Shown here in pieces: positions 1-64,000 of a stretch of DNA of 64,000 bases. The notes under the pieces were generated by a model. That model saw nothing but the letters and a program-made list of their open reading frames with translations, ran no database searches and was not told the origin of the DNA. Source of the DNA: Celeribacter baekdonensis (GTDB lineage: Bacteria > Pseudomonadota > Alphaproteobacteria > Rhodobacterales > Rhodobacteraceae). The position numbers were made by a program, and so were the translations under genes. How positions within the stretch are numbered: the stretch's first letter is position 1; each line of letters begins with the position of its first letter. Location of the stretch: contig NZ_FNBL01000018.1 of the NCBI RefSeq assembly GCF_900102315.1, forward strand, positions 1 to 64,000. Reading direction: 5' to 3'.

Positions 1-168
1 CTGCGTGTAGGGTTCCATCCAATCCAGGATCTTCCCCTGCTCCGCCCAAAACGAAACCGGATCGCTCACCGAGCGCGCGTACATGTCGGTGTATTGGTCT
101 GCGGAAATATGTGCCTTCGAAGCAAATGCCTCTGAAGGAGCGGTCATTGTGGTGGTGTCCTCGGACAT
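1..168 (-). CDS. acsA: Acetyl-CoA synthetase, N-terminal part (gene runs off the left edge)
   Basis: The first 56 codons of a gene whose 3' part lies outside the window. The stretch FWAEQGKILDWMEPYTQ is typical of the N-terminal domain of AMP-forming acetyl-CoA synthetases, which activate acetate to acetyl-CoA in the cytoplasm. The ATG is preceded by a strong GGGAGG ribosome binding site at the usual distance, which fixes the start. The adenylation motifs and the C-terminal catalytic lysine are outside the window, so only the family assignment can be supported. A related acyl-CoA synthetase such as propionyl-CoA synthetase cannot be fully excluded. Confidence 0.85.
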   Translation of the reverse strand, partial: MSEDTTTMTAPSEAFASKAHISADQYTDMYARSVSDPVSFWAEQGKILDWMEPYTQ

Positions 169-615
169 GTCGCCTCCCAATTCTCAAATTCTGACGCGAC
201 CCTGCACAAGGCAGAGTCCCTTCCTCTGGCTCAGGTTTACAGAGTTTGATGTGAAAATGCCCGTAACTTGCTGCATTGCATAGATTTATTTGTAAATCAT
301 TTCACGAATACATGTCAATCTGTGTAAATTAACTTTACTAATCTGAATTGTCATGACTTTACAGATTGTTAGTTTCTATCTCTGCGGCGTAGTGAAATCT
401 TGAAATTGAGTGCTCACGTCGGATGTTTGGGGCGCTGAGCGCCCACATAGGTGCAGCCGTTAAGTGTCGGGCCAGAACGCTGCGATGCGGCATTGGAATG
501 TGCCGCTCGATGATCGACTCGCTTAAGGGGAATTGTTTCATCCGGCGGCAAACCTCCATGACGCCACGATGGCGCGCAGAAGTTTGACCAATTCGGACTA
601 CATTCTTCCACAAAG
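169..615. other. Intergenic region upstream of acsA
   Basis: No convincing gene is seen. The part next to acsA (about 250-420) is AT-rich and probably holds its promoter. The open frame on the minus strand between 359 and 670 has no ribosome binding site and an unnatural composition, and is taken as spurious. Confidence 0.4.
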
Positions 616-653
616 CGCCTCCCCGCATGCCTCGTGTGACATGCGGGGAGGCG
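616..653 (-). terminator. Stem-loop downstream of the chemotaxis gene
   Basis: A perfect 14-bp inverted repeat (CGCCTCCCCGCATG and its complement) with a 10-nt loop lies about 30 nt after the stop of the methyl-accepting chemotaxis gene. The T-tract is short on either strand. It is most likely an intrinsic or attenuating terminator for the leftward gene. Confidence 0.6.
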
Positions 654-684
654 TGTTTGGTACAGTTCACAGCTGTGAGGTCAT

Positions 685-2613
685 CTAAGATGCCAGCCTC
701 ACCTCTTCGCCTTCATTTGTCGTTTTGAGCACAGAGCTGTCACGCTCAAGGGCGGTGGCTTGAGCTTTTAGGGATTGCAAGGCCGCTGTGGTCTCTTCGA
801 ACATGGCCGCGTTGTGTTGTGTCACCTGATCCAGTTGGCTGACGGCTGTTGATATTTCCGCGAGACCGACAGCTTGTTCGGAAGCAGAGGTCGAAATGGT
901 CTGAACAAGGCCGTCCAAGCTTGCCACAAGGGTTTCAATCTCCGCGAGCGCATCCCCAGATGCATTCACGAGTTGCACGCCCTCGTCGACTTGACGCCCC
1001 GATGTTTCGATCAGTTTCGCAATTTCATTTGCCGCCTCAGAGCTGCGTTGTGCCAGGGCCCTCACTTCGGAGGCAACGACGGCAAAGCCCCGGCCCGAAT
1101 CGCCAGCTCGCGCGGCTTCAACGCCAGCGTTCAGGGCCAAGAGATTGGTTTGGAACGCGATGTCATCAATGACGCTGGTGATCTTGGAAATCTGGGTTGA
1201 GCTTTCTGCAATATCGTTCATGGCTTTGACTGTCCGCTGGACAACATGGCGACCTGCAGTTGAGCGGTCTTTGGTTTGGCCAACCGTGCCGGCAGCATCT
1301 TTTGCACTGCGGGCTGAGCTGTCTACAGAAGCGGCAAGTTCGGTGATCGCTGCCGCGGTTTCTTCAAGGGAGGCGGCCTGAGTTTCCGTACGACGGCTCA
1401 GATCTATCGCGGCGCTGTTGAGGTTGTCGGTTTCGCCAATGATGGTAGCAGCCCCTTCAACGATGGTGCTGGCCAAACGGCTGATTTTTTCAACGGCATC
1501 ATTGAAGTCGGTGCGCAGTTTTACATATTCAGGCGGAAAGTCTTCTTTGATGCGCACGGTCAAATCGCCGCGTGACATAGCGCCGAGGCCCGCCGCAAGC
1601 GTTGACACGACGCGCTGTTGATTTCTGAGGTTTCGTTCGCGTTCGGCTTCGGCTTCGGCACGCTCCGCCTCTTTCTCCTGGCGGGCCTTTTCTTGTTCTT
1701 TGCGACGGCTTTCCGCAACGGCGGATTCACGGAGTTTGGCCTGATGCTCTCGCTCCGCGGCGTCTTCCCGTTCGCGCGCCATGGCGGCGTCTTTTTCGAT
1801 TTGAGCCTGTGCAAGTTCTGCACGCTCAACAAGGGCTACCCTAAAGATTTCAAGGACGCGGGCCATTTCGCCAATTTCACTTTTGTTGTTGGTCATCGGC
1901 ACTTCAGTGTGGGTGTCGCCTTGGGACATGGCAGACATACGTGCCTTTAAGGCGTCAAGAGGGTGTGTGACACTTCGGACAAGGAAAGTGGAGGTGAGCC
2001 CGAGCGCGATGAGCGCCGCCGCCAGAACGCCATGGCTGATGGCTCTCATATCAGCAAGATCATCATAGATGTCAGACATGTACGAGCCCGTGCCAATGAT
2101 CCAACCCCAAGGCTCATATTCGCGCACAAAACTGATTTTTTCATCGTCGCCGCTGCCGTCCGGTTTGTCGAAGTAATACGTCAACGCACCGCGACCTTTG
2201 GTGGTGGCAATTTCGATCATTTCCTGAAAAATATAGGTGCCGTGGGTGTCTTTGATGTCGGTCTGATCGGTGCCGTTCAGCTCTGGCTTGATCGGATGGG
2301 CGATCATGATGTTTTGGTCATTCAAGACAAAGAAGTAGCCGCTTTCGCCATAGCGCATCTTCATCATGGTCTCCTGGCCAAGGGTGATGGCTTGCTCGTG
2401 TGTGAGAGCGCCGGCTTTCGCCTGATCGTCGATCTCAATGAGGGTCGCGATGGCGGTATCAACAACATCACTTAGGTGTTGTTCACGCATGGCGAGCGCG
2501 GAATTGTAGGCGAGATTCAATAGAATTTCTGTAAGTACTGCGATCAGAACGACGGCAATCACGACGATGGCGTAGATTCGGACTGATAGTTTTGACAGCT
2601 GAGCGCGAATCAT
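685..2613 (-). CDS. Methyl-accepting chemotaxis protein with single-Cache sensor and HAMP
   Basis: A membrane chemoreceptor that passes a periplasmic ligand signal to CheA/CheW. From the N-terminus: a membrane segment (about residues 8-32); a periplasmic sCache_2-like domain (about 35-185) with the GESGYFFVL motif; a second membrane segment; a HAMP domain; and a charged Ala/Glu/Arg coiled coil that leads into a second HAMP-like stretch. The conserved hairpin tip [20 protein letters not shown] lies in the C-terminal signalling domain. The ATG at 2613 is chosen because AAGGGGATCGAG directly precedes it; an in-frame ATG 13 codons upstream lacks such a site. No CheR/CheB pentapeptide tether is present at the end (EEVRLAS). 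It has no chemotaxis neighbours, so it is probably an orphan receptor. Confidence 0.95.
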
Positions 2614-3049
2614 CTCGATCCCCTTGAATTGTATGGCGTTTGGGAACACCATGAGGGGAGCATCTTAACAATCAGTGCATCGATGTGCGTTTCGCAACAC
2701 GAGAAAATGCATTCAGCGTTCGCCCAAGGGAGGGGCCGCCTTTGCGGCCCGGTTGATAATTCATTTGGTGATAAAATATTTATTTTTCAATGATTTATGA
2801 TGTTTCCGCGCAGGGGGAGTGCATGTGGCTATGACATTGTTGTAATGGGGGCGTTAAAGATAGATTTCTTAAAATTTTACATCTCTGATGTGGGCAACCC
2901 ACAACGAAAGCCCACAGCGAAAGAACGTGCTTCCACTTGCGCTACCCAAACAGGTCACACCTAAACCGGCCAAGGCGCAGATGGCCATTTGGGGTTCAAA
3001 CCCAAAGGCATCATCCCATTCCAGTCAGGCCTATGCCTCGGATTGTGGG
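2614..3049. other. AT-rich intergenic region between the chemoreceptor and pqiC
   Basis: The part from about 2755 to 2885 is AT-rich and is the likely promoter region of the leftward chemoreceptor gene. A GGGCCGC/GCGGCCC hairpin with a 4-nt loop sits at 2733-2750, in what would be the receptor's 5' leader. It has no T-tract on either side, so it is not called a terminator. The long plus-strand frame starting near 2888 is antisense to pqiC and is not considered a gene. Confidence 0.4.
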
Positions 3050-3619
3050 TCAGCGAGACAGCTCTTGAGTGATCTTTTGGGCCAGTTGACGCATAGCAAG
3101 GCCAGAGGCGGCGGCAATGCCTGCGGGCGAGGTGTCGGCAAGCGGGACGGCGATGTCAAACCGCACGATCCGTTCGCGCACGACATGATCATAGGACGAA
3201 ATCGCGAATTGGCCTTTGAGGTCAAACTGACCCGAAGCGCGCGCCACCATTTCGGAGACGCGCACCTCCACAGCCGCCTGCGCCGGGGTGGCCAAGGGCC
3301 AAGGTTCCGCCGCTACGGTGGCCGATCCGGCTCGACCAATGGTATCGGCCAGCAACAGCGTTACAGCGCGCACTGGCTCATCCGCCCAAGCCGCACCTTT
3401 GACCGGGGTCAGTGCGCCGTCACCGCTCTCCAAAAGGATCTGCGACTCCTCAGCATAGGCCGGAAGCGACACGTCGCGCACCTCAAGGGTTGCAACCCGC
3501 AACCGCACCGGCGCTGCGGTCTCCGCCGGGGCCGTGTCGATCAAATAGCGCGGATCGGTGCCGCCACAGGCGGTCAACAGCAAAAGGGCAAGCGGGAGAA
3601 AACGAAACATATCGGTCAC
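3050..3619 (-). CDS. pqiC: PqiC-type ABC transport auxiliary lipoprotein
   Basis: A predicted outer-membrane lipoprotein of the Pqi intermembrane lipid transport system. It has a short hydrophobic signal and the lipobox LLTAC (Cys near residue 18), followed by a domain of about 170 residues as in the PqiC/DUF330 family. The GTG start overlaps the pqiB stop as GTGA, which argues for translational coupling; an ATG three codons later is an alternative. It is the last gene of the pqiA-pqiA-pqiB-pqiC operon, and PqiC is known to anchor PqiB at the outer membrane. Confidence 0.85.
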   Translation of the reverse strand: MTDMFRFLPLALLLLTACGGTDPRYLIDTAPAETAAPVRLRVATLEVRDVSLPAYAEESQILLESGDGALTPVKGAAWADEPVRAVTLLLADTIGRAGSATVAAEPWPLATPAQAAVEVRVSEMVARASGQFDLKGQFAISSYDHVVRERIVRFDIAVPLADTSPAGIAAASGLAMRQLAQKITQELSR

Positions 3620-5721
3620 CGTCCAAACAAGAGGGAATTGGGGTTGCGTTCAATGGCGCGGGCGAGCTTGCTCAGCGCTTGTGCCGCTGCGCGCACGTCA
3701 CGCAGGGACGAGAGCGTTTCGCGGTTGAAACTGGATTGGCTGCCATAGCCCGCGAGGGTCTTTTCGGCCTCGGCCACAAGGGATTCGATCCGGGCAGACA
3801 GTTCCGGCAGGCTCTGCGCCGCCTGTTCAATCGCCGATGCGGCATCGCGGGCAGAGGACAGCGTGGCGTTGGTGTTTTCGACCACGCCGCCCGCGCGCAA
3901 TTCGGCCAAGGCGCTGCGCGCTTCATCCAAAGCGGCGGTCAGGCTTGCGGGCAGGGCGCGGGCGTCCGGCGTGTCGATCAACCGATCCGCCCCGTCCAAA
4001 AACGCCCCCGCAGAGGCGAGGAATTGTTCGACCTCAAGCGAATTGGCCTTGTCGGTCAATTTTTGTAAATCGGCCACCAGTTGCGGCAACTCCGCCGTGG
4101 CGCCTTCGATGTCGGCGGCCACGTCTGTGACCGATGTCGCGGCTTCTTCGGCAGCGTCCAGGGCGGCGACGAGCTTGCCCACCGCGTCCGCTTGCCGCAA
4201 CTCTTCGGACACTGCGCGCAACTCGGAAACGGCGGCTTTCAACTCGGCGGGGAGGGCCTGCGTGTCGGGGCTGCCGAGCAACCCGCGCGCGTCATCCAAC
4301 AGCGCGACAAATGCATCAGGTGCGGCGCGCAGGGTTTCGTCGCCCGCAAGGCTTTCGACGGCGGCGAGCGTGGCGATGGTTTGATCCAACAACTCCTCGA
4401 CCGGCAGGTCATTGACCCGTTTCAACAACCCCTCGGCAGTCGCGCCCACATCCGGTAAATCAGAGGGCACGGAGGGCAAAAGCGGCGCGGATTCGGAGAA
4501 AATCCCAAGAATCGCCGGGCTTGCGTCCGGGATATCCGCGAGTTCGATCACCAGCGAGGTGTTGAACAGGCTTTGCGAAGCCAGCCGCGCGCGCAGCCCG
4601 CCTTTGACGGCATTGGCGAAAAACGCGATGGTTTCTGCGGCGGGGGCGTCGGCAGCCAGACCGAGGCGCTGCGGATCAATCGAAATCATCGCGCGCAATT
4701 TGACCGCAGGGCCATCGGGCATGTCTTCGATGAAAGCGCCAATATCAGAAACCGCACCAATGCGCACGCCGCGATAGAGCACGGGTGAGCCTGCGGACAG
4801 GCCGCTGACGGATTCATCAAACTCGACCGTCAAATCGACAGCATTGTCGATGGTCTCGCTGAACACACTGTCGCGCGCCTCTTCTTCGCCCTCGAACAGA
4901 TCAAAAACCTGCCCGGGTCGCACCGGACCTCCGCCGGAAAACACCGTGTCAAAGGCCAACCCGCCGCGCACAAGACTGGCGACCGAGTCAACCGAAAGAT
5001 TAAGGCCGCTTGGGCCAAAATTGACTGAGAAACCAGAGGTTTGCCAAAATCGCGTGGCGGAGGTGAGGCGTGTGTCATAGGGCGCGTTGATAAAGGCGTC
5101 GACCATCACGCCCGAGCCATTGTCGATCAGGCGCGGGCTTTCGATTTTGCCGACTTCGATGCCTTTGTGAAAAATCGGCGCGCCGGGGGTGAGTTGTGAT
5201 CCAGACGCCGTGCGCAGGGTGATTTTTGTGCCTTTCATACCGGGCAAGACCAAGGGCGTGTCATCGCGTCCGACAAATTTGGTGGTGCCTGCGCCGGGGG
5301 CGGGGTCGAACGCGGCCTGAATATAGGCGCCCGAAAGCACGGTAGAGAGGCCGGAAATGCCGCTGGCGGAGACTTCCGGGCGCACGACCCAGAATTCGGC
5401 ATCGTCGGGCAAGGACTCCGCCACGGTCCGATCAATCCGCGCGCCGATCACAACCGAGGTCAGATCGGCGGAAAAGGACACGTCTTCGACCAGGCCGATG
5501 GTGACATCCCGGTAGCGCAGAGCGGTTTCATTTGCGGTGATGCCGGCTGCGTTTTCAAACAGAATTTCAATGCGTTGACCCCGTTCGGCCCAGCTTTGCC
5601 AGGCAATGAAAAGCGTCACGGCCAAGGCCGCCAATGGCACCAACCAGACATAGGACAGGTTGCGCCATGCCGAGCGTTTCGGACCTTCGACCACCATCTC
5701 TGTTGGCTGCACATCACTCAC
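3616..5721 (-). CDS. pqiB: PqiB-type MCE-domain intermembrane transport protein
   Basis: A protein with one N-terminal membrane segment (about residues 22-42) followed by repeated MCE domains. The repeats show the recurring pattern of G-x-x-V-x-Y/F-R-G/D-V-x-I-G, for example TALRYRDVTIGLV, PIFHKGIEVGKIES and PVLYRGVRIGAV. Three MCE repeats are visible in about the first 400 residues. The last 280 residues are rich in Ala, Leu and Glu with regular heptads, expected for the PqiB coiled-coil needle that spans the periplasm. At 701 residues it is longer than E. coli PqiB, mainly in the coiled coil. It lies 10 nt after the second pqiA gene. Its family role is lipid trafficking between the inner and outer membranes. 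Confidence 0.93.
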   Translation of the reverse strand: MSDVQPTEMVVEGPKRSAWRNLSYVWLVPLAALAVTLFIAWQSWAERGQRIEILFENAAGITANETALRYRDVTIGLVEDVSFSADLTSVVIGARIDRTVAESLPDDAEFWVVRPEVSASGISGLSTVLSGAYIQAAFDPAPGAGTTKFVGRDDTPLVLPGMKGTKITLRTASGSQLTPGAPIFHKGIEVGKIESPRLIDNGSGVMVDAFINAPYDTRLTSATRFWQTSGFSVNFGPSGLNLSVDSVASLVRGGLAFDTVFSGGGPVRPGQVFDLFEGEEEARDSVFSETIDNAVDLTVEFDESVSGLSAGSPVLYRGVRIGAVSDIGAFIEDMPDGPAVKLRAMISIDPQRLGLAADAPAAETIAFFANAVKGGLRARLASQSLFNTSLVIELADIPDASPAILGIFSESAPLLPSVPSDLPDVGATAEGLLKRVNDLPVEELLDQTIATLAAVESLAGDETLRAAPDAFVALLDDARGLLGSPDTQALPAELKAAVSELRAVSEELRQADAVGKLVAALDAAEEAATSVTDVAADIEGATAELPQLVADLQKLTDKANSLEVEQFLASAGAFLDGADRLIDTPDARALPASLTAALDEARSALAELRAGGVVENTNATLSSARDAASAIEQAAQSLPELSARIESLVAEAEKTLAGYGSQSSFNRETLSSLRDVRAAAQALSKLARAIERNPNSLLFGR

Positions 5722-5731
5722 GGCATTGTCC

Positions 5732-6367
5732 TCATTCTACGTCCTCGTTACGCGCGTCCCAGATCAGGCGCTCATCAAAACTCAAGGCGGCCATCATAGT
5801 GAAGGCAACGGAAAGTGCAAAGCTGACCGCCGCAATCCCCGGCGTGATCGTGGCGGCAAAATCCAACCGCACCAGCGAAGAGAGGATCGCAACCACAAAC
5901 ACATCAATCATCGACCAGCGTCCAATAAATTCGACAATTTCAAACAGGGTGTGACGGCGATGCATCGGCATGTGGACTTTGCGTGTCACCGACAGGCCAA
6001 GGTAAATAATCGCAATGAATTTGGCGATCGGGATCACGATGGAGGCGAAGAACACGATACCCGCCACGCCATAGGAGCCGTGATGCATCAGTTCGATCAC
6101 CCCACCGAGAATGGTGTTTTCCGTGGTTTTCCCAAGACTGGCCGTGGAGAGCATCGGGTAGAGATTGGCCGGAATATAGATGACGATCCCGGCGATGAGC
6201 CAAGCCCAGACCTTTTGCAAACCATCGACATCGCGGGCACGCAGACGCGCGCCACAGCGGGCACATCGCGCCACGCCGGGCCGGTCCACCTTGCCACAAT
6301 GAGTGCAGCCGATCAGACCCGCATCACGGGCTGTCAGGATCGGCGGCGCGCTTCTAAGGTTTTCCAA
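5732..6367 (-). CDS. pqiA: PqiA family membrane protein, second half
   Basis: An inner-membrane protein matching the C-terminal half of E. coli PqiA: a zinc-ribbon-like pair of CxxC motifs near the N-terminus (CTHCGK and CARCGA) followed by about four hydrophobic segments. The annotated start is a TTG inside the end of the preceding pqiA gene (34-nt overlap), so the exact start is uncertain. In E. coli both halves form one polypeptide; here they are two overlapping genes. The product is thought to form the inner-membrane part of the Pqi lipid transporter together with PqiB. Confidence 0.85.
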   Translation of the reverse strand: MENLRSAPPILTARDAGLIGCTHCGKVDRPGVARCARCGARLRARDVDGLQKVWAWLIAGIVIYIPANLYPMLSTASLGKTTENTILGGVIELMHHGSYGVAGIVFFASIVIPIAKFIAIIYLGLSVTRKVHMPMHRRHTLFEIVEFIGRWSMIDVFVVAILSSLVRLDFAATITPGIAAVSFALSVAFTMMAALSFDERLIWDARNEDVE

Positions 6368-6978
6368 ACGGTCACTCTACTCATAAAATTATCTTTCAGC
6401 ACGGTCACGATGACCAGCGCCACAAAGGCCCAAAACGCCGGGCCCAGCGAGACATGCGCCAGCCCCGCGACTTTCACCAACGCCACCGCAACGCCAACGA
6501 TAAACACCTCAGCCATGGCCCAGGGCCGCAGCGCTTCGGCCACTCGAAACGCATGAACCGCATGGCGTGCCGGGTGCCAACCAAAGGCCATCGGTCCCAG
6601 TACATAAAGCAGTGTCAAAAACCGGGTCACTGGCAAAACCACAATCAAAGCAGCCATGGCCAGCGTCAGCGGCGCGGTCAATCCGGTGGCATAGGCCATC
6701 ACCGTGTCCAACAAAGAACTGCGCCGGACCATGCCCGCCGCGCCCAATTCGAGAAAGGGGAAAAACACCGCCGCAATCATCAGGATCAGAGCGGCCAAGG
6801 CCAACATGATGATGCGGGTCATCGCCAAGGGCCGCGGCGCTTCGATCACCGTATGACAGCGCGGGCAAGAGGCCGTGTCTCCGACCGAGACAGTGCGATC
6901 CACCAGCAAGGCATCACAGGCCGGGCAAGCCAACATCGCATCCGGGTCAGGGAGGTGGGGAGAGATGAGTGCGGTCAT
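6334..6978 (-). CDS. pqiA: PqiA family membrane protein, first half
   Basis: The first gene of the pqi operon and equivalent to the N-terminal half of E. coli PqiA. It has a zinc ribbon made of two CxxC pairs (CPACDA near residue 18 and CPRCHT near residue 38) and about four membrane segments. The downstream pqiA half starts inside its 3' end. The ATG is preceded by an AGGG element. The two-gene arrangement looks genuine rather than a sequencing frameshift, because each half has its own zinc ribbon and the frames overlap with normal composition. Confidence 0.88.
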   Translation of the reverse strand: MTALISPHLPDPDAMLACPACDALLVDRTVSVGDTASCPRCHTVIEAPRPLAMTRIIMLALAALILMIAAVFFPFLELGAAGMVRRSSLLDTVMAYATGLTAPLTLAMAALIVVLPVTRFLTLLYVLGPMAFGWHPARHAVHAFRVAEALRPWAMAEVFIVGVAVALVKVAGLAHVSLGPAFWAFVALVIVTVLKDNFMSRVTVWKTLEARRRS

Positions 6979-7422
6979 CTGATCAGTCTACCCTGTCGCG
7001 CAAGTGTTGAAAAGCGGCGCAGCCCCCGTCGTGATCTTCCGGCTTCTCGGTGTTCAATAGGGGGTGTTCAACAGGGGGGTATTCAATAGGGGCCCAATCC
7101 ACGCGTTCGGCGCAGGCGATGCGCGGGGTTTCGCGCAGAGGGGAGATAAAAGGCCGCTTTACGCGGAAGCAACCTTGTTTTTCCACAAAACCGGCGAAAA
7201 ACCCCGATTCCGTCCCTGATAAACCCGCGAAAAATCGCCAGTTCTCAATCGGTTCTACAGATTTATGTGGCGGTGCAGCGAAACTAAACATATTTGACGG
7301 ATGTCACGGAACTGTCATGCGAGTGAGTCGCATGCAGGGATGATGTGAGTCTGAAAAATGAGTCTGGGAAACCAGGGTCGAGAAACCAAGTCGGGAAGCC
7401 AGTTCGGTTCAATGTTTGCGCA
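6979..7422. promoter_or_regulatory. Divergent region between pqiA and opgG, with three 14-15 bp direct repeats
   Basis: The two operons diverge here, so both promoters should lie inside. At 7051-7092 there are three near-identical direct repeats of about 14-15 bp (TGTTCAATAGGGGG, TGTTCAACAGGGGGG, TATTCAATAGGGG). They could be binding sites for a regulator. They also fall in an open minus-strand frame (7291-6983) that stops 4 nt before the pqiA ATG and would read P-I/V-E-Y/H-P repeats. That frame lacks a ribosome binding site and is not called. No match to a named operator is claimed. Confidence 0.4.
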
Positions 7423-9081
7423 ATGTCAGTAAAGTCACTCTCATCTGATGCGGGCTTGTCCCGTCGTTCCGTTCTTGCCACGTTGTCGGGGTCTGTGGCC
7501 GCCGTCGCTTTGGCGCGCACCGCTTGGGCACAAGACGTGGCCCCAACGGCGGACACACCAGAAGTCAGCGCGCCTGTCCCAGAGGTCATGCCCGAACCTG
7601 TGGCCGAACCTATCGGGCCACAGCCGTTTTCGTTTGACTGGTTGGACGCGCGCATGGCTCAGGCGTCGCAGTCCGACTATCAGGCCCCTGTTGCCGCGCC
7701 CGAGGTGATCACGGATCTCGATTACGATGACTACCGCAAGATTCAGTTTAACCCCACGCGCGCGCGCTGGCGGAATGAGGGCGTGTTGTTCCAAGTTCAC
7801 GCGTTCCATCCGGGTTGGCTCTACAAAGACACAGTGACGATTCACGAAGTTGTGGACGGGATGCAGACGCCGATGGCGTTTTCCACCGACGATTTCCTCT
7901 ATTATGAAGATTTGGCGGCGCGTGTGTCACCCCATGTTGCCTTGCCCGGTGTGGCGGGCTTTCGGTTGAACACGCCGCTCAATCGCGCGGACAAGTTTGA
8001 CGAGTTGGTGGCCTTTGTCGGCGCCTCCTATTTCCGCGCCTTGGCGCGCGATAGCAGCTATGGCCTGTCGGCACGGGGGCTTGCCATCAACACCGGGCTG
8101 GGCGGCGAAGAAGAATTCCCGCGCTTTACCGAGTTTTGGTTGGAACGCCCCGCCGCAGGGCAAGAGACGGTGGTGTTTTATGCCGCGCTCGAAAGCCCGT
8201 CTTGCACTGGCGCGTATCGGTTTGTCATTCGTCCGGGCGAGGAAACGGTGATTGATGTCACCGCCAAGCTACATTTCCGCCGCGATGTGGAACAATTGGG
8301 TGTGGCCGCGCTGACGTCGATGTTCCTGTTCGACGAAAAGAATAGCGACGCCTTTGACGATTATCGCCCGCAAGTCCATGACAGCAACGCCTTGATGGTG
8401 GTGCGCCGCGATGGCGATGTGCTCTGGCGTCCGCTCAACAACCCGCCGCGTCTGGCAAGCTCGTATCTGAGCGAACCGAACCTTAAATCCTTTGGCTTGA
8501 TCCAACGTGACCGGGCGTTTGAGGATTACCAAGACGCCGGGGCCCATTATCAGGACCGCCCCTCTGTGTTGATCGAACCGCAAGGCGATTGGGGTCCGGG
8601 TGCAATCCGTTTGGTCGAAATCCCGTCCGATCTGGAAGGCAACGACAATATCGTCAGCTTCTGGGTGCCGAGCGAGAAACCGAAAGCCGGCGAGGCGCGC
8701 GAATATGCGTATCGTCTGCGGTGGGGGGCGCTTGGCACCGACCGCGACGGGGATCGCGCATGGATTGTCAATACTTTGGCGGGCCATGGCGGCACCTCTG
8801 GCGTCTCCGGCACCAAGGTTTCGCTGCGCAAATTCGTCATTGATTTTGACGGCGGGTTGATGGCAGGACTGCCTGCGGATGCTGAGATGGAGCCGGTCGT
8901 GACCCTGTCGCACGGCAAAATCCAACATATCGCCCTCTCCAAAATCGAAAACACCACGCGCTGGCGTCTGGTGATTGATGTCGATGGCGGCAATGAGCGG
9001 CTGGTTGAACTTGTGGCCCATGTCGCGGGCTTTGGACGGAAACTGACGGAAACATGGATTTATCAATGGGTACGCACATGA
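7423..9081 (+). CDS. opgG: Periplasmic glucan biosynthesis protein OpgG (MdoG family) with Tat signal
   Basis: A periplasmic protein needed to shape or branch osmoregulated periplasmic glucans. It begins with a twin-arginine signal (LSRRSVLATL at residues 12-21, cleavage near TAWA-QD) and a Pro-rich linker. The MdoG domain (FSFDWLDARM, then DYDDYRKIQFNPTRARW) fills the rest. The ATG at 7423 places the RR motif at a normal distance from the N-terminus. An in-frame GTG at 7345 with an AGGGA element upstream would add 26 residues and remains possible. It is followed by overlapping opgI and then opgH and opgC, the order known in R. sphaeroides. Confidence 0.9.
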   Translation: MSVKSLSSDAGLSRRSVLATLSGSVAAVALARTAWAQDVAPTADTPEVSAPVPEVMPEPVAEPIGPQPFSFDWLDARMAQASQSDYQAPVAAPEVITDLDYDDYRKIQFNPTRARWRNEGVLFQVHAFHPGWLYKDTVTIHEVVDGMQTPMAFSTDDFLYYEDLAARVSPHVALPGVAGFRLNTPLNRADKFDELVAFVGASYFRALARDSSYGLSARGLAINTGLGGEEEFPRFTEFWLERPAAGQETVVFYAALESPSCTGAYRFVIRPGEETVIDVTAKLHFRRDVEQLGVAALTSMFLFDEKNSDAFDDYRPQVHDSNALMVVRRDGDVLWRPLNNPPRLASSYLSEPNLKSFGLIQRDRAFEDYQDAGAHYQDRPSVLIEPQGDWGPGAIRLVEIPSDLEGNDNIVSFWVPSEKPKAGEAREYAYRLRWGALGTDRDGDRAWIVNTLAGHGGTSGVSGTKVSLRKFVIDFDGGLMAGLPADAEMEPVVTLSHGKIQHIALSKIENTTRWRLVIDVDGGNERLVELVAHVAGFGRKLTETWIYQWVRT

Positions 9082-9308
9082 TGATGCACGGGTCTCTTTC
9101 TGATGCGGCGCAGGACGCGCAAGCGCGGGCCGTCGACACGCGTCACGCGGAGATTTTGCGTGCGGCGCGCCTGCCTCATGCGCCTTTGGCGATGCCCCGG
9201 CAAGTGATCGAACGGTCCCTTGCGGATGTCGTTGCAAACACGCCGCTTTTGTCGCGCCTCATCGGGGGGCTCGCCTCCGGTATCGGTCGCACTGCGCGTG
9301 GCAGATAA
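9078..9308 (+). CDS. opgI: Small OpgI-like protein between opgG and opgH
   Basis: A protein of about 76 residues that starts with an ATG overlapping the opgG stop (ATGA) and ends 3 nt before opgH. Two further ATG codons follow immediately, so the first residue is uncertain. It has no membrane segment or known catalytic motif; the end is basic (GIGRTARGR). It is named by position: the R. sphaeroides operon for these glucans is opgGIHC, and opgI is the small gene at this place. Its biochemical role is not known to me and nothing in the sequence suggests one. Confidence 0.7.
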   Translation: MMMHGSLSDAAQDAQARAVDTRHAEILRAARLPHAPLAMPRQVIERSLADVVANTPLLSRLIGGLASGIGRTARGR

Positions 9309-9311
9309 CAA

Positions 9312-11120
9312 ATGAGCCAATCAACGTCCCCCAGCGGCGCGCGTTCTGCGCGCGCTTTGGCGTTGCTGATCAGTGTTGGCCTTGGGATTGGCGCTGCGGC
9401 ATTGTTTTTGCAATTCGGTGCGGCGGACGGTTATCAGATGGTGGATGGTGTGCGCGCCGCGCTCGTGTTTATCACCACGTTTTGGCTGGCTTGGGGCGCG
9501 ATGCAATCGGTGGAGGGGCTGATGTCAAGTCGGCGCGCTCCGGCATCTCTGAACATGCCACTCACCACCCGCACCGCGATTTTGATGCCCGTCTATAACG
9601 AAGATCCTGCGGTGGTTTTTGCCCGCGTGGCGGCGATGGACGTCTCGCTCACCCGGCTTGGTGTGGCCGAACAGTTTGATTTTGCTATCCTGTCTGACAC
9701 GCAAAATGACCGAGTGGGGACCGAAGAAGAGCGGTGGTTTGTGCGTCTATGGGAGGATCGTGGCCAAGACGCGCGGGTCGCCTCAGGGAAAGCCCCCCGG
9801 TTTTTTTATCGCAGACGGGCGCGCAACATTGGCCGCAAAGCCGGCAATATTCAGGATTTTTTTGAGACCTCGGGCGCGCAGTATGATTTTGCGTTGATCC
9901 TGGACGCCGACAGTTTGATGGAAGGCGAAACCATCGTTGAAATGGTGCACCGGATGCAGGCGGCCCCCGAGCTTGGCCTGTTGCAAACCCTGCCGCGCAT
10001 CACCGGCGCGCGCTCGCGATTTGGCCGTGCCATGCAATTTGCCGCCGGGTTCTATTCGCCGGTCTTTGCCCAGGGTCAGGCAGCGATGCAAGGCGTCACT
10101 GGCCCGTTTTGGGGCCACAACGCAATGGTGCGGGTGCGCGCCTTTGCGGAAAGCTGCGCCTTGCCCGAACTCTCTGGTCCGCCGCCCTTTGGCGGTCATA
10201 TCCTCAGCCATGATTACGTCGAAGCCGCCCTTTTGGCGCGCGCCGGATGGGGGGTGCGCCTTGATCCAGATTTGGCGGGGTCTTACGAGGAAGGCCCTGA
10301 AAACATGATTGATTTCGCCAAGCGGGATCGACGCTGGTGTCAGGGCAATCTGCAACATATCCGCGTGATTTCCGCACCGGGCCTCAAAGGTTGGTCGCGC
10401 TTTGTGTTTTTTCAAGGCATCCTAAGCTATGTCGCACCGCTGTTTTGGGTGATGTTTCTGGCCTCAAACCTCTACGCAACCGCCACGGCGCCGGAACCGG
10501 ATTTCTTTCCTGAGCCGTTCCAATTGTTCCCGGTCTTCCCGTCCGATCAAACCTCGAAAGCGGTGGGGGTTGCGGTGGGTGTCTTTGGCCTTTTGGTCTT
10601 TCCCAAAGTGTTGATCTTGCTCGATGCCATCGCGCGTGGGCGAGTGGCGGAGTTTGGCGGCACAGTCACGGCCCTGCGCAGCATGATAACCGAACTCATC
10701 CAATCCTCAATCAACGCGCCGATCATGTTGATGTGGCAAACGCGGGCGGTGATGCAGGTGGTGATGGGGCGTGATGGCGGCTGGCCGGCGCAAACGCGCG
10801 GTGACGGGCGGCTGACATTTCCCGAGGCCTATGCCGCCGGTTGGTGGATTCAACTGTGGGGCATCGTGGTGATGGCCCTCACCCATAGTTTCGCCCCCAA
10901 CCTGATGCTTTGGGTGTTGCCGATTGGCGTCCCCTTGGTGGTGGCCCCTTTGGTGATCTGGATGACGTCAAAGCCCTCTCACCCGCCGGTGTTTCTGACG
11001 CCGGAAGAAACCGCCCTGCCGCAGGTCATCACCGATCATCGCCGGATTGTCGCACTTTGGGATGACACATCCCCAAGTGTCTCCGTGCCCAATGCCCAAG
11101 TGGCTGAAATCCCTGCCTGA
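9312..11120 (+). CDS. opgH: Glucan glucosyltransferase OpgH (MdoH family)
   Basis: An inner-membrane GT2-family processive glucosyltransferase that makes the glucan backbone from UDP-glucose. Two N-terminal membrane segments (about residues 12-30 and 50-70) precede the cytoplasmic GT-A domain. In that domain are MPVYNEDP near residue 95, the D-x-D motif in LDADSLMEGE near 200, and the Q/R-x-x-R-W motif in RDRRWCQGN near 340. Several C-terminal membrane segments would form the export channel. At 602 residues it is shorter than E. coli MdoH and lacks its long N-terminal extension, as in other alphaproteobacteria. Confidence 0.95.
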   Translation: MSQSTSPSGARSARALALLISVGLGIGAAALFLQFGAADGYQMVDGVRAALVFITTFWLAWGAMQSVEGLMSSRRAPASLNMPLTTRTAILMPVYNEDPAVVFARVAAMDVSLTRLGVAEQFDFAILSDTQNDRVGTEEERWFVRLWEDRGQDARVASGKAPRFFYRRRARNIGRKAGNIQDFFETSGAQYDFALILDADSLMEGETIVEMVHRMQAAPELGLLQTLPRITGARSRFGRAMQFAAGFYSPVFAQGQAAMQGVTGPFWGHNAMVRVRAFAESCALPELSGPPPFGGHILSHDYVEAALLARAGWGVRLDPDLAGSYEEGPENMIDFAKRDRRWCQGNLQHIRVISAPGLKGWSRFVFFQGILSYVAPLFWVMFLASNLYATATAPEPDFFPEPFQLFPVFPSDQTSKAVGVAVGVFGLLVFPKVLILLDAIARGRVAEFGGTVTALRSMITELIQSSINAPIMLMWQTRAVMQVVMGRDGGWPAQTRGDGRLTFPEAYAAGWWIQLWGIVVMALTHSFAPNLMLWVLPIGVPLVVAPLVIWMTSKPSHPPVFLTPEETALPQVITDHRRIVALWDDTSPSVSVPNAQVAEIPA

Positions 11121-11121
11121 T

Positions 11122-12303
11122 ATGTCCCAAACCAAACCGTCATCCCCTGTGTCGATTGGCGTGCCCGCGTCTTCGCGCGGCCCAAATTCACGTGATCCCA
11201 GGCTCGACTTTTTCCGGGGCCTCGCCTTGGTGATGATTTTCATCAACCATGTGCCCGGCAACCCGCTTGAGGTGCTCACCAATCGCAATTTCGGCTTCTC
11301 GGATGCGGCCGAAGGCTTCGTTTTCATGTCGGGGATGGCGGCGGGGCTGGCTTATCCTTTGGCTTTTGTGCGCTTGCCGTTGTGGCGGGCTGTGGCGAAA
11401 TGTTGGGGCCGGGCCTGGACGCTTTATTCCGTGCATTTGGTGATTTCCGTGATCTCTTTGGCGATCATGCTGGGCGCGGCCTATTGGTTTGGCGCCGACA
11501 AGATGTGGAAGGTCAATAATGTCGGTCCGTGGATGAAAGCCCCGGTGCAGGCGACGATTGGGATCGCCTCATTGGGCCATCAGTTTGGCTATCTGAACAT
11601 CTTGCCAATGTATGCGGCCTTGTTGCTGATGACGCCGCTGATGATCCTGGTCGGGCAACGCAATATCTGGATCATGTTGGGCGGGTCATTCGCGCTTTGG
11701 ATTTTCACCGGCGAAACCCGCCTCAACGTGCCCGCCTATCCCAATCCCGGCGGCTGGTTTTTCAACCCGTTCGCGTGGCAATTCCTCTTTGCCATCGGGC
11801 TTGCCTGTGGGATGCGGTTGAAGGCGGGGCAGCGGTTGGTGCCAAATGTGGCATGGGCCAAATGGCTGTCATTGGCGATCTTGGTGCTCATTCTGGGCTG
11901 GATGAAAATCGACGCGATCCGCGAGGTGGGCAGCGCGGGTTTGGGCGTTTTGCGTAGTCTTGGGGTGCCGTTTTACATCACCAATTTCGACAAAACCTTC
12001 CTTGCCGCCCCGCGTCTGATCCATGTGTTGGCACTGGTTTATTTACTGTCCACGCAAAATTGGGTGACACGCCTCTCTGCCAGCCGTTGGGTTTGGCCAA
12101 TCCAATTGATGGGGCGGTTTGGTCTTGGCTGTTTTGCGCTTGGCACGGTTTTGTCGATCCTCGGCCAGTCGATCAAAGCGGCTCTGATCTATGATCCGTG
12201 GATCTTTGACATGGCCTATGTGTTCGTCGGTTTGGCGGTGCAAATGGGCTTTGCCCGGATCAAATGGCAATTGGCAAAGTCCCCTGTGGCGCGGGTCGGG
12301 TAG
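11122..12303 (+). CDS. opgC: OpgC membrane acyltransferase (glucan succinylation)
   Basis: A multi-pass membrane protein of the OpgC family (about ten hydrophobic segments). It opens with DPRLDFFRGLALVMIFINHV, the conserved first segment with the Arg/His pair expected in this acyltransferase superfamily. In R. sphaeroides OpgC succinylates the periplasmic glucans. The ATG at 11122, just after the opgH stop, is chosen over an upstream frame extension that would overlap opgH by 74 nt. It is the last gene of the opg operon and converges with the aldehyde dehydrogenase gene. Confidence 0.9.
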   Translation: MSQTKPSSPVSIGVPASSRGPNSRDPRLDFFRGLALVMIFINHVPGNPLEVLTNRNFGFSDAAEGFVFMSGMAAGLAYPLAFVRLPLWRAVAKCWGRAWTLYSVHLVISVISLAIMLGAAYWFGADKMWKVNNVGPWMKAPVQATIGIASLGHQFGYLNILPMYAALLLMTPLMILVGQRNIWIMLGGSFALWIFTGETRLNVPAYPNPGGWFFNPFAWQFLFAIGLACGMRLKAGQRLVPNVAWAKWLSLAILVLILGWMKIDAIREVGSAGLGVLRSLGVPFYITNFDKTFLAAPRLIHVLALVYLLSTQNWVTRLSASRWVWPIQLMGRFGLGCFALGTVLSILGQSIKAALIYDPWIFDMAYVFVGLAVQMGFARIKWQLAKSPVARVG

Positions 12304-12378
12304 TTTTCAAGCAATGCTGCGGGCCATTTTCTTATCTGCAAACCGGCGACTTTTGGCACCAAGCCGTATCTTGCGGCC

Positions 12379-13883
12379 CTAAATCACCATGCAGACGGTT
12401 TTATTCTCAAGGTAATTGTCCAAGCCTTGCGCGCCGTTTTCCACGCCCCAACCTGAGGCTTTCATCCCGCCTTTCGGCAGTTCCGGCGAAAAATAGCTGT
12501 GGCAATTGACCCAGACCGTGCCCGCATGGATCGCCGCCGCCAGTCTGTGCGCGTGGCTGAGGTTTTCGGTCCAGACCGAGGCCGCCAAGCCGTATTCGGT
12601 GTCATTGGCGAGGTCCAATGCCTCCTCTGGCGTGTCAAACGGGGTGAGTGCCGTCACCGGGCCGAAAATCTCATCGCGCATCAACGCCATGTCGGGACGC
12701 ACGCCGGTCAGGATGGTGGGGCGGAAAAATGCCGGTGCTTCGTCGATTTGCCCGCCGCCGGTCAAAATTTCGGCCCCCTCGGCGCGGCCTCGGTCGACAA
12801 TCCCCGCGACCCGCGCGGCATGTGTGGCGTTGATCAGAGGGCCAAGATCGCTGTCCGGTGCCAACCCGTGCCCAAGGCGCAACGCAAGTGCGGCCTGCAC
12901 CAGCCGTTCGGCAAATTGATCATAGAGTGCGCGCTGAACATAGATCCGCGACCCGGCCACGCAGACCTGTCCCGAATTGGCAAAAATCCCGCGCGCAACA
13001 CCCGGCACCGCCAGATCAAGATCGGCATCCGCCATCACAATCGCCGGGGATTTGCCGCCGAGTTCCAGTGTCAGTTTTTTGAGATTGCCCTTGGCCGAAC
13101 CCAACAAATGCCGTCCGATTTCGGTCGATCCGGTAAAGGCCACTTTGGCGACACCCGCATGTGTGGCCAAGGCTTCGCCGACCTCATACCCAAAGCCAGT
13201 CAACAGGTTGACCACGCCTTTTGGCATCCCCGCCTCTTCGATCAATTCGCAAAGCCGGATCGCGGTCAGCGATGTTTCCTCGGCAGGTTTCAAAATCACG
13301 GTGCAGCCCGCGCAGAGCGCAGGCGCCAGTTTCATTGCCGCCATCAAAAGGGGCGAATTCCAGGGCGTGATCGCGGCCACAACCCCCACAGGTTCGCGTC
13401 GGGTATAGGCCATGACCTGTTTGCCCGGTGGGGCATAGCCGATTGAGGGGGTAAAACTGTCCCCGGTCAATTTGGTCGCAAACCCGGCGTAATAACGAAA
13501 CTGGGCGACTGTGCCGGGGATTTCGCCGAACCGGGCGGTGGCAAAGGTTTTGCCCTGATCGAGGCTTTCCAATTCGGCCAATTCATCGGCATGGGCCTCG
13601 ATCAGATCAGCGATGTTCCACAACAAGGCCTGACGCGCGGCGGGCAGCATCCCGCGCCATGCGTTTGATGCCAGCGCCTCTTGCGCCGCCGCCACCGCCG
13701 CATCGGCCTCTGCCGCGCCTGCGCGTGATAGACGGGTCAAAAGATCACCCGTGGCCGGGTCATGGCTGTCAAACTGATCGGGCAATATCTGCCATTCCCC
13801 GCCAATCCAAATCGGTTGCGCGGGCCGGGCCAAAAACGCCAGCGCGCCGTCGGTTTTGGGCGCATGTGGGGTCAAGGTGAATG

Positions 13884-13887
<4 letters not shown>
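12379..13887 (-). CDS. NAD(P)-dependent aldehyde dehydrogenase
   Basis: A classical ALDH superfamily enzyme of 502 residues that oxidises an aldehyde to its acid. The catalytic Glu lies in TLELGGKSPA and the catalytic Cys in NSGQVCVAGS. The cofactor site carries FTGSTEIGRH. The ATG at 13887 overlaps the stop of the 2Fe-2S gene (ATGA) and has AAGGACAGG upstream; the longer frame would intrude into that gene. It is the last gene of the leftward catabolic operon, so it probably acts on an aldehyde produced by the GMC oxidoreductase or the ThDP decarboxylase encoded upstream. The substrate cannot be read from the sequence. Confidence 0.93.
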
Positions 13888-14341
<454 letters not shown>

Positions 14342-14345
<4 letters not shown>

Positions 14346-17300
14346 GACCGCGCTTCGCTTTCCGAAGACGCGATCACATCCAAAAGGCTCTCTGGCGCAA
14401 ATGGCGTCACCACGGGCCAGCGTCCAATCGCATCAAACACCGCATTGGCAATCGCGGGCGTCACCGCGCCAATGCCCAATTCCCCCGCTCCGCGCGGCCC
14501 ATGGGGATCGCCCGGATCAAGCTCTTCAAGGGCGGTGATCCGCATGGTGTTGGGCACATCGCGCAGCGTTGGCATCATATAGCTGTCGAAATTCGTGGTC
14601 ACCGGACGGCCATTCTGCATCAATACATCTTCGGTCAAGGTGAAGCCCAGGCCTTGGATCAACCCGCCCTCCATCTGGCCCAAATAGGACGCCATGTCGA
14701 TCACAGGTCCGGCTGCGGTATGCATCTCAAGGTCAAGAGTGCGGACCTGCCCGCTGACCCGGTTCACCGCCACCCGCGCCAGCGTCGCGGCAAAGGCGAA
14801 AATGAAACGGGCGTTGCCTTTGGTGTAATCCGACTTTGGAAAAGAGAACTGCGTGGTGAACGTGGCGCTATCGGCCATGGCGTCAAATCGCAACAGCGGC
14901 GTGGGCGTATTGGCCCCGCGCGCGCCAATCCCGCCGGGGACAAGTCGCAGTTCCGCTGGGGGTAGGCCAAGTTTGGCACCGGCCTGTGACAGGAGTTCGG
15001 TCTCAAACGCCGGTGCCGTCTCCTTGATCCCGCGCCAGACCACATAGCCGCCGCGCGAGGCGGTGGTCGAACCGCTGTCGGGGGCGGTTCCGGTGTCGCC
15101 ATACACAGTACGAATGTCGTCGCGCGCTACGCCTAAACGGGTGGAGGTTTCGGCATGAAGCGAGGCGATTAAGCCCTGACCCATCTCATCCAGACCACAG
15201 AGCGCTTCGATTTTACCACCCTTCAAGCGCAGCGCAAATTCCGCCTCATCTTCGGGCAAAGTGCCAAGTCCGTTGCCCTGATAATTCAGCGCCATGCCGG
15301 TGCCGATGATCTCGTCGGGATTGGTCTCCCGTGCATTCCAAAGCGGCGAGCTTGAGGCGGCGTCGAGCATTTCAAGCAGCCGCTCAGAGGGTGCAACCCT
15401 TTGGCCCAGATAGCCGGGACTGCCGGGCACGCGCATGTTCAACCTGCGGATTTTGATCGGATCAAGCCCCGCTTTTGCCGCCAGACGGTCCATCTGACAT
15501 TCAATCGCATAGCTCATCTGATTGGCACCAAAGCCACGAAACGCGCCGCATGTGCCGTTGTTGGTATAGGCGAGCCGCCCGCGTGTTTGAATGTTTTCAA
15601 TCACATAAGGTCCGGCGGCATGTTCCATCGCGGTTTCTAAAACACCGGGTGACAAAGACGCATAGGCACCGCAATCTGAGATGACATCGACCTCCTGCGC
15701 CACCAACCGCCCCGTTGCATCACAGCCGGTTTTCATCCGTATGCGCATCGGATTGCGCTTGGTCCCGGCCTGAACACTCTCCGCGCGGCTGAGGTGAAGC
15801 CGCACGGCACGCCCGGATTTACGCGCCAAAAGCGCTAAAACGGGCTGGACCGTCAATTCGTCCTTGCCGCCAAACGCCCCGCCTGTGGGAGAAGAGATCA
15901 CGCGGATTTTCTCTTTGGGCATGTCGAGAATACGCGACAGTTGCAACCGATCGCGCGCGCCATGCTGACCCCCGGCACAAACCAAAATCCCGTCGTTCTG
16001 AGGCCCATCGGGTGCGGCCCAACCGCCTTCGGTTTCCATAAACCCGTGCATCTGGCGCGGGGTGACATAGGTGTCTTCGATCACATGCACGGCCTTGGCC
16101 CAACCTTCGGTCAGATCGCCCTTGGCATGGGTGATCTCAGAAACAAGATTGCCATTGTCATGCACCCGCGTGGCACTGGGCATCAGCGCCATTTCCGGGT
16201 CGGTGGCAACGGGCAAAGGCGCATAATCGACCTCGATCAGCGCCAGCGCCGCCTCCGCCACTTGCGCGTCAATCGCGGCGACGGCGGCGACCGGATCGCC
16301 GCTATAACGTACTTTGTCGGCACAAAGCGCCGGTTGGTCTTGGAAGACGATACCAAAGCCATTGAACCCGGTGATATCGCGGTGGGTGATCACGGCATGC
16401 ACTCCTGGCAGTGCCTCGGCCCGGCGCGTGTCGATGTGGCGGATGTTGGCATGAGGATAGGCGGCACGCAGGATACGCCCGACCAACATGCCGGGGGCGC
16501 GCGCATCGGTCAGATAGGGCAGGGCTCCGCGGGTTTTTCGCGGCATATCCGGGCGGGTGTGCCACCGTTCACCGCCGTCCTGCCGCGAGACTGCGGTGAG
16601 GGCCGGCGGCGGGGTTGGACTGGGGCGCAGGGTCTTTGAACTATGGGTTTTGGGGCTTTGTCCGAGCAGGCCATGTGAGATCGCTTTGGCGGCGACACGT
16701 TTGCGGTAGCTGGCAGTGCGAAAGGCACAAGACGGCGCGTTTACGGTGGCGATGATCCGAGCCTCAAGATCGGCAGGATCAACCTGCGTCAGAACCTGCC
16801 CCATGAGCCATGTTTCGACCTCGCTGAGGCGCTGAGGCAGCACCGCACCACCGCCCACCGAGAGGCGCAGATCGGTGATCCGAGTGTCCTCGGTTGAAAA
16901 GGTTCCGGTGCTGACGATCATCGCGGGGCTAAACGCCGCGCGCAGCCCGACCTTGCGCCATATTGAACGCGCCAGCGGGCGGAGTGTAACGGAGAGGATG
17001 AGGCCTTTTGGATCACGCAGATGGTCGCGTAAAGGGCGCGGACCGAGGGTGGTGCCAAGCTGGGCATCCAGCGCCAAAAGCGCGGGGATCAGACAGCCCG
17101 CGCCAAAACCGATATTGCCGCCAAGGGTGGCGAGACGGCGAATGTTGGGCGCGCCGACATCCCCACACGCCCGTGATAAAAGCGGCAATCCGGCGTGGCG
17201 GATGTCCTCAAGGGAGGTGCCCGCACCGATGGTCAAGTCGTTGATTCCATTTGGCAAAAGAGAACCGATGTTGACGAGGTGATCGGGCCGTATCTGTCCT

Positions 17301-17404
17301 TGGGACCAACGAAACTGATGCCCCGTGCCGCCGACTACGGCCTGCGCGCCTGTGGCGATCAGGGCCTCAGCCTCGGCCAATGTGCTGGGGTGGCTGATCC
17401 TCAT
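14342..17404 (-). CDS. Fused FAD-binding and molybdopterin subunits of a xanthine-dehydrogenase-family hydroxylase
   Basis: One 1020-residue chain with an N-terminal FAD domain (about 1-235; VVGGTGHQF near residue 22 and RRLATLGGNIGFG near 88). A Pro/Ser/Thr-rich linker (about 240-280) follows, and then the full molybdopterin domain (about 285-1010). The last contains GGAFGGKDE, GTCGAFRGFGANQ and the C-terminal GAGELGIGAVTPAI, where the Glu corresponds to the catalytic Glu of the family. In bacteria the medium and large subunits are usually separate genes. The neighbours (guanine deaminase and a purine-type transporter in the other arm) suggest hydroxylation of a purine or similar N-heterocycle. 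Xanthine itself is possible but not shown. Confidence 0.93.
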
Positions 17405-18252
17405 AGGGCCTCCGGCGTGGTCGTGCCAAAGGTCAGCCCCTTTTCTTTCAACCAGCGGCGATAGGCGACCGAGGAACTGTCGGCGCGGGTCGGGATTTCG
17501 CTGCGCGCCTCAAGCGGCAACAACAGCGGGCGCTGGTTTTCGACGATGATCCGGTCTTGCAGGAAAATCACCTGTTCAAAGCGCAAAAGCTGGGTATGGC
17601 TGGAGGTTTGATCGAGCAGATACATCACCGGTTGCGCGCGACACAGCCCCTCTTCGATTGGGTGGATGAACAGGGCGATGGCGTCGCGGCGACCGGGTTG
17701 ATCGGGGGCGTCACGGTAGAGCATGACGACAAAGGGGGTCGGCACGCGGTAGGTCAGTTGGGCGAATTCACCCTCGGGGCGGGTTGTGGTCATTTGCGGT
17801 TGAAAAAAGGTGCAATTGGTGGCCCATACTTCGTCCACATCACGGCGGATTTCGGATTTGTAAACCGGCACTTCGGTGTGCGGTTCAGAGCCCAAAATAT
17901 CGGTGTGGACAAAGGGAAAATGCGCCATGTCGAGGAAGTTTTCGACCACGCGCAGACCAGAGGCCCGCATCGTCACCCAGCCACAGGGCACAACCCGCCG
18001 CTCGGGCTCAAACCGCTCTTCGATTTCGAAAACGTCGGTATTTGGCGCGCCGAGCGTGGTCCAAAGACACTCGAATTTCTCCTGAATGGGCAGGGGTTTA
18101 CCCTTATGCACCACGGATTTCCCCGGACCGATGGTGATCGGGTGACCCAAGAGTTTTGTTTCCTCCACCCGGTCCAAATCGGTGAGCGTGGCGACTGCAT
18201 ACCATTGGTTGAGCGCGACGGGATCTTTGGTGCCTTGATGGGATGTCGGCAT
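17401..18252 (-). CDS. Rieske-less non-haem iron oxygenase catalytic subunit (NdmC-like)
   Basis: Homologous to the catalytic half of Rieske ring-hydroxylating oxygenases. The iron site NFLDMAHFPFVHTD (N-x2-D-x2-H-x4-H) lies near residue 115, and the third-ligand region LQDRIIVENQRP near residue 238. The N-terminal part still begins like the family (LNQWYAVATL), but the C-x-H and C-x2-H cluster ligands are absent and the region is shortened. NdmC, the 7-methylxanthine N-demethylase subunit, is known to lack its Rieske centre in the same way. A stand-alone Rieske protein is encoded in this operon. The ATG at 18252 has GAGGAG upstream and sits between gene stops. A clear paralogue lies at 31343-32227. 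Confidence 0.88.
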   Translation of the reverse strand: MPTSHQGTKDPVALNQWYAVATLTDLDRVEETKLLGHPITIGPGKSVVHKGKPLPIQEKFECLWTTLGAPNTDVFEIEERFEPERRVVPCGWVTMRASGLRVVENFLDMAHFPFVHTDILGSEPHTEVPVYKSEIRRDVDEVWATNCTFFQPQMTTTRPEGEFAQLTYRVPTPFVVMLYRDAPDQPGRRDAIALFIHPIEEGLCRAQPVMYLLDQTSSHTQLLRFEQVIFLQDRIIVENQRPLLLPLEARSEIPTRADSSSVAYRRWLKEKGLTFGTTTPEAL

Positions 18253-18263
18253 CAGCTTACTCC

Positions 18264-19634
18264 TCAATCGGTCCATTGCGCCGTGCCGCCGCCATTGGCG
18301 TCAAGCCAGACCTGGCGGCGGGAGAAATGCCCCGGTGTGAGGCGGTTCAGCCGGTCGATGATCTCGGTCACATCCCCGGTCACCAGCTTGCCGTCCTCGA
18401 CGCATATCTGGCCATTGACCATGGTCATGATGACGTCAGAGCCGCGCACCGCATGGACCAGATTGTGGTGAATGTTGAACCAACGCCCGTCGGCGTGAAA
18501 CGGCGTCATCCGGGGTGTGTCGCCGCGCAGGGCGATGATGTCGGCCTTTTTGCCCGGCTCCAAAGACCCGGTGACATCACCCAGCCCCACCGCTTCGGCC
18601 CCCAATGAGGTCGCCATGCGCAACACGTCCCAACTGTCCATCGCGGCGGCGTCGCGGTGGCGCAATTTGCCCTTGAGGGAGGCGAGTTTCATCTCTTCGA
18701 ACATGTCGAAATTGTTGTTCTCTTTCTCTCCATCCGTGCCAATGCCCACGGGTATGCCCGCCGCCAACATGTCGGAAATTGGCGCGATGCCGGAGGCCAG
18801 TTTCATGTTCGACACCGGGTTATGGGCGACCGAGACGTTGTGGTTTGAGATCAGGTCGATCTCTTCGGGAGAAAACCACACGGCATGGGCAAACATCGCC
18901 ATCGGGGTTTCAAAGAACCCCAGATCGCGAAACACCTCCATCGGCTTTTTGCCGTAGCGGGTTTTAAATTCGGCCAGCTCAATCTCAGCTTCGGAACAAT
19001 GGGTGTGAAAGCCGGTGTTGTGCTTTTTCGCCATGTCGATGGCGCGCTGTTGCCCGGCTTCATCGGCATAAAACAGATGCTCCAACCCGACCCAGACATT
19101 GACCCGGCCCTCAGCTTTGCCATGCCAACGCTCAATCAGCGCCTCGTTCATATCGAGCGTGTCGAAATAGTCGTAATCGGGATGCGCGCCAACATAAGGC
19201 ACGGCGACAATCCGGTTGCCAAGGATCTGAGCGGCGCGGGCCGAGCCCTCCATATAACGCCACATGTCGACCACCGTGGTGGTGCCCGCCAAGAGGCTTT
19301 CGGCATAGCACAGATAGCTTGCGGCCTCTGCCTCTTCGGGCAAAAGCACGCGGTGCATCGGGTTGATATGTTGGGTCAGCCAATCCCAAACCGGCAGGTG
19401 TTCGGCGGTGCCGCGCAGAAAGCCGGAATGGGCATGGGCATTGATCAGACCGGGCATCAACACCGCCCGCCCCATGTCTTTCACCGTGGCCTCCGGGTGC
19501 GCCGCGATGAGGTCGCGTGCGGTGCCCGTGGCCACAATCGTATCACCGCGCACCAAGACCGCACCATGGGGGATCACGGTCAGGTCCTTGTCCATGGTGA
19601 TAACGGCTTCGGCACTTAGGATCAGGTCAGACAT
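18264..19634 (-). CDS. Amidohydrolase superfamily deaminase (MtaD/Atz-type)
   Basis: A 456-residue metal-dependent hydrolase of the cytosine-deaminase-like amidohydrolase group. Metal ligands are seen in INAHAHSG (residue about 66), FHTHCSE (about 205), MFAHAVW (about 248) and GIGTDGEKEN (about 298). Enzymes of this family deaminate adenosine derivatives, methylthioadenosine, triazines or other aminated N-heterocycles. The neighbourhood favours an amino-purine or its ring-opened product. It overlaps the end of the GMC gene by 13 nt and is followed by the Rieske-less oxygenase. The exact substrate cannot be assigned. Confidence 0.88.
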   Translation of the reverse strand: MSDLILSAEAVITMDKDLTVIPHGAVLVRGDTIVATGTARDLIAAHPEATVKDMGRAVLMPGLINAHAHSGFLRGTAEHLPVWDWLTQHINPMHRVLLPEEAEAASYLCYAESLLAGTTTVVDMWRYMEGSARAAQILGNRIVAVPYVGAHPDYDYFDTLDMNEALIERWHGKAEGRVNVWVGLEHLFYADEAGQQRAIDMAKKHNTGFHTHCSEAEIELAEFKTRYGKKPMEVFRDLGFFETPMAMFAHAVWFSPEEIDLISNHNVSVAHNPVSNMKLASGIAPISDMLAAGIPVGIGTDGEKENNNFDMFEEMKLASLKGKLRHRDAAAMDSWDVLRMATSLGAEAVGLGDVTGSLEPGKKADIIALRGDTPRMTPFHADGRWFNIHHNLVHAVRGSDVIMTMVNGQICVEDGKLVTGDVTEIIDRLNRLTPGHFSRRQVWLDANGGGTAQWTD

Positions 19635-21160
19635 GCGTCCTCCAATATAAATTGCGCCGCCCGTTCACCGATCATGGTGACGGGGGCGTGGGTGTGACAG
19701 GCGGGGATGTCGGGAATGACGGAGGCGTCCGCGACCCAGAGGTCGCGAACGCCTTTGACGCCCAACCGAGGGGAAACGGGGGCGTCGATGTGCGTGCCCA
19801 TTTGGGCGGTGCCGCAACAGTGGAAAAAGGTCGAACAGGCGCGGCGCACGAAAGTGACGGCGTCCTCGCCCGAAACCCTCCGGTCCGGGGCGACGAAATC
19901 CGCGAAGAGGTGTGAAAAGCCGGGGGTGAGCACCATGTCCAACAGGAACTCGACCCCGGCCACGAGCGCCTTCAGATCGCGCGGGTCCGACAAGAGGTTT
20001 GGCTGAATGTTGAGCGGGTCATCCGGGGCGGTCCCGGTGAGGGTGATCCAGCCTTTGGAATAGGAACGCATGACACCAAGCCCGATGGCAAAGACATCGC
20101 CGTCGAGATCGTAATGATCCGAAAGCGCGGGCACGGCAGAGCGGGTTTGAATGGGGAAAGCCAAGAGATCGGCTTGGTCCAACTCGGGCGCGGATTTCCA
20201 AATCGACAGCGTGCCGCCGCCATTGCCTTTCATCGGGCCAAGCGGTGATGAGGCGCGGAAATTGAGAGCGCGCAGCAGCGGATGATCCTGAAGATTGCGA
20301 CCGATTTCGGGGGCGTGGAGGCGGGTTTTGAGGCCAAGACGAGACAGTTCCGCCTCATCGCCGATGCCTGAAAGCATCATCAAGCGCGGGGTTTCCAAAG
20401 CTCCGGCGGCGAGGATCACACCAGAGCGTGCGGTCAGTAGATGCTCCGCACCGTCTTTATACACACGGACACCGCTCGCGTGATCGCCGGAAAACGTCAG
20501 AGCCAAAGCACGGGTCTCGCAGAGGATCGTCAAACGCTCTGACGCCATGATAGGGCCAAGATAACCCATCGCTGAGGTCCAGCGCAGACCCTCGGGCGAG
20601 ATGTTGAAATTGGCAAGGCTGACGCCTATCGGCTCCGGTCCGTTTGGGTCCTCAACCACGGGTAGGCCCATGTCGGCCCCGCCTTTGAGCATGGCTTGGG
20701 CCAGGGGATGATCGGGGTCCGGGCGGGTGATCTGTAACGGGCCATCGCCGCCGCGCAAGGCGGTTTCTCCACCCTGCCACGTTTCGCAGGCTTTAAAGCT
20801 CGGCAGGCAGTCGTCCCACGACCATCCCGGCGCAACGGCGTCCCATCGGGCATAATCGGCGGGCACCCCGCGATACCACATCATCGCATTGGTGGCCGAA
20901 GATCCGCCCAAGCCTTTGCCGCGCGGGATTGGGATGTCGCGATTCAAAACCCGCTCAGTGGGGGTGTAGTGATGCCCCCAATCCCATGCGCCGGATTGCA
21001 GGCCAAACCACGCGCTCGGGTCTTCGATCTCCGCTACGCCAAAGGTGGATTTTCCCGCCTCGATCACCGCCACATCCGCGCCCGCATCATGCAGCCGGCG
21101 CGCCACGGCAGAGCCGCCTGAACCAGAGCCGATCACGATGTAATCAAAGGCGGTTTTCAT
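19622..21160 (-). CDS. GMC-family FAD-dependent oxidoreductase
   Basis: A 512-residue glucose-methanol-choline oxidoreductase that oxidises an alcohol group to an aldehyde or ketone. The FAD-binding GSGSGGSAVARRL lies at residues 12-24, the GMC signature PRGKGLGGSSATNAMMWYRG near 79-98, and the C-terminal His pair region FFHCCGTAQMG and ACHTHAP near 440-495. It is close to choline and alcohol dehydrogenase members. Its position next to an aldehyde dehydrogenase and a 2-oxo-acid decarboxylase suggests that it starts oxidation of a side chain. Confidence 0.93.
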   Translation of the reverse strand: MKTAFDYIVIGSGSGGSAVARRLHDAGADVAVIEAGKSTFGVAEIEDPSAWFGLQSGAWDWGHHYTPTERVLNRDIPIPRGKGLGGSSATNAMMWYRGVPADYARWDAVAPGWSWDDCLPSFKACETWQGGETALRGGDGPLQITRPDPDHPLAQAMLKGGADMGLPVVEDPNGPEPIGVSLANFNISPEGLRWTSAMGYLGPIMASERLTILCETRALALTFSGDHASGVRVYKDGAEHLLTARSGVILAAGALETPRLMMLSGIGDEAELSRLGLKTRLHAPEIGRNLQDHPLLRALNFRASSPLGPMKGNGGGTLSIWKSAPELDQADLLAFPIQTRSAVPALSDHYDLDGDVFAIGLGVMRSYSKGWITLTGTAPDDPLNIQPNLLSDPRDLKALVAGVEFLLDMVLTPGFSHLFADFVAPDRRVSGEDAVTFVRRACSTFFHCCGTAQMGTHIDAPVSPRLGVKGVRDLWVADASVIPDIPACHTHAPVTMIGERAAQFILEDACLT

Positions 21161-21174
21161 TGTCTTCCCGTGGG

Positions 21175-21783
21175 TCAGTTATGTTCAGAAGGGCCCATGA
21201 TGGTGATCCCTTCGGTGGCTTCGACATGGCGCACAAAAATGTATTTGTCCTCGCGCCCGTCCGAATGTTTGCGCTTGATCTCGGGCTGAACGGTGCCCGC
21301 GACCTTGGCGACGACAATATAGGGGTCATCACTGGCCAAACCCGCTTCGCAATGGGCGTCGAATTCGTCCAAAGTGCGGGCGGTGTAGGCGTGTGTCACC
21401 CCCGCGCCGCGCGCAATGGCGGCCAGATCGACGGTGCCCGAGGCGGTGTGGGTTTTTGGCCCGCCGATGGATTGGTACATCTCATTGTCCCAGACCACGA
21501 CAAACAGGTTTTTCGGTTTTTCATTGCCCAAAGTGGCCAGAATGCCGAGGTTGAACAACAGCCCGCCATCGGTGTCGAGCGAGATGATTTGACGCTCCGG
21601 CAGTCCCGCCGCCAGTCCAAAAGCCTGCGGCGTGACACAGCCCAATTGTTGCTGAAACAGCGAGGCGCTGCGCATATGCGGTGCGGCATTGTACCATTCG
21701 TCAACAGAGGCACCGAGTGAGAGCACCACCAATTCGTCGGAGAGGCGGGCGGCCAATTTTGTCATACACTCAAAGCGTTTCAT
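21175..21783 (-). CDS. ThDP-dependent decarboxylase, beta subunit (sulfopyruvate/phosphonopyruvate type)
   Basis: The pyrophosphate-binding half of a two-subunit thiamine-diphosphate enzyme. The ThDP motif is recognised as DTDGGLLFNLGILATL followed by a diverged N-E-M-Y-Q loop (residues about 70-110). Its start overlaps the alpha subunit stop (ATGA). The nearest families are ComE-type sulfopyruvate decarboxylase and the matching part of phosphonopyruvate decarboxylase. There are no sulfonate or phosphonate genes nearby, so the substrate is probably another 2-oxo acid. The product would be an aldehyde, matching the aldehyde dehydrogenase at the operon end. Confidence 0.88.
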   Translation of the reverse strand: MKRFECMTKLAARLSDELVVLSLGASVDEWYNAAPHMRSASLFQQQLGCVTPQAFGLAAGLPERQIISLDTDGGLLFNLGILATLGNEKPKNLFVVVWDNEMYQSIGGPKTHTASGTVDLAAIARGAGVTHAYTARTLDEFDAHCEAGLASDDPYIVVAKVAGTVQPEIKRKHSDGREDKYIFVRHVEATEGITIMGPSEHN

Positions 21784-22280
21784 CGCACGATACTCCCCGA
21801 GAGCGCCACGGCGGTGTGGTAATAAGACGAATAGGCCAGCTCATAGGCGTCAAAAATCGCCTGTTCGATCCGCTCCTCTTCGCGTTCGACCACATAGGGG
21901 ATGCGCAGCGCTTGCAGCACCGGTTCCATGGTCACGCCATGCGGCACCGCCCACCAATTGTTTTCGCCCATATCGCCGCGATAGCTCATCAGCATCACAA
22001 CCGGGATGCCCGCGCCCAATCCCATCCGCGCAAGCGGTTCAACAGAGGCGCGCAGACCGGAGTTTTCCATCACCAAGGCCGCGCGTTTGCCCGACAGGAA
22101 CACACCGCCGCAAATGGCAGCACCTTCTCCTTCGTTGGTGACTTGGATGGTGCGAATATCCGGGTCGGCATCGAGCGCCGGATAGAGTTCTTTGAACAGC
22201 GAATCCGGCAGGTAACATACGATGCTCACACCCGCCCGTTTGAGCCCTCGGATCACCGCATCTACGGCGCTTTGCTGCAT
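21780..22280 (-). CDS. ThDP-dependent decarboxylase, alpha subunit
   Basis: The pyrimidine-binding half of the two-subunit ThDP enzyme, 166 residues. It carries the conserved Glu in TNEGEGAAICGG (residue about 53) that activates the cofactor, and a ComD-like opening (VIRGLKRAGVSIVCYLPDS). The ATG at 22280 is chosen because GGAGG lies 6 nt upstream; the frame is open for 11 more codons without a site. The split into two small subunits is known from ComD/ComE sulfopyruvate decarboxylase. Confidence 0.88.
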   Translation of the reverse strand: MQQSAVDAVIRGLKRAGVSIVCYLPDSLFKELYPALDADPDIRTIQVTNEGEGAAICGGVFLSGKRAALVMENSGLRASVEPLARMGLGAGIPVVMLMSYRGDMGENNWWAVPHGVTMEPVLQALRIPYVVEREEERIEQAIFDAYELAYSSYYHTAVALSGSIVR

Positions 22281-22381
22281 GTCGAACCTCCAAATATCAC
22301 GCGTCACACTCAACTTGTCAGAGTGGCTATGTTCCGAAAAGACGATGATTTCTCAACGAGATGTTCGTCTGAACGCAACAC

Positions 22382-23305
22382 TTAGGATTTGAGTCCCTCC
22401 ATGGTGGAGGTGAGCGAGGCGGAGAGCGCCAAGGCGGCCTCAGAGGCTTCGCCTTTGGGGCGGGCAATGAGCGACAGGCGGCGCAGGCCAAGGCCCGCAT
22501 CCGCGAGCGGGATGAAGACAAGATGGCCGCGGGTGATCTCATTTTGCACGCCAAGCCGGGTCTGAAGGATCGTGCCCAGCCCGCGAATGGCCAGATCAAT
22601 CATCAGGCCGATGGAATTGGTCCGGGCGCGGCGGGAAAATTCCACGAAAGAGCCGGAAAACATCTGTTCGACCGAACTGCCGAGCGTCAAAGAGGCGTCC
22701 GAGAGGATCACCCGCTCACCGGCCAATTCATAGGCTTTTATGGGCCGATTTTCTTTGGTCAGGGCACTTCCGGGTGGCACCAACACCCCCAAGGGCAGGG
22801 CAACAGAGCCCAAACGGCGGGCATTGCGCGGCACCCGCACGTCAAAGGCCAAGGCCAAATCCGCCTCGCCCTGATTGACCAAATCCACGGCCTCCTGTGA
22901 GCCGGTGACACGGACATCGACGCTGATTTCGGGATGGCGCACCCAAAATCCGGCCAACACTTCGGGCAAAAGCCCGCGTGCGGCACTTTCGATCACCGCC
23001 AGGGTCACGGTGCCCCGGCGCAACCCATGCAGGTCGTTGATCTCGGTCAGCGCCCGGTTCATTTCGCCGGTCGATTGGCCGATGTGATAGGCCAAAAGTT
23101 CGCCCGCTGAGGTCAGTTTCAGCCGTTGTTTGGTGCGTTCAAACAGCGGTGTGTCGAGGTCCTCTTCGAGCTGTTTGATGGTGCGCGAGATCGAGGAGGG
23201 CGCCACATTGAGCGACAGCGCCGCCTGCCGGATCGACCCCAGCCGCGCCACCAACATAAAGTGGTGGACGCGCGAGGACACGAGGCCGAGCCGGTGCAGA
23301 TCCAT
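22382..23305 (-). CDS. LysR-family transcriptional regulator
   Basis: A 307-residue LysR-type regulator. The N-terminal winged helix-turn-helix is seen in FMLVARLGSIRQAALSLNVA followed by SSISRTIKQLEEDLDTPLF (residues about 15-55), and a LysR substrate-binding domain follows. The ATG at 23305 overlaps the stop of the GST gene by one nucleotide (TGATG). Unusually for this family it lies inside and in the same direction as the operon it may control, not divergent from it. Its likely target is the 24851-25210 region, where a T-N11-A type dyad is present. The co-inducer is presumably the purine-like substrate. Confidence 0.92.
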   Translation of the reverse strand: MDLHRLGLVSSRVHHFMLVARLGSIRQAALSLNVAPSSISRTIKQLEEDLDTPLFERTKQRLKLTSAGELLAYHIGQSTGEMNRALTEINDLHGLRRGTVTLAVIESAARGLLPEVLAGFWVRHPEISVDVRVTGSQEAVDLVNQGEADLALAFDVRVPRNARRLGSVALPLGVLVPPGSALTKENRPIKAYELAGERVILSDASLTLGSSVEQMFSGSFVEFSRRARTNSIGLMIDLAIRGLGTILQTRLGVQNEITRGHLVFIPLADAGLGLRRLSLIARPKGEASEAALALSASLTSTMEGLKS

Positions 23306-23934
23306 CAGTGGTAATCCGGGATGCCGGGCATGACGATAAAGCCCGGTGTGGCGCGCACCCGCCGTGCCCAAAGCCGCAGGGCGGGAAAAGCGTCATGGTC
23401 AATATTGCAATCGCGGCTGAGCGCAAAGGCGGGGAATAGCGCAAGATCGGCCAGCGTGATCTCTGCCCCGGCGAAAAAGCCCAGACCTTTGACGTCCTGC
23501 GCGCTCATGTGATCCTCCATGATCCGCAGCAAAGCGCGGGTCTGGGCAAGGGTTGCGGGGCCATCACCGGGCACATCCATGATCGAAATCGCGCGGGCGG
23601 TGGTGGCAACCGACAGGTCATGTTCTGCGAAAAACAGCCAATCCGTCATCTGTGCCAGTTCGGACGTATCCGTCGGCAAAAGCCGCTTTTGCGGGTCCAA
23701 TCCCGCCAAATAGAGCAAAATCGCCCCGGTTTGGCGCAGGGTTGCCTCCGCCGTTTCCAAGATCGGCAAGCGCCCCAAAGGGTTCAGCGTCAGATAGGGC
23801 GGGGAGACCTGTTCCATGCCGGGGAACATATCGACATTGCGCAATTCCACCGAAAGGTCGCAACAGGAGGCCACAAGCCGCACGCGGTAGCAGGCGTCAT
23901 CCAGATCATAATTGTGCAAGACAAGCTGGGTCAT
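23305..23934 (-). CDS. Glutathione S-transferase family protein (NdmE-like by context)
   Basis: A 209-residue protein with an N-terminal thioredoxin-like half (LVLHNYDLDDACYRVRLVAS, cis-Pro in GRLPILE near residue 56) and an all-helical C-terminal half with the GAEITLADLALFP N-capping motif. It matches cytosolic GST architecture. It lies between the Rieske protein and the LysR gene and is translationally coupled to both. In Pseudomonas putida CBB5 the GST homologue NdmE is required to assemble the NdmC-NdmD 7-methylxanthine demethylase; a similar scaffold role is inferred here. A true glutathione transfer or isomerase role in ring breakdown is the main alternative. Confidence 0.88.
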   Translation of the reverse strand: MTQLVLHNYDLDDACYRVRLVASCCDLSVELRNVDMFPGMEQVSPPYLTLNPLGRLPILETAEATLRQTGAILLYLAGLDPQKRLLPTDTSELAQMTDWLFFAEHDLSVATTARAISIMDVPGDGPATLAQTRALLRIMEDHMSAQDVKGLGFFAGAEITLADLALFPAFALSRDCNIDHDAFPALRLWARRVRATPGFIVMPGIPDYH

Positions 23935-24590
23935 TGGGCGGTCTCTTTGAGGGGGGCTTCTACATCGCGGCGCAGGGTGGCGAGTTGGTCGAGCAGGCTG
24001 AGGCGGATCGCGGTGGGCGTGTCTGAGGGCAGGGTGATGTGCAGCGCCGAATGGTCGGCGTCTATGCTGTGCAGGCCGAGGGTCGGCCGGGTCTCTCCCA
24101 ACGTGGCGGTGATCAGCGATCCGGTCTGCGTGACCTGTAAGGCCAAGGTGTGCAACCCGGCCAAGACCGCATCCAGAGGCGCGTCGATATAGAGGCTGCG
24201 CAGCCCGTCCATCTCGGGCGCGTTTGGTCCGACCTCGGGCATCTCGCCCAAAGGCAATGCGGTCCAGATCATGCCGCCCGCCTCCGCCACCGCATAGCGG
24301 GTGACGCAGATTGACGGTGGCACCTCCAAATCCGGATGCGCCGGAATGTAGCGGCAGGTGCCAGTCTCGTCATATTCCCAGCCGTGATAGAGGCAGGCGA
24401 TGTGATCGCCGCGCACAAAGCCAAAGCTCATTTTCATGCCGCGATGGGGACAACGGTCCTCCCACGCGTGCGCTTTGCCGCCGGTGTCGCGCCAAACCAC
24501 GATCTCCGCGCCATGCACCGCCGTGCCCGCCGATGTGCCGGGGGCAATACAGCGTGACAGGGCGATCGGCACCCATCCAGTTTCACTCAT
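23931..24590 (-). CDS. Stand-alone Rieske 2Fe-2S protein
   Basis: A 219-residue protein with an intact Rieske cluster site, CPHRG and CLYHGW (about residues 47-70), in a domain resembling the N-terminal part of ring-hydroxylating oxygenases. The remaining 110 residues lack the N-x2-D-x2-H-x4-H iron site, so it is not an oxygenase by itself. This is exactly the part missing from the two Rieske-less oxygenases, and it probably delivers electrons to them. No flavin reductase is found in the window. The ATG at 24590 has GGAGAAGAG upstream; an upstream in-frame extension is rejected. Confidence 0.92.
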   Translation of the reverse strand: MSETGWVPIALSRCIAPGTSAGTAVHGAEIVVWRDTGGKAHAWEDRCPHRGMKMSFGFVRGDHIACLYHGWEYDETGTCRYIPAHPDLEVPPSICVTRYAVAEAGGMIWTALPLGEMPEVGPNAPEMDGLRSLYIDAPLDAVLAGLHTLALQVTQTGSLITATLGETRPTLGLHSIDADHSALHITLPSDTPTAIRLSLLDQLATLRRDVEAPLKETAQ

Positions 24591-24850
24591 GTCTCTTCTC
24601 CTTTGGCGGGGTTGTCCGCCTGTCGTGTGACCTCGTGGACGATGCAATCCTGTGGCCCGAGGCTGAGCGCCATTTCAAACGCATCCACCAAATCGCGCTG
24701 TCCAATCACCCGCAATTTCGCAACTGCATCATTTTGCATCACAGTTGAGAGGGTGATGGACAATCTTGAGGCACGGTGTTGCGCAAACTCGGCAAAACTC
24801 TCGCGTGGAATCTGTCCCGTAAAGGTGAATGTCACGCGGTCAATCTGCAT
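24587..24850 (-). CDS. Small acylphosphatase-fold-like protein, first gene of the leftward operon
   Basis: An 87-residue protein overlapping the Rieske gene (ATGA). The length and pattern (MQIDRVTFTFTGQI, then LRVIGQRDLVDAFEMALSLG, then CIVHEVTRQ) resemble the ferredoxin-like fold of acylphosphatases. The usual catalytic loop G-x-V-Q-G-V-x-F-R is replaced by GQIPRESFAEF, so phosphatase activity is unlikely. Its role is unknown. As the leading gene coupled to the Rieske protein it may be a small accessory or binding subunit. The fold call is from pattern only. Confidence 0.6.
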   Translation of the reverse strand: MQIDRVTFTFTGQIPRESFAEFAQHRASRLSITLSTVMQNDAVAKLRVIGQRDLVDAFEMALSLGPQDCIVHEVTRQADNPAKGEET

Positions 24851-25210
24851 GTCTCTGTGCTTTCATCATTCGATAAAACCCCTTTTTATAAGAAAAATGG
24901 CGATCTTGGCGGGGGTGTTCGCCGCAGTTAGGCGTGGAAAATTTAGGCCGTCAAGTGTTGTGCTACACGCAACATATGTATCGAAATTTTACGACTATTC
25001 ACGGTTACAGCACTCTGGAAACGTGGCCCTGCACATGCGATGTGGCCGCCCCACATTCGTGACCTTGGCGACGGATCGTCCGGGCGCAAGGCGGTTCAGG
25101 CGCTCTCTCCCCGCAGAGGGCGAAGCGCCGCGCACCTTTCATAGCGTGTCCCTGGCCAAAGCCGGATGGGACATTTCAAAAGCGTTCAAACAGCCAAGAG
25201 GACCTCTTAG
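24851..25210. promoter_or_regulatory. Divergent promoter region of the two purine-catabolism operons
   Basis: This stretch of 360 nt separates the leftward oxygenase/dehydrogenase operon from the rightward transporter/deaminase operon and must hold both promoters. The part from 24860 to 25010 is AT-rich relative to its surroundings. A LysR-like dyad lies at 24956-24974. Close to the transporter start, AAGAGGACCTCTT (25196-25208) is a short palindrome that includes the ribosome binding site. No gene is called on either strand; a plus-strand open frame across it (24603-25214) is antisense to the Rieske operon. Confidence 0.55.
24956..24974. promoter_or_regulatory. Candidate LysR operator (T-N11-A dyad)
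   Basis: TGTTGTGCTACACGCAACA is an interrupted inverted repeat with TGTTG/CAACA arms and the T-N11-A spacing typical for LysR-type regulators. It lies about 105 nt upstream of the leftward operon start and about 240 nt upstream of the transporter gene. Assignment to the LysR gene of the operon is inferred. Confidence 0.4.
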
Positions 25211-26335
25211 ATGATCTCCACCAAATCCCTGTCCCGCCGTGGGTTTCTCAATATGGGCGCCGCTGCCGGGGCCAGTTTGATCCTGCCGAAAACCGGGGTG
25301 ATCAAACCCGCCTATGCGGCTGGCCCTTTGGCACCCGTGGCCGAAGCTGACGCGCATATCGCATTCGGTCACACTGGGCCGACGTCCGACGAAGGCTGGA
25401 CCTGGGCGCATGACCAAGGGATGAAAGCGGTCGAAGCCGCCTTCCCGGCGCTGCGCACCTCCTATGTCGAGTCGATCCCCTATTCGGCCGATGCCACCCG
25501 GATTTTCCGCCAATTCGTCGCTGACGATGCCTGCATGGTCTTTGCCACCTCGAACTATGGTGATTTCTTGTACGACGTTGCCAAACGCGCCCCCGACGTG
25601 GCGTTTTACGAATGCGATGGCCGCAATCCGATGGACAATTTGGGCACCTATTATGTCGCCCATTGGTATCCGTCCTATGTCGCCGGGATCGCGGCAGGGG
25701 CGATGTCGAAAACCGGCAAGCTGGGCTATGTTGCCTCCTTCCCGGTGCCCTCGGTCTATTCCGGCACCAATGCGTTCCTCATGGGCGCGCGCACGGTCAA
25801 CCCGGAGGCCACGCTGCAATCCATCGTCATCAACAGCTGGTTTGATCCGCAGGCCGCGACCCAAGCCGGTGTGGCGCTGATTGATGCGGGTTGTGATGTG
25901 TTGTTTGGGATCATGGATGAGGCCGGTTACCTTCAGGTCGCCGAAGAACGGGGTGCCAAGGCCGTGATGTGGAACACCGATCTGCGGCGCTATGGTCCAA
26001 ATGCCTATATCTCCTCGATCATGGTCGATTTTGGCCCATGGTATGTCGAACAGGTGCGTCGCCGTTTGGCGGGCGAATGGACGCCGACCTATGACCTCTT
26101 GCCCTTTGGGGCCGGTGTGGATGTGGATGCTTGGGGCGAAACCGTTCCGGCCGATGTCGCGGCCAAGGCGGATGCGGTCAAGGCCTCGATCCTGGATGGG
26201 TCGTTCAACCCGTTCATGGGCGAGATCAAAGACTCCAAAGGCACCATCAAAGTCGCCGCAGGTCAGACCATGACGGAGGAAGAGCTTTACCATTGGAATT
26301 GGTCGATCGAAGGGGTTTCCGGTCTGGACAGCTGA
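25211..26335 (+). CDS. BMP-family (PnrA-like) substrate-binding protein of a nucleoside-type ABC transporter, Tat-exported
   Basis: A periplasmic binding protein of 374 residues. It begins with a twin-arginine signal (SRRGFLNMGAAAGASLILP), then shows the BMP/Med pattern: HTGPTSDEGWTWAHDQG near residue 53, ATSNYGDFLYDVA near 112 and GYVASFPVPSVYSGTNAF near 173. BMP-family proteins bind purine nucleosides and related bases. It is the first gene of the rightward operon and is followed 3 nt later by the ATPase gene. Confidence 0.92.
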   Translation: MISTKSLSRRGFLNMGAAAGASLILPKTGVIKPAYAAGPLAPVAEADAHIAFGHTGPTSDEGWTWAHDQGMKAVEAAFPALRTSYVESIPYSADATRIFRQFVADDACMVFATSNYGDFLYDVAKRAPDVAFYECDGRNPMDNLGTYYVAHWYPSYVAGIAAGAMSKTGKLGYVASFPVPSVYSGTNAFLMGARTVNPEATLQSIVINSWFDPQAATQAGVALIDAGCDVLFGIMDEAGYLQVAEERGAKAVMWNTDLRRYGPNAYISSIMVDFGPWYVEQVRRRLAGEWTPTYDLLPFGAGVDVDAWGETVPADVAAKADAVKASILDGSFNPFMGEIKDSKGTIKVAAGQTMTEEELYHWNWSIEGVSGLDS

Positions 26336-26338
26336 TCC

Positions 26339-27910
26339 ATGAGCGAGGATTCGATCCAACAGCGTCTCGGGCTTGCCTCCGGGACGCCCCCTTTGGTCGC
26401 CCTCAAAGGCGTGTCCAAATATTTCCCCGGCGTGGTCGCCAATGAGGACGTGGATCTTGCGGTGTACCCCGGCGAGATCCACGCGCTTTTGGGCGAAAAC
26501 GGTGCCGGGAAATCGACGCTGATGAATATGTTGACCGGCATCTATCACATGGATGCGGGCGAGATCATCATGGACGGGGAAAGCCGCCGCTTTGCCTCGC
26601 CGCTTGATGCCATCGCCGCCGGGATTGGCATGGTGCATCAGCATTTCAAATTGGTCAAAGCCTTCACCGTGGCCGAAAACATTCACCTTGGTTGGAACGC
26701 CACCCCGGCGCGGATTTCGCGCAAGGCGCTGGAAGAGCGGACCATGAATTTGGCCGACACGCTTGGCCTTGCGGTCAAGCCGGGGGCGGTTGTTGCCGAT
26801 CTGTCAACGGGCGAACAACAACGGGTCGAAATCCTGCGGGTGTTGGCGCGCGATGCCAAAGTCCTGATCCTTGATGAACCCACCGCCGTGTTGACCCCCT
26901 CGGAGGCACGCGACCTGTTTGCGGCGCTTAGGGCCTTTGTGGCGCGGGGCAATGCGGTGATTTTCATCTCGCATAAACTCGACGAGGTGATGGAGATTTC
27001 CAACCGGGTGAGCATTTTGCGCGCGGGTCGCAAGGTCGCGACCGAATGGACGACGGACTGTTCCGAAAAATCATTGGCGCAATTGATGGTTGGGCGCGAA
27101 ATCGTCTTTAACGACATGCGCGGCGATGGCGGCGCACGCAAGATTGGCGTGCCGATGGTGACGCTTGAAGATGTCACGCTGAGCTCTGAGTATGGCACAG
27201 TGTTGAAAAACGTCTCGCTCTCGGTGCGCGCCGGAGAAATCCTTGGCATCGCTGGGGTTGCGGGCAATGGTCAGCGCGAATTGACCTATGTGTTGAGCGG
27301 GCTTGTCGCGCCCTCCAAGGGCACGGTTACACTGGATGGCGAAGATGTCGGACGCGCTGGCGCGCGGGCCTTTGCGCAAAAGGGCGTGGGTCATATTCCC
27401 GAAGATCGGCTTTATGCCGGGATGGCACCAACCCTGTCGATCACCGACAATGCGGTGCTGCGCGAATATACGATGCCGCCGCTGTCAAACGGGCCGTGGT
27501 ATGCGCCGCGTCGTGCCCTCGCCTTGGCGTGCGAGATCGCCAAGATTGCCGGGGTGATGGTGCCGGATTTTGCCATGCCTGCGCGCAACCTGTCGGGCGG
27601 CAACCAACAGCGCCTGGTCGCGCGGCGCGAAATGCGCATTGCCGATAAGGTGCTGATCGCGGCCTACCCGTCACGCGGGCTTGATGTCGGCGCGATCAAC
27701 ACGATGATGCGCTATTTCGTTGAGATGCGGGACCGTGGCGTCGCCGTGGTGTTGATCTCCGAGGAGCTGGAAGAAGTGCTGAACCTCGCCGATCGGATTG
27801 CGGTGATGTTTCATGGCGAGATTATGGGCGTGGTTGCGGCCCAAGGCGCAGATATCGAACAGATCGGCCTGATGATGGGCGGACAAAGACAACAGGGACA
27901 GGCCGCATGA
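26339..27910 (+). CDS. ABC transporter ATPase with two nucleotide-binding domains (nucleoside/sugar type)
   Basis: A 523-residue tandem ATPase. The first domain has Walker A GENGAGKST, signature LSTGEQQRVEI and Walker B LILDEPTAVLT. The second has the looser P-loop GVAGNGQREL, signature LSGGNQQRLVA and a degenerate Walker B region (LIAAYPSRGLDVGA). This asymmetry is usual for ribose/nucleoside-type importers such as the BMP-associated systems. It energises the two permeases encoded next to it. Confidence 0.95.
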   Translation: MSEDSIQQRLGLASGTPPLVALKGVSKYFPGVVANEDVDLAVYPGEIHALLGENGAGKSTLMNMLTGIYHMDAGEIIMDGESRRFASPLDAIAAGIGMVHQHFKLVKAFTVAENIHLGWNATPARISRKALEERTMNLADTLGLAVKPGAVVADLSTGEQQRVEILRVLARDAKVLILDEPTAVLTPSEARDLFAALRAFVARGNAVIFISHKLDEVMEISNRVSILRAGRKVATEWTTDCSEKSLAQLMVGREIVFNDMRGDGGARKIGVPMVTLEDVTLSSEYGTVLKNVSLSVRAGEILGIAGVAGNGQRELTYVLSGLVAPSKGTVTLDGEDVGRAGARAFAQKGVGHIPEDRLYAGMAPTLSITDNAVLREYTMPPLSNGPWYAPRRALALACEIAKIAGVMVPDFAMPARNLSGGNQQRLVARREMRIADKVLIAAYPSRGLDVGAINTMMRYFVEMRDRGVAVVLISEELEEVLNLADRIAVMFHGEIMGVVAAQGADIEQIGLMMGGQRQQGQAA

Positions 27911-28974
27911 GCTACCGTTTGCAACGTATGCCGGTCGCGGCCCCAAGCGTGTTGTTCGCCGCGCGGGTGCTGTCGGTGATCTTGGCGCTTTTGACCGCCG
28001 CCGTCGTGTTGGCCCTGTCCGGCAAAGACCCGGTGGCGCTGGGCGGCAAGGTGTTGTCGTCGACCTTCGGGTCAAGTTTTGGACTTGAGGATTTGAGCCT
28101 GTTGTTTTCGCCATTGCTCTATTGTGGTCTCGCGGTCGCGGTCGGCCTGCGCATCGGTGCGTGGAACATTGGGGCGGAGGGGCAATTCAACCTTGGGGCC
28201 TTTGCCGCCACAGGTGTGGCACTGTTCGTGCCGGGCCCGACCTGGCTTTTGGTGCCTTTGATGGCGCTCACTGGCATGGCGGGCGGAGCGCTTTGGATCC
28301 TGATCCCGACATTGGCCAAAGCCTATGCGGATGTGTCTGAGTTGATCACCACGCTGTTGATGAATTTCGTCGCACTTTTGTTGGTCTATTGGGTCGCCAC
28401 CGGCCCTTGGCTTGATCCGTCGGGCATGGCTTTGGCGACCACAGCGCGGCTGTCTGTTTCGGTGCCCTATGTCTGGGGGATCGTGCATTGGGGGCTGCCT
28501 GTGGCGCTGATGCTCGCGATCGGTTTGGCCGTGATGTTTGCCTATACGCGCTGGGGCTATGAGGTGCGCATCGGGGGGGGCAATCCGGGTGCTGCCGCCT
28601 ATGCCGGGATGCCGGTACAGCGTCATGTGATCATCGTCATGTTGATGTCGGGCGCCATCGCCGGGCTTGGTGGTATGATGGAAGTGGCCGGAACGGTCGG
28701 GCGGCTTCAGGGCGGGATTTCCAACAATTACGGCTATCTGGGCATTATGGTCGCGGTTCTGGCCCGCGCCGCCCCTTTGGGTGTGATTGCCACGGCGTTT
28801 TTCATGGCGGTGATCCTGAATGGCGGGATCGTTTTGCAATCTCAGGGCCTTACCACGCATACGGTTTTGGCCGTCACCGGGCTGATCCTGTTTTACGCCG
28901 CCATCGCCGACGAGGTCGCGCGCTATAGGTTGATCCCCACGACTGGAAAAGTCACACCCAAAGGAGCGCGCTGA
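27907..28974 (+). CDS. ABC transporter permease (nucleoside type), subunit 1
   Basis: A 355-residue membrane protein with about ten hydrophobic segments of the branched-chain amino acid/ribose permease fold. The GAEGQFNLGAFAATG motif is characteristic of the larger BMP-system permease. It overlaps the ATPase stop by 4 nt. It forms the membrane pore together with the product of the following gene. Confidence 0.94.
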   Translation: MSYRLQRMPVAAPSVLFAARVLSVILALLTAAVVLALSGKDPVALGGKVLSSTFGSSFGLEDLSLLFSPLLYCGLAVAVGLRIGAWNIGAEGQFNLGAFAATGVALFVPGPTWLLVPLMALTGMAGGALWILIPTLAKAYADVSELITTLLMNFVALLLVYWVATGPWLDPSGMALATTARLSVSVPYVWGIVHWGLPVALMLAIGLAVMFAYTRWGYEVRIGGGNPGAAAYAGMPVQRHVIIVMLMSGAIAGLGGMMEVAGTVGRLQGGISNNYGYLGIMVAVLARAAPLGVIATAFFMAVILNGGIVLQSQGLTTHTVLAVTGLILFYAAIADEVARYRLIPTTGKVTPKGAR

Positions 28975-28975
28975 C

Positions 28976-29911
28976 ATGGATATTCTCGCAGGTCTGATCC
29001 AAACCGCCTTTTTGGCCGGGGGCGTCTTGGCGCTGGCCGCATTGGGCGAGGTTTTGGCCGAACGTGTTGGCGTGGTGAACCTTGGCGTCGAAGGCCTGAT
29101 TGCATTGGGCGCGATGTCAGCGGTGGCCACGGTGGTGGTCACGCCGCACCCTTGGTTGGGCTTTTTGGTTGCCATGGGCGTGGGGTTGATTGCGGGGATG
29201 ATTTTTGCCACCGCCACGGTGATCATCCGCGCCAATCAGGTTCTGTGCGGCTTGGCACTCACCTATATGGGGATGGGCTTGGCCGCCACCTTGGGCAAAC
29301 CGATTTCTGGCTCGCCCGCACCCGCGACCTTTCAGGACATCCATATCCCGATCCTGTCCGATCTGCCGTTTTTTGGCCGCGCGTTCTTTAGCCATTCGCT
29401 TTTGGTCTATCTGATCTTCCTCGTGTTGCCTGTGGCTCTGCAGGTTTTGATGTTTCACACCCGTCATGGCCTCAACATGCGCGCCGTGGGCGAAAACCCG
29501 GCGGCGGCAGATGCGGCGGGGATTTCGGTGATGAAAATGCGATTTTGGTATGTCTCTTTCGGCGCGGCTTTGGCGGCAGGGGCAGGAGGCTATCTGACCT
29601 TGGTCTTTGTCCCAAGCTGGTCCGAGGGCGTTGTCGCAGGGCGCGGCTGGATCGCCGTCGCCTTGGTGATTTTCGCCGGATTTCGCCCGATCAACGCCGT
29701 GCTGGCCGGGCTATTGTTCGGTTTTGTCACCGCCTTGGGCTTTGTCGGCCAGGCGCATAATTGGCCGATTGCGTCCTCCATCCTCTCGATGTTGCCCTAT
29801 CTGGGCACCATGGCATTGATGATCGTGCCTGTTCTGGCATGGCAACGGATGCGCCGCCTGATGGCCGCACCCGAAGGCCTCACCACCCCCTATTTCCGAG
29901 ATCAAAGATGA
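28976..29911 (+). CDS. ABC transporter permease (nucleoside type), subunit 2
   Basis: A 311-residue membrane permease. It has LAALGEVLAERVGVVNLGVE at its start, the matching motif of the smaller BMP-system permease, and about eight membrane segments. It starts 1 nt after the previous permease and overlaps the following deaminase gene as ATGA. The four transporter genes make a complete high-affinity importer, probably for a purine nucleoside or base. Confidence 0.94.
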   Translation: MDILAGLIQTAFLAGGVLALAALGEVLAERVGVVNLGVEGLIALGAMSAVATVVVTPHPWLGFLVAMGVGLIAGMIFATATVIIRANQVLCGLALTYMGMGLAATLGKPISGSPAPATFQDIHIPILSDLPFFGRAFFSHSLLVYLIFLVLPVALQVLMFHTRHGLNMRAVGENPAAADAAGISVMKMRFWYVSFGAALAAGAGGYLTLVFVPSWSEGVVAGRGWIAVALVIFAGFRPINAVLAGLLFGFVTALGFVGQAHNWPIASSILSMLPYLGTMALMIVPVLAWQRMRRLMAAPEGLTTPYFRDQR

Positions 29912-31317
29912 GCACAACCTTCCTTAAAAACATCTCCTATCTGGCCACGTTTGATGACGGGTATGGCGAGGTCGGGCGCGAAATGACGGATGGCGGCGTG
30001 CTGATCCGGGACAATGTGATCGTCGCGGTCGGGCCGATGTCGGAGTTTGTCGATGTGGTGGCGGACCGGGTGTTGGATCTGTCCGACCATGTGGTGATGC
30101 CGGGGATGATCAATACCCATCATCATTTCTACCAAAACCTCACGCGGGTGATGGTTCAGGATGACGAACTCTTCGTCTGGCTCAAAACCCTCTATCCGAT
30201 CTGGGCAAAACTCGATGATCGGGCGATGGAAACCGCTTCGCGCATGGCCATGGCCGAGTTGATCATAAGCGGCTGTACCACCTCTTCGGATCACCAATAT
30301 ATCATGCCCAATGATTGCACCTTGGACACGCCCATTCGGGTGGCCCAAGAGATGGGTCTGCGCTTTCATGCGGCGCGGGGCGCGATGAGTCGGGGCGAGA
30401 GTAAAGGCGGTCTGCCGCCCGACAGTTGCGTGGAGGAGGAAGAGGCGATCCTGATGGATGCCGAACGCCTGATCCACCGCTATCACGACATGTCGGATTA
30501 CGCGATGACGCGGATTGTTTTGGCGCCCTGTTCGGCCTTTTCCGTCACCCAAGGCTTGATGAAAGACGCGGCGCGATTGGCACGGATGCATCCCGGTGTG
30601 CAGCTGCATTCGCATATCGCCGAGGTGCTGAGCGAAGAGGAATATTGCATCGCCACCTACGGCATGCGTTCGGTCGCCTATGCCGAAAGCTGTGAGTGGC
30701 TCGGTCCCGATGTGTGGTTTGCCCATGCGATTTTCCTCAATGACGCCGAGATCAAAACCTTTGCCGAGACCGGCACCGGAGCCACCTTTTGTCCCTCCGC
30801 CCATATGCGCTGCGGCCTTGGCATCATGCGGGCGCGCGAGATGTTGGACGCGGGCGTGACGGTGGGTTTGGGCGTCGACGGGTCGGCCTCAAATGACACC
30901 TCCAACATGTTCATGGAGGCGCGCATGGCGCAATATTTGCAACGGGTCGCGCCGGACCGCTACCTGTCCGAGGCCCCCGGTGGGCGGGGCGGATTTGGCG
31001 GCACACCGGGGGCACTGTCGGCGCGCGAGGCGCTTTGGATGGCGACGCGGGCGGGGGCGAAACTTTTGGGGCGCGACGACATTGGGCAATTGGCCCCCGG
31101 CAAATCCGCCGATATCATCGCAATCAAACGCACGCGGCTTGGCCTTGCGGGCACCCAGCGCGATCCTTTGGCTGCCCTTGTGATGTGCGGTCCGTTTGAG
31201 GTTGATCATTCCTTCATCAATGGGGTGCAGATCATTGACCAAGGTGCCTTCACGCGTCTGGACGTGGCGGCCGCTTTGGCCGATCATGCCGCAACGATGG
31301 ATCGTATTTACGCCTGA
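29908..31317 (+). CDS. 8-Oxoguanine-deaminase-like amidohydrolase
   Basis: A 469-residue amidohydrolase with metal ligands in MINTHHHFYQNLTRVM (residue about 70), QLHSHIAEV (about 235), WFAHAIF (about 272) and GLGVDGSASNDTSN (about 325). The HHH-x-Y-Q-x-L-T-R-V motif and SASND loop are those of the group in which 8-oxoguanine deaminase was defined. It converts an aminated purine to its oxo form. The start is the ATG overlapping the permease stop, since the frame upstream lies inside that gene. It could also act on an N-methylated guanine. Confidence 0.88.
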   Translation: MSTTFLKNISYLATFDDGYGEVGREMTDGGVLIRDNVIVAVGPMSEFVDVVADRVLDLSDHVVMPGMINTHHHFYQNLTRVMVQDDELFVWLKTLYPIWAKLDDRAMETASRMAMAELIISGCTTSSDHQYIMPNDCTLDTPIRVAQEMGLRFHAARGAMSRGESKGGLPPDSCVEEEEAILMDAERLIHRYHDMSDYAMTRIVLAPCSAFSVTQGLMKDAARLARMHPGVQLHSHIAEVLSEEEYCIATYGMRSVAYAESCEWLGPDVWFAHAIFLNDAEIKTFAETGTGATFCPSAHMRCGLGIMRAREMLDAGVTVGLGVDGSASNDTSNMFMEARMAQYLQRVAPDRYLSEAPGGRGGFGGTPGALSAREALWMATRAGAKLLGRDDIGQLAPGKSADIIAIKRTRLGLAGTQRDPLAALVMCGPFEVDHSFINGVQIIDQGAFTRLDVAAALADHAATMDRIYA

Positions 31318-31342
31318 GCCCAAATTTTAAAGGATGCATAAA

Positions 31343-32227
31343 ATGGCGACAGAGACAGATGGGTCGGTGCTGGACCCCGCCACGCTCGATCAATGGTATT
31401 GCATTCAAAATCTGGCCGAAATCCCGCCCTCCGGGCTGACGACCCGGCTTTTGGGTCAGGATATTTTCATCACCGGCGGGGCGGCTGCGATGGCGCGCTG
31501 TGGGGATAGGGAATTGCCCGTGCGACTGCGATACGGCTATCTTTGGGTCACATTGGGCGCGCCCAACACCGATGTGCCGCATATCTCAGAGGCGGATGAA
31601 CTGGATCGCCGCTATGTCCCTTGCGGCGCGGTGAAGGTGAAATCCTCGGCCCCGCGTGTGATCGAGAATTTTCTGGATATGGCGCATTTTCCCTTTGTGC
31701 ATACCGACATTCTTGGGTCCGAAGAACATTCGGAGGTCGAGACATACAAATGCGAAATCCGCCGCGATGTGGATGAGGTCTGGGCCACCGATTGCGTCTT
31801 TACCCAACCGCAGGCTGCCAAATCCGCAAGCGGCGCGATCCGCACCGATTATATCTACCGTATCACCACGCCGTTTACCGTGTTGCTGTATAAAACCTGT
31901 CCAATGTCTGAAACGCGCTGGGATGTGATTTGCCTGTTCGTGCAACCGATGGAGCCGGGCCTGTGTCGCGCACATCCGGTGATGTTCTTGCTGGATGAGA
32001 CCAGCACGGATGCCGATCTGATCGGGTTTCAACAGGTGATCTTTCTGCAAGACCGGATCATTTTGGAAAACCAACGCCCGCGCCTGTTGCCGTTAGAGCC
32101 GCGGTTTGAGACCCCAACCCGCGCCGATGCCTCCTCCATCGCTTATCGGCGTTGGTTGAAAGAAAAGGGCTGTGTTTACGGTACAACTTTGGGGCCGGCG
32201 GATACATTTACCGTCACTGCGGCATGA
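31343..32227 (+). CDS. Rieske-less non-haem iron oxygenase catalytic subunit, second paralogue (NdmC-like)
   Basis: A 294-residue paralogue of the protein encoded at 17401-18252. It shares the iron site NFLDMAHFPFVHTDILGSE, the segment RRDVDEVWAT, the C-terminal LQDRIILENQRP and a near-identical end (YRRWLKEKG). It too lacks the C-x-H and C-x2-H Rieske ligands. The ATG at 31343 has AAAGGA 8 nt upstream; another ATG three codons earlier is inside that site. It sits between the 8-oxoguanine-deaminase-like gene and guanine deaminase, which ties the oxygenase to purine substrates. Two paralogues may act on two positions or two related substrates. Confidence 0.88.
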   Translation: MATETDGSVLDPATLDQWYCIQNLAEIPPSGLTTRLLGQDIFITGGAAAMARCGDRELPVRLRYGYLWVTLGAPNTDVPHISEADELDRRYVPCGAVKVKSSAPRVIENFLDMAHFPFVHTDILGSEEHSEVETYKCEIRRDVDEVWATDCVFTQPQAAKSASGAIRTDYIYRITTPFTVLLYKTCPMSETRWDVICLFVQPMEPGLCRAHPVMFLLDETSTDADLIGFQQVIFLQDRIILENQRPRLLPLEPRFETPTRADASSIAYRRWLKEKGCVYGTTLGPADTFTVTAA

Positions 32228-33546
32228 AGGATCTGCGCGGACAAAAGGTTTTGGTCTCGGGCTATCATGCGCCGAACCAAGGCACAGTTGAGGGCTTTGA
32301 AAACGCCGTTCTGACATTGGATGACGCGGGGCGCATTGTGGGTTTTGAGCCGGACGGCGATCCGACCGGGGCGACGATCCTGCCCTCGGGCTGGTTGATC
32401 CTGCCGGGCTTTGTCGATCTGCATGTCCACGCGCCGCAATACGCGCAACTTGGCACCGCCCTTGATGTGCCGCTCGAAGAGTGGCTGCAAACCTACACTT
32501 TCCCGCTTGAGGCGCGGTTTTCCGATCTCGCGTTTGCCAAAGAGGTCTACAGCGCTCTGATTGACGATATGCTTGCCCTTGGCACCACCACCGCGCTGCA
32601 TTTTGCCACCGTTCATGTCCCCGCCACCACGCTTTTGGCCGATCTTTGTCTGGCCAAAGGACAGCGCGCGTTGATTGGCAAAGTGGCGATGGATGACCCG
32701 GATCAATGCCCGCCTGAGTATCGCGATCCCTCCGCCGAAGACGCGATTGCGGGCACGCGCGCGGTGATTGAGTATATCAACGCCATGCCCGGCAATGACG
32801 GGATGGTGCATCCGGTGGTGACGCCGCGCTTTGTGCCGTCTTGTACCGATGCGTGTCTTTCGGGCCTTGGCGCTTTGGCGCAGGAGACCGGCACGCGGGT
32901 GCAAAGCCATGTGTCAGAAAGCGATTGGGAACATGACTATGTCCGTGCCCGAACAGGGCGCTCTGATGTAGAGGCGCTGGCGGACCATGGTCTTATGGTG
33001 CCACATTCGGTCTTTGCCCATGGCACGCATTTGTCCTCCTCTGACATGGACCTGATGATTGCGCATCAGGCGGGGGTGGCCCATTGTCCGCTGTCCAATG
33101 CCTATTTCTCCGGGGCGGTCTTTCCGCTGCGCGCCGCCTTGGAACGCGGTCTCAATGTCGGGCTTGGCTCGGATATGTCCGGCGGGCCTGTGGCCTCGAT
33201 CTGGGAGACGGCGCGGATGGCGATTGCGTCATCTAGACTGTTGGAAAGCGGTGTGGACGCCGCTGTTGTGCCTGAGGCGCGGGGCCGGGGCGCGGCGCGG
33301 ATTGATTTTCGCACCGCCTTTTATCTGGCGACACGCGGCGGGGCCAAGGCGCTTGGCCTGCCGGTTGGGAGTTTTGAGCCGGGGATGAAGTTTGATGCCA
33401 TTGCCATTGACCCGAAAGCCGCCAAGGGTACGATCCGGCTTTGGCCCGGTTACGACGGTGATCTGGTGTTGGAAAAGCTGCTTTATTCCACCTCGCGCGC
33501 CAATATTGCCACGGTCTGGGTCGATGGTTTGCGCCGCGTTGGGTAG
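32224..33546 (+). CDS. guaD: Guanine deaminase
   Basis: A 440-residue amidohydrolase that turns guanine into xanthine. Motifs match bacterial GuaD: PGFVDLHVHAPQYAQLGTAL near residue 63, PLEEWLQTYTFPLE near 87, VQSHVSES near 228, FAHGTHL near 265 and GLGSDMSGGPVASIWETARM near 320. Its ATG overlaps the oxygenase stop (ATGA). It is the last gene of the rightward operon. If the oxygenases remove N-methyl groups from guanine derivatives, it would use their product. Confidence 0.92.
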   Translation: MKDLRGQKVLVSGYHAPNQGTVEGFENAVLTLDDAGRIVGFEPDGDPTGATILPSGWLILPGFVDLHVHAPQYAQLGTALDVPLEEWLQTYTFPLEARFSDLAFAKEVYSALIDDMLALGTTTALHFATVHVPATTLLADLCLAKGQRALIGKVAMDDPDQCPPEYRDPSAEDAIAGTRAVIEYINAMPGNDGMVHPVVTPRFVPSCTDACLSGLGALAQETGTRVQSHVSESDWEHDYVRARTGRSDVEALADHGLMVPHSVFAHGTHLSSSDMDLMIAHQAGVAHCPLSNAYFSGAVFPLRAALERGLNVGLGSDMSGGPVASIWETARMAIASSRLLESGVDAAVVPEARGRGAARIDFRTAFYLATRGGAKALGLPVGSFEPGMKFDAIAIDPKAAKGTIRLWPGYDGDLVLEKLLYSTSRANIATVWVDGLRRVG

Positions 33547-33921
33547 CGCACCGTAGAGAAAGGCTGTGGCCTTGGTCAAACGCAGGCATGTGGTGTTGAC
33601 GAAATCCGCTTAGGCTAAGTCGTTTGTGTCATTTTTACGTCACGTTACATTCACAAATTAAGGTTGACTTTTTACGCTTTTGATTCGGGTAAGGTTTTAC
33701 GTAGTTTTGAAATATTTTTGTTCGTACTCTGCTTGAAAAATACGCGCAGCTTATTGTGCAAGTGCAGAAAAGGCTCGTTTTTAAAGGATAAATTTGAGTC
33801 CCAAACAATTCTAAGCAAGTTTCACGGAAATGACGTCCTTAATAATGTATGAAGAAATGGTCAGCCATTTGGGGGGATTCGAGGCGGCGAGCGTTTCGCC
33901 GTTCAAGGGTCCGTAAATATT
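33547..33921. promoter_or_regulatory. AT-rich upstream region of the sugar transferase gene
   Basis: No gene is seen. The region is markedly AT-rich compared with its surroundings and should contain the promoter of the following gene. A CGGCGA/TCGCCG hairpin at 33885-33901 lies 20 nt before the start codon and would sit in the 5' leader. A possible -35 box TTGACT begins at 33664, without a convincing -10 box at standard spacing. Confidence 0.4.
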
Positions 33922-34638
33922 ATGTTGGATACGTCAAACAGTTCTCTGCGCTCACCCGTGCTCGCAGCCACCGCGACGAGAGCGGATCACTACATCTCTC
34001 AGGAGACCGCGCAACCCACAAGAATATTCTATCGAAAATATGGCAAACGCATCTTTGATATGCTGCTGCTTTTGATCGCGGCGCCGATCATTGTGCCCGT
34101 GGTCTTGGTTTTGGCTCTCTTGGTCAAACGCGACGGTGGCCCAGCGTTTTTTACGCAAAAGCGGGTGGGTATGAATGGTAAAGTGTTTAAATGCTACAAG
34201 CTGCGCAGCATGCGTGTGGACGCTGAAGAGGTGCTTGAGCGGCTGTGTCGCGAAGACCCTGCCGTGGCCGAAGAATGGACCACCTTTCAAAAGCTCACCA
34301 ATGACCCCCGGATCACCCGGATCGGTCATATCATCCGCGCCACAAGCCTGGATGAGTTGCCACAGCTTTTGAACGTGTTCCGGGGGGATATGAGCCTGAT
34401 CGGTCCGCGTCCGTTCATGCCGTCGCAAATGTCGATCTATACCTCGGCGAAAGGCAAAGCCTATTTTAACATGCGTCCGGGTCTCTCTGGGCCTTGGCAA
34501 GTGTCGGGGCGTGGTGAAACCACTTTTGCCGACCGCGTTGCTTTTGATGAGGGCTATGAGCGCGATTTGAGCTTTGCGACCGACGTGAAATTGACATGGA
34601 AAACCTTTGCTGTGGTTCTCAACCGCACAGGTCACTGA
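33922..34638 (+). CDS. Polyprenyl-phosphate sugar-1-phosphate transferase (bacterial sugar transferase family)
   Basis: A 238-residue initiating transferase for exopolysaccharide synthesis. It has one N-terminal hydrophobic hairpin ([20 protein letters not shown] near residues 45-65) and the catalytic C-terminal domain with [10 protein letters not shown] near residue 90, [20 protein letters not shown] near 145 and [14 protein letters not shown] near 190. It transfers a sugar phosphate onto undecaprenyl phosphate at the inner membrane. It is monocistronic here: no other polysaccharide genes follow, and a terminator lies 28 nt after its stop. Confidence 0.92.
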
Positions 34639-34665
34639 CACCGCACAGCGGACCGTGAGTGTTTG

Positions 34666-34697
34666 AAAAGGCCGGGCGCTGATGCGTCCGGCCTTTT
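34666..34697 (+). terminator. Intrinsic terminator of the sugar transferase gene
   Basis: AAAAGGCCGG and CCGGCCTTTT form a perfect 10-bp stem around a 12-nt loop, followed by GTTGGTT. With A-tracts and T-tracts on both sides it can work in both directions and may also serve the convergent phosphorylase gene. Confidence 0.8.
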
Positions 34698-34719
34698 GTT
34701 GGTTCATTGTCTTGCGCCC

Positions 34720-36468
34720 TCACTTGAGGTTGGAAATCCAACGGCTTTGATAGGGTGCAAAACGGATATTTGGCACGGAGAGGTCAATCTTTTCGCCAGA
34801 AAGCAAATCATACCAATCCTCGCCCTCGATCAGGTTGATCGAAATATGCGGAATTTCGGCATCATGGCTGGTCAGGTTGTTGATGGCGAAAATGGATTGA
34901 TCGCGGGCCGGGGATTGCCGCCAGATGCCAAAGAACGCATCGCCAAGCTGCATGGTGAACTGTGTCGCATTCGGGTGAAACGCCTTTTGTGCGGTGCGAA
35001 TACTGATCCGGTCCTTGAGCGCGGCCAGAACTTGGGCGTTGAGGCTTTCGGGATCATCAAGCAGGGCGCGCAGCTCCGGGTAATCCCAGCGGTGGCGGTT
35101 GATCGCCCGGTTGACCCCGGTTTTCTCGACGCCCGCGTGGTCATTATGGGTCGCCAAAAGCGAATGAATGTAAAAGGCTGGCACACCCTCAAGCGCCATC
35201 ACGATGCTCTGCGAACAGATAAACCGCGCCACCTGAAGCCCGTCCTCACCCGCCTCAATCGTGCCTTTAAGCGCATCGAAATAAGTGATGTTCAACTCAT
35301 AGGGCTTTTGCGATCCATCGGCCAAAGCCCGCATCGACACCAAGCCACCCGCATCGCGCACACATTGGATCATCTGATCCAATTCGTCATTGGACAAAAG
35401 CCCCTCCGCCCCGCGCACGCCGATCCCGTCATGCGACGCCGAGAAGTTGAGATAGGCACAGCCCAATTGCGCCGGCGGCATCCGCATCAGCCATTGGTTG
35501 AGGTGTAATGAGTTGCCCGACAACAGCGCATGCAACAGCAGCGGCGGCAGCGAGAAGTTATAGATCATATGCGCTTCGTTGCGGTTGCCGAAATAGCTCA
35601 GGTTTTCCGCATTGGGCACATTGGTTTCTGTCATCAAAACCACGCGCTCTTCGGCATAATCGCACAGCAGTCGCATCAACCGCACGATGGCGTGGGTTTG
35701 CGGCAGGTGGATACAATTGGTGCCGAGCTCTTTCCAAACAAAGGCCACCGCGTCCAACCGAATGATCCGCACCCCATTGTCTATGTGCAGCCGCATGATC
35801 CGTAGAAATTCCAACAAGACCTCGGGATTGTGGAAATCCACGTCGATCTGGTCGTGGCTGAAGGTGCACCAGACATGTTTGGGACCATTCGCCGTCATCA
35901 CTTCGCGCAGCAATGGCGAGGTGCGCGGGCGCACCACCTCGGAGAGATCATCGTCCGGCGAGGCCTCAACGAAAAACGTGTCATAGGGCGCGTGGCCCTG
36001 ACGGTACTCTGAAAACCAGGTCGAGAGCGAGGAGACATGGTTGAGCACCAGATCGGACATCAAACGAAATTCTTCGCCGATCCGCTGAATATCGGTCCAA
36101 TCGCCCAGTTGACTGTTGACCAAACGGTAGTCGGTGACCGCAAAGCCATCGTCAGAGGTGAAGGGGAAAAACGGCAGGATGTGCACGCCCTTGATCACAC
36201 CGCGCAGATAGCGGTTTAGGAAATCACGCAACAAATCCAATGGTTTGTGTTGTCCATCGACCAATGTGTTGCCGTAGGTGATGACCAATGTGTCGGTCTC
36301 ATTCCACAGGTTGTGTCCCGGCGCGCGGGCGCGTGAGCGATACCCGGAGCCTTCGGGCCAAAAGGCCGCAGTGATCTGTTGGCTCAACGCTTTCGCATCG
36401 AGATCGGGATAGATTTGTTCAATAAGTCCGCACAGGCGCGTACTGAATTGCGAAGACGGTTTGGCCAT
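34720..36468 (-). CDS. GH13 sucrose-phosphorylase-like enzyme (GH13_18)
   Basis: A 582-residue cytoplasmic enzyme of the sucrose phosphorylase group. It has the (beta/alpha)8 motifs HILPFFPFTSDDGFAVTDY near residue 97, the nucleophile region VRIIRLDAVAFVWKE near 235, the acid/base MTETNVPN near 280 and SHDGIG near 342. Members split sucrose, glucosylglycerol or glucosylglycerate with phosphate to give glucose-1-phosphate. The last two substrates are osmolytes, plausible in a marine bacterium, but which one is used is not decided by the visible sequence. The ATG at 36468 has AAGGGG upstream. No sugar transporter or kinase gene is adjacent. Confidence 0.85.
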   Translation of the reverse strand: MAKPSSQFSTRLCGLIEQIYPDLDAKALSQQITAAFWPEGSGYRSRARAPGHNLWNETDTLVITYGNTLVDGQHKPLDLLRDFLNRYLRGVIKGVHILPFFPFTSDDGFAVTDYRLVNSQLGDWTDIQRIGEEFRLMSDLVLNHVSSLSTWFSEYRQGHAPYDTFFVEASPDDDLSEVVRPRTSPLLREVMTANGPKHVWCTFSHDQIDVDFHNPEVLLEFLRIMRLHIDNGVRIIRLDAVAFVWKELGTNCIHLPQTHAIVRLMRLLCDYAEERVVLMTETNVPNAENLSYFGNRNEAHMIYNFSLPPLLLHALLSGNSLHLNQWLMRMPPAQLGCAYLNFSASHDGIGVRGAEGLLSNDELDQMIQCVRDAGGLVSMRALADGSQKPYELNITYFDALKGTIEAGEDGLQVARFICSQSIVMALEGVPAFYIHSLLATHNDHAGVEKTGVNRAINRHRWDYPELRALLDDPESLNAQVLAALKDRISIRTAQKAFHPNATQFTMQLGDAFFGIWRQSPARDQSIFAINNLTSHDAEIPHISINLIEGEDWYDLLSGEKIDLSVPNIRFAPYQSRWISNLK

Positions 36469-36662
36469 GGGCGTCCCCTTCTCTGTTTGCTTTCCTTGGG
36501 GTAGATCAAACCACTTGCGTAGGTTCAATGCAGCAGAGGCCAAAGCGACAGTTTCCTGAACAAAAACGGAGCGCTTTGCGTGGGGATGTTGAAAATTCGC
36601 CTAAAAATGCGGCGAACGAAACGGTTTCGGTAAATTCCGACCCGTTTTGGGGATATTTTGCC

Positions 36663-36812
36663 TTAAACGCGGTCCCCGATGAGCGTGTCGATCAACCAGC
36701 CACCCGGCCCAGCAATCCGGTCCGGCAATGCCACGATCATCACTTCGCGGATCGCGATCGTGGTCATAATAGCCAAAGCCAACTGATCAAAGGTGATGGC
36801 GGTGATATCCAT
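36663..36812 (-). CDS. Small 49-residue protein of unknown function
   Basis: A short frame between truA and the phosphorylase gene: MDITAITFDQLALAIMTTIA followed by REVMIVALPDRIAGPGGW and LIDTLIGDRV. The ATG has GGAG 7 nt upstream, and codon use is GC-ending like neighbouring genes. The middle is hydrophobic enough for one short membrane segment. I do not recognise a family. It lies about 95 nt downstream of truA and could be co-transcribed. About 170 nt on its downstream side hold nothing I can name. Confidence 0.5.
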   Translation of the reverse strand: MDITAITFDQLALAIMTTIAIREVMIVALPDRIAGPGGWLIDTLIGDRV

Positions 36813-36907
36813 GACAAGGCTCCTTCATACGACAAGACGACAAAAAACGTGCTGACAGGTGAATCGGGCCGAAATGGGGCAGGGTTGGGGCGGCTTTTCG
36901 ACGTCGC

Positions 36908-37693
36908 TTAGGTGGGCGTGGCGGAGGATGCAAACGGATCATCCGCGTAACCGACCCCCATCAGATACAATCCCTGTGGCGGACAGACCGGCCCACAGGC
37001 GGCGCGGTCACGGGCCTCAAGCGCCGTCGTGACATCCTCAGGCGTCCACGATCCCGCGCCAACGCGTTCCAATGTCCCGACAAAAGACCGCACTTGATTG
37101 TGCAAAAAGGAGCGCGCCCGCAGGTAAAACCGATACTCGGTCCCATAGGGGATCACATGCTCTTCGACCCGAAATTCATCCAATGTTTTCACAGGGCTAT
37201 CAGCCTGACACATGGTCGAGCGAAAGGTGGTGAAATCATGCAGGCCAATCAGACGATCCGCCCCCGCCTGCATCAGATCACGGTCGAGCGGATGGTTGAT
37301 GTGCCAGGCCTTGCCCGCCTCATGCACCAAGGGCGCGCGCCGGGAAATCAGCCGAAACATATAGCGCCGCTCATGAGCCGAAAACCGGGCATGCCAGTCA
37401 TCATCGACCCGTGCGGCTTGCAAAATCGCCACAGGCGCGGGTTTGAGGTGATGATTGAGTGCTTCTGACAATCGAAACGGGTCCCATTCTTTCGTCATAT
37501 CGCAATGCGCGACCTGACCCGAGGCATGAACCCCCGCATCCGTGCGCCCCGCCGCGCCGATCCCCGGACAGTCGGCTTCCAATTTGCGCAACGCCTCTTC
37601 CACCGCCTGCTGAACCGAGGGGTGTTCCTTTTGACGCTGCCAGCCGGAAAAAGGCGCGCCGTTGTATTCGATCAAGAGGGCATATCTGGGCAT
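36908..37693 (-). CDS. truA: tRNA pseudouridine(38-40) synthase
   Basis: A 261-residue TruA. It has the opening [19 protein letters not shown], the catalytic Asp in [11 protein letters not shown] (residue about 52), [12 protein letters not shown] near 105 and the C-terminal [13 protein letters not shown]. It isomerises uridines 38-40 in the anticodon arm. Length is normal. It is read away from ycjX, with about 100 nt between the two starts. Confidence 0.96.
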
Positions 37694-37799
37694 AACGCGC
37701 GTTTACCCCGGCACGGGGAAGGCGTCCAGCCTTTCTCCCTTTTAACCCTGACCGCTCATGCTTATCTTAATGCCATAAACATATGAGAAGGGGCGGGAT

Positions 37800-39203
37800 T
37801 TGATCCTGAACGATATTGCAGACCGGATTTTCCGGGGCGTTGAAACGGTTCAGGACGGCGTTCATGAGGCGCTGTTTGAGCCCGTGGTGCGGCTGGGCGT
37901 CACCGGCCTGTCGCGGGCGGGCAAGACCGTGTTCATCACCTCGCTCGTCGCCAATCTTTTGGACCGGGGCCGGATGCCGCAATTTGGTCCGGGCACCGCA
38001 ATCACCGCCGCTTATTTGCAACCGCAACCCGACGACACCGTGCCGCGGTTTGACTATGAAACCCATCTTGCCGCCCTCACGGCGCCTGTGCCGCAGTGGC
38101 CCGAAAGCACCCGCGCCATCTCCGAGCTGCGCCTGTCGTTCAAAGTGCGCCCAGCTGGGCTTTTGGGCTCTCTGTCTGGCCCACGCACCGTGCATCTCGA
38201 TATTGTCGATTATCCCGGCGAGTGGCTTTTGGATCTTGGTCTGATGGAAAAGAGCTTTGCCGAGTGGTCCGCCGAGGCGTTGACCGCCGCCACTGCGCGT
38301 CCAGAGGGCGCGGGGTTTGCCGAGGCCTTGGCGGCATTTGACCCAACCACAAAACATGCAGAACCGGAGGCCAAAAAACTGGCGCAAAGTTTCACCGCCT
38401 ATCTGCAAGCGGCGCGGGCGGCGGGGTATTCCGATTGCACGCCGGGGCGGTTTTTATTGCCCGGTGAATTGGACGGATCACCGGTTTTGACCTTTGCGCC
38501 GCTGCCCATGGGCGAGGCCCCGCGCGGATCAATGTCGCGGGAATTTGAGCGTCGGTTTGAGGCCTATAAACGCGAGGTGGTGAAACCGTTTTTCCGCGAC
38601 CATTTCGCCAAAATTGATCGTCAGATCGTATTGGTCGATGCGTTGGGCGCGATCCATTCCGGCCCGAAAGCGGTCGAAGACCTGCGCCGGACATTGGCGG
38701 ATATTCTGGCCGCGTTTCGTCCCGGTCGTGTTGGGCGTATCCTGTCGCTTTTGGGGCAAAAACGGGTCAGTAGAATCCTGTTTGCCGCCACGAAGGCCGA
38801 CCACATCCATCATGCGCAACACCCGCGCCTGACCGCGATCATGGAGGCGCTGGTGCGCGATGCCCGCGACCGGGCAGATTATGCCGGGGCGGGCACGATG
38901 GCCATGTCCATTGCCGCATTGCGCGCCACGGTTGAGGAAACCGTCACCCACGACGGCAAGCCTTTGGATTGTGTGCGCGGCCTGACGGAAAGCGGAAAAC
39001 AGGCGGCGTTTTACCCCGGAGAACTGCCCGAAGACCCAAGCCATATTCTTGCCCCCGCGCGCCAAGGGGCGCAAAATTGGTTGGATGGCGAATATGAAAT
39101 CATGCGATTTCAACCCGCGCGCCTGACCCTGCGCCCCGGCGAAGGCCCGCCGCATATCCGGCTTGATCGCGCCGCTGATTTCTTGATTGGAGATAAGTTA
39201 TGA
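37800..39203 (+). CDS. ycjX: YcjX-family P-loop protein (DUF463)
   Basis: A 467-residue predicted GTPase-like protein with the P-loop GLSRAGKT near residue 40 and the family pattern VHLDIVDYPGEWLLDL near 130. The start is a TTG preceded by GAAGGGG; no ATG lies nearby in frame. It overlaps the ycjF start (ATGA), the same pairing as in E. coli. In that species the pair is part of a stress-induced regulon, but the cellular function remains unclear. Confidence 0.9.
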   Translation: MILNDIADRIFRGVETVQDGVHEALFEPVVRLGVTGLSRAGKTVFITSLVANLLDRGRMPQFGPGTAITAAYLQPQPDDTVPRFDYETHLAALTAPVPQWPESTRAISELRLSFKVRPAGLLGSLSGPRTVHLDIVDYPGEWLLDLGLMEKSFAEWSAEALTAATARPEGAGFAEALAAFDPTTKHAEPEAKKLAQSFTAYLQAARAAGYSDCTPGRFLLPGELDGSPVLTFAPLPMGEAPRGSMSREFERRFEAYKREVVKPFFRDHFAKIDRQIVLVDALGAIHSGPKAVEDLRRTLADILAAFRPGRVGRILSLLGQKRVSRILFAATKADHIHHAQHPRLTAIMEALVRDARDRADYAGAGTMAMSIAALRATVEETVTHDGKPLDCVRGLTESGKQAAFYPGELPEDPSHILAPARQGAQNWLDGEYEIMRFQPARLTLRPGEGPPHIRLDRAADFLIGDKL

Positions 39204-40216
39204 CAGAGGCCCCCGCCTCACATTCGCGCAAAGGCCCGGTCATGATCGAGATTGACGATGCGCCCGCGCACACGCCGTCCACCGCCGATCCGGTGCCGGA
39301 CCTTGCCCCGCTTGCGCGCCCGGCGGCGATGGAGCGGATGGCCGTTTTGGCCACGCGCCGGCCTTCGGCTTTGGCGCGGTGGTTTTGGCGGTTGTTCGCG
39401 GCACTGTTCACCTTTGTGATCTCATTCGCCGCCTATGATTTCATTCTGCGCCTGATCGAACGCAACGCAATTTTGGGCTATGTCGCCTTGGCGTTGACCG
39501 GGGCGTTTGTGGCGGTCTTGGCCGCGATCGCGTTGAAAGAACTGGCCGCCTTTGCCCGGCTCAAACGCATCGACACGCTGCACAAAGCCGCCGCAGAGGC
39601 GGCCACCCGTCATGATTTACAGGCGGCCAAGGCGGTCACGGATCGGCTTTTAACGCTTTATGCCCACCGCCCCGAGATCAATTGGGGCAAAGATCGTTTT
39701 AATGAACGCAAAGGCGAAGTCTTTGATGCGGATGGGCTTTTGGGCTTGGCGGAAGTTGAACTTCTTGCGCCTTTGGACGCCGCCGCCCGCCGCGAGGTCG
39801 AAGTCGCCGCGCGCCAGGTGGCGACCGTTACGGCGCTTGTGCCGCTCGCGTTGGCGGACGTCTTCGCTGCGCTCACCTCAAACCTGCGGATGATCCGGCG
39901 GATCGCGGAGATTTACGGCGGGCGCTCGGGCACCTTGGGGTCTTGGCGGGTGACGAAATCCGTTTTGACCCATTTGGTTGCGACCGGGGCCGTGGCTGTG
40001 GGCGATGATTTGATCGGCACCATGGCGGGGGGCGGCGTTTTGTCGAAAGTCTCGCGCCGCTTTGGCGAGGGCGTGGTCAACGGCGCGCTGACCGCCCGCG
40101 TCGGCGTTGCCGCGATTGAGGTCTGTCGCCCGCTGCCGTTCACCAAAGGTACCAAGCCCTCCGTCTCCGGCACGGTCAAACGCGCTTTGACCGGGTTGTT
40201 CAACAAAGAGGGTTAG
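39200..40216 (+). CDS. ycjF: YcjF-family inner membrane protein (TIGR01620/DUF697)
   Basis: A 338-residue membrane protein translationally coupled to ycjX. It has a Pro-rich acidic N-terminus and two adjacent membrane segments at about residues 70-120 (WRLFAALFTFVISFAAYDFI and GYVALALTGAFVAVLAAIAL). The soluble C-terminal DUF697-like domain contains more hydrophobic stretches. Its stop overlaps the end of the convergent truncated haemoglobin gene. Confidence 0.88.
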   Translation: MTEAPASHSRKGPVMIEIDDAPAHTPSTADPVPDLAPLARPAAMERMAVLATRRPSALARWFWRLFAALFTFVISFAAYDFILRLIERNAILGYVALALTGAFVAVLAAIALKELAAFARLKRIDTLHKAAAEAATRHDLQAAKAVTDRLLTLYAHRPEINWGKDRFNERKGEVFDADGLLGLAEVELLAPLDAAARREVEVAARQVATVTALVPLALADVFAALTSNLRMIRRIAEIYGGRSGTLGSWRVTKSVLTHLVATGAVAVGDDLIGTMAGGGVLSKVSRRFGEGVVNGALTARVGVAAIEVCRPLPFTKGTKPSVSGTVKRALTGLFNKEG

Positions 40217-40644
40217 AACAATTTCGGTGGCGCGTCTTTGGCTTGGTCGCGTTGCACGATCCCCATACGAAACGCCCGGCCGATGCGGTGGGCAATTTCT
40301 GACCATTTCGCCGCTGTTTCTGTGTCAAGCTCTGCGGTGAGCGCCTCGTCAAACAGGCCGAGCCACAGGGCGAAATGATGTTCTTTTACCTCCGGGGCCA
40401 TCAAATGCACCCGTTGAGGAAACCCGTCATATTTCCGTTCATGCAGGATCGCATTGCGCCAAAACCGACCGATTTTCTCCTCATGCGCAGGCCAGTCTTT
40501 GACATGAGCACCAAACACCGCGCCCAGTTCAGGGTGGCGGCGCACATTGGCGTAAAACCGGGTCAAAACGCGGTCCATATCGTCATGCGAGATGTCGAAT
40601 TTCGGGGGCAGGGCGGAGCGTGTTTCATCTGTGCGGTTGGACAT
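40213..40644 (-). CDS. Group III truncated haemoglobin
   Basis: A 143-residue haem protein. The family pattern is FDISHDDMDRVLTRFYANVR, then FGAHVKDWPAHEEKIGRFWR, then H-L in RVHLMAPEVKEHHFALWLGL (residues about 20-110). It probably binds oxygen or NO and takes part in redox or nitrosative defence. The ATG at 40644 has AGAGG upstream; the longer frame reaches into the ileS leader region and lacks a site. It converges with ycjF. Confidence 0.88.
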   Translation of the reverse strand: MSNRTDETRSALPPKFDISHDDMDRVLTRFYANVRRHPELGAVFGAHVKDWPAHEEKIGRFWRNAILHERKYDGFPQRVHLMAPEVKEHHFALWLGLFDEALTAELDTETAAKWSEIAHRIGRAFRMGIVQRDQAKDAPPKLF

Positions 40645-40760
40645 CTGAACCTCTGAGTATAAGCCCGCCGATCTTGCGCGGATTTTAAGTGAGCTGCAAT
40701 GCGGCAAAGGCGCAGGCAAGTGTGCTTGCCCAAGCGCCGCCCCCCGCCTATAAGGCGGAT

Positions 40761-40811
40761 ATGACATTCATGGCTGCCCTGATTATTCGAATTAGCAGCC
40801 CGGCGCTCTGA
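40761..40811 (+). CDS. Candidate isoleucine-containing leader peptide upstream of ileS
   Basis: A 16-codon frame MTFMAALIIRISSPAL with three Ile codons (ATT ATT CGA ATT) within four positions, preceded by AAGGCGG about 6 nt before its ATG. It ends 99 nt before the ileS ATG and its stop lies inside a strong hairpin (40799-40828). The layout resembles amino-acid leader peptides of attenuators, where ribosome stalling on Ile codons changes RNA folding. No poly-U terminator is seen, so control might act on translation or through Rho. Confidence 0.5.
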   Translation: MTFMAALIIRISSPAL

Positions 40812-40828
40812 TCCACTGAGCCGCCGGG
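40799..40828 (+). promoter_or_regulatory. Hairpin overlapping the end of the ileS leader peptide
   Basis: CCCGGCG and CGCCGGG pair as a 7-bp stem, extended inward by CTC/GAG across one bulged base. The left arm covers the last codons of the leader frame, so a ribosome at its stop would open the stem, while one stalled at the Ile codons would not. Further GC-rich segments (GGCG at 40833 and CGCC at about 40849) could form an alternative fold. Confidence 0.45.
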
Positions 40829-40910
40829 ACAAGGCGTATGGTGACCCGCGCCGCCCTTCGATCGCCCCAATGATCCCAATGATCCATGCCATTCCCCAAG
40901 GACTTCCGAT

Positions 40911-43853
40911 ATGTGTTCCGAGACGACCACGCCCGAGTATAAAGACACGCTCAATCTGCCCAAAACCGACTTTCCGATGCGCGCGGGATTGCCCAAACGC
41001 GAACCCGATTGGTTGGCGCGCTGGGAGGAGATGGGCCTCTACCAACGCCTGCGTGAAAAGGGCAAAGCCGAGGGCCGCCCCTCTTTCGTGCTGCACGATG
41101 GCCCTCCCTATGCCAACGGTCATTTGCACATCGGCCATGCGTTGAACAAAACCATCAAAGACATCATCACGCGCTCGCACCAAATGATGGGCTTTGACGC
41201 GCGCTATGTGCCGGGTTGGGATTGTCACGGCCTGCCGATTGAATGGAAGATCGAGGAAAAATACCGCCAAAAAGGCAAGAATAAAGACGACGTGCCTGTG
41301 ATTGATTTCCGCCAGGAATGCCGCGCTTTTGCCGACGAGTGGGTGAACATCCAGCGCGAAGAATTCAAACGCCTGGGCGTTTATGGCAACTGGGACGATC
41401 CCTATTTGACGATGAATTTCCATGCCGAGGCGGTGATTGCCGACGAGTTCATGAAATTCTTGATGAACGGCACGTTGTATCAGGGCTCCAAGCCCGTGAT
41501 GTGGTCGCCGGTGGAGAAAACCGCGCTGGCGGAGGCTGAGATCGAGTATCACGATCACAAGTCGCATACGATTTGGGTGCCGTTTGCTGTTCGATCCGCT
41601 GACGAATTTGCAAATACAGGGGCGTGCATGAACACGGACTTGCTATCGGCCCGCGTCGTCATCTGGACCACGACCCCTTGGACCATCCCGTCGAACAAGG
41701 CCGTCGCCTATAACCCGAAAATCAACTACGGCCTCTACGAGGTGAAAGCCACTGAGGACGAAAGCTGGACCGCCCCCGGCGAGCTTTATGTCTTTGCCGA
41801 TGCTTTGGCAGAGGACGCGTTGGGCAAATCCCGTGTGACCGAGTTCACCCGTGTGCGCGATGTCACCTCCGAAGAGCTTGGCGGGCTGACTTTGGCGCAT
41901 CCTTTCGCGGGGATCGAAGGCGCGGACGGCTTCTGGGACTATGACGTCCCGATGATTGACGGTGATCATGTCACGGCGGATGCCGGTACGGGCTTTGTCC
42001 ACACCGCGCCGAGCCACGGTGCCGACGACTACGACTGTTTCGTCAAACGCAACTGGATCGACCGGATGACCCATAACGTGGGCGAAGAATCCGAGTTCCT
42101 GCCGCATGTGCCGTTCTTCGCCGGGCTGACCGTGTTCGATCAAAAGGGCAAAGAGGGCAAAGCCAACGGGGCCGTGATCGCGAAACTCGTTGAGGCGGGT
42201 GGCATCATCGCGCGCGGGCGGGTGACCCACTCTTACCCGCATTCGTGGCGCTCGAAAGCCCCGATCATTTTCCGCAATACGCCGCAATGGTTTGCCGCTG
42301 TGGATCGCAAACTCGACGATGGCATGGGCGAATATGGCGACACCATCCGCGAACGTGCGCTGCGCTCCATCGACGAACTGGTCAAATGGACGCCTGTAAG
42401 CGGCCGCAACCGGCTCTATTCGATGATCGAAAGCCGCCCGGATTGGGTGCTCTCGCGTCAACGCGCGTGGGGTGTGCCGCTGACCTGTTTCACCAAAAAA
42501 GATGCGCTGCCGACCGACCCCGATTTCTTGTTGAAAAACGCCGATCTGAACGCCCGCATCAAAGCCGCGTTCGACGCAAACGGCGCGGATGTTTGGTATG
42601 AGGATGGGTTCAAGGAGAAGATGCTCGATGGCATCGCCGACCCGGACGCCTATGACCAAGTGTTCGACGTGTTGGACGTGTGGTTTGATTCTGGCTCAAC
42701 CCATGCGTTTGTGCTGCGCGACCGCGAAGACGGCACGCCCGATGGCATCGCGGATGTCTATATGGAGGGCACTGACCAACACCGTGGGTGGTTCCATTCG
42801 TCCTTGTTGCAGGCCTGTGGCACCAAGGGCCGTGCGCCCTATAAAAACGTTGTAACACATGGGTTTACCTTGGATGAGAAGGGCATGAAAATGTCCAAAT
42901 CCTTGGGTAATACCATTGTGCCCGAGACCATCGTCAAACAATATGGTGCCGATATTTTGCGCCTTTGGGTGGCGCAGGCGGATTACACCGCGGACCAACG
43001 CATTGGGCCGGAAATCCTGAAAGGTGTGGCCGACAGCTACCGCCGTTTGCGCAACACCATGCGGTATATGTTGGGCTCGCTGAATGATTTCACCGAGGCG
43101 GATCGTGTCGATGTGGCGGATATGCCCGAGCTTGAGCGTTGGGTGTTGCACCGTTTGGCTCAGCTCGATCAGACCGTGCGCGAAGGCTATCGGACGTTTG
43201 ATTTCTCCGGTGTTTGGACCGCGGTGTTCAACTTTGCCACCGTCGATCTCTCGGCCTTCTATTTCGACATTCGCAAAGATGCGCTCTATTGCGATGGCGA
43301 CACTGCGCGCCGCCGCGCTGCGCGTACCGTGTTGGACATTCTCTATCACCGCCTGACCACATGGCTCGCTCCGATCCTGACCTTCACCATGGAAGAGGTC
43401 TGGTTGGAACGCTTCCCGGGCGCGGACAGTTCGGTGCATATGGTCGATTTCCCGGAAACCACTTCTGGCTGGTTGGATGGCGATTTGGCGGCGAAATGGG
43501 CCGACATCCGCAAAGCGCGCCGTGTCGTCACCGCCGCCTTGGAAATCCAACGTCAGGACAAGATGATCGGGGCATCTTTGGAGGCGGCGCCCACCGTGCA
43601 TGTTGAGGATGCGGGCATACTTGCCGCGCTCAAATCCATTGATTTTGCCGATCTTTGCATCACCTCCGCGCTGACGCTGACCCAAGATGCTGCTCCGTCT
43701 GAGGCGTTCCGCCTTGGTGAGGTCGAGGGGGTTGGGGTTGTGTTTGAAAAGGCTGAGGGCGAGAAATGTCAACGTTGCTGGAAAATCCTGCCTGACGTTG
43801 GCACGCACAGCCATGCGGGTGTTTGTGCGCGTTGTGATGAGGCGCTGGGATAA
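40911..43853 (+). CDS. ileS: Isoleucyl-tRNA synthetase
   Basis: A 980-residue class I synthetase that charges tRNA-Ile. It has the HIGH motif in PYANGHLHIGHALNK near residue 67, the editing domain with WTTTPWTIPSN near 255, the KMSKS loop in KGMKMSKSLGN near 660, and the C-terminal zinc finger CQRCWKIL with CARCDEAL near 950-975. AAGGA precedes the ATG. A candidate leader peptide and hairpin lie upstream, and a terminator follows 25 nt after the stop. Confidence 0.97.
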   Translation: MCSETTTPEYKDTLNLPKTDFPMRAGLPKREPDWLARWEEMGLYQRLREKGKAEGRPSFVLHDGPPYANGHLHIGHALNKTIKDIITRSHQMMGFDARYVPGWDCHGLPIEWKIEEKYRQKGKNKDDVPVIDFRQECRAFADEWVNIQREEFKRLGVYGNWDDPYLTMNFHAEAVIADEFMKFLMNGTLYQGSKPVMWSPVEKTALAEAEIEYHDHKSHTIWVPFAVRSADEFANTGACMNTDLLSARVVIWTTTPWTIPSNKAVAYNPKINYGLYEVKATEDESWTAPGELYVFADALAEDALGKSRVTEFTRVRDVTSEELGGLTLAHPFAGIEGADGFWDYDVPMIDGDHVTADAGTGFVHTAPSHGADDYDCFVKRNWIDRMTHNVGEESEFLPHVPFFAGLTVFDQKGKEGKANGAVIAKLVEAGGIIARGRVTHSYPHSWRSKAPIIFRNTPQWFAAVDRKLDDGMGEYGDTIRERALRSIDELVKWTPVSGRNRLYSMIESRPDWVLSRQRAWGVPLTCFTKKDALPTDPDFLLKNADLNARIKAAFDANGADVWYEDGFKEKMLDGIADPDAYDQVFDVLDVWFDSGSTHAFVLRDREDGTPDGIADVYMEGTDQHRGWFHSSLLQACGTKGRAPYKNVVTHGFTLDEKGMKMSKSLGNTIVPETIVKQYGADILRLWVAQADYTADQRIGPEILKGVADSYRRLRNTMRYMLGSLNDFTEADRVDVADMPELERWVLHRLAQLDQTVREGYRTFDFSGVWTAVFNFATVDLSAFYFDIRKDALYCDGDTARRRAARTVLDILYHRLTTWLAPILTFTMEEVWLERFPGADSSVHMVDFPETTSGWLDGDLAAKWADIRKARRVVTAALEIQRQDKMIGASLEAAPTVHVEDAGILAALKSIDFADLCITSALTLTQDAAPSEAFRLGEVEGVGVVFEKAEGEKCQRCWKILPDVGTHSHAGVCARCDEALG

Positions 43854-43877
43854 CCTAAGGCGTTGATCTAAATTGTT

Positions 43878-43909
43878 TAAAAGGGCACTCGATTGGGTGC
43901 CCTTTTTGT
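43878..43909 (+). terminator. Intrinsic terminator of ileS
   Basis: AAAGGGCAC and GTGCCCTTT form a 9-bp stem around an 8-nt loop, followed by TTGTTG. It is placed 25 nt after the ileS stop. Confidence 0.85.
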
Positions 43910-43976
43910 TGTGCCAAGGTGGTGTCGTTCAAGAATGCGCTCGCCCGTGCACTCTTTGATGGGGATTTAAGGGCGG

Positions 43977-44210
43977 TCATCCCGCGTCTTTCAACCCGTC
44001 CTCAACCCAGCGCCATTCTTCCTCGGTCAAAAGCCCATCCCTGTCCTTGTCATAATCGGCCAAAGCCCGCGACAGTTGCGCCAAGAAATCCTCTTGGGTG
44101 ATGCGGCTGATCACGGCCACTTCGCGCAACTCCGGGCCGCTCTTTGTCAAAGGCGGTGCGGACGATCCGTCGGGGCTTTGGGAGAAAAACGTCGACACTT
44201 TGTCTGTCAT
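43977..44210 (-). CDS. Small EF-hand protein
   Basis: A 77-residue protein with one canonical EF-hand calcium loop, DKDRDGLLTEEE (about residues 55-66), following a short helix. No signal peptide is seen, so it is probably cytoplasmic. GGGGATGG precedes the ATG. The single EF-hand suggests dimer formation or a regulatory use of calcium; the partner is unknown. Confidence 0.75.
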   Translation of the reverse strand: MTDKVSTFFSQSPDGSSAPPLTKSGPELREVAVISRITQEDFLAQLSRALADYDKDRDGLLTEEEWRWVEDGLKDAG

Positions 44211-44296
44211 GTACCATCCCCTTTTCGCTGTGACAGTCTTGGGCTGAACTGTCCCTCAGTCTAAAGCAGGGAAGATGAACAAAAGGTGGAGGAGGT

Positions 44297-45235
44297 TCAA
44301 GATAAGTCGATTTTTGCGCGCGGATGGGCGGCCTCGTACACTTGCAACAGACGCGCCGTATCCACAGCCGTGTAGGCCTGAGTTGTGGATAGGGAGGCAT
44401 GGCCCAAAAGCTCCTGAATCGCCCGTAAATCCCCGCCTGCGCTCAGCAAATGGGTGGCAAAAGAATGGCGCATCGCGTGGGGTGTCACGCTTGAGGGCAG
44501 GCCAAGCTGCATCCGCGCGGCCTCGGTGACCTTTGAAATCAAACGCGGATTGAGTGGCCCGCCGCGTTTGCCGCGAAACAGGGGGGCTTTCGCCGCCAGT
44601 TCGTGTGGGCACACTCGGATGTATTCCGCAACGGCACGCCGCGCTATGGGCAAGACCGGCACAATCCGTTCTTTGTTGCCTTTCCCGATGATGCGGATCA
44701 CCTCGCCCATTGGCACATCTGCGCCGGTGAGCGACAGCGCCTCGGAAATCCGCAAGCCACAGCCGTAAAGCAAAGTCATCACCGCCACATCGCGCGCCGT
44801 GATCCATGGTTCATCTGATTGCAATTCGACCGTCGAGAGCAACGACTGCGCCGCCTCAACGGTCAAGGGGCGGGGCAGTTTGCGTTGGAATTTCGGTGAG
44901 CGGGTGGACAGAATCGCGGTGGCATCAAACCCGTCGCGTTCGGCCAAAAAGCGGGTGAAGGTTTTCACCGCAGACAGCGCACGGGCCAGCGAGCGAGGGG
45001 CGACGCCGCGCCCGCGTTCATGTGCCATCCACGCGCGCATATCGGTCAATGTCAGTGTGCTGAGACGGGTGGGACCAAACCCTCCGCCCAGATGATTGGC
45101 CAGAAAGGCAAGCCAGCCGGTGACGTCATGGGTATAGGCGGTGATCGTGTGCTCAGAGGCATTTTTGAGCGCGCGTTCGCGATCAAGCCAGTCGGAGAGC
45201 GTCTCCCGCATCCCGTCTGTGAGTGCGAGACTCAT
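44297..45235 (-). CDS. xerC: Tyrosine recombinase XerC
   Basis: A 312-residue site-specific recombinase with an N-terminal SAM-like DNA-binding domain. Catalytic residues are seen in the C-terminal part: Arg in YGCGLRISEAL, His-x-x-Arg in HAMRHSFATHL, the His in LGHASLSTT and Tyr in QAYTAVD. It resolves chromosome dimers at dif with XerD. The ATG at 45235 overlaps the DUF484 stop (ATGA), and DUF484-xerC is a common arrangement in proteobacteria. There is nothing to suggest it is an integron or phage integrase. Confidence 0.95.
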   Translation of the reverse strand: MSLALTDGMRETLSDWLDRERALKNASEHTITAYTHDVTGWLAFLANHLGGGFGPTRLSTLTLTDMRAWMAHERGRGVAPRSLARALSAVKTFTRFLAERDGFDATAILSTRSPKFQRKLPRPLTVEAAQSLLSTVELQSDEPWITARDVAVMTLLYGCGLRISEALSLTGADVPMGEVIRIIGKGNKERIVPVLPIARRAVAEYIRVCPHELAAKAPLFRGKRGGPLNPRLISKVTEAARMQLGLPSSVTPHAMRHSFATHLLSAGGDLRAIQELLGHASLSTTQAYTAVDTARLLQVYEAAHPRAKIDLS

Positions 45236-45954
45236 CCGAGCCAGCGGCGCATCATGCGTTCGAATACGCCCGAGAAAAAGTTTAACAAATCCGTGCCCTG
45301 CGCCGGGCGGAACATATGCGGGTCTTCGGAGCCGAAAATCAACAGGCCGGGCAGGCGGCCCGCACCAAGGTCGAGTTTCATCAAGGCTTCGCAATGGATA
45401 TAGCCCGCCGAGGTGCCGTAAATCAGGTCCGCCTCGGGCGAGACCTGCCGCAAGGTGACGGGCCGCACGGGGATGTTGCGGCCAAAGGTGACATAGGTGT
45501 CGATGAACCCCGGTTCGGCGGTGATCAACACATTGCCCAGTTTTTTGACGGCGGGATCGGCGTCTTCGACCTTGGTTTCCAACAAAAGCCGCACCGCATC
45601 GACGCGTAGTGTGTTGGCGACATCGCCCGACAATGCGGTGAGAAATGATTTGAAATCAGCAGGTTCCAACAGGCGCAACACGGCGCGGTGGATTTGGTTG
45701 GTGCCGGCAAGGTTTTCATAAGCGGCGGCAATCACCCCGCGATGCGTATCCTCTAAGCGATCCAGCCGATCCTCAAGCCGCTCCATGGCGATGCCGCGCA
45801 AATCCACGATATTGTCACCCGAGGTGCGTTCATTGGCGGCGATGAGCGCGCGCATCACGTCCAGATCGTCTAAAATCATATCCGGATCGGAAATAATTTT
45901 TTCGCGCAGGTCTTCAGCCATCGGCGACATCGCTCGGGGGAGTCGGGTGCTCAT
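45232..45954 (-). CDS. DUF484 family protein
   Basis: A 240-residue protein with an N-terminal coiled coil (VDLRGIAMERLEDRLDRLED near residue 50) and a GAF-like C-terminal domain (PGLLIFGSEDPHMF near 205), the architecture of the DUF484 family. It is regularly found upstream of xerC, but the function is not established. It is translationally coupled to xerC. Confidence 0.88.
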   Translation of the reverse strand: MSTRLPRAMSPMAEDLREKIISDPDMILDDLDVMRALIAANERTSGDNIVDLRGIAMERLEDRLDRLEDTHRGVIAAAYENLAGTNQIHRAVLRLLEPADFKSFLTALSGDVANTLRVDAVRLLLETKVEDADPAVKKLGNVLITAEPGFIDTYVTFGRNIPVRPVTLRQVSPEADLIYGTSAGYIHCEALMKLDLGAGRLPGLLIFGSEDPHMFRPAQGTDLLNFFSGVFERMMRRWLG

Positions 45955-46065
45955 ACTGCCTCTTTCGTTACCGCCGGTTTCCGGTCGTTGACTCCATTAT
46001 GCCCAGCAAAGCAGTCCGGTTCAAGTCGCTTGGGGCCCCCGCGCGCATCTCTTCTGAACTGTGGC

Positions 46066-47838
46066 TTACTCGGCGGCGTCTGCGGTCGGTTGACGATAGG
46101 CTTCGGGGACCTCTGCGTCCCACGCCTCGCTGAAAATCCATTTTTTGCGATCTTCAAATTCCTTAACACCCGCGAGTGAAGCGATCCGTGCTTCATGCGC
46201 CGTGCAGCAGGCTTCGTGCAGGCTTGCCAATGCAGGATCAGACAGGAGGCGGTCATATTCCTTGCGGGCCAGCGCACCAAACCGGGTGAGATCAGAGCTG
46301 GTTTCGCCATGATAGTTGCGTGTGCGCCAATAGCGGTTGGAGACGCTTTTGTCGGCCACAACCACGTCCCCACGATGCATTTTAACCAGAAAACACTCCA
46401 GTGAGCGCAGCGGGAAATGATCCAGGGACACAAGATCATAGGCCCCGCGACAATCCCACCCGTTCATCTCCGGGTCTTTGAGAAAGCCAGGGCGCGCGCG
46501 TCCCGACCCATCGCGCCAAATTGCCTGACCCAAGTTTTGTGAAATGTCCGGGCGGTGATTGCGGATCGCATTGACGCGGGGGCTGAGGCGGGTGATGCTT
46601 TTGACGCCGCGGTGCGCTTTTTGTTTGCCCGGTGTGGTGGACTGATGACCCGGATAGGCTTCGGTCACCCATTTGCGTTCGTAGGCCAGCTTGTTGTTGG
46701 AGCCGTGATTGATTTCGGACATCGACAACACGTCGAATTCCCCGGCGGCAGCAAACAAATCCTCTAAGCGACCCTCACCCACACGGATGTTGATAAACTC
46801 GTCCACATCCATGGAGATAACGTAATCGGCCTCCCGCATTTCGCGGGTGTAAGGCAAATAGCGCAGGGCCACGGGTTGGAAATTCGCCGTATCCGATCCC
46901 AGAGCCGGGTTGGCCATATGCCGCACAATCCCCATGTCATCGAGCCGGTCGAGCAACTTGTCCGTACCATCGGTGCAATCATTGGTGAACACCAGAAAAT
47001 CCGTGACCCCAACGGCGCGATGCCACGCGATCCATTCAAGGATAAAGGGGCCTTCGTTTTTCATGCAGGTCGGGATCAGAATGCGCGGGGCCTCAGCCCC
47101 CCAAGGCCGGTATGGCCGCCGAGGCAGGGCCGCTCCTGCGATCATTTGCCCCTCGACCAAGACGCGATCAAAGCGTTTGACCGACGAGTCGGGTTTGGTG
47201 TCGGGAGAGGGTAAAAACCCTTTGGCTCCAAGCATTTCAACGATCTTGCGCAGCCCCTCTTGGCCATAGACCTTTGGATGCACTTCCATCACGATATGGC
47301 GCAGCCCGGACAGGTCCACCTCATCCAAAAGCCCAAGTTCCCCGCCTTCGATGTCACAGGACAATACGGTGGGGCGGAACTCTTGGAACAGCTCGTCCAT
47401 ACCCGCTGAGGGCACGTCTGCGATGCGCGAATAAGGCCGCGAATCCGGCTCCATTGAACTGGCCCAATAATTGTCGCGGATGTAAAATTTCACCGGATCG
47501 CCGGCCTTTGCCATCGCCACGCCATTGCGCAGCTCAGCGATTTCAATGCCATTAAGCCGCCAGGTTTCTTTGATCATCGGCACAAGGTTCGGGTCGGCCT
47601 CAATCGACAAAACCGCCTCGACCCCCTTAACAGAGGCCGCCGCGCTTGACACCACTCCGACACCGGCACCAAGTTCCAAAAGCCGATCTCCGGGCTGCAA
47701 AATGGCCCGCATGATCTCAACCTCCCCCTTTTCGTATTTGCCCTTTCGCATGGGTTTTTCGATCGTTGGGGTGATGATGTCGGTGACAAAGGCCACTTTT
47801 ATACCGTGAACCGTCAGTGTCTCGTCATACGCGTACAT
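46066..47838 (-). CDS. Fusion of FkbM-type methyltransferase and glycosyltransferase-like domain
   Basis: A 590-residue protein with two parts. Residues about 1-235 are an FkbM SAM-dependent methyltransferase (DRLLELGAGVGVVSSAAASV near 52; SCDIEGGELGLLDEVDL near 160). Residues about 250-590 resemble GT2/GT92-type glycosyltransferases: RILIPTCMKNEGPFILEWIA, then FTNDCTDGTDKLLDRLDDMG, then YVISMDVDEFINI with a D-x-D. It probably modifies a surface glycan, one domain adding a sugar and the other a methyl group. The fusion is intact, without frameshift. It is the last core gene before the accessory region. Confidence 0.85.
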   Translation of the reverse strand: MYAYDETLTVHGIKVAFVTDIITPTIEKPMRKGKYEKGEVEIMRAILQPGDRLLELGAGVGVVSSAAASVKGVEAVLSIEADPNLVPMIKETWRLNGIEIAELRNGVAMAKAGDPVKFYIRDNYWASSMEPDSRPYSRIADVPSAGMDELFQEFRPTVLSCDIEGGELGLLDEVDLSGLRHIVMEVHPKVYGQEGLRKIVEMLGAKGFLPSPDTKPDSSVKRFDRVLVEGQMIAGAALPRRPYRPWGAEAPRILIPTCMKNEGPFILEWIAWHRAVGVTDFLVFTNDCTDGTDKLLDRLDDMGIVRHMANPALGSDTANFQPVALRYLPYTREMREADYVISMDVDEFINIRVGEGRLEDLFAAAGEFDVLSMSEINHGSNNKLAYERKWVTEAYPGHQSTTPGKQKAHRGVKSITRLSPRVNAIRNHRPDISQNLGQAIWRDGSGRARPGFLKDPEMNGWDCRGAYDLVSLDHFPLRSLECFLVKMHRGDVVVADKSVSNRYWRTRNYHGETSSDLTRFGALARKEYDRLLSDPALASLHEACCTAHEARIASLAGVKEFEDRKKWIFSEAWDAEVPEAYRQPTADAAE

Positions 47839-48403
47839 GTGGTGCCTGCCGGTGACTGTTTAAGAAATACCCTCTCAGACTCGTCTATTTCTGGGAGTGT
47901 TTCAATGGGGTTAACGCTGATCCCACCGCAAAACATGTCTTTTTGCGCGACTTGGCAACAAAGACGCGCAAAGCTGAATTGTGGTGGAGGTGCCGGATGA
48001 CACGCCTGTGCTGCCCGAGTTCTGAGATGCTATGGGATTTAAATGGTGCACCCGATCCAACTAAGGTCGAACGCGCCCAAAGGCCATGGGCCAATTTCGG
48101 GGACGGTCTGCACGTTTTCAAGGAAACGTGTTTGGTGCCCAAGGGCTGCAAGGAACCACCGACACGAGGATTTTTAATCCAGAACTAAATAAGATTTTTC
48201 ACGAAGTTAACTCAGAACAAAATGTCAAACCGGCTGCCAAACATCAAAGGCTTGGTCGCTGTTTGTCAAACCCATCCACGGGGCAATCCGACCAAAGAAA
48301 AACTGCTGAGGGGGCGGCCACCCACCTCAACGGCAATGCAAATCTTTCTGCACAATCAGCTTATCAAGACGACAGCCTGACCGCAATCGCGGGAGGTGAG
48401 GCA
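47839..48403. other. Boundary region between core genes and the Rhs cassette array
   Basis: This region of 565 nt contains no gene that I can support. GC content falls from left to right. Open frames exist (for example from 48086 on the plus strand, in frame with the small gene at 48404), but they lack ribosome binding sites and show no recognisable domain until about 48300. No tRNA, integrase or direct-repeat attachment site is visible, so how the accessory region was inserted is not explained. Confidence 0.4.
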
Positions 48404-48511
48404 ATGGCCAGAAAGATGGATGATGCGACTCTGGAACAGGCTGCCGATGCACTTCGAAATTTTGCGCAACGTGAAAACGATCATATCAGTCGAGCGGGCG
48501 AAGTTAGATGA
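48404..48511 (+). CDS. Small 35-residue protein or remnant of a toxin C-terminus
   Basis: MARKMDDATLEQAADALRNF followed by AQRENDHISRAGEVR. The ATG has a very strong GGGAGGTGAGG upstream, and the stop overlaps the next ATG (ATGA). The frame is open further upstream to 48086 without a convincing start, so it may be the C-terminal end of a displaced toxin whose 5' part is lost, or a small regulatory peptide. No family recognised. Confidence 0.45.
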   Translation: MARKMDDATLEQAADALRNFAQRENDHISRAGEVR

Positions 48512-48885
48512 ATTATTTTGCAGTAGAAAATGATCTAGATATTTTAGAAGAAGACGGTTTTGGCCCACTTGACCATCGTAGCGAAAGGGCTGTCGCGCTC
48601 GCATTTGAGCGTTTCCGGGGTGGCCAAGCATTAGATGAATGTGAGTTGTCGCTTTGCATCCCAAGCCTTCGCCATAAAGTAAAATGGTTTATACTCGGGG
48701 GGCGAAGCATTCTTTTTATAATTGACGACCAAATTGACGCGGAAGATAAACGAGTATTGGGTGCGTGCTTAGTCGCAACATGGAAGCTCAAAGAGTACAG
48801 GGGCATCGCCATGCGGTCATGTAAAACAGATCAGAGCTTCGCCGCTTTCATCTCACTCGCGGCAACAATCATTCAGCTCCGATGA
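48508..48885 (+). CDS. Hypothetical protein, probably an immunity protein
   Basis: A 125-residue protein rich in Asp and Glu at its start (MNYFAVENDLDILEEDGFGP). It has no signal or membrane segment. The start overlaps the preceding small frame by 4 nt, the same spacing as toxin-immunity pairs further right in this region. It is followed 21 nt later by an SMI1/KNR4 gene. The function is inferred from context only; AT-rich codon use differs from the core genes. Confidence 0.6.
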   Translation: MNYFAVENDLDILEEDGFGPLDHRSERAVALAFERFRGGQALDECELSLCIPSLRHKVKWFILGGRSILFIIDDQIDAEDKRVLGACLVATWKLKEYRGIAMRSCKTDQSFAAFISLAATIIQLR

Positions 48886-48906
48886 ACGTCAACAGGACCT
48901 GGTAAA

Positions 48907-49485
48907 ATGAGTAAAAATTTTGTTGTTAACTCTAATCCTTACGGAGCTGTAACCCTTGAAAACGTGTTAGCGTTTGAGAAGCTAAATCGCTTCGTGCTTC
49001 CTGATGATTACCGTCACTACTTGCTTCACCATAATGGTGGAAAATTTTCTCGCAGGGATTTTGTGTCAAAAAGCGAGCCGGACGTAGATGGCGACGTTCA
49101 TCACATGCTGGGGTTGCATCAAGGTCCAGAGCATGCGCGATTACAAGAAGGCTTCAGACTTTCTAAGTATTATGACTTAGATGAGTTTTCTATGAGCCTT
49201 GATAGATACTTTGTTTTTGCAGACACTTCGACTGGTAGCTTACTCCTTTTGGATTTGAAGACAAAAGGCGTTAGCGTTTTCCAGCCAGAAGATGTCGAAC
49301 ATGAAAGCTCGGAGCCGCTTCGCCACGCAATCCATGCATTGTCGGATAGCTTTACCCATTTTGTCGAAGATTTGGTCTTTCACAACGAAACTTATTCAAG
49401 CGCAGACGAGCTTGAAGAGTTTAAAAAAAAGGTGCGCCAAGCAAGGCTAGAAGCCGGATGGTCCATCAATGATGGAAATGACTAG
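48907..49485 (+). CDS. SMI1/KNR4-family (SUKH) immunity protein
   Basis: A 192-residue protein with the SUKH pattern: LENVLAFEKLNRFVLPDDYRHYLLHHNGGKF (conserved L-P-x-D-Y-x-x-x-L-x-x-x-N-G-G, residues about 18-48), then a middle strand pair ending in FADTSTGSLLLLDL near 105. SUKH proteins are the commonest immunity proteins of polymorphic nuclease toxins. AGGACC precedes the ATG. Its cognate toxin is not present intact; the gene is orphaned in the array. Confidence 0.8.
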   Translation: MSKNFVVNSNPYGAVTLENVLAFEKLNRFVLPDDYRHYLLHHNGGKFSRRDFVSKSEPDVDGDVHHMLGLHQGPEHARLQEGFRLSKYYDLDEFSMSLDRYFVFADTSTGSLLLLDLKTKGVSVFQPEDVEHESSEPLRHAIHALSDSFTHFVEDLVFHNETYSSADELEEFKKKVRQARLEAGWSINDGND

Positions 49486-49555
49486 CGTTTGTGTGAGCCC
49501 CAAGCGCGTTTCGCAACCAATGTCACCGTGCAGCCTTTTCTGATCCTGCTTCAAC

Positions 49556-49636
49556 CTCAACGCGCGGTATTACGATCCGAGGTTGGGGCTGTTCATCCAG
49601 CCCGACTGGCTTGAAGCGACAAGAGCAGGTGAGTAG
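49556..49636 (+). pseudogene. Rhs core fragment ([19 protein letters not shown])
   Basis: This stretch of 27 codons encodes [19 protein letters not shown] and then runs into EATRAGE and a stop, without the DPNGN marker. The nucleotide sequence is nearly identical to the same segment in the other cassettes. It has no start codon. It marks the 5' border of a decayed cassette. Confidence 0.85.
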
Positions 49637-49682
49637 AAGAGTCGCAGAAGAGCAGAAGCAAGATGATGAGTGAGATCGATAA

Positions 49683-50132
49683 ATGAGAAGTCGTTTCTTG
49701 CGGGTTAAGTGCAAAGTAAATCGTATCTTGGGAAGGTACTCAAAACCTCTGAGGAATATTGACCCACGGTTGTTGGGGGTGGGCAACGTGCAACTCAATC
49801 ATATATTGCGCCAGCACATCCACTCAGTTTCATTTGAAATGTTTCTTCTCCGTATGAGCCGGCACACTGCCTATATAACGGATGAAGAAAATCCTGAACT
49901 ACGCGTACAGCCGACAGCCTATTTTGCAGAGGTGATGCTATACTTTATCGTTGGTTGGACCTGTGCCGCAATTATGGTGAAGGTTGAAGGAGGTTTGTGG
50001 TCGGATAGCCTTCTTATGCTTGTTTGCTCCTGCCTTATGGCGATAACTTATGTCTTCATATTTATTTTTGCCTCTAAAAAACTGCTCAAAAATTGTGAAG
50101 CTTTTCTTAAATCCAAAGTATCGGAACTGTGA
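49683..50132 (+). CDS. Hypothetical membrane protein of a decayed Rhs cassette
   Basis: A 149-residue protein with a basic N-terminus (MRSRFLRVKCKVNRILGRYS) and two membrane segments (AEVMLYFIVGWTCAAIMV near residue 82, then SLLMLVCSCLMAITYVFIFI near 110). It could be an immunity protein to a membrane-acting toxin. Its end runs directly into an IS fragment, so the last residues may come from the insertion junction. No family recognised. Confidence 0.55.
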   Translation: MRSRFLRVKCKVNRILGRYSKPLRNIDPRLLGVGNVQLNHILRQHIHSVSFEMFLLRMSRHTAYITDEENPELRVQPTAYFAEVMLYFIVGWTCAAIMVKVEGGLWSDSLLMLVCSCLMAITYVFIFIFASKKLLKNCEAFLKSKVSEL

Positions 50133-50290
50133 CGTTTCAATCGCGGTCTCCTCACTCTTCAGGGATTCCAGCACGAGCTTGGCCTTGAACTCGGGCGCAT
50201 GTTGTTTGCGTTTCGACATCTCTGATCTCCTTCTCGTCGAAGATCAGCAGACTGCAAATCATGGCTTAATTTACGACAGATCCTGTCCAA
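50133..50290 (-). mobile_element. Truncated IS3-family element (OrfA N-terminus)
   Basis: On the minus strand MSKRKQHAPEFKAKLVLESL continues as KSEETAIET, the N-terminus of an IS3-group OrfA transposase, from 50219 down to about 50133. The ATG has GAAGGAGATCAGAG upstream. Beyond it, up to about 50290, is the non-coding end of the element (TGGACAGG read on the minus strand, possibly its terminal repeat). The rest of OrfA, OrfB and the second end are missing, so the element is dead. Confidence 0.75.
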
Positions 50291-50304
50291 CCGATGGGGA
50301 GTAG

Positions 50305-50493
50305 CTCACCTATGCGCGCGGGGCTGGCCCGGTTACGCAAACGGCTAACGGTGTCCTCGTGGCCGCTGTCCGTCGGCTGCATAGCCAGCATGGTAGACTA
50401 AAGATGTTAGACAAGCGTGAAAGACATGTCGATGAGGTTGACACTCCACTACCGCCGCAAGAGAAAACGGATAAAGCGGTAGGCATGACATAA
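50305..50493 (+). pseudogene. Headless toxin C-terminus fragment next to an Imm45-like gene
   Basis: An open stretch of 62 codons without a start, from just after the IS end to a TAA 7 nt before the next ATG. It reads LTYARGAGPVTQTANGVLVA and ends PPQEKTDKAVGMT. The position directly before an immunity-type gene suggests the truncated C-terminus of its toxin, cut by the IS. No catalytic motif is recognisable. Confidence 0.45.
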
Positions 50494-50500
50494 GGACTGA

Positions 50501-50836
50501 ATGATGAGTTTGAGCTTTGAACCCTTGCTTCACCTTGAGCCATCTGCACGCTTAGCCCATGGTACAATCATTCGCCTTAAGGGCGTTTGGCCTCATGAAG
50601 AATATGTAGATCTAATGGTTGCTGAGACTTTCCAAGAAAATGGAGGAATGTCGCTCATGGTGACGACTGGCCATAAAGGAGGCTTAATTCTAGTGAATTT
50701 GCCAGTTGAAGCTGGTGAGCATTGGATCAGTTCTGATTGGCTGAAAGAAAATTGGTCATCATGGGTATACCCAGACTGTCCGCTTGAAACTGTTTGGGTT
50801 TCGAAAGGGTATTCGCCACCTACAACACCAGAATGA
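50501..50836 (+). CDS. Imm45-like immunity protein
   Basis: A 111-residue protein. The pattern of G-x-I-I-R-L-K-G-V-W-P-x-E-E-x-V-D-L-M (residues 20-39), then TTGHKGGLILVNLP near 56 and WLKENWSSWVYP near 80, recalls the Imm45 family. I recognise it from memory of the pattern, not from a search. AAGGAC precedes the ATG. It should neutralise the toxin whose remnant lies just upstream. Confidence 0.6.
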   Translation: MMSLSFEPLLHLEPSARLAHGTIIRLKGVWPHEEYVDLMVAETFQENGGMSLMVTTGHKGGLILVNLPVEAGEHWISSDWLKENWSSWVYPDCPLETVWVSKGYSPPTTPE

Positions 50837-51177
50837 AACCACTGCACTTGGGTTATTCATCGATTAATAGGAGCGACTATGACTTTATGGAAAGTATAAG
50901 TGCGGGGCTTGAACAGAAAAATTCGGCGGCTTTCTCTGATATTCTGAATGGCATGGAAACATTGTCCTGCCCAAAGCTTGATTCAAAAATGATCCGGATG
51001 GAACAGAATTACGTTCAAAAACACTTGGACAGCCTATTTGCAAAAGATCCTGTCGGCGCTCAAGCACTTGTAGACAAATTGAATGCTAAAATGAATATTG
51101 CAGGAGGCATGGGGAAACTTGTTGGGAGTTTTCTCGCCGTGACAGGCAATATTTGGAGACTTTGGCAAAGTGCGTGA
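50833..51177 (+). CDS. Hypothetical protein in the cassette array
   Basis: A 114-residue frame overlapping the Imm45-like stop (ATGA). It is mostly helical (MESISAGLEQKNSAAFSDIL, then a Lys/Asp-rich stretch), with a Gly-rich hydrophobic end (GKLVGSFLAVTGNIW). The reading frame near the end is overlapped by another open frame (51144-51271) that has a better C-terminus, so a frameshift is possible. No family recognised; it could be an effector remnant or an adaptor. Confidence 0.45.
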   Translation: MKPLHLGYSSINRSDYDFMESISAGLEQKNSAAFSDILNGMETLSCPKLDSKMIRMEQNYVQKHLDSLFAKDPVGAQALVDKLNAKMNIAGGMGKLVGSFLAVTGNIWRLWQSA

Positions 51178-51271
51178 CGAACTTGGGCGCGATAGTGATT
51201 TCGCGCGACAATCTGATCGTGAGGCCAGAAGGGCTGCCCGAGACGCCAGAAAAGACAATCTGAGGCAGTGA
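51144..51271 (+). pseudogene. Out-of-frame toxin tail before a membrane immunity gene
   Basis: An open frame without a start, ending FGKVRDELGRDSDFARQSDR followed by EARRAARDARKDNLRQ, 4 nt before the next ATG. The highly charged tail looks like a real coding end, read in a different frame from the gene it overlaps. It probably represents a toxin C-terminus shifted out of frame. Confidence 0.4.
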
Positions 51272-51275
51272 CTAA

Positions 51276-51779
51276 ATGAGAGAACAAAGTAAAAAAACGA
51301 AGATGTCGTTGAGAGGACTATGGCGGTTTTTACAGCGATTATTGACTTTAGCTTTGGTCGATATCTTTTTGGCGCCGTTCATTGCAATCATTTTTATCTT
51401 TGGCTTTAATATCTCGGATCCATTTTCAAACGACATTCCCCCGGGCGATGGAGTTTGGCACTATTACAAATACTCCTGTGCTTTGGTGCTCCTGGCATAC
51501 TTATTCGCTCTCTACGGCATCATATCCATCATTACGATTTTGTTATCTCGCAAACTGAATGTAAGGCGAAGGGCCGTTGTTCGTTTGGGCACTTTCATTT
51601 CGTGGCTAGGTCTCTTTGTTCACGTGGAGCTTATCGAAGCTGATTTTGATGTTCTGGTTTGGGTCAGGACTTCGATTTTTGTTGGTGCTCCCCTTGTGTG
51701 GGGCGGTCTTTGTTCGTCACTCTTGTCGGAATATGTTTGGGAGCGAATTTCCAAAAGAAATAAAAGTCGAACAGCGTAG
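51276..51779 (+). CDS. Membrane protein, probable immunity protein
   Basis: A 167-residue protein with four predicted membrane segments (about residues 25-45, 68-90, 105-120 and 130-150) between positively charged ends. Small multi-pass immunity proteins protect against pore-forming or membrane-targeted toxin tips. It directly follows the toxin tail remnant. No family recognised. Confidence 0.6.
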   Translation: MREQSKKTKMSLRGLWRFLQRLLTLALVDIFLAPFIAIIFIFGFNISDPFSNDIPPGDGVWHYYKYSCALVLLAYLFALYGIISIITILLSRKLNVRRRAVVRLGTFISWLGLFVHVELIEADFDVLVWVRTSIFVGAPLVWGGLCSSLLSEYVWERISKRNKSRTA

Positions 51780-51837
51780 TGGACACTTCACGCGGGCATG
51801 CTTTTGTAGAAATTTAGCTCATAGATCTCAATGGCTC

Positions 51838-51912
51838 TAACCGCAACCTTTGCCCGCCCCACCGCAAGCGTCACAAGGCACAATCACCAACTCCTGTGAC
51901 TGCACTCCACAG
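51838..51912 (-). pseudogene. Diverged GspE/PilB-type ATPase C-terminal fragment (copy 1)
   Basis: On the minus strand this encodes SQELVIVPCDACGGAGKGCG, a diverged version of SQELEIVACEACGGAGCEAC found at three other places in the array. The zinc-binding C-x-x-C-x-G-x-G-C pattern is that of the C-terminal part of type II secretion/type IV pilus ATPases. It is not followed by an Rhs core fragment here. Confidence 0.55.
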
Positions 51913-52008
51913 AAAAAACTTCGGAAGAGAATTCCAGACGTCAAAGTGAGCGTAGTTCGGATGATGAAGGGAATTGAGGGCAAACCCAAATGACGAACAT
52001 ACAGAAGT

Positions 52009-52308
52009 TTGCCTTTCACTTGGAGGCCAAGGACGGCTGGCTACCTTAGTTATACTTTGAGATTCCCGGATGGCACTCGCCACCATGGGAAAGGTGATTA
52101 TAGTCGCGCGAAACAGTCAGCCCGTGAACACGGTTATGAGGTCGCTGAAGCTGATATCGACTGGACCTCTGCGGATAGCCATCGAGAAGCCTTTGAAGCC
52201 TTTGAAGCCTTTGAAGCCTTTAAGGATGAACATGAACGCCTTGAAGCGGATGGGGGAAAAGAGAACGAAGATAATCATAATCGCATAAACTCACCGGGGG
52301 GAAAAAAT
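52009..52308 (+). pseudogene. Toxin C-terminus remnant fused in frame to an RraB-like immunity gene
   Basis: An open frame without an Rhs core. It encodes LRFPDGTRHHGKGDYSRAKQ, a short EAF repeat, and a very acidic/polar tail ending NRINSPGGKN, continuing without a stop into the next gene. It resembles a displaced toxin tip tail. A first start codon at 52009 has no ribosome binding site. Confidence 0.45.
52186..52221 (+). repeat. Four tandem 9-bp repeats (GAAGCCTTT)
   Basis: Four exact copies of GAAGCCTTT, coding for Glu-Ala-Phe repeats inside the toxin remnant. The unit length is a multiple of three, so slippage changes only the number of EAF units and keeps the frame. Confidence 0.9.
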
Positions 52309-52662
52309 ATGAAGAACAGGATCGTTGAGCTAAAGAAGCGTCTCCAACCAGAAAATGCAGCTGTCTTGGCAAGATTTGCGGCGGATGGTGTTGACATATC
52401 GTCTGAAAAAGAAGTCGCATTTTTTATTGAAATGCCATCAAAAGACGATGTTTTTAAGTGTTCTTCTGAGATGCGGTGCCAATTCAAAAGAAAAGCCTTC
52501 CACGGAAGCGTTACACACACTGAACCACAAAAGACGGTATATTATCGTTATGACATAGTTCTACCAATGACCGCTGACGCAATTTCTCAAATTGAGGCGG
52601 AATTGCTGAGTGTTTGCGAAGAGCATGGCGGAACGCGTTCTTTTTGGGAATTTGCTGATTAA
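52309..52662 (+). CDS. RraB-like immunity protein
   Basis: A 117-residue protein whose pattern matches the RraB (RNase E inhibitor B) fold: LARFAADGVDISSEKEVAFF near residue 20, YYRYDIVLPMTADAISQIEA near 78 and EEHGGTRSFWEFAD at the end. RraB-like proteins occur as immunity proteins of nuclease toxins. The ATG at 52309 has GGGGGG upstream. The cognate toxin is the remnant in front of it. Confidence 0.6.
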   Translation: MKNRIVELKKRLQPENAAVLARFAADGVDISSEKEVAFFIEMPSKDDVFKCSSEMRCQFKRKAFHGSVTHTEPQKTVYYRYDIVLPMTADAISQIEAELLSVCEEHGGTRSFWEFAD

Positions 52663-52695
52663 CGCCAATCAACTACGGATAGAAACAACACAATA

Positions 52696-52904
52696 AAACT
52701 GATCACCGCAGCAGACGGCAGCCTGGTCAAAACCTCCAGCTACGCGCCGTTTGATGAGGCTTTTGACGAGATGCTCATAGGAATAGAAACAATCAAGGTG
52801 TCACACCACAAATGAGAGACAGTGACAGAAAAACGCACTGTTGGTACAGAGCGAGGGAAAAAGACGCGGACGAAAAGTATCCGGATGAAGTTTACGATGA
52901 CTAG
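52696..52904 (+). pseudogene. Decayed Rhs cassette: core piece plus frameshifted toxin tail
   Basis: Nucleotides 52696-52780 encode [20 protein letters not shown] and continue to EAFDEML, nearly identical to other core copies; the frame ends at a TGA at 52813-52815. A second frame overlapping this stop (52812-52904) gives a 30-residue tail, MRDSDRKTHCWYRAREKDAD ending KYPDEVYDD, directly before an SMI1 gene. The middle of the toxin gene has been lost and the two pieces joined out of frame. Confidence 0.75.
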
Positions 52905-52914
52905 GGGGAAGCAG

Positions 52915-53346
52915 ATGCAAAGAAGTGAGTTTATCAAAGCAGCGACAGACTTTTTTGAGAGAAAGCCGATGATGTTGGAAATGAGGTCATCCGATGAATT
53001 CGCTGATGACGAAAATATCTCACGCGTCGAAAGCGAACTTTCTGCAGTACTTCCTGATAGTTATAAGTTTTTCTTATCGCAATTTGGTGGTGGAGAATTC
53101 GGTGCTTCTGAGTTTTTCTCAGCAGATGCGGCCAGTGAGTACAGTTTAGTTAAGCAAAACCAGAAGTGGGCTCAGATTCTGCCGTCAGGCTTCCTAGTGT
53201 TTAACGATGACCAAAGTGGTGGATGGTATATGTTTAATAAATTGGGCGATGAGAAAGTGTTCTATTTTAATCCCGATGGTGAACTGGTTGAAATTCAAGG
53301 GAAAGGCATTTTGGACTTCATTTCTGAACAGGCTTTTCTAAGATAG
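52915..53346 (+). CDS. SMI1/KNR4-family (SUKH) immunity protein
   Basis: A 143-residue protein with the SUKH signature ISRVESELSAVLPDSYKFFL followed by SQFGGGEF (residues about 35-62) and a typical middle FLVFNDDQSGGWYMFN near residue 98. The ATG at 52915 has GGGGAAGC upstream; an open extension upstream belongs to the toxin remnant. It is intact while its toxin is broken. Confidence 0.85.
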   Translation: MQRSEFIKAATDFFERKPMMLEMRSSDEFADDENISRVESELSAVLPDSYKFFLSQFGGGEFGASEFFSADAASEYSLVKQNQKWAQILPSGFLVFNDDQSGGWYMFNKLGDEKVFYFNPDGELVEIQGKGILDFISEQAFLR

Positions 53347-53370
53347 AGTGTTTTCTGTCGAGACATTGAG

Positions 53371-54627
53371 TGTGACGCCAACGGCAATATGCTCACCTCG
53401 TTCGATGGGCGCACCATGGCCTATGACGGTGAAAACCGCCCGCTGAGCGTCACCGCCTCGGGGCAGACCACGGCCTATGGCTACTGGCCCGATGGATCGC
53501 GCGCGTTCAAAACCGAAGACAGCGGCGCGCCGACAGAGGCCAAAACCGTCTACTTCGGCCCGGTCGAAATCCGTGATTTTGGCACCGGCACAGGCGAAAC
53601 CATCCTCACCTACCAACACCCCAACGCGCGCCGGGTGAACGGGGCGGTGGAATACCTGCACAAGGACCAACTCGGCTCGATCAAACTGATCACCGCAGCG
53701 GATGGCACGCTGGTCAAAACCTCCACCTACGCGCCCTTTGGTGAGGCTTTTGACGAGATGCTCAGCCTCACCCGTGCCGACGAGACCAAGGGCTTCATCG
53801 GCGAGCGTTTCGACGCCGACGCAGGGCTGCAATACCTCAATGCCCGCTACTATGACCCCCGCCTCGGCCTGTTCATCCAGCCCGACTGGCTCAATCCAAC
53901 ACAGCAAGGCGTCGGCACAAATCGGTACAGCTACAGCTTTAATGATCCGGTGAACCTCAGCGACCCGAATGGGAATTGTACAAATGATTCCAACTGCGAA
54001 GGTGATTGGGACAACCCAAGCAAAACTGCGGACGCCCGACAGTCCGAGGATGGAGTTGCCGACGCTTCTATTTATGACGGTAGAGATACCTATGTTCTGG
54101 ATCCCAAAGATCTAAAGCTCGATGAGCTTCTTAATATCGGCAGCGCTTTACAAAGCTATATCTCTGCAAACGGGGACGCCTACCAAATAAGCGATCTAAA
54201 CCGCGCTATGCAAGAGGCAAACCTTTCAGGCAAACCAGCCGCTTTTACTATCAAGGGATTGGGAATTGGTGTGAGCTTGCCAAATAAGGTGTTTACAGAA
54301 GCTGGAAGAATTTATGGAGATTTTCTCGTTGATGTCACAGGCACAGTATCGGTTGATGGAAACGGTGGGTATTCCATAGAAGACGCTACGGCATCAGTTG
54401 TCGGACAGCGATACGAGTTTGCACGTGATGCCCTGGGAGGAAGGGGCCGGAAGGACAAGTTCAGGCAGCGAGCTGTCAACTTCGCAATTGGCGTAGCTGC
54501 TGGTCGGCCAAACGAACAAGGTCCTAACGGACTGTGGGCAAATGGTCCAACATCTATGTACAATGACGCAAACATCATTACTGAAACAAACAGAAGTTAT
54601 AGCTTCCGCGCTTGGGGGAATTATTGA
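53371..54627 (+). pseudogene. Orphan Rhs C-terminal fragment with toxin tip of unknown type
   Basis: The longest Rhs piece in the array. It starts inside the protein at [14 protein letters not shown] without an upstream start; the first ATG is at 53389. YD-type repeats ([20 protein letters not shown]) and the core [20 protein letters not shown] follow, and the core ends at NLSDPNGN near residue 197. The tip of about 215 residues ([17 protein letters not shown] to [11 protein letters not shown]) has no motif I can name; it is AT-rich compared with the core. A membrane-anchored protein gene follows. Whether it is translated from 53389 is unknown; as an effector it lacks the secretion and shell parts. 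Confidence 0.8.
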
Positions 54628-54632
54628 GCAAT

Positions 54633-55130
54633 ATGACACGTATGAAGTTATTATACAGTATCGGATTTATTCTGGCTGCCCTGCTTGCAACCGATACAGC
54701 TGTTTCATATCTCCAGATCTCTCGGTTTCCAGATCAACAACGACTGATGGTTGAAAGTTGGGTAGAGACTGGAAATTTACCCAAGTGCGATCCATCAGGA
54801 TTAACGGACGAAACAGGACAATCGCCGATAGATGATACACCGTTAGCAATTGGAATATGTTTTTCGCACACTTATATTGATGAGCAAATAATAAGCGCAA
54901 GCCCTAACAAACCTGAACTTGATCAAGTCTATTTCCACCTGAGCTGCGCGACAGATAACCTGTCGGCAAGATTTCAAATTATTCTTGGGCGTACTGACTA
55001 CAGGGTATGGTGCCAGTATGCACTCGGAAGTCAGTTAGATGATGTTCCTGAGTTCAATATCCTAGACGCTGCAATTCCTCCCGAACCAGCAGGGCTTATT
55101 GATCGAATCCTTAGCAGAATAGCCGACTGA
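54633..55130 (+). CDS. Membrane-anchored hypothetical protein, probable immunity protein
   Basis: A 165-residue protein with an N-terminal signal anchor (LLYSIGFILAALLATDTAVS) and an extracytoplasmic domain with several Cys residues (CDPSG, CFSHTY, LSCATDN, WCQYAL) that could form disulfides. It starts just after the toxin stop. The location outside the cytoplasm suggests that the toxin acts in the periplasm. A TTG start 21 nt earlier is also possible. Confidence 0.6.
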   Translation: MTRMKLLYSIGFILAALLATDTAVSYLQISRFPDQQRLMVESWVETGNLPKCDPSGLTDETGQSPIDDTPLAIGICFSHTYIDEQIISASPNKPELDQVYFHLSCATDNLSARFQIILGRTDYRVWCQYALGSQLDDVPEFNILDAAIPPEPAGLIDRILSRIAD

Positions 55131-55243
55131 CAGACACGGTGCCTTTAGCCGCTTGCCCAAACCGAAACCTATGACTATCAAAACCAAACCCGCAGACTCT
55201 CGTTACGAATGAGGGACCAGCGGGGGGCAGGTCACACCCCGCA

Positions 55244-56119
55244 CGCTTCGACGCCGACGCAGGCCTGCAATACCTCAACGCCCGCTACTATGACCCGAGG
55301 TTGGGGTTGTTCATCCAGCCCGATTGGCTTGATCCTACTCAGCCGGGCGTCGGGCTGAACAGGTTCGCCTATTCCGCAAATGATCCGGTGAATTTGCGCG
55401 ATCCGAGTGGGAATGCGTCAGCTGGAGTCGGTGCTAAAGTTTCGGCTGATTCCTATAGTGAAGATCATGACAACCATGAACTGCCTAATCACATAAAAAG
55501 GCTCACTGAAGAGGAAAGAAAGGAACGTTTTGGGGAAGGTCTAGTTTGGGATGACCCTAAGACAGGTTTTTACGCACGAGCGTATCTCGATGTTAAAACT
55601 GGCGAAATTATATTAGGCTACCGTGGCACTGATGATTTCGACGGTACAGACATGGATGACAATGTGGGCCAAGGTTTGGTGGGGAGGTCCTCACAATATG
55701 ATCAAGCGATCGCACTTGCTCAGGCCGTTGCTGCATCCGGAGGAGTAGCAAGTCGGGCTGAGGGGCTTTCCTTTGCAGGTCATTCCTTGGGTGGCGGCTT
55801 AGCAACAGCTGCAGCACTGTCCTTTCCAAGCAAAGACCGCAGATACGCTCATGCATTTGACCCAGCAGGATTGCATTTGTCTTCAAATTTTAAATCGATA
55901 GTATATGGCGGCCTCGCGGGAAAAAATACGAACATTGTAACACATAGGGTTCATGGCGATCCTTTGGGGGCTTTGAATGGTGCTTCGATCATGTCGTCAA
56001 AATTGCCAGCTATGGTTTCCCCAGGCCGTCATATTTATTATGAAAGTGTTTCCGGCTGGAATCCACTTGCAAATCACAGCCTTGAGGCTTTTAGAGGGCA
56101 GATTGATGGGTTTGACTAG
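55244..56119 (+). pseudogene. Orphan Rhs core fused to a lipase-like (GHSLGG) toxin tip
   Basis: The fragment starts at [20 protein letters not shown] without a start codon; the first usable one is a TTG at 55301. After the marker NLRDPSGN comes a tip of about 230 residues with the nucleophile elbow [11 protein letters not shown] (about residue 179 of the fragment). YRGTDDF upstream of the elbow and an Asp and His further on ([15 protein letters not shown]) match class 3 lipase/alpha-beta hydrolase toxins. A short piece of another Rhs repeat (55157-55202, [14 protein letters not shown]) precedes it in another frame. It probably acts as a phospholipase in the target's periplasm. Confidence 0.8.
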
Positions 56120-56570
56120 GATTTCTGGTGCGCTCTTTCTATTCTTTTTAACTGGGTGCTTGGCGCGGTCTGATCTTCACTCACGGATCATTTTTGATAG
56201 TTCTGGGGAAGCAGATAAAATATATGGTTACGGGCGAGCTTCTCTTCTTGAAGAAATGCCTGAAATTGGCGGCACTTGCATTGAACGGGAGAGCCATGTG
56301 GTTTGCCGTTTTCCTGAACAGAGAGGGAAAGCTTGCGCCACGGATATTGGTATCTATGTCAGACCAAGCGGGCTAAGCAGTTTAACTGTCCATACAGCAT
56401 GTACTCATGGCCTAGGGCCTACAGAAAACGGTCTAAGAGAAGGACAATATATCACCGATTTCCACAAAGAGATGGAGCAATGGGGGGTTAAGAGGTTTGC
56501 ACAATTCCAACCTCAAACGAGGGTGCGGAGTTACTCGAACGATCAGTTTGGGGAAATCGGTGGTTTTTAA
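56106..56570 (+). CDS. Lipoprotein, probable immunity protein to the lipase-like toxin
   Basis: A 154-residue protein with a signal peptide and lipobox ([10 protein letters not shown], Cys at about residue 18), so anchored in the periplasm, matching the expected site of action of a phospholipase toxin. The ATG overlaps the end of the toxin frame by 14 nt and has GAGGGCAG upstream. Conserved Cys residues lie in [15 protein letters not shown]. No family recognised. Confidence 0.7.
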
Positions 56571-56576
56571 TGCGGC

Positions 56577-57560
56577 TGGGGCGAAGGCGAAACCATCCTC
56601 ACCTACCAACACCCCAACGCGCGCCGGGTGAACGGGGCGGTTGAATACCTGCACAAGGACCAACTTGGCTCGGTCAAACTGATCACCGCAGCAGACGGCA
56701 CACTGGTCAAACGCTCGACCTACGCGCCCTTCGGCGAAGCCACGGACGAAATGCTCAGCCTGACCCGTGCCGACGAGACCAAGGGCAACACCCGCGAACG
56801 CTTTGATGCCGACGCAGGCCTGCAATACCTCAACGCCCGCTACTATGACCCCCGCCTAGGCATGTTCATCCAGCCCGACTGGCTCGACCCAACTCAGCAA
56901 GGCGTGGGGCTGAACAGGTTCGCCTATTCCGCAAATGATCCGGTGAATTTGCGCGATCCGAGTGGGAATGCTTGGGGGCTTGCGTCAAAGCTTGTGAAGC
57001 TCGCGATCAAAGGCGGCGACATTGCGGCAACTTTTGCCGGAGCGGTTGCAGACTTTAAAACCGCTACAGGGAAAAGTGTATCTTTAGGGCGGCGCGCTGC
57101 AGCTACGGTATCCTTGGTAAGCGAAGTTGTATCGCCTGTCTCATTGCGTGATGCAAAAGCGGCTAAAAATGCTGCCAGCGATTTGCTTGGGAAAAATGCA
57201 GATGAAGCCTCTGAATTTTTAGGTGGAAAAATTAGCACGCTTCGAGGAGGGGGTAATGAAGCAAGGGGGATTGAATGCCATCATTGCTCATCAAACTCAG
57301 CGTCCCCTCTTAGTGACGGTTCTGGGCCAGGCATACAAATGGAAAAGCCTGATCACTCTGAGACTGCCAGCTGGGGTAGCTCTCGAGAAGCCAGACAGTA
57401 TAGAGAGGCTCAGAGGGAGCTAATTGAAGGCGGCGATTTCAGAGCTGCGCAACAGATGGATATAGATGATCTGCAGGAGAAATTTGGAGACAAATATGAT
57501 GATGCAATCCAAGGCATGAAGGATTATACGGATGAACTGGAGGATACTGCTAAATTATGA
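56577..57560 (+). pseudogene. Orphan Rhs core fused to an HNH-type nuclease toxin tip
   Basis: The fragment starts at [20 protein letters not shown] without a start; GTG at 56628 is the first candidate. The core ends at NLRDPSGN. The tip has a helical linker and then a nuclease-like end with ECHHCSSN (about residue 216 from the GTG), [20 protein letters not shown] and [12 protein letters not shown]. The His-His pair and the following D-H resemble the HNH/Endonuclease VII superfamily toxins. An intact immunity-type gene overlaps the stop (ATGA). It should act on DNA or RNA in the cytoplasm of the target. Confidence 0.82.
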
Positions 57561-57979
57561 TCTTTGAATTCCTGCCGCTCAGAGGAGTTGTTGATATCGA
57601 ATTCGGCGCAGATAGGGACGCTGTACGAAACATCTTAGGTACCGCATACACTTCTTTCAAACGAACTCCCTTATCAGTCTGCCCCCTAGATCATTTCTCA
57701 GGGCTTGGTGTTTTCGTCTTGTATGATGCGCAAGAGAAAGTGGAAGCTTTCGAGTTTGACGATACCGGCACTGTAATGTTTCGAGGCTCAAATCTTGTTG
57801 CTCTAACCCCTTCTCTGTTCAGGGAGATTATAACAGATTCAGCCGCAGAATATGTGGAGGATGAAGAAGAGATTATATCGCGCTCACTGGGAGCATGCGG
57901 TTGGTTTCCAAGCAAAAGTACAGATCAAACGCAGACAGCGAAAAGTATTTTGATATTTAAAGAAGGCTATTTCGAATAG
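57557..57979 (+). CDS. Probable immunity protein to the HNH-type toxin
   Basis: A 140-residue cytoplasmic protein starting with [20 protein letters not shown] near residue 15, a helical start, and then an acidic segment ([10 protein letters not shown]). The acidic surface suits an inhibitor of a nucleic-acid-binding enzyme. Translational coupling (ATGA) to the toxin frame supports the pairing. I do not recognise a named family. Confidence 0.65.
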
Positions 57980-58054
57980 TTCGAAACCCAGTCGAACTGC
58001 GGACCCTCAGAGAAGAGTTAAAGCTGCAGCGTTTCACCTGTTTAGCACCGCAGT

Positions 58055-58214
58055 CCGAAACAACCTCAGCCCTTTTGTGCCGCTTCCCCCACACACCTCA
58101 CATCCAGCCCCGCCACACGCCTCACAGGCCACAATCTCCAACTCCTGTGACAGCACCCCACGCAGCACGTCTTTAACAACGAAAAGCTCCACCCCAAGAT
58201 CAATCAAACGCGGA
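58055..58214 (-). pseudogene. GspE/PilB-type ATPase C-terminal fragment (copy 2)
   Basis: On the minus strand it encodes [20 protein letters not shown] followed by VLSQELEIVACEACGGAGCE and V-C-G-G-S-G-T-K-G. This is the C-terminal end of a secretion/pilus ATPase (R-L-I-D-x-G-V-E-x-F, G-V-L-x-Q and the C-x-x-C zinc motif). It is joined head to head with an Rhs core at CGCGCGCCGGGTGAAC. Confidence 0.7.
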
Positions 58215-58224
58215 CGCGCGCCGG

Positions 58225-59592
58225 GTGAACGGGGCGGTGGAATACCTGCACAAGGACCAGCTCGGCTCGGTCAAGCTGATCACCGCAGCAGACGGCAGCT
58301 TGGTCAAAACCGCCACCTACGCGCCCTATGGTGAGGCTTTTGACGAGGTCCTCGACCTCACCCGCGCGGATGAGACCAAGGGCAACACCCGCGAACGCTT
58401 TGATGCCGACGCTGGCCTGCAATACCTCAATGCACGGTATTACGATCCAAGGTTGGGGCTGTTCATCCAGCCCGATTGGCTTGATCCAACGCAGCCGGGT
58501 GTGGGGACAAATCGGTATAGCTACAGCTTCAATGATCCCGTCAATCTAAGCGATCCGAATGGGAATTTTGTTCCCTTGCTGATTGCAGCCTACAAAGTCG
58601 CAAGTGTCGCGGTCACAGTCTACGACGCATATCAAACTGCGCAGGCGCTCACAAATGGTGATATGTCTTTGGGCGACTTCGCAAAAGATGTCGCCGTCGA
58701 CGTCGCTATCTCGGCTGTCGCTGGTAAAGGAGCGGCGAAGCTTCTCAAGAAATGCTCTTTCGACGGTGCGACGCTTGTGGCGACACAGGAGGGCTTTGTT
58801 CAAATCCAGAATATTCGTCCAGGCATGTCGGTTTTGTCTGGCGACCCCGTCTCAGGTGAGACCAGCTATCAGACCGTGCTGGACCAATATTCCAACAGCT
58901 ATGACAAGACCGTGTACATCACCTACGCGAGTGAGGCCGGGAACGAGCAGATCAGCTCCAACACGATCCACCCGTTCTTCGTGGTCTTTGCTGATGGCGA
59001 ACCCCGTTTGATTGCGCAAGCGTCCGAGGGGCATGTATATGAAGGGCCGATCAAGGGTGGTGCCTGGGTTGACGCAGCCCACCTGCGCCCCGGAAATCAT
59101 CTGCGTGGACCGGATGGAACATTGCGAGAGGTTCTTGCCGTCGAGATCGTGGATAAACCGCTCACGGCCTACAACCTCTCCGTCACTCAAACTGAGACTT
59201 TCTTTGTCGGGCGAGATGGGGTCTGGGTCCATAATTGTCGTATACCAAACCAAATCGCAGGTCAGAAGCGTGAGGCACTCACTGCAGATGAACTTAGAAC
59301 AGAACATCCCGGAGCCAGTGTGCAAAACGAACAATACCTTCGGAGTTCAGATGGTAAAATTGCTAAGGATCCGGAAACTGGTACGGGAAGACGTTTGGAT
59401 CATGTTGTTATTGAAGAAGATGGTACCGTTGCAAAGACAGTAGAAACCACCAGCTTAACGGCTGACAAAACAGCGCAAATAGCTAAGGAACAGCGTATTC
59501 GAGAGAACGGTGGTACCTATATACGTGATAGGCGGGATAGAGAGCTTCGTGATACTGGATCTGATCTTGCCGAAGAAAGGCGAAGACCGTAG
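58225..59592 (+). pseudogene. Orphan Rhs core with Hint domain and nuclease-like toxin tip
   Basis: GTG at 58225 opens at [20 protein letters not shown]; there is no upstream start because the antisense ATPase fragment abuts. The core ends at NLSDPNGN (about residue 111). A hydrophobic linker follows, then a Hint (pretoxin autoprocessing) domain from [18 protein letters not shown] to GVWVHNC (about residues 175-338). The last 120 residues ([20 protein letters not shown], then T-T-S-L-T-A-D-K-T) have a D-x(n)-E-T-T arrangement suggesting a PD-(D/E)XK-type nuclease. The frame is intact. Hint domains release toxin tips by self-cleavage. Confidence 0.82.
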
Positions 59593-59600
59593 AGGAAGAT

Positions 59601-59978
59601 ATGACAAACACATCGGAACGAGTACTAACCTGCGCTCGATGGTTTCTTGATCGAAAGAGAATAACAAACGGCGTTGCTGATCCTGTTAGCATTGAAGAAG
59701 TGTCTGCGACACACGTTGTGCCGTTCAGGTTCTTCGATCAAGAAGGCTTAACAACACGAACTCTTATTGGTGACAATGACCTTGTTGACGAGGATTTTAT
59801 CGTGCGCGTAGAGGATCTTACGCCTGAGGGATATGAACTTTTTCGTACTGGTTACCAGAAATGGCTAAGTGCTTATGCGCGCCGAACACCTGAGAAGCGC
59901 AAGCAATGGTTGGCAGAAAACGATGTTTCGATTCTAAGCAAGTATCTTGAAATAATTCGGAATCGTGAAAATCAATGA
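59601..59978 (+). CDS. Probable immunity protein following the Hint-containing toxin
   Basis: A 125-residue cytoplasmic protein with an acidic middle (GDNDLVDEDFIVRVEDLTPE) and a basic helical end. GAGGAAG precedes the ATG, 8 nt after the toxin stop. Position indicates that it is the cognate immunity protein. No family recognised. Confidence 0.65.
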   Translation: MTNTSERVLTCARWFLDRKRITNGVADPVSIEEVSATHVVPFRFFDQEGLTTRTLIGDNDLVDEDFIVRVEDLTPEGYELFRTGYQKWLSAYARRTPEKRKQWLAENDVSILSKYLEIIRNRENQ

Positions 59979-60358
59979 CCTATACGAGAGAACGCTTCGC
60001 TATGGACTTGCGCCACGAAAGTGTTGATCGTTTAGTGGACAGCTATGAGAAAACTCTTCGCAATCCGCCGGGTAGAAAACCTGCGTCACGGCTTGTCAGG
60101 CTATCCAAATGGTACTCTTCACTAGATGAGGAACAACAACAGACTTGCCTGTTACTGATGGAGTATATTGCAGAGGCCTCCCTTTTCTCTACATTAGCTG
60201 CTCTCGATGGCGCATCTCTTCTTAGCGAAGACCTGCGCGGTGCTGATATCCGCTTGACCATAGTTAAAGGCGATGATGAGCTCTTAATCTCAAGCAGTGA
60301 ACATGGCGCAGATTTTGAATACGATCTACATGAATTGATGTTTCCTACACCAGATTAG
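59975..60358 (+). CDS. Second hypothetical protein of the Hint cassette
   Basis: A 127-residue protein overlapping the preceding gene (ATGA). Mainly helical in the first half (MDLRHESVDRLVDSYEKTLR), with an acidic end (LRGADIRLTIVKGDDELLIS). It may be a second immunity protein or a partner of the first. No family recognised. Confidence 0.55.
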   Translation: MTYTRERFAMDLRHESVDRLVDSYEKTLRNPPGRKPASRLVRLSKWYSSLDEEQQQTCLLLMEYIAEASLFSTLAALDGASLLSEDLRGADIRLTIVKGDDELLISSSEHGADFEYDLHELMFPTPD

Positions 60359-60404
60359 CGGAATGCCGAAGATGCGCATATCACAAAGAAAGAACTGCGT
60401 TGCT

Positions 60405-60576
60405 AATTAGATAGGCCCGCAACCGCCGCCCCTTCGCCCCACTCCCCTCGCAGGCCTCACAACCCGCTCCACCACACGCCTCACAGGCCACAATCTCCAA
60501 CTCCTGTGACAATACCCCGCGCAGAACGTCTTTCTCCACGAACGCCTCCACCCCAAGATCAATCAAACGCGGACGC
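60405..60576 (-). pseudogene. GspE/PilB-type ATPase C-terminal fragment (copy 3)
   Basis: On the minus strand it encodes [40 protein letters not shown] and A-C-E-G-S-G-A-K-G-R-R. The C-x-x-C-x-G-x-G-C-x-x-C pattern is the clearest of the copies. It is joined to an Rhs core at the same CGCGCGCCGGGTGAAC junction as copy 2 and copy 5. Confidence 0.75.
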
Positions 60577-60698
60577 GCGCCGGGTGAACGGGAAGGTGGA
60601 ATAAAGCTGGCATCGAGGCTGCTCGAAGAGAAATGAAAGACGATAAGAATGAAAGCGAAGAAACGGACACAAAAGACGATAAGAGTGATGACAAATGA
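60577..60698 (+). pseudogene. Decayed Rhs cassette: short core piece and toxin tail
   Basis: Only about 25 nt of the Rhs core remain (RRVNGKVE and a stop). The following frame without a start gives KAGIEAAREEMKDDKNESEE-like residues and a highly charged end (D-T-K-D-D-K-S-D-D-K), whose stop overlaps the next ATG (ATGA). Most of the toxin has been deleted. Confidence 0.65.
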
Positions 60699-61072
60699 AG
60701 TCACCTGAACGGATAAAATGGAAATGGGTAACAATTTTCCTTGTGTTTGCGTGCTTGGCATCATGTGCGGACGCATTTTGGCGTGGATCACTTTCGTGGA
60801 ACACCATTGTTAGGGCTCTTGGGGCGGGGCTTCTTTACTCGGGTTTAGCGGTCGGGTTTGGTGCAATTTATTTGAATACGCGAACTGTTCTTGTGAGTTG
60901 GGTCGCTATACTCATTGTATCGGTGGTTTCTGCATGGATTTGTCAAGACGCATTTTTACCTCAATCTTCGAACGTGTCGCTGATTGAAGTATTGTCAGAT
61001 ATGGGGATGAAGACCTATTTTTTGATGCTCGTCTGTATCCTGGTGATTAGAGGAGCCTATACTTTCAAGTAG
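60695..61072 (+). CDS. Membrane protein, probable immunity protein
   Basis: A 125-residue protein with about four membrane segments (VTIFLVFACLASCADAF, AGLLYSGLAVGFGAIYL, VSWVAILIVSVVSAWIC, YFLMLVCILVIRGAYTF). It is coupled by ATGA to the toxin tail. Such multi-pass immunity proteins usually protect against membrane-active toxins. No family recognised. Confidence 0.6.
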   Translation: MKSPERIKWKWVTIFLVFACLASCADAFWRGSLSWNTIVRALGAGLLYSGLAVGFGAIYLNTRTVLVSWVAILIVSVVSAWICQDAFLPQSSNVSLIEVLSDMGMKTYFLMLVCILVIRGAYTFK

Positions 61073-61142
61073 TTTTGGACCCATTTGTGCCAAATGTGCT
61101 GGTCACCTCTCTGAGTGAAAATGGTTCCTCATCACACGCGGC

Positions 61143-61592
61143 ACCTACGCACCCTATGGCGAGGCCACGGACTAGGTCCTCGACCCCACCCGCGCCGACG
61201 CAGGCCAGCAATACCTCAACGCGCGGTATTACGACCCAAGGTTGGGGCTGTTCATCCAGCCCGACTGGCTTGATCCAACCCAGCCAGGCGTCGGGACAAA
61301 TCGGTTCGCATATTCCGCGAATGATCCCGTGAATCTAAGCGATCCGAATGGGAATGCTTGGTACAATGATTGGGATGATTTTAAGGATTTGTTTCGAGGT
61401 GCAGATAGCTCTGATAGCGGGGGCGCCTCAAATACTAATCAAGACAGTAAGCGACGCCCGCCACCCAATAATTCTTCAAATATTCTACTTGGCTCAAACA
61501 AACCGGGCGCAACTGCCCCATTTGGGAGGGTAAGTTCTTCGCAACAACCGCAGAAAATGCGGCAAAATGGGGGCAGAGTATGTCTGGAATGA
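61143..61592 (+). pseudogene. Decayed Rhs core with in-frame stop, internal deletion and short tip
   Basis: The core starts at [10 protein letters not shown] and has an in-frame TAG at 61173. Further on, VLDPTRAD is joined directly to [15 protein letters not shown], lacking about 15 codons present in other copies (ETKG to DAD). The marker NLSDPNGN is intact. The tip is short (about 80 residues, Asp/Ser/Asn-rich, ending GGRVCLE) and probably truncated. Its end overlaps the following gene. Confidence 0.75.
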
Positions 61593-62032
61593 AAGGGTTT
61601 AGAGTTGTTTCAGGGACATTGCCGAGCAAAGCTGTGCAAGGTTTCGAATATTTTAAACGACTAGACGGAATTGGAGCTGCATATTTTGCCCGCACGTCGG
61701 AAATTCCTCCTGCAATTATTAAGTTTATAGAAGAGAGGAATCCGATGAAAGTAGTGCCTATGTTGTTTCGCTGGAATGCTGGGGTCAACCGCAGTGTTAA
61801 AAAAGGGCAAGTGTACTCAACGGTTTGTCGCCTGCCGCATGTAAAACAAAATCATGAAGAGGATACATGGAGTTTTGTCGTGACTTTTGAGCAAGATGGA
61901 ACTGCCGCTGAACCGATCAAAGCGATGGGTAACTTTCTGGTCGAGAGTGCGCCACAATACCTGCTGGAGAAGGGACAAGAAATCGAGCTACTTGAAGGAA
62001 CTAAATTATGTGCTGTAGCTACGGTGCTCTAA
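61580..62032 (+). CDS. Hypothetical protein, probable immunity protein
   Basis: A 150-residue soluble protein ([20 protein letters not shown] at the start, [20 protein letters not shown] near the end). It overlaps the preceding tip by 13 nt, the normal layout of a toxin-immunity pair. No family recognised. Confidence 0.55.
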
Positions 62033-62080
62033 CTCAGAGTATTTTGGGTTCTGCACAATTTCCACCTTCTTTACAACAGT

Positions 62081-62180
62081 CAGCGCAGTAGGTCTTTCAC
62101 AACAAACGGCTCCACCCCGAGGTCGATCAATCGCGCATAGGCCGTATCAGCGGAATTGCTGCGCAGGGAGGATGGGACCA
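62081..62180 (-). pseudogene. GspE/PilB-type ATPase C-terminal fragment (copy 4)
   Basis: On the minus strand it encodes [20 protein letters not shown] followed by F-V-V-K-D-L-L-R and a stop. This copy reaches further toward the ATPase core than the others. The N-S-A-D-T-A-x-x-R-L-I-D-x-G-V-E-P-F stretch is the clearest evidence for a GspE/PilB-type origin (compare T-N-S-A-x-x-A-x-x-R-L-x-D-M-G-V-E-P-F). It is joined to an Rhs core at a later position than copies 2, 3 and 5. Confidence 0.72.
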
Positions 62181-62190
62181 GTCGACCGGC

Positions 62191-62946
62191 GCCGGCCTGC
62201 AATATCTCAACGCGCGGTATTACGATCCGAGGTTGGGGCTGTTCATCCAGCCCGATTGGTTCGATCCAACCCAGCAAGGCGTCGGGTTGAACAGGTTCGC
62301 CTATTCCGCAAACGATCCCGTGAATCTGAGGGATCCGGGCGGGAATGACTTTATTGCAACTTGTGTGGGGTGCGGACTGACTAGACTTGCTTATGAGCTA
62401 ACGGCTAACTATCCAACCAAAGCGGAGCATTATGCACGAAATAACGGATACGATTTTCCCACCACAATGAGCGAATTTGAAGTACGTGTTGCACAAGGCG
62501 AATATGCTCTTGGAGATCCTGTACCCGCGAATGCGTATCAGATCGGCATGCAGCCAAATGGCCCTTCTCCTTTGTTCAATGAGAAATTTACGACACAAGA
62601 TGGCGGTGAGGTAATTTATGATCAAAATGGAAACCGTGTGGATGACTTTGTTAATCAAGGAACCGCTAATTTTGGATTACCAGATACGGAACCTCTTAAA
62701 CATGCAGTTGCAGATGTTGCGCCACACATAGCCTTAGGTACGCACCCAATAAAGGATCCGACAACCGTCACGGAACGTTTTCTGGGGCTGCTCAATCCTA
62801 GATGGGGCTATAATGGAGATGTTTCGCTTACTAAAGCAGAGCGAGCCAAGTTAGAAGAAAAACAACGTCAAGAGCAGAGGCGACAAGCGAACGAAGCGCG
62901 TCGGGATGATCGAGGAATAAGGAACGAGAGGGGCCATTTAGAATGA
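62191..62946 (+). pseudogene. Orphan Rhs core with toxin tip of unknown type
   Basis: Starts at [20 protein letters not shown] without a start codon (TTG at 62233 is the first candidate); the marker is NLRDPGGN. The tip of about 200 residues contains KFTTQDGGEVIYDQNGNRVD followed by D-F-V-N-Q-G-T-A-N-F-G, and ends in a very charged tail (KLEEKQRQEQRRQANEARRD). I do not recognise the tip with certainty. The stop overlaps the next gene (ATGA). Confidence 0.75.
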
Positions 62947-63455
62947 AGACTCTAGCTGGAATACTTGCATTTGGGTTAATAATTATTTTTTTGAACCCAG
63001 GCATGTCTCATAAAGTTGAGATTACATTGCGAGCACGAAATGAAGGCGGATATGAGATCTTTGCTGAAAAGCCACTTTTCTTTGAGACAAGTATCTTTAG
63101 GCAAGAACGCATTTCATATCTCTTTCCCGCGAGGCTTGGAAGGCCGTTATTTACGACGCCTTCAGTGGTGAGTTCTGTTGATGTACTCGAAATACAAACT
63201 TTGACAGACGGTGCACGAATATCGATTATTAATGATGACAAATCTGGCCTGATTTTACCGACACATGATAAGAAAGGAAGGGTATCTCTTCCATCAGTTC
63301 AGATTGATATCCCATTGGTTTCTAGGTTGGATTTTAACATTAGTCTTAATGTGTGCGGCACTATGTGTTCGATTGAACAATTAAGTGGTGAGGTGACACT
63401 TGAGGTTGAGAAACAATTTCGCCTCATGTCGATTTTTAATTTGCGCGGTGTTTAG
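62943..63455 (+). CDS. Exported or membrane-anchored protein, probable immunity protein
   Basis: A 170-residue protein with an N-terminal hydrophobic segment (LAGILAFGLIIIFLNPGMS) and a beta-rich extracytoplasmic domain with a Cys pair (NVCGTMCS). Coupled to the toxin frame by ATGA. The export signal suggests protection in the periplasm. No family recognised. Confidence 0.6.
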   Translation: MKTLAGILAFGLIIIFLNPGMSHKVEITLRARNEGGYEIFAEKPLFFETSIFRQERISYLFPARLGRPLFTTPSVVSSVDVLEIQTLTDGARISIINDDKSGLILPTHDKKGRVSLPSVQIDIPLVSRLDFNISLNVCGTMCSIEQLSGEVTLEVEKQFRLMSIFNLRGV

Positions 63456-63479
63456 TTGGCGACTTAACCGCTAGGTACT

Positions 63480-63545
63480 ACAATACCCCGCGCAGCCTGT
63501 ATTTCCCCACGAACGCCTCCACCCCAAGATCAATCAAACGCGGAC
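63480..63545 (-). pseudogene. GspE/PilB-type ATPase C-terminal fragment (copy 5)
   Basis: On the minus strand it encodes [20 protein letters not shown] and V-L, a shorter and diverged copy. It joins the last Rhs core of the window at the same sequence as copies 2 and 3. Confidence 0.65.
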
Positions 63546-63554
63546 GCGCGCCGG

Positions 63555-64000
63555 GTGAACGGGGCGGTGGAATACCTGCACAAGGACCAACTCGGCTCGG
63601 TCAAACTGATCACTGCGGCGGATGGCAGCCTGGTCAAAACCTCCAGCTACGCACCCTTTGGTGAGGCTTTTGACGAAATGCTCAGCCTCACCCGCGCGGA
63701 TGAGACCAAGGGCTTCATCGGCGAACGCTATGACGCCGATGCGGGCCTGCAATACCTCAACGCCCGCTACTACGACCCCCGCCTCGGCCTGTTCATCCAG
63801 CCCGATTGGCTTGATCCTATTCAGCCGGGCGTCGGGTTGAACAGGTACTCCTATTCCGCTAACGATCCCGTCAATCTAAGCGATCCGGGTGGGAATTTAT
63901 TCAAAGAAATCGGGGAATTTTTGGGTAGCGTTGCTGATGGAATGAAGCTTGGCCTTTCCAAGGGAACGGCTGGTGCACTTTCAGAAATTAGCGCAACGCC
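63555..64000 (+). pseudogene. Orphan Rhs core, truncated by the right edge
   Basis: Opens at GTG with [20 protein letters not shown], has a complete core to NLSDPGGN and then a tip beginning [20 protein letters not shown] that continues past the window. No upstream start, as the antisense ATPase fragment abuts. The tip's nature cannot be judged from about 35 residues. Confidence 0.8.

Follow-up and report, generated by a model that had tools for sequence, protein, structure and literature searches.

The window analysed here is a 64,000 nt stretch of Celeribacter baekdonensis DNA (assembly GCF_900102315.1, contig NZ_FNBL01000018.1, positions 1-64,000, forward strand). It holds the genes of two Rieske-less catalytic subunits (cat1 and cat2), a stand-alone Rieske protein (Rsk) and a GST-fold protein, together with those of several presumptive metabolic enzymes and a transporter (Table 1). 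The locus revealed no gene for a full-length oxygenase. From the Rsk gene it is 5.7 kb to cat1 and 6.7 kb to cat2. The GST and Rsk genes share a 4-nt overlap and the GST_N and GST_C models of Pfam match the GST-fold protein, in keeping with the coupled GST-family gene proposed in the first-pass annotation.

Shorter starts for cat1 and cat2 (17401-18252 and 31343-32227) are as possible as the longer ones in Table 1. The Rsk reading frame extends to 24647 on the minus strand, and the ATG at 24590 is the start chosen in the first-pass annotation. The LysR-type frame is listed to 23371, with a Met codon at 23305 that abuts the GST gene. The longest frame of AH3 overlaps cat2, and its real start may lie later.

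Table 1. Genes of the locus, with the basis for each assignment
Feature	Position	Strand	Basis
Aldehyde dehydrogenase	12379-13959	-	Matches to several families of aldehyde dehydrogenases in the 25 listed, all below cut-off
[2Fe-2S] small subunit of the molybdenum hydroxylase of 14342-17404	13884-14345	-	Sequence and position
Xanthine-dehydrogenase-like molybdenum subunit with N-terminal extension	14342-17404	-	PucD model match, 687 bits over residues 283-1010 (cut-off of 783.65 not reached)
cat1, Rieske-less catalytic subunit	17401-18276	-	ORF list, Pfam, motif, model, NdmC identity
AH1, amidohydrolase	18264-19634	-	Nearest solved relative: MTA/SAH deaminase
GMC oxidoreductase	19622-21160	-	Choline-dehydrogenase-like, under the cut-off of that family
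ThDP-enzyme C-terminal half	21175-21783	-	Family search
ThDP-enzyme N-terminal half	21780-22313	-	Sulfopyruvate decarboxylase alpha-like, below cut-off
LysR-type regulator	22382-23305	-	Start and family name read from sequence
GST-fold protein, NdmE counterpart	23305-23934	-	ORF list, Pfam, NdmE identity
Rsk, stand-alone Rieske protein	23931-24590	-	ORF list, Pfam, model, NdmD identity
BMP-family ABC transporter binding protein	25211-26335	+	PF02608 match, 117.9 bits (above cut-off); ABC_BMP_B6, 63.9 bits (below cut-off of 400)
ABC transporter ATPase and two permeases	26339-29911	+	Named from sequence
AH2, 8-oxoguanine deaminase type amidohydrolase	29908-31317	+	Curated family match, 565 bits (cut-off 532); PDB entry 7ww2, 449 bits
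cat2, second Rieske-less catalytic subunit	31334-32227	+	ORF list, Pfam, motif, NdmC identity
AH3, guanine deaminase type amidohydrolase	32152-33546	+	Family match just under cut-off, 363 bits (cut-off 375)

Catalytic subunits

Rieske oxygenases normally carry both metal centres on one protein. The Pfam model VanA_C (cut-off 23.5) matches cat1 and cat2, which are 57% identical to one another, at 59.5 and 75.6 bits, respectively. KshA_C matches more weakly (below its cut-off in cat1, just above it in cat2), cat1 also gives a sub-threshold match to DUF7202, and the Pfam Rieske model matches neither protein. Among 119 frames resembling cat, drawn from the window and from loci related to it, 114 contain the motif N-x2-D-x2-H-x4-H without C-x-H...C-x2-H; the remaining five are four full-length oxygenases and one gene cut in half at the edge of its locus. 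This pattern of motifs and domains is not due to chance, and it bears out the earlier claim that the catalytic proteins keep the iron site and have no cluster ligands. The frames are open, and the iron-site residues are invariant in alignments of 23 and of 52 cat sequences. From family knowledge, we take H119, H124 and D241 of cat1 to be the iron ligands; N113 and D116 are also conserved.

Structures were predicted for single chains of cat1 and Rsk. The cat1 model (pLDDT 89.1) superposes end to end with SxtT (chain 1-334; Z 32.8, rmsd 1.8, 267 residues), so that cat looks like a whole alpha-subunit fold minus the cluster-binding loops.

Rieske protein and GST-fold protein

Rsk matches the Pfam Rieske model at 81.6 bits (cut-off 20.3) and no Pfam catalytic-domain model; its Rieske ligands are present and the iron site is absent, as had been claimed for the third protein. 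At 219 aa it is a Rieske domain alone, with the NdmD-type fusion to flavin reductase and ferredoxin absent. The Rsk model (pLDDT 96.0) nevertheless aligns 217 of its 219 residues with DdmC (chain 3-307; Z 20.0, rmsd 2.7) and also resembles GxtA (Z 18.9). The cat1 and Rsk models thus each span nearly the whole chain of oxygenase structures, as an alpha-subunit fold does, and neither cat nor Rsk combines a [2Fe-2S] cluster with mononuclear iron on one chain. When a profile of 52 cat sequences was compared with one of 46 Rsk sequences, residues 21-112 of cat aligned with residues 3-144 of Rsk (probability 94.8, E 5e-8), with a gap in cat that spans both pairs of cluster ligands. Rsk has the appearance of a complete alpha-subunit fold whose catalytic domain is reduced and carries no iron. 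The first-pass description of a free Rieske carrier needs correction to this extent: the protein looks like an alpha-subunit that has shrunk. Taken together, cat and Rsk look like complementary degenerate copies of one alpha-subunit, which is a new observation here.

Position 68 of the GST-fold protein, presumed to lie in the glutathione-binding motif, is acidic in 30 of 87 aligned relatives (of 97 proteins, the 87 of 195-235 aa were kept) and is Gln in the window. The protein is probably structural.

Kinship with NdmCDE

In Pseudomonas putida CBB5, NdmC is a characterized N7-demethylase without a Rieske domain that acts on 7-methylxanthine as NdmCDE; NdmD powers NdmC, and NdmE is a GST-like third protein (PMC4408171, in part). 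As references for NdmC, NdmD and NdmE we used the proteins of locus L221, whose genes lie beside clear NdmA and NdmB orthologues. Relative to these, identity to NdmC is 45% for cat1 and 46% for cat2; Rsk matches the N-terminal part of NdmD at 37% identity over 173 residues, and the GST-fold protein matches NdmE at 35% over 202 aa, so that the proposed kinship extends to all three parts. Against five full-length oxygenases, 50 sampled Rieske-less subunits including NdmC form one clade (support 99/98), and 49 Rsk proteins and fused Rieske parts separate from the same five (100/99). A placement of the catalytic subunits far from NdmC, which the first-pass annotation had named as grounds for abandoning its reading, was thus not observed. 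Its suggestion of an independently arranged version is contradicted by the same trees, which show shared ancestry with NdmCDE instead.

By script labels, the Rieske proteins of 95 loci comprise 84 stand-alone, ten fused and three full-length forms; we regard two of the 84 (L055 and L056, 328 aa) as full-length oxygenases, and L180, counted among the ten, is a ferredoxin-only fusion. In two Rieske trees all fused proteins fall on one side of a branch (97/98 in the later tree). The catalytic subunits behave less simply. An earlier tree gave a split clade with 81% SH-aLRT, outside which lay the split L181; in another, the fused group needs two changes and a single clade is not rejected (p-AU 0.456); and in the tree of 50 subunits the fused-type proteins occupy several branches, and the split L181 and L233 share another. 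These trees have distant outgroups and contain long branches, and either fusion or fission may have taken place. Many alphaproteobacteria have the unfused form, and the system appears to be modular, with NdmD as one lineage that is fused.

Related loci

Of 21 relative loci in the same bacterial family, 20 combine cat with a Rieske protein, fused in two cases, and a GST inside one 18-20-kb stretch. The exception, L053, has a cat gene with neither Rsk nor GST in its stretch and a full-length oxygenase about 6-7 kb away. A contig scan covered stretches, cut at 8 kb, around the best 80 of 568 relatives, a selection that biases its taxonomic make-up towards near relatives of cat1; in 56 of these 80 loci both Rsk and GST are in the stretch. 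For 18 of the other 24, a genome-wide search gave an Rsk-like match every time (17 at 167-222 bits, one at 107 bits), and each of the last six has on its contig a second fetched locus in which the missing gene or genes occur. These synteny counts depend on score thresholds of our own choice and include several loci from shared genomes or contigs. A search of the phylum matched 23 of 398 genomes, which is not a count of the family, as the weaker matches include full-length oxygenases (L188-L190). The Rsk, cat and GST genes are immediate neighbours in many relatives, often with an overlap. We note that ABC transporter ATPase and permease genes frequently adjoin the module in relatives. A BMP gene is found in the fetched stretch of 13 of the 21 family loci, and the source genome has four such genes.

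Reductase partner

An NdmD-like query matches only Rsk on the contig of the window, which carries no NdmD-type reductase. Together with the reading frames, this fits the earlier reading of two catalytic subunits sharing one Rieske/GST pair, with the reductase encoded elsewhere. In the source genome the query finds three strong PDR-type reductases (contigs 20, 22 and 31) and a weak one (contig 23). Two of the strong ones lie near other Rieske oxygenases and the third in what we judge to be a dimethylamine-monooxygenase-type operon. As all three adjoin other oxidation genes, no reductase was assigned. Two related loci offer a hint of the missing partner in the form of a separate reductase immediately downstream: L233 has the row Rsk, two cat genes, GST and reductase, and L187 has Rsk, one cat gene, GST and reductase. 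The cat frame of L187 is open without its first ~60-70 residues, so this locus may be broken.

Substrates

Judged by its genes, the neighbourhood is of purine type, and the N-methylated purines suggested in the first-pass annotation would be candidate substrates. Of the two catalytic subunits, cat2 most likely oxidizes a modified guanine, since it lies beside genes of the guanine deaminase and 8-oxoguanine deaminase types and a BMP-type importer, and cat1, which seems to share an operon with a xanthine-dehydrogenase-like enzyme, probably has a second purine-like compound as its substrate. For the cat2 reaction our first choice, held tentatively and with less than even confidence, is N-demethylation, for example of 7-methylguanine to guanine. 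This choice is weakened because no formaldehyde-oxidizing pair was recognized among the window genes looked at, unlike in CBB5, whose map includes frmA and frmB (PMC4408171, in part). Furthermore, the GMC, ThDP and aldehyde dehydrogenase genes go beyond a simple demethylation, and the assignment of AH2 as an 8-oxoguanine deaminase likewise makes other oxidations possible. A further point against our reading is that AH2 occurs in only 18 of the 80 loci of the contig scan, in which stretches were cut at 8 kb.

One such alternative, which we think rather unlikely, is that the substrate is a pterin or some other nitrogen heterocycle rather than a simple purine, or else a purine bearing a carbon side chain that the GMC, ThDP and aldehyde dehydrogenase enzymes would handle. 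These genes do accompany cat1 in distant bacteria, Rhizobium tumorigenes and Rhodococcus among them, but the deaminase types, the xanthine-dehydrogenase-like enzyme and the purine-linked relatives point to purines proper. It is unlikely, too, that the split oxygenase hydroxylates purine C8 without any demethylation, for instance converting guanine to 8-oxoguanine, from which AH2 would make urate by deamination. The score of AH2 above its curated cut-off, the annotation of the related full-length HpxD as a molybdenum-independent xanthine hydroxylase and the lack of a recognized formaldehyde gene among the window genes looked at would all suit such a reaction. The guanine deaminase would then be redundant, however, and the fetched stretch of many cat2 loci shows a guanine-deaminase gene but no AH2. 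The characterized Rieske-less NdmC, moreover, is an N7-demethylase (PMC4408171, in part).

Proposed mechanism

From the computed motifs, kinship, predicted folds and synteny we infer an assembly and electron path, as we did the substrates. In our view, the locus likely encodes a Rieske monooxygenase that is heteromeric, with the two tasks of the alpha-subunit placed on separate chains, whatever the substrate. Electrons from NAD(P)H would enter by way of a reductase, probably a PDR/VanB-type one, whose gene lies elsewhere in the genome, pass to the [2Fe-2S] cluster of Rsk and then cross between subunits to reach the mononuclear iron in cat1 or cat2, where O2 would be activated; the GST-fold protein would keep the chains assembled, the role postulated for NdmE. 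In two purine-type operons, both catalytic subunits are probably served by a single Rsk/GST pair. Both chains would descend from full-length alpha-subunits, cat having lost the cluster-ligand segment and Rsk the iron site and part of the catalytic domain.

Alternatively, a general ferredoxin or the Rieske domain of another oxygenase could feed cat1 and cat2, with Rsk and the GST-fold protein serving some other task of the operon. The arrangement in L053 and the distances that separate Rsk from both cat genes in the window would allow this, but the direct adjacency of the three genes in many relatives and the kinship of Rsk to NdmD, which powers NdmC (PMC4408171, in part), make it improbable. 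That the genes are decayed, functionless remnants is barely credible given the open frames and invariant iron-site residues, even though one relative, L054, is broken by frameshifts.

Beyond the split mechanism itself, we are evenly divided on whether it represents a widespread class in which cluster-less and iron-less alpha-subunits are joined by a GST, Rsk is a shared electron hub, here for two modified purines, and NdmD of caffeine degraders is one lineage with the hub fused to its reductase. If so, the locus would be one form of a modular family found in many alphaproteobacteria, and such loci would suggest an undescribed breakdown route for modified guanine. Electrons normally travel from the Rieske cluster to the iron across alpha-subunits, and naturally divided systems would make this step accessible with separately purified parts; swapping catalytic chains on one hub would probe substrate specificity directly.

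Comparison with known systems

We recognized no description of the divided, unfused form among the papers listed in the literature searches. A 2025 review (PMC12445004) covers NdmA, NdmB and NdmD, with NdmCDE absent from the parts examined, and PMC12904279, judged from part of its text, concerns a stachydrine demethylase and has no bearing on a split oxygenase.

HpxD is a distantly related purine oxygenase with a separate PDR/VanB-type reductase gene next door. Unlike cat, it is a full-length alpha-subunit outside the Rieske-less clade, and cat does not group with it as such. SxtT and GxtA (SxtDIOX) are the nearest solved structures by sequence to cat1 and Rsk and the nearest fold to cat1, but have both metal sites on one chain and another substrate. 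Homologues of ndmCDE with unknown function are reported from Sinorhizobium, Mesorhizobium, Klebsiella and Pseudomonas (PMC4408171, in part); those of S. meliloti, Klebsiella and Pseudomonas fall in one Rieske-less clade with cat1 and cat2. S. meliloti pSymA also has two catalytic subunits, there adjacent. Unlike the locus described here, the homologues from all four genera have a fused NdmD-type Rieske-reductase.

The closest likeness is to NdmCDE of CBB5 itself, which shares the Rieske-less catalytic subunit, the cluster on another chain and the GST-like third protein (PMC4408171, in part). The present locus differs in that its Rieske protein is unfused to a reductase, in having two catalytic subunits and no full-length oxygenase gene, and in its context of guanine, 8-oxoguanine and a xanthine-dehydrogenase-like enzyme.

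Components of the probable split oxygenase

The first-pass annotation placed two Rieske-less catalytic subunits (cat1 and cat2), a stand-alone Rieske protein (Rsk) and a glutathione-transferase-fold protein (GST) in the window, and the open-reading-frame listing and Pfam assignments bear out all four. The two catalytic subunits are 57% identical. Across the window and related loci the iron motif occurs without Rieske ligands in 114 of 119 cat-like frames; of the remaining five, four are full-length oxygenases and one is a gene cut by a locus edge.

Genes of the probable split oxygenase in the window
Gene	Position	Strand	Features
cat1	17401-18276	-	Pfam: catalytic domain of Rieske oxygenase only; iron motif NFLDMAHFPFVH
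cat2	31334-32227	+	Pfam: catalytic domain of Rieske oxygenase only; iron motif NFLDMAHFPFVH
Rsk	23931-24590	-	CPHRG and CLYHGW present, without iron motif
GST	23305-23934	-	four-base overlap with Rsk gene

The cat1 model (pLDDT 89.1) gives a whole-length alignment with SxtT (267 residues, rmsd 1.8, Z 32.8, chain 1-334; Foldseek TM 0.84 by query length). In a profile comparison the N-terminal part of cat aligns with the Rieske protein (probability 94.8), and a gap of about 50 residues in cat corresponds to the region of all four cluster ligands. In the model of Rsk (pLDDT 96.0), 217 of 219 residues superpose on DdmC (rmsd 2.7, Z 20.0). Because the match spans nearly the whole of DdmC (chain 3-307), the C-terminal half of Rsk looks, as modelled, like a shrunken catalytic domain. 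Taken with the fit of cat1 to SxtT and the ligand-spanning gap, the chains therefore look like complementary degenerate α-subunits, and we infer that cat and Rsk co-assemble.

In the GST, the aligned acidic position, which we take to be part of the glutathione-binding motif, is occupied by Gln in the window and remains acidic in 30 of the 87 aligned relatives. This would be in line with a structural role such as that postulated for NdmE (PMC4408171).

Relationship to NdmCDE

The solved structures retrieved with cat1 did not include NdmC, so a reference was picked by synteny at locus L221 (same family group as G539). This locus encodes one protein with 660 bits to NdmA and another with 704 bits to NdmB, the ferredoxin domain of its Rieske-reductase fusion matches NdmD (6icm_D) at 131 bits, and its NdmC and NdmE genes adjoin these counterparts. 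The kinship proposed in the first-pass annotation was upheld for each component: identity to L221 NdmC is 45% for cat1 and 46% for cat2, Rsk is 37% identical to the NdmD N-terminus (173 residues) and GST is 35% identical to NdmE.

Trees were built with five full-length oxygenases for comparison (NdmA, NdmB, HpxD and two others). All 50 sampled Rieske-less subunits fall in one group (99/98), and 25 of them, the window type, make up a clade of their own (98/97). Likewise, the Rieske parts sampled (49, counting stand-alone and fused ones) group apart from the same five (100/99), and the 17 fused proteins among them cluster together (97/98). The separation of fused from split forms is less clean in the cat trees than in the Rieske tree.

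Distribution and architecture

With an E-value limit of 1e-20, cat1 relatives turn up in 22 of 295 same-family genomes, the window's own counted. At 20 of the 21 other same-family loci the fetched 18-20-kb stretch contains both a Rieske protein and a GST, a count that leaves out the continuation locus L034; the Rieske protein is fused in L051 and L052, and the L054 copy is frameshifted. At the exception, L053, the fetched stretch holds a Rieske-less catalytic subunit (14939-15787) but neither Rsk nor GST; electrons for this subunit might be supplied in trans by a full-length oxygenase about 6-7 kb away.

In a wider scan of genome contigs, covering the best 80 of 568 relatives, Rsk and GST occur within the fetched stretch at 56 loci. 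Of the other 24, 18 have early-ending stretches, and searches of their whole genomes returned an Rsk-like match in 18 of 18, anywhere in the genome and irrespective of distance to cat (17 at 167-222 bits; one, the genome of L087, at 107 bits). For the last six (L065, L067, L070, L073, L082 and L119) another fetched locus on the same contig supplies what is missing. On plasmid pRt1078 of Rhizobium tumorigenes the gene order of the cluster matches that of the window except that the 8-oxoguanine deaminase gene is absent, and C. baekdonensis B30 (L112) is 90-98% identical to the window over the cat2 half. A cat1-type set is present in Rhodococcus (L089). Because two contigs titled Rhodococcus (L087, which is short, and L089) carry cat1-type genes, movement between phyla is suggested.

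The window and most relatives sampled have all parts separate, with no NdmD-type reductase nearby. At two loci the parts are separate and a reductase gene follows directly: L233 (Rsk, cat, cat, GST, reductase) and L187 (Rsk, cat, GST, reductase). The five consecutive genes of L233 (7623-11773) include a separate PDR-type reductase and form the clearest natural set for reconstitution. The cat frame of L187 (9784-10476) lacks approximately the first 60-70 residues and is shortened or broken. Rsk is fused to a plant-type ferredoxin only in L180 and L226 (by Pfam) and L229 (by sequence and tree position), which form a subgroup within the fused proteins. These unusual two-cluster proteins (L180, 8104-9360; L226, 8463-9698; L229, 9935-11338) are without a flavin domain. 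In the remaining arrangement, the NdmD type, one chain joins Rsk to both a flavin reductase and a ferredoxin. The window type, S. meliloti pSymA, L182, L183 and L233 each have two catalytic subunits to one Rieske protein, and the tree placement of these subunits suggests that the duplications arose separately.

Putative operons, substrate and reductase

Rsk, GST, LysR, two ThDP halves, GMC, an MTA/SAH-deaminase-like amidohydrolase, cat1, a molybdenum hydroxylase and an aldehyde dehydrogenase form a minus-strand run. In the divergent run a BMP-type importer is followed by a gene scoring 565 bits as an 8-oxoguanine deaminase (above the cut-off of 532), by cat2 and by a gene of guanine deaminase type that scores 363 bits (below the cut-off of 375). 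Judged by spacing, both runs are probably operons. The xanthine-dehydrogenase-like molybdenum subunit (14342-17404) is extended at its N-terminus, possibly by a shortened flavin subunit.

Within the fetched stretches, Komagataeibacter melaceti (L086) and Rhodococcus (L089) have cat1 but no cat2, and many loci have cat2 but no cat1; the two therefore appear to be separate modules that share Rsk and GST in the window. Between 18 cat1-type and 17 cat2-type sequences, three positions differ while being fixed to at least 90% in each type (188 R/K, 234 E/Q and 245 V/L, cat1 numbering), which is consistent with different substrates. The pair at 188 and 234, fixed as Arg/Glu in the cat1 type and Lys/Gln in the cat2 type, is possibly a substrate or interface switch. 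The gene context points to purine substrates, and for cat2 most simply to a modified guanine; this reading leaves the GMC, ThDP and aldehyde dehydrogenase steps unexplained.

Three genes of the genome, all on contigs other than the window's, match PDR-type reductases strongly, and contig 23 has a weak match. Two of the strong genes are near other Rieske oxygenases, and the third presumably lies within a dimethylamine-monooxygenase-type operon; none of the three was taken as the partner.

Comparison with known systems

Plasmid clusters from P. putida and K. pneumoniae (L055, L056 and L057) hold NdmC, NdmD and NdmE homologues together with a TIM-barrel protein, 2-oxoglutarate oxygenase genes and a nucleobase symporter, and HpxO in P. 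putida. Published work describes NdmC without a Rieske cluster, NdmE as a postulated scaffold and ndmCDE homologues of unknown function in 18 further organisms (PMC4408171), as well as partial ndm sets (PMC8055839). Among the papers listed by the literature searches, which did not extend to the text of the 2013 primary NdmCDE paper, we recognised no description of a divided form with two catalytic subunits. Like S. meliloti pSymA, the window encodes two catalytic subunits and a single Rieske protein, and it differs from NdmCDE in that its Rieske protein is unfused, whereas that of NdmD is joined to flavin reductase and ferredoxin.
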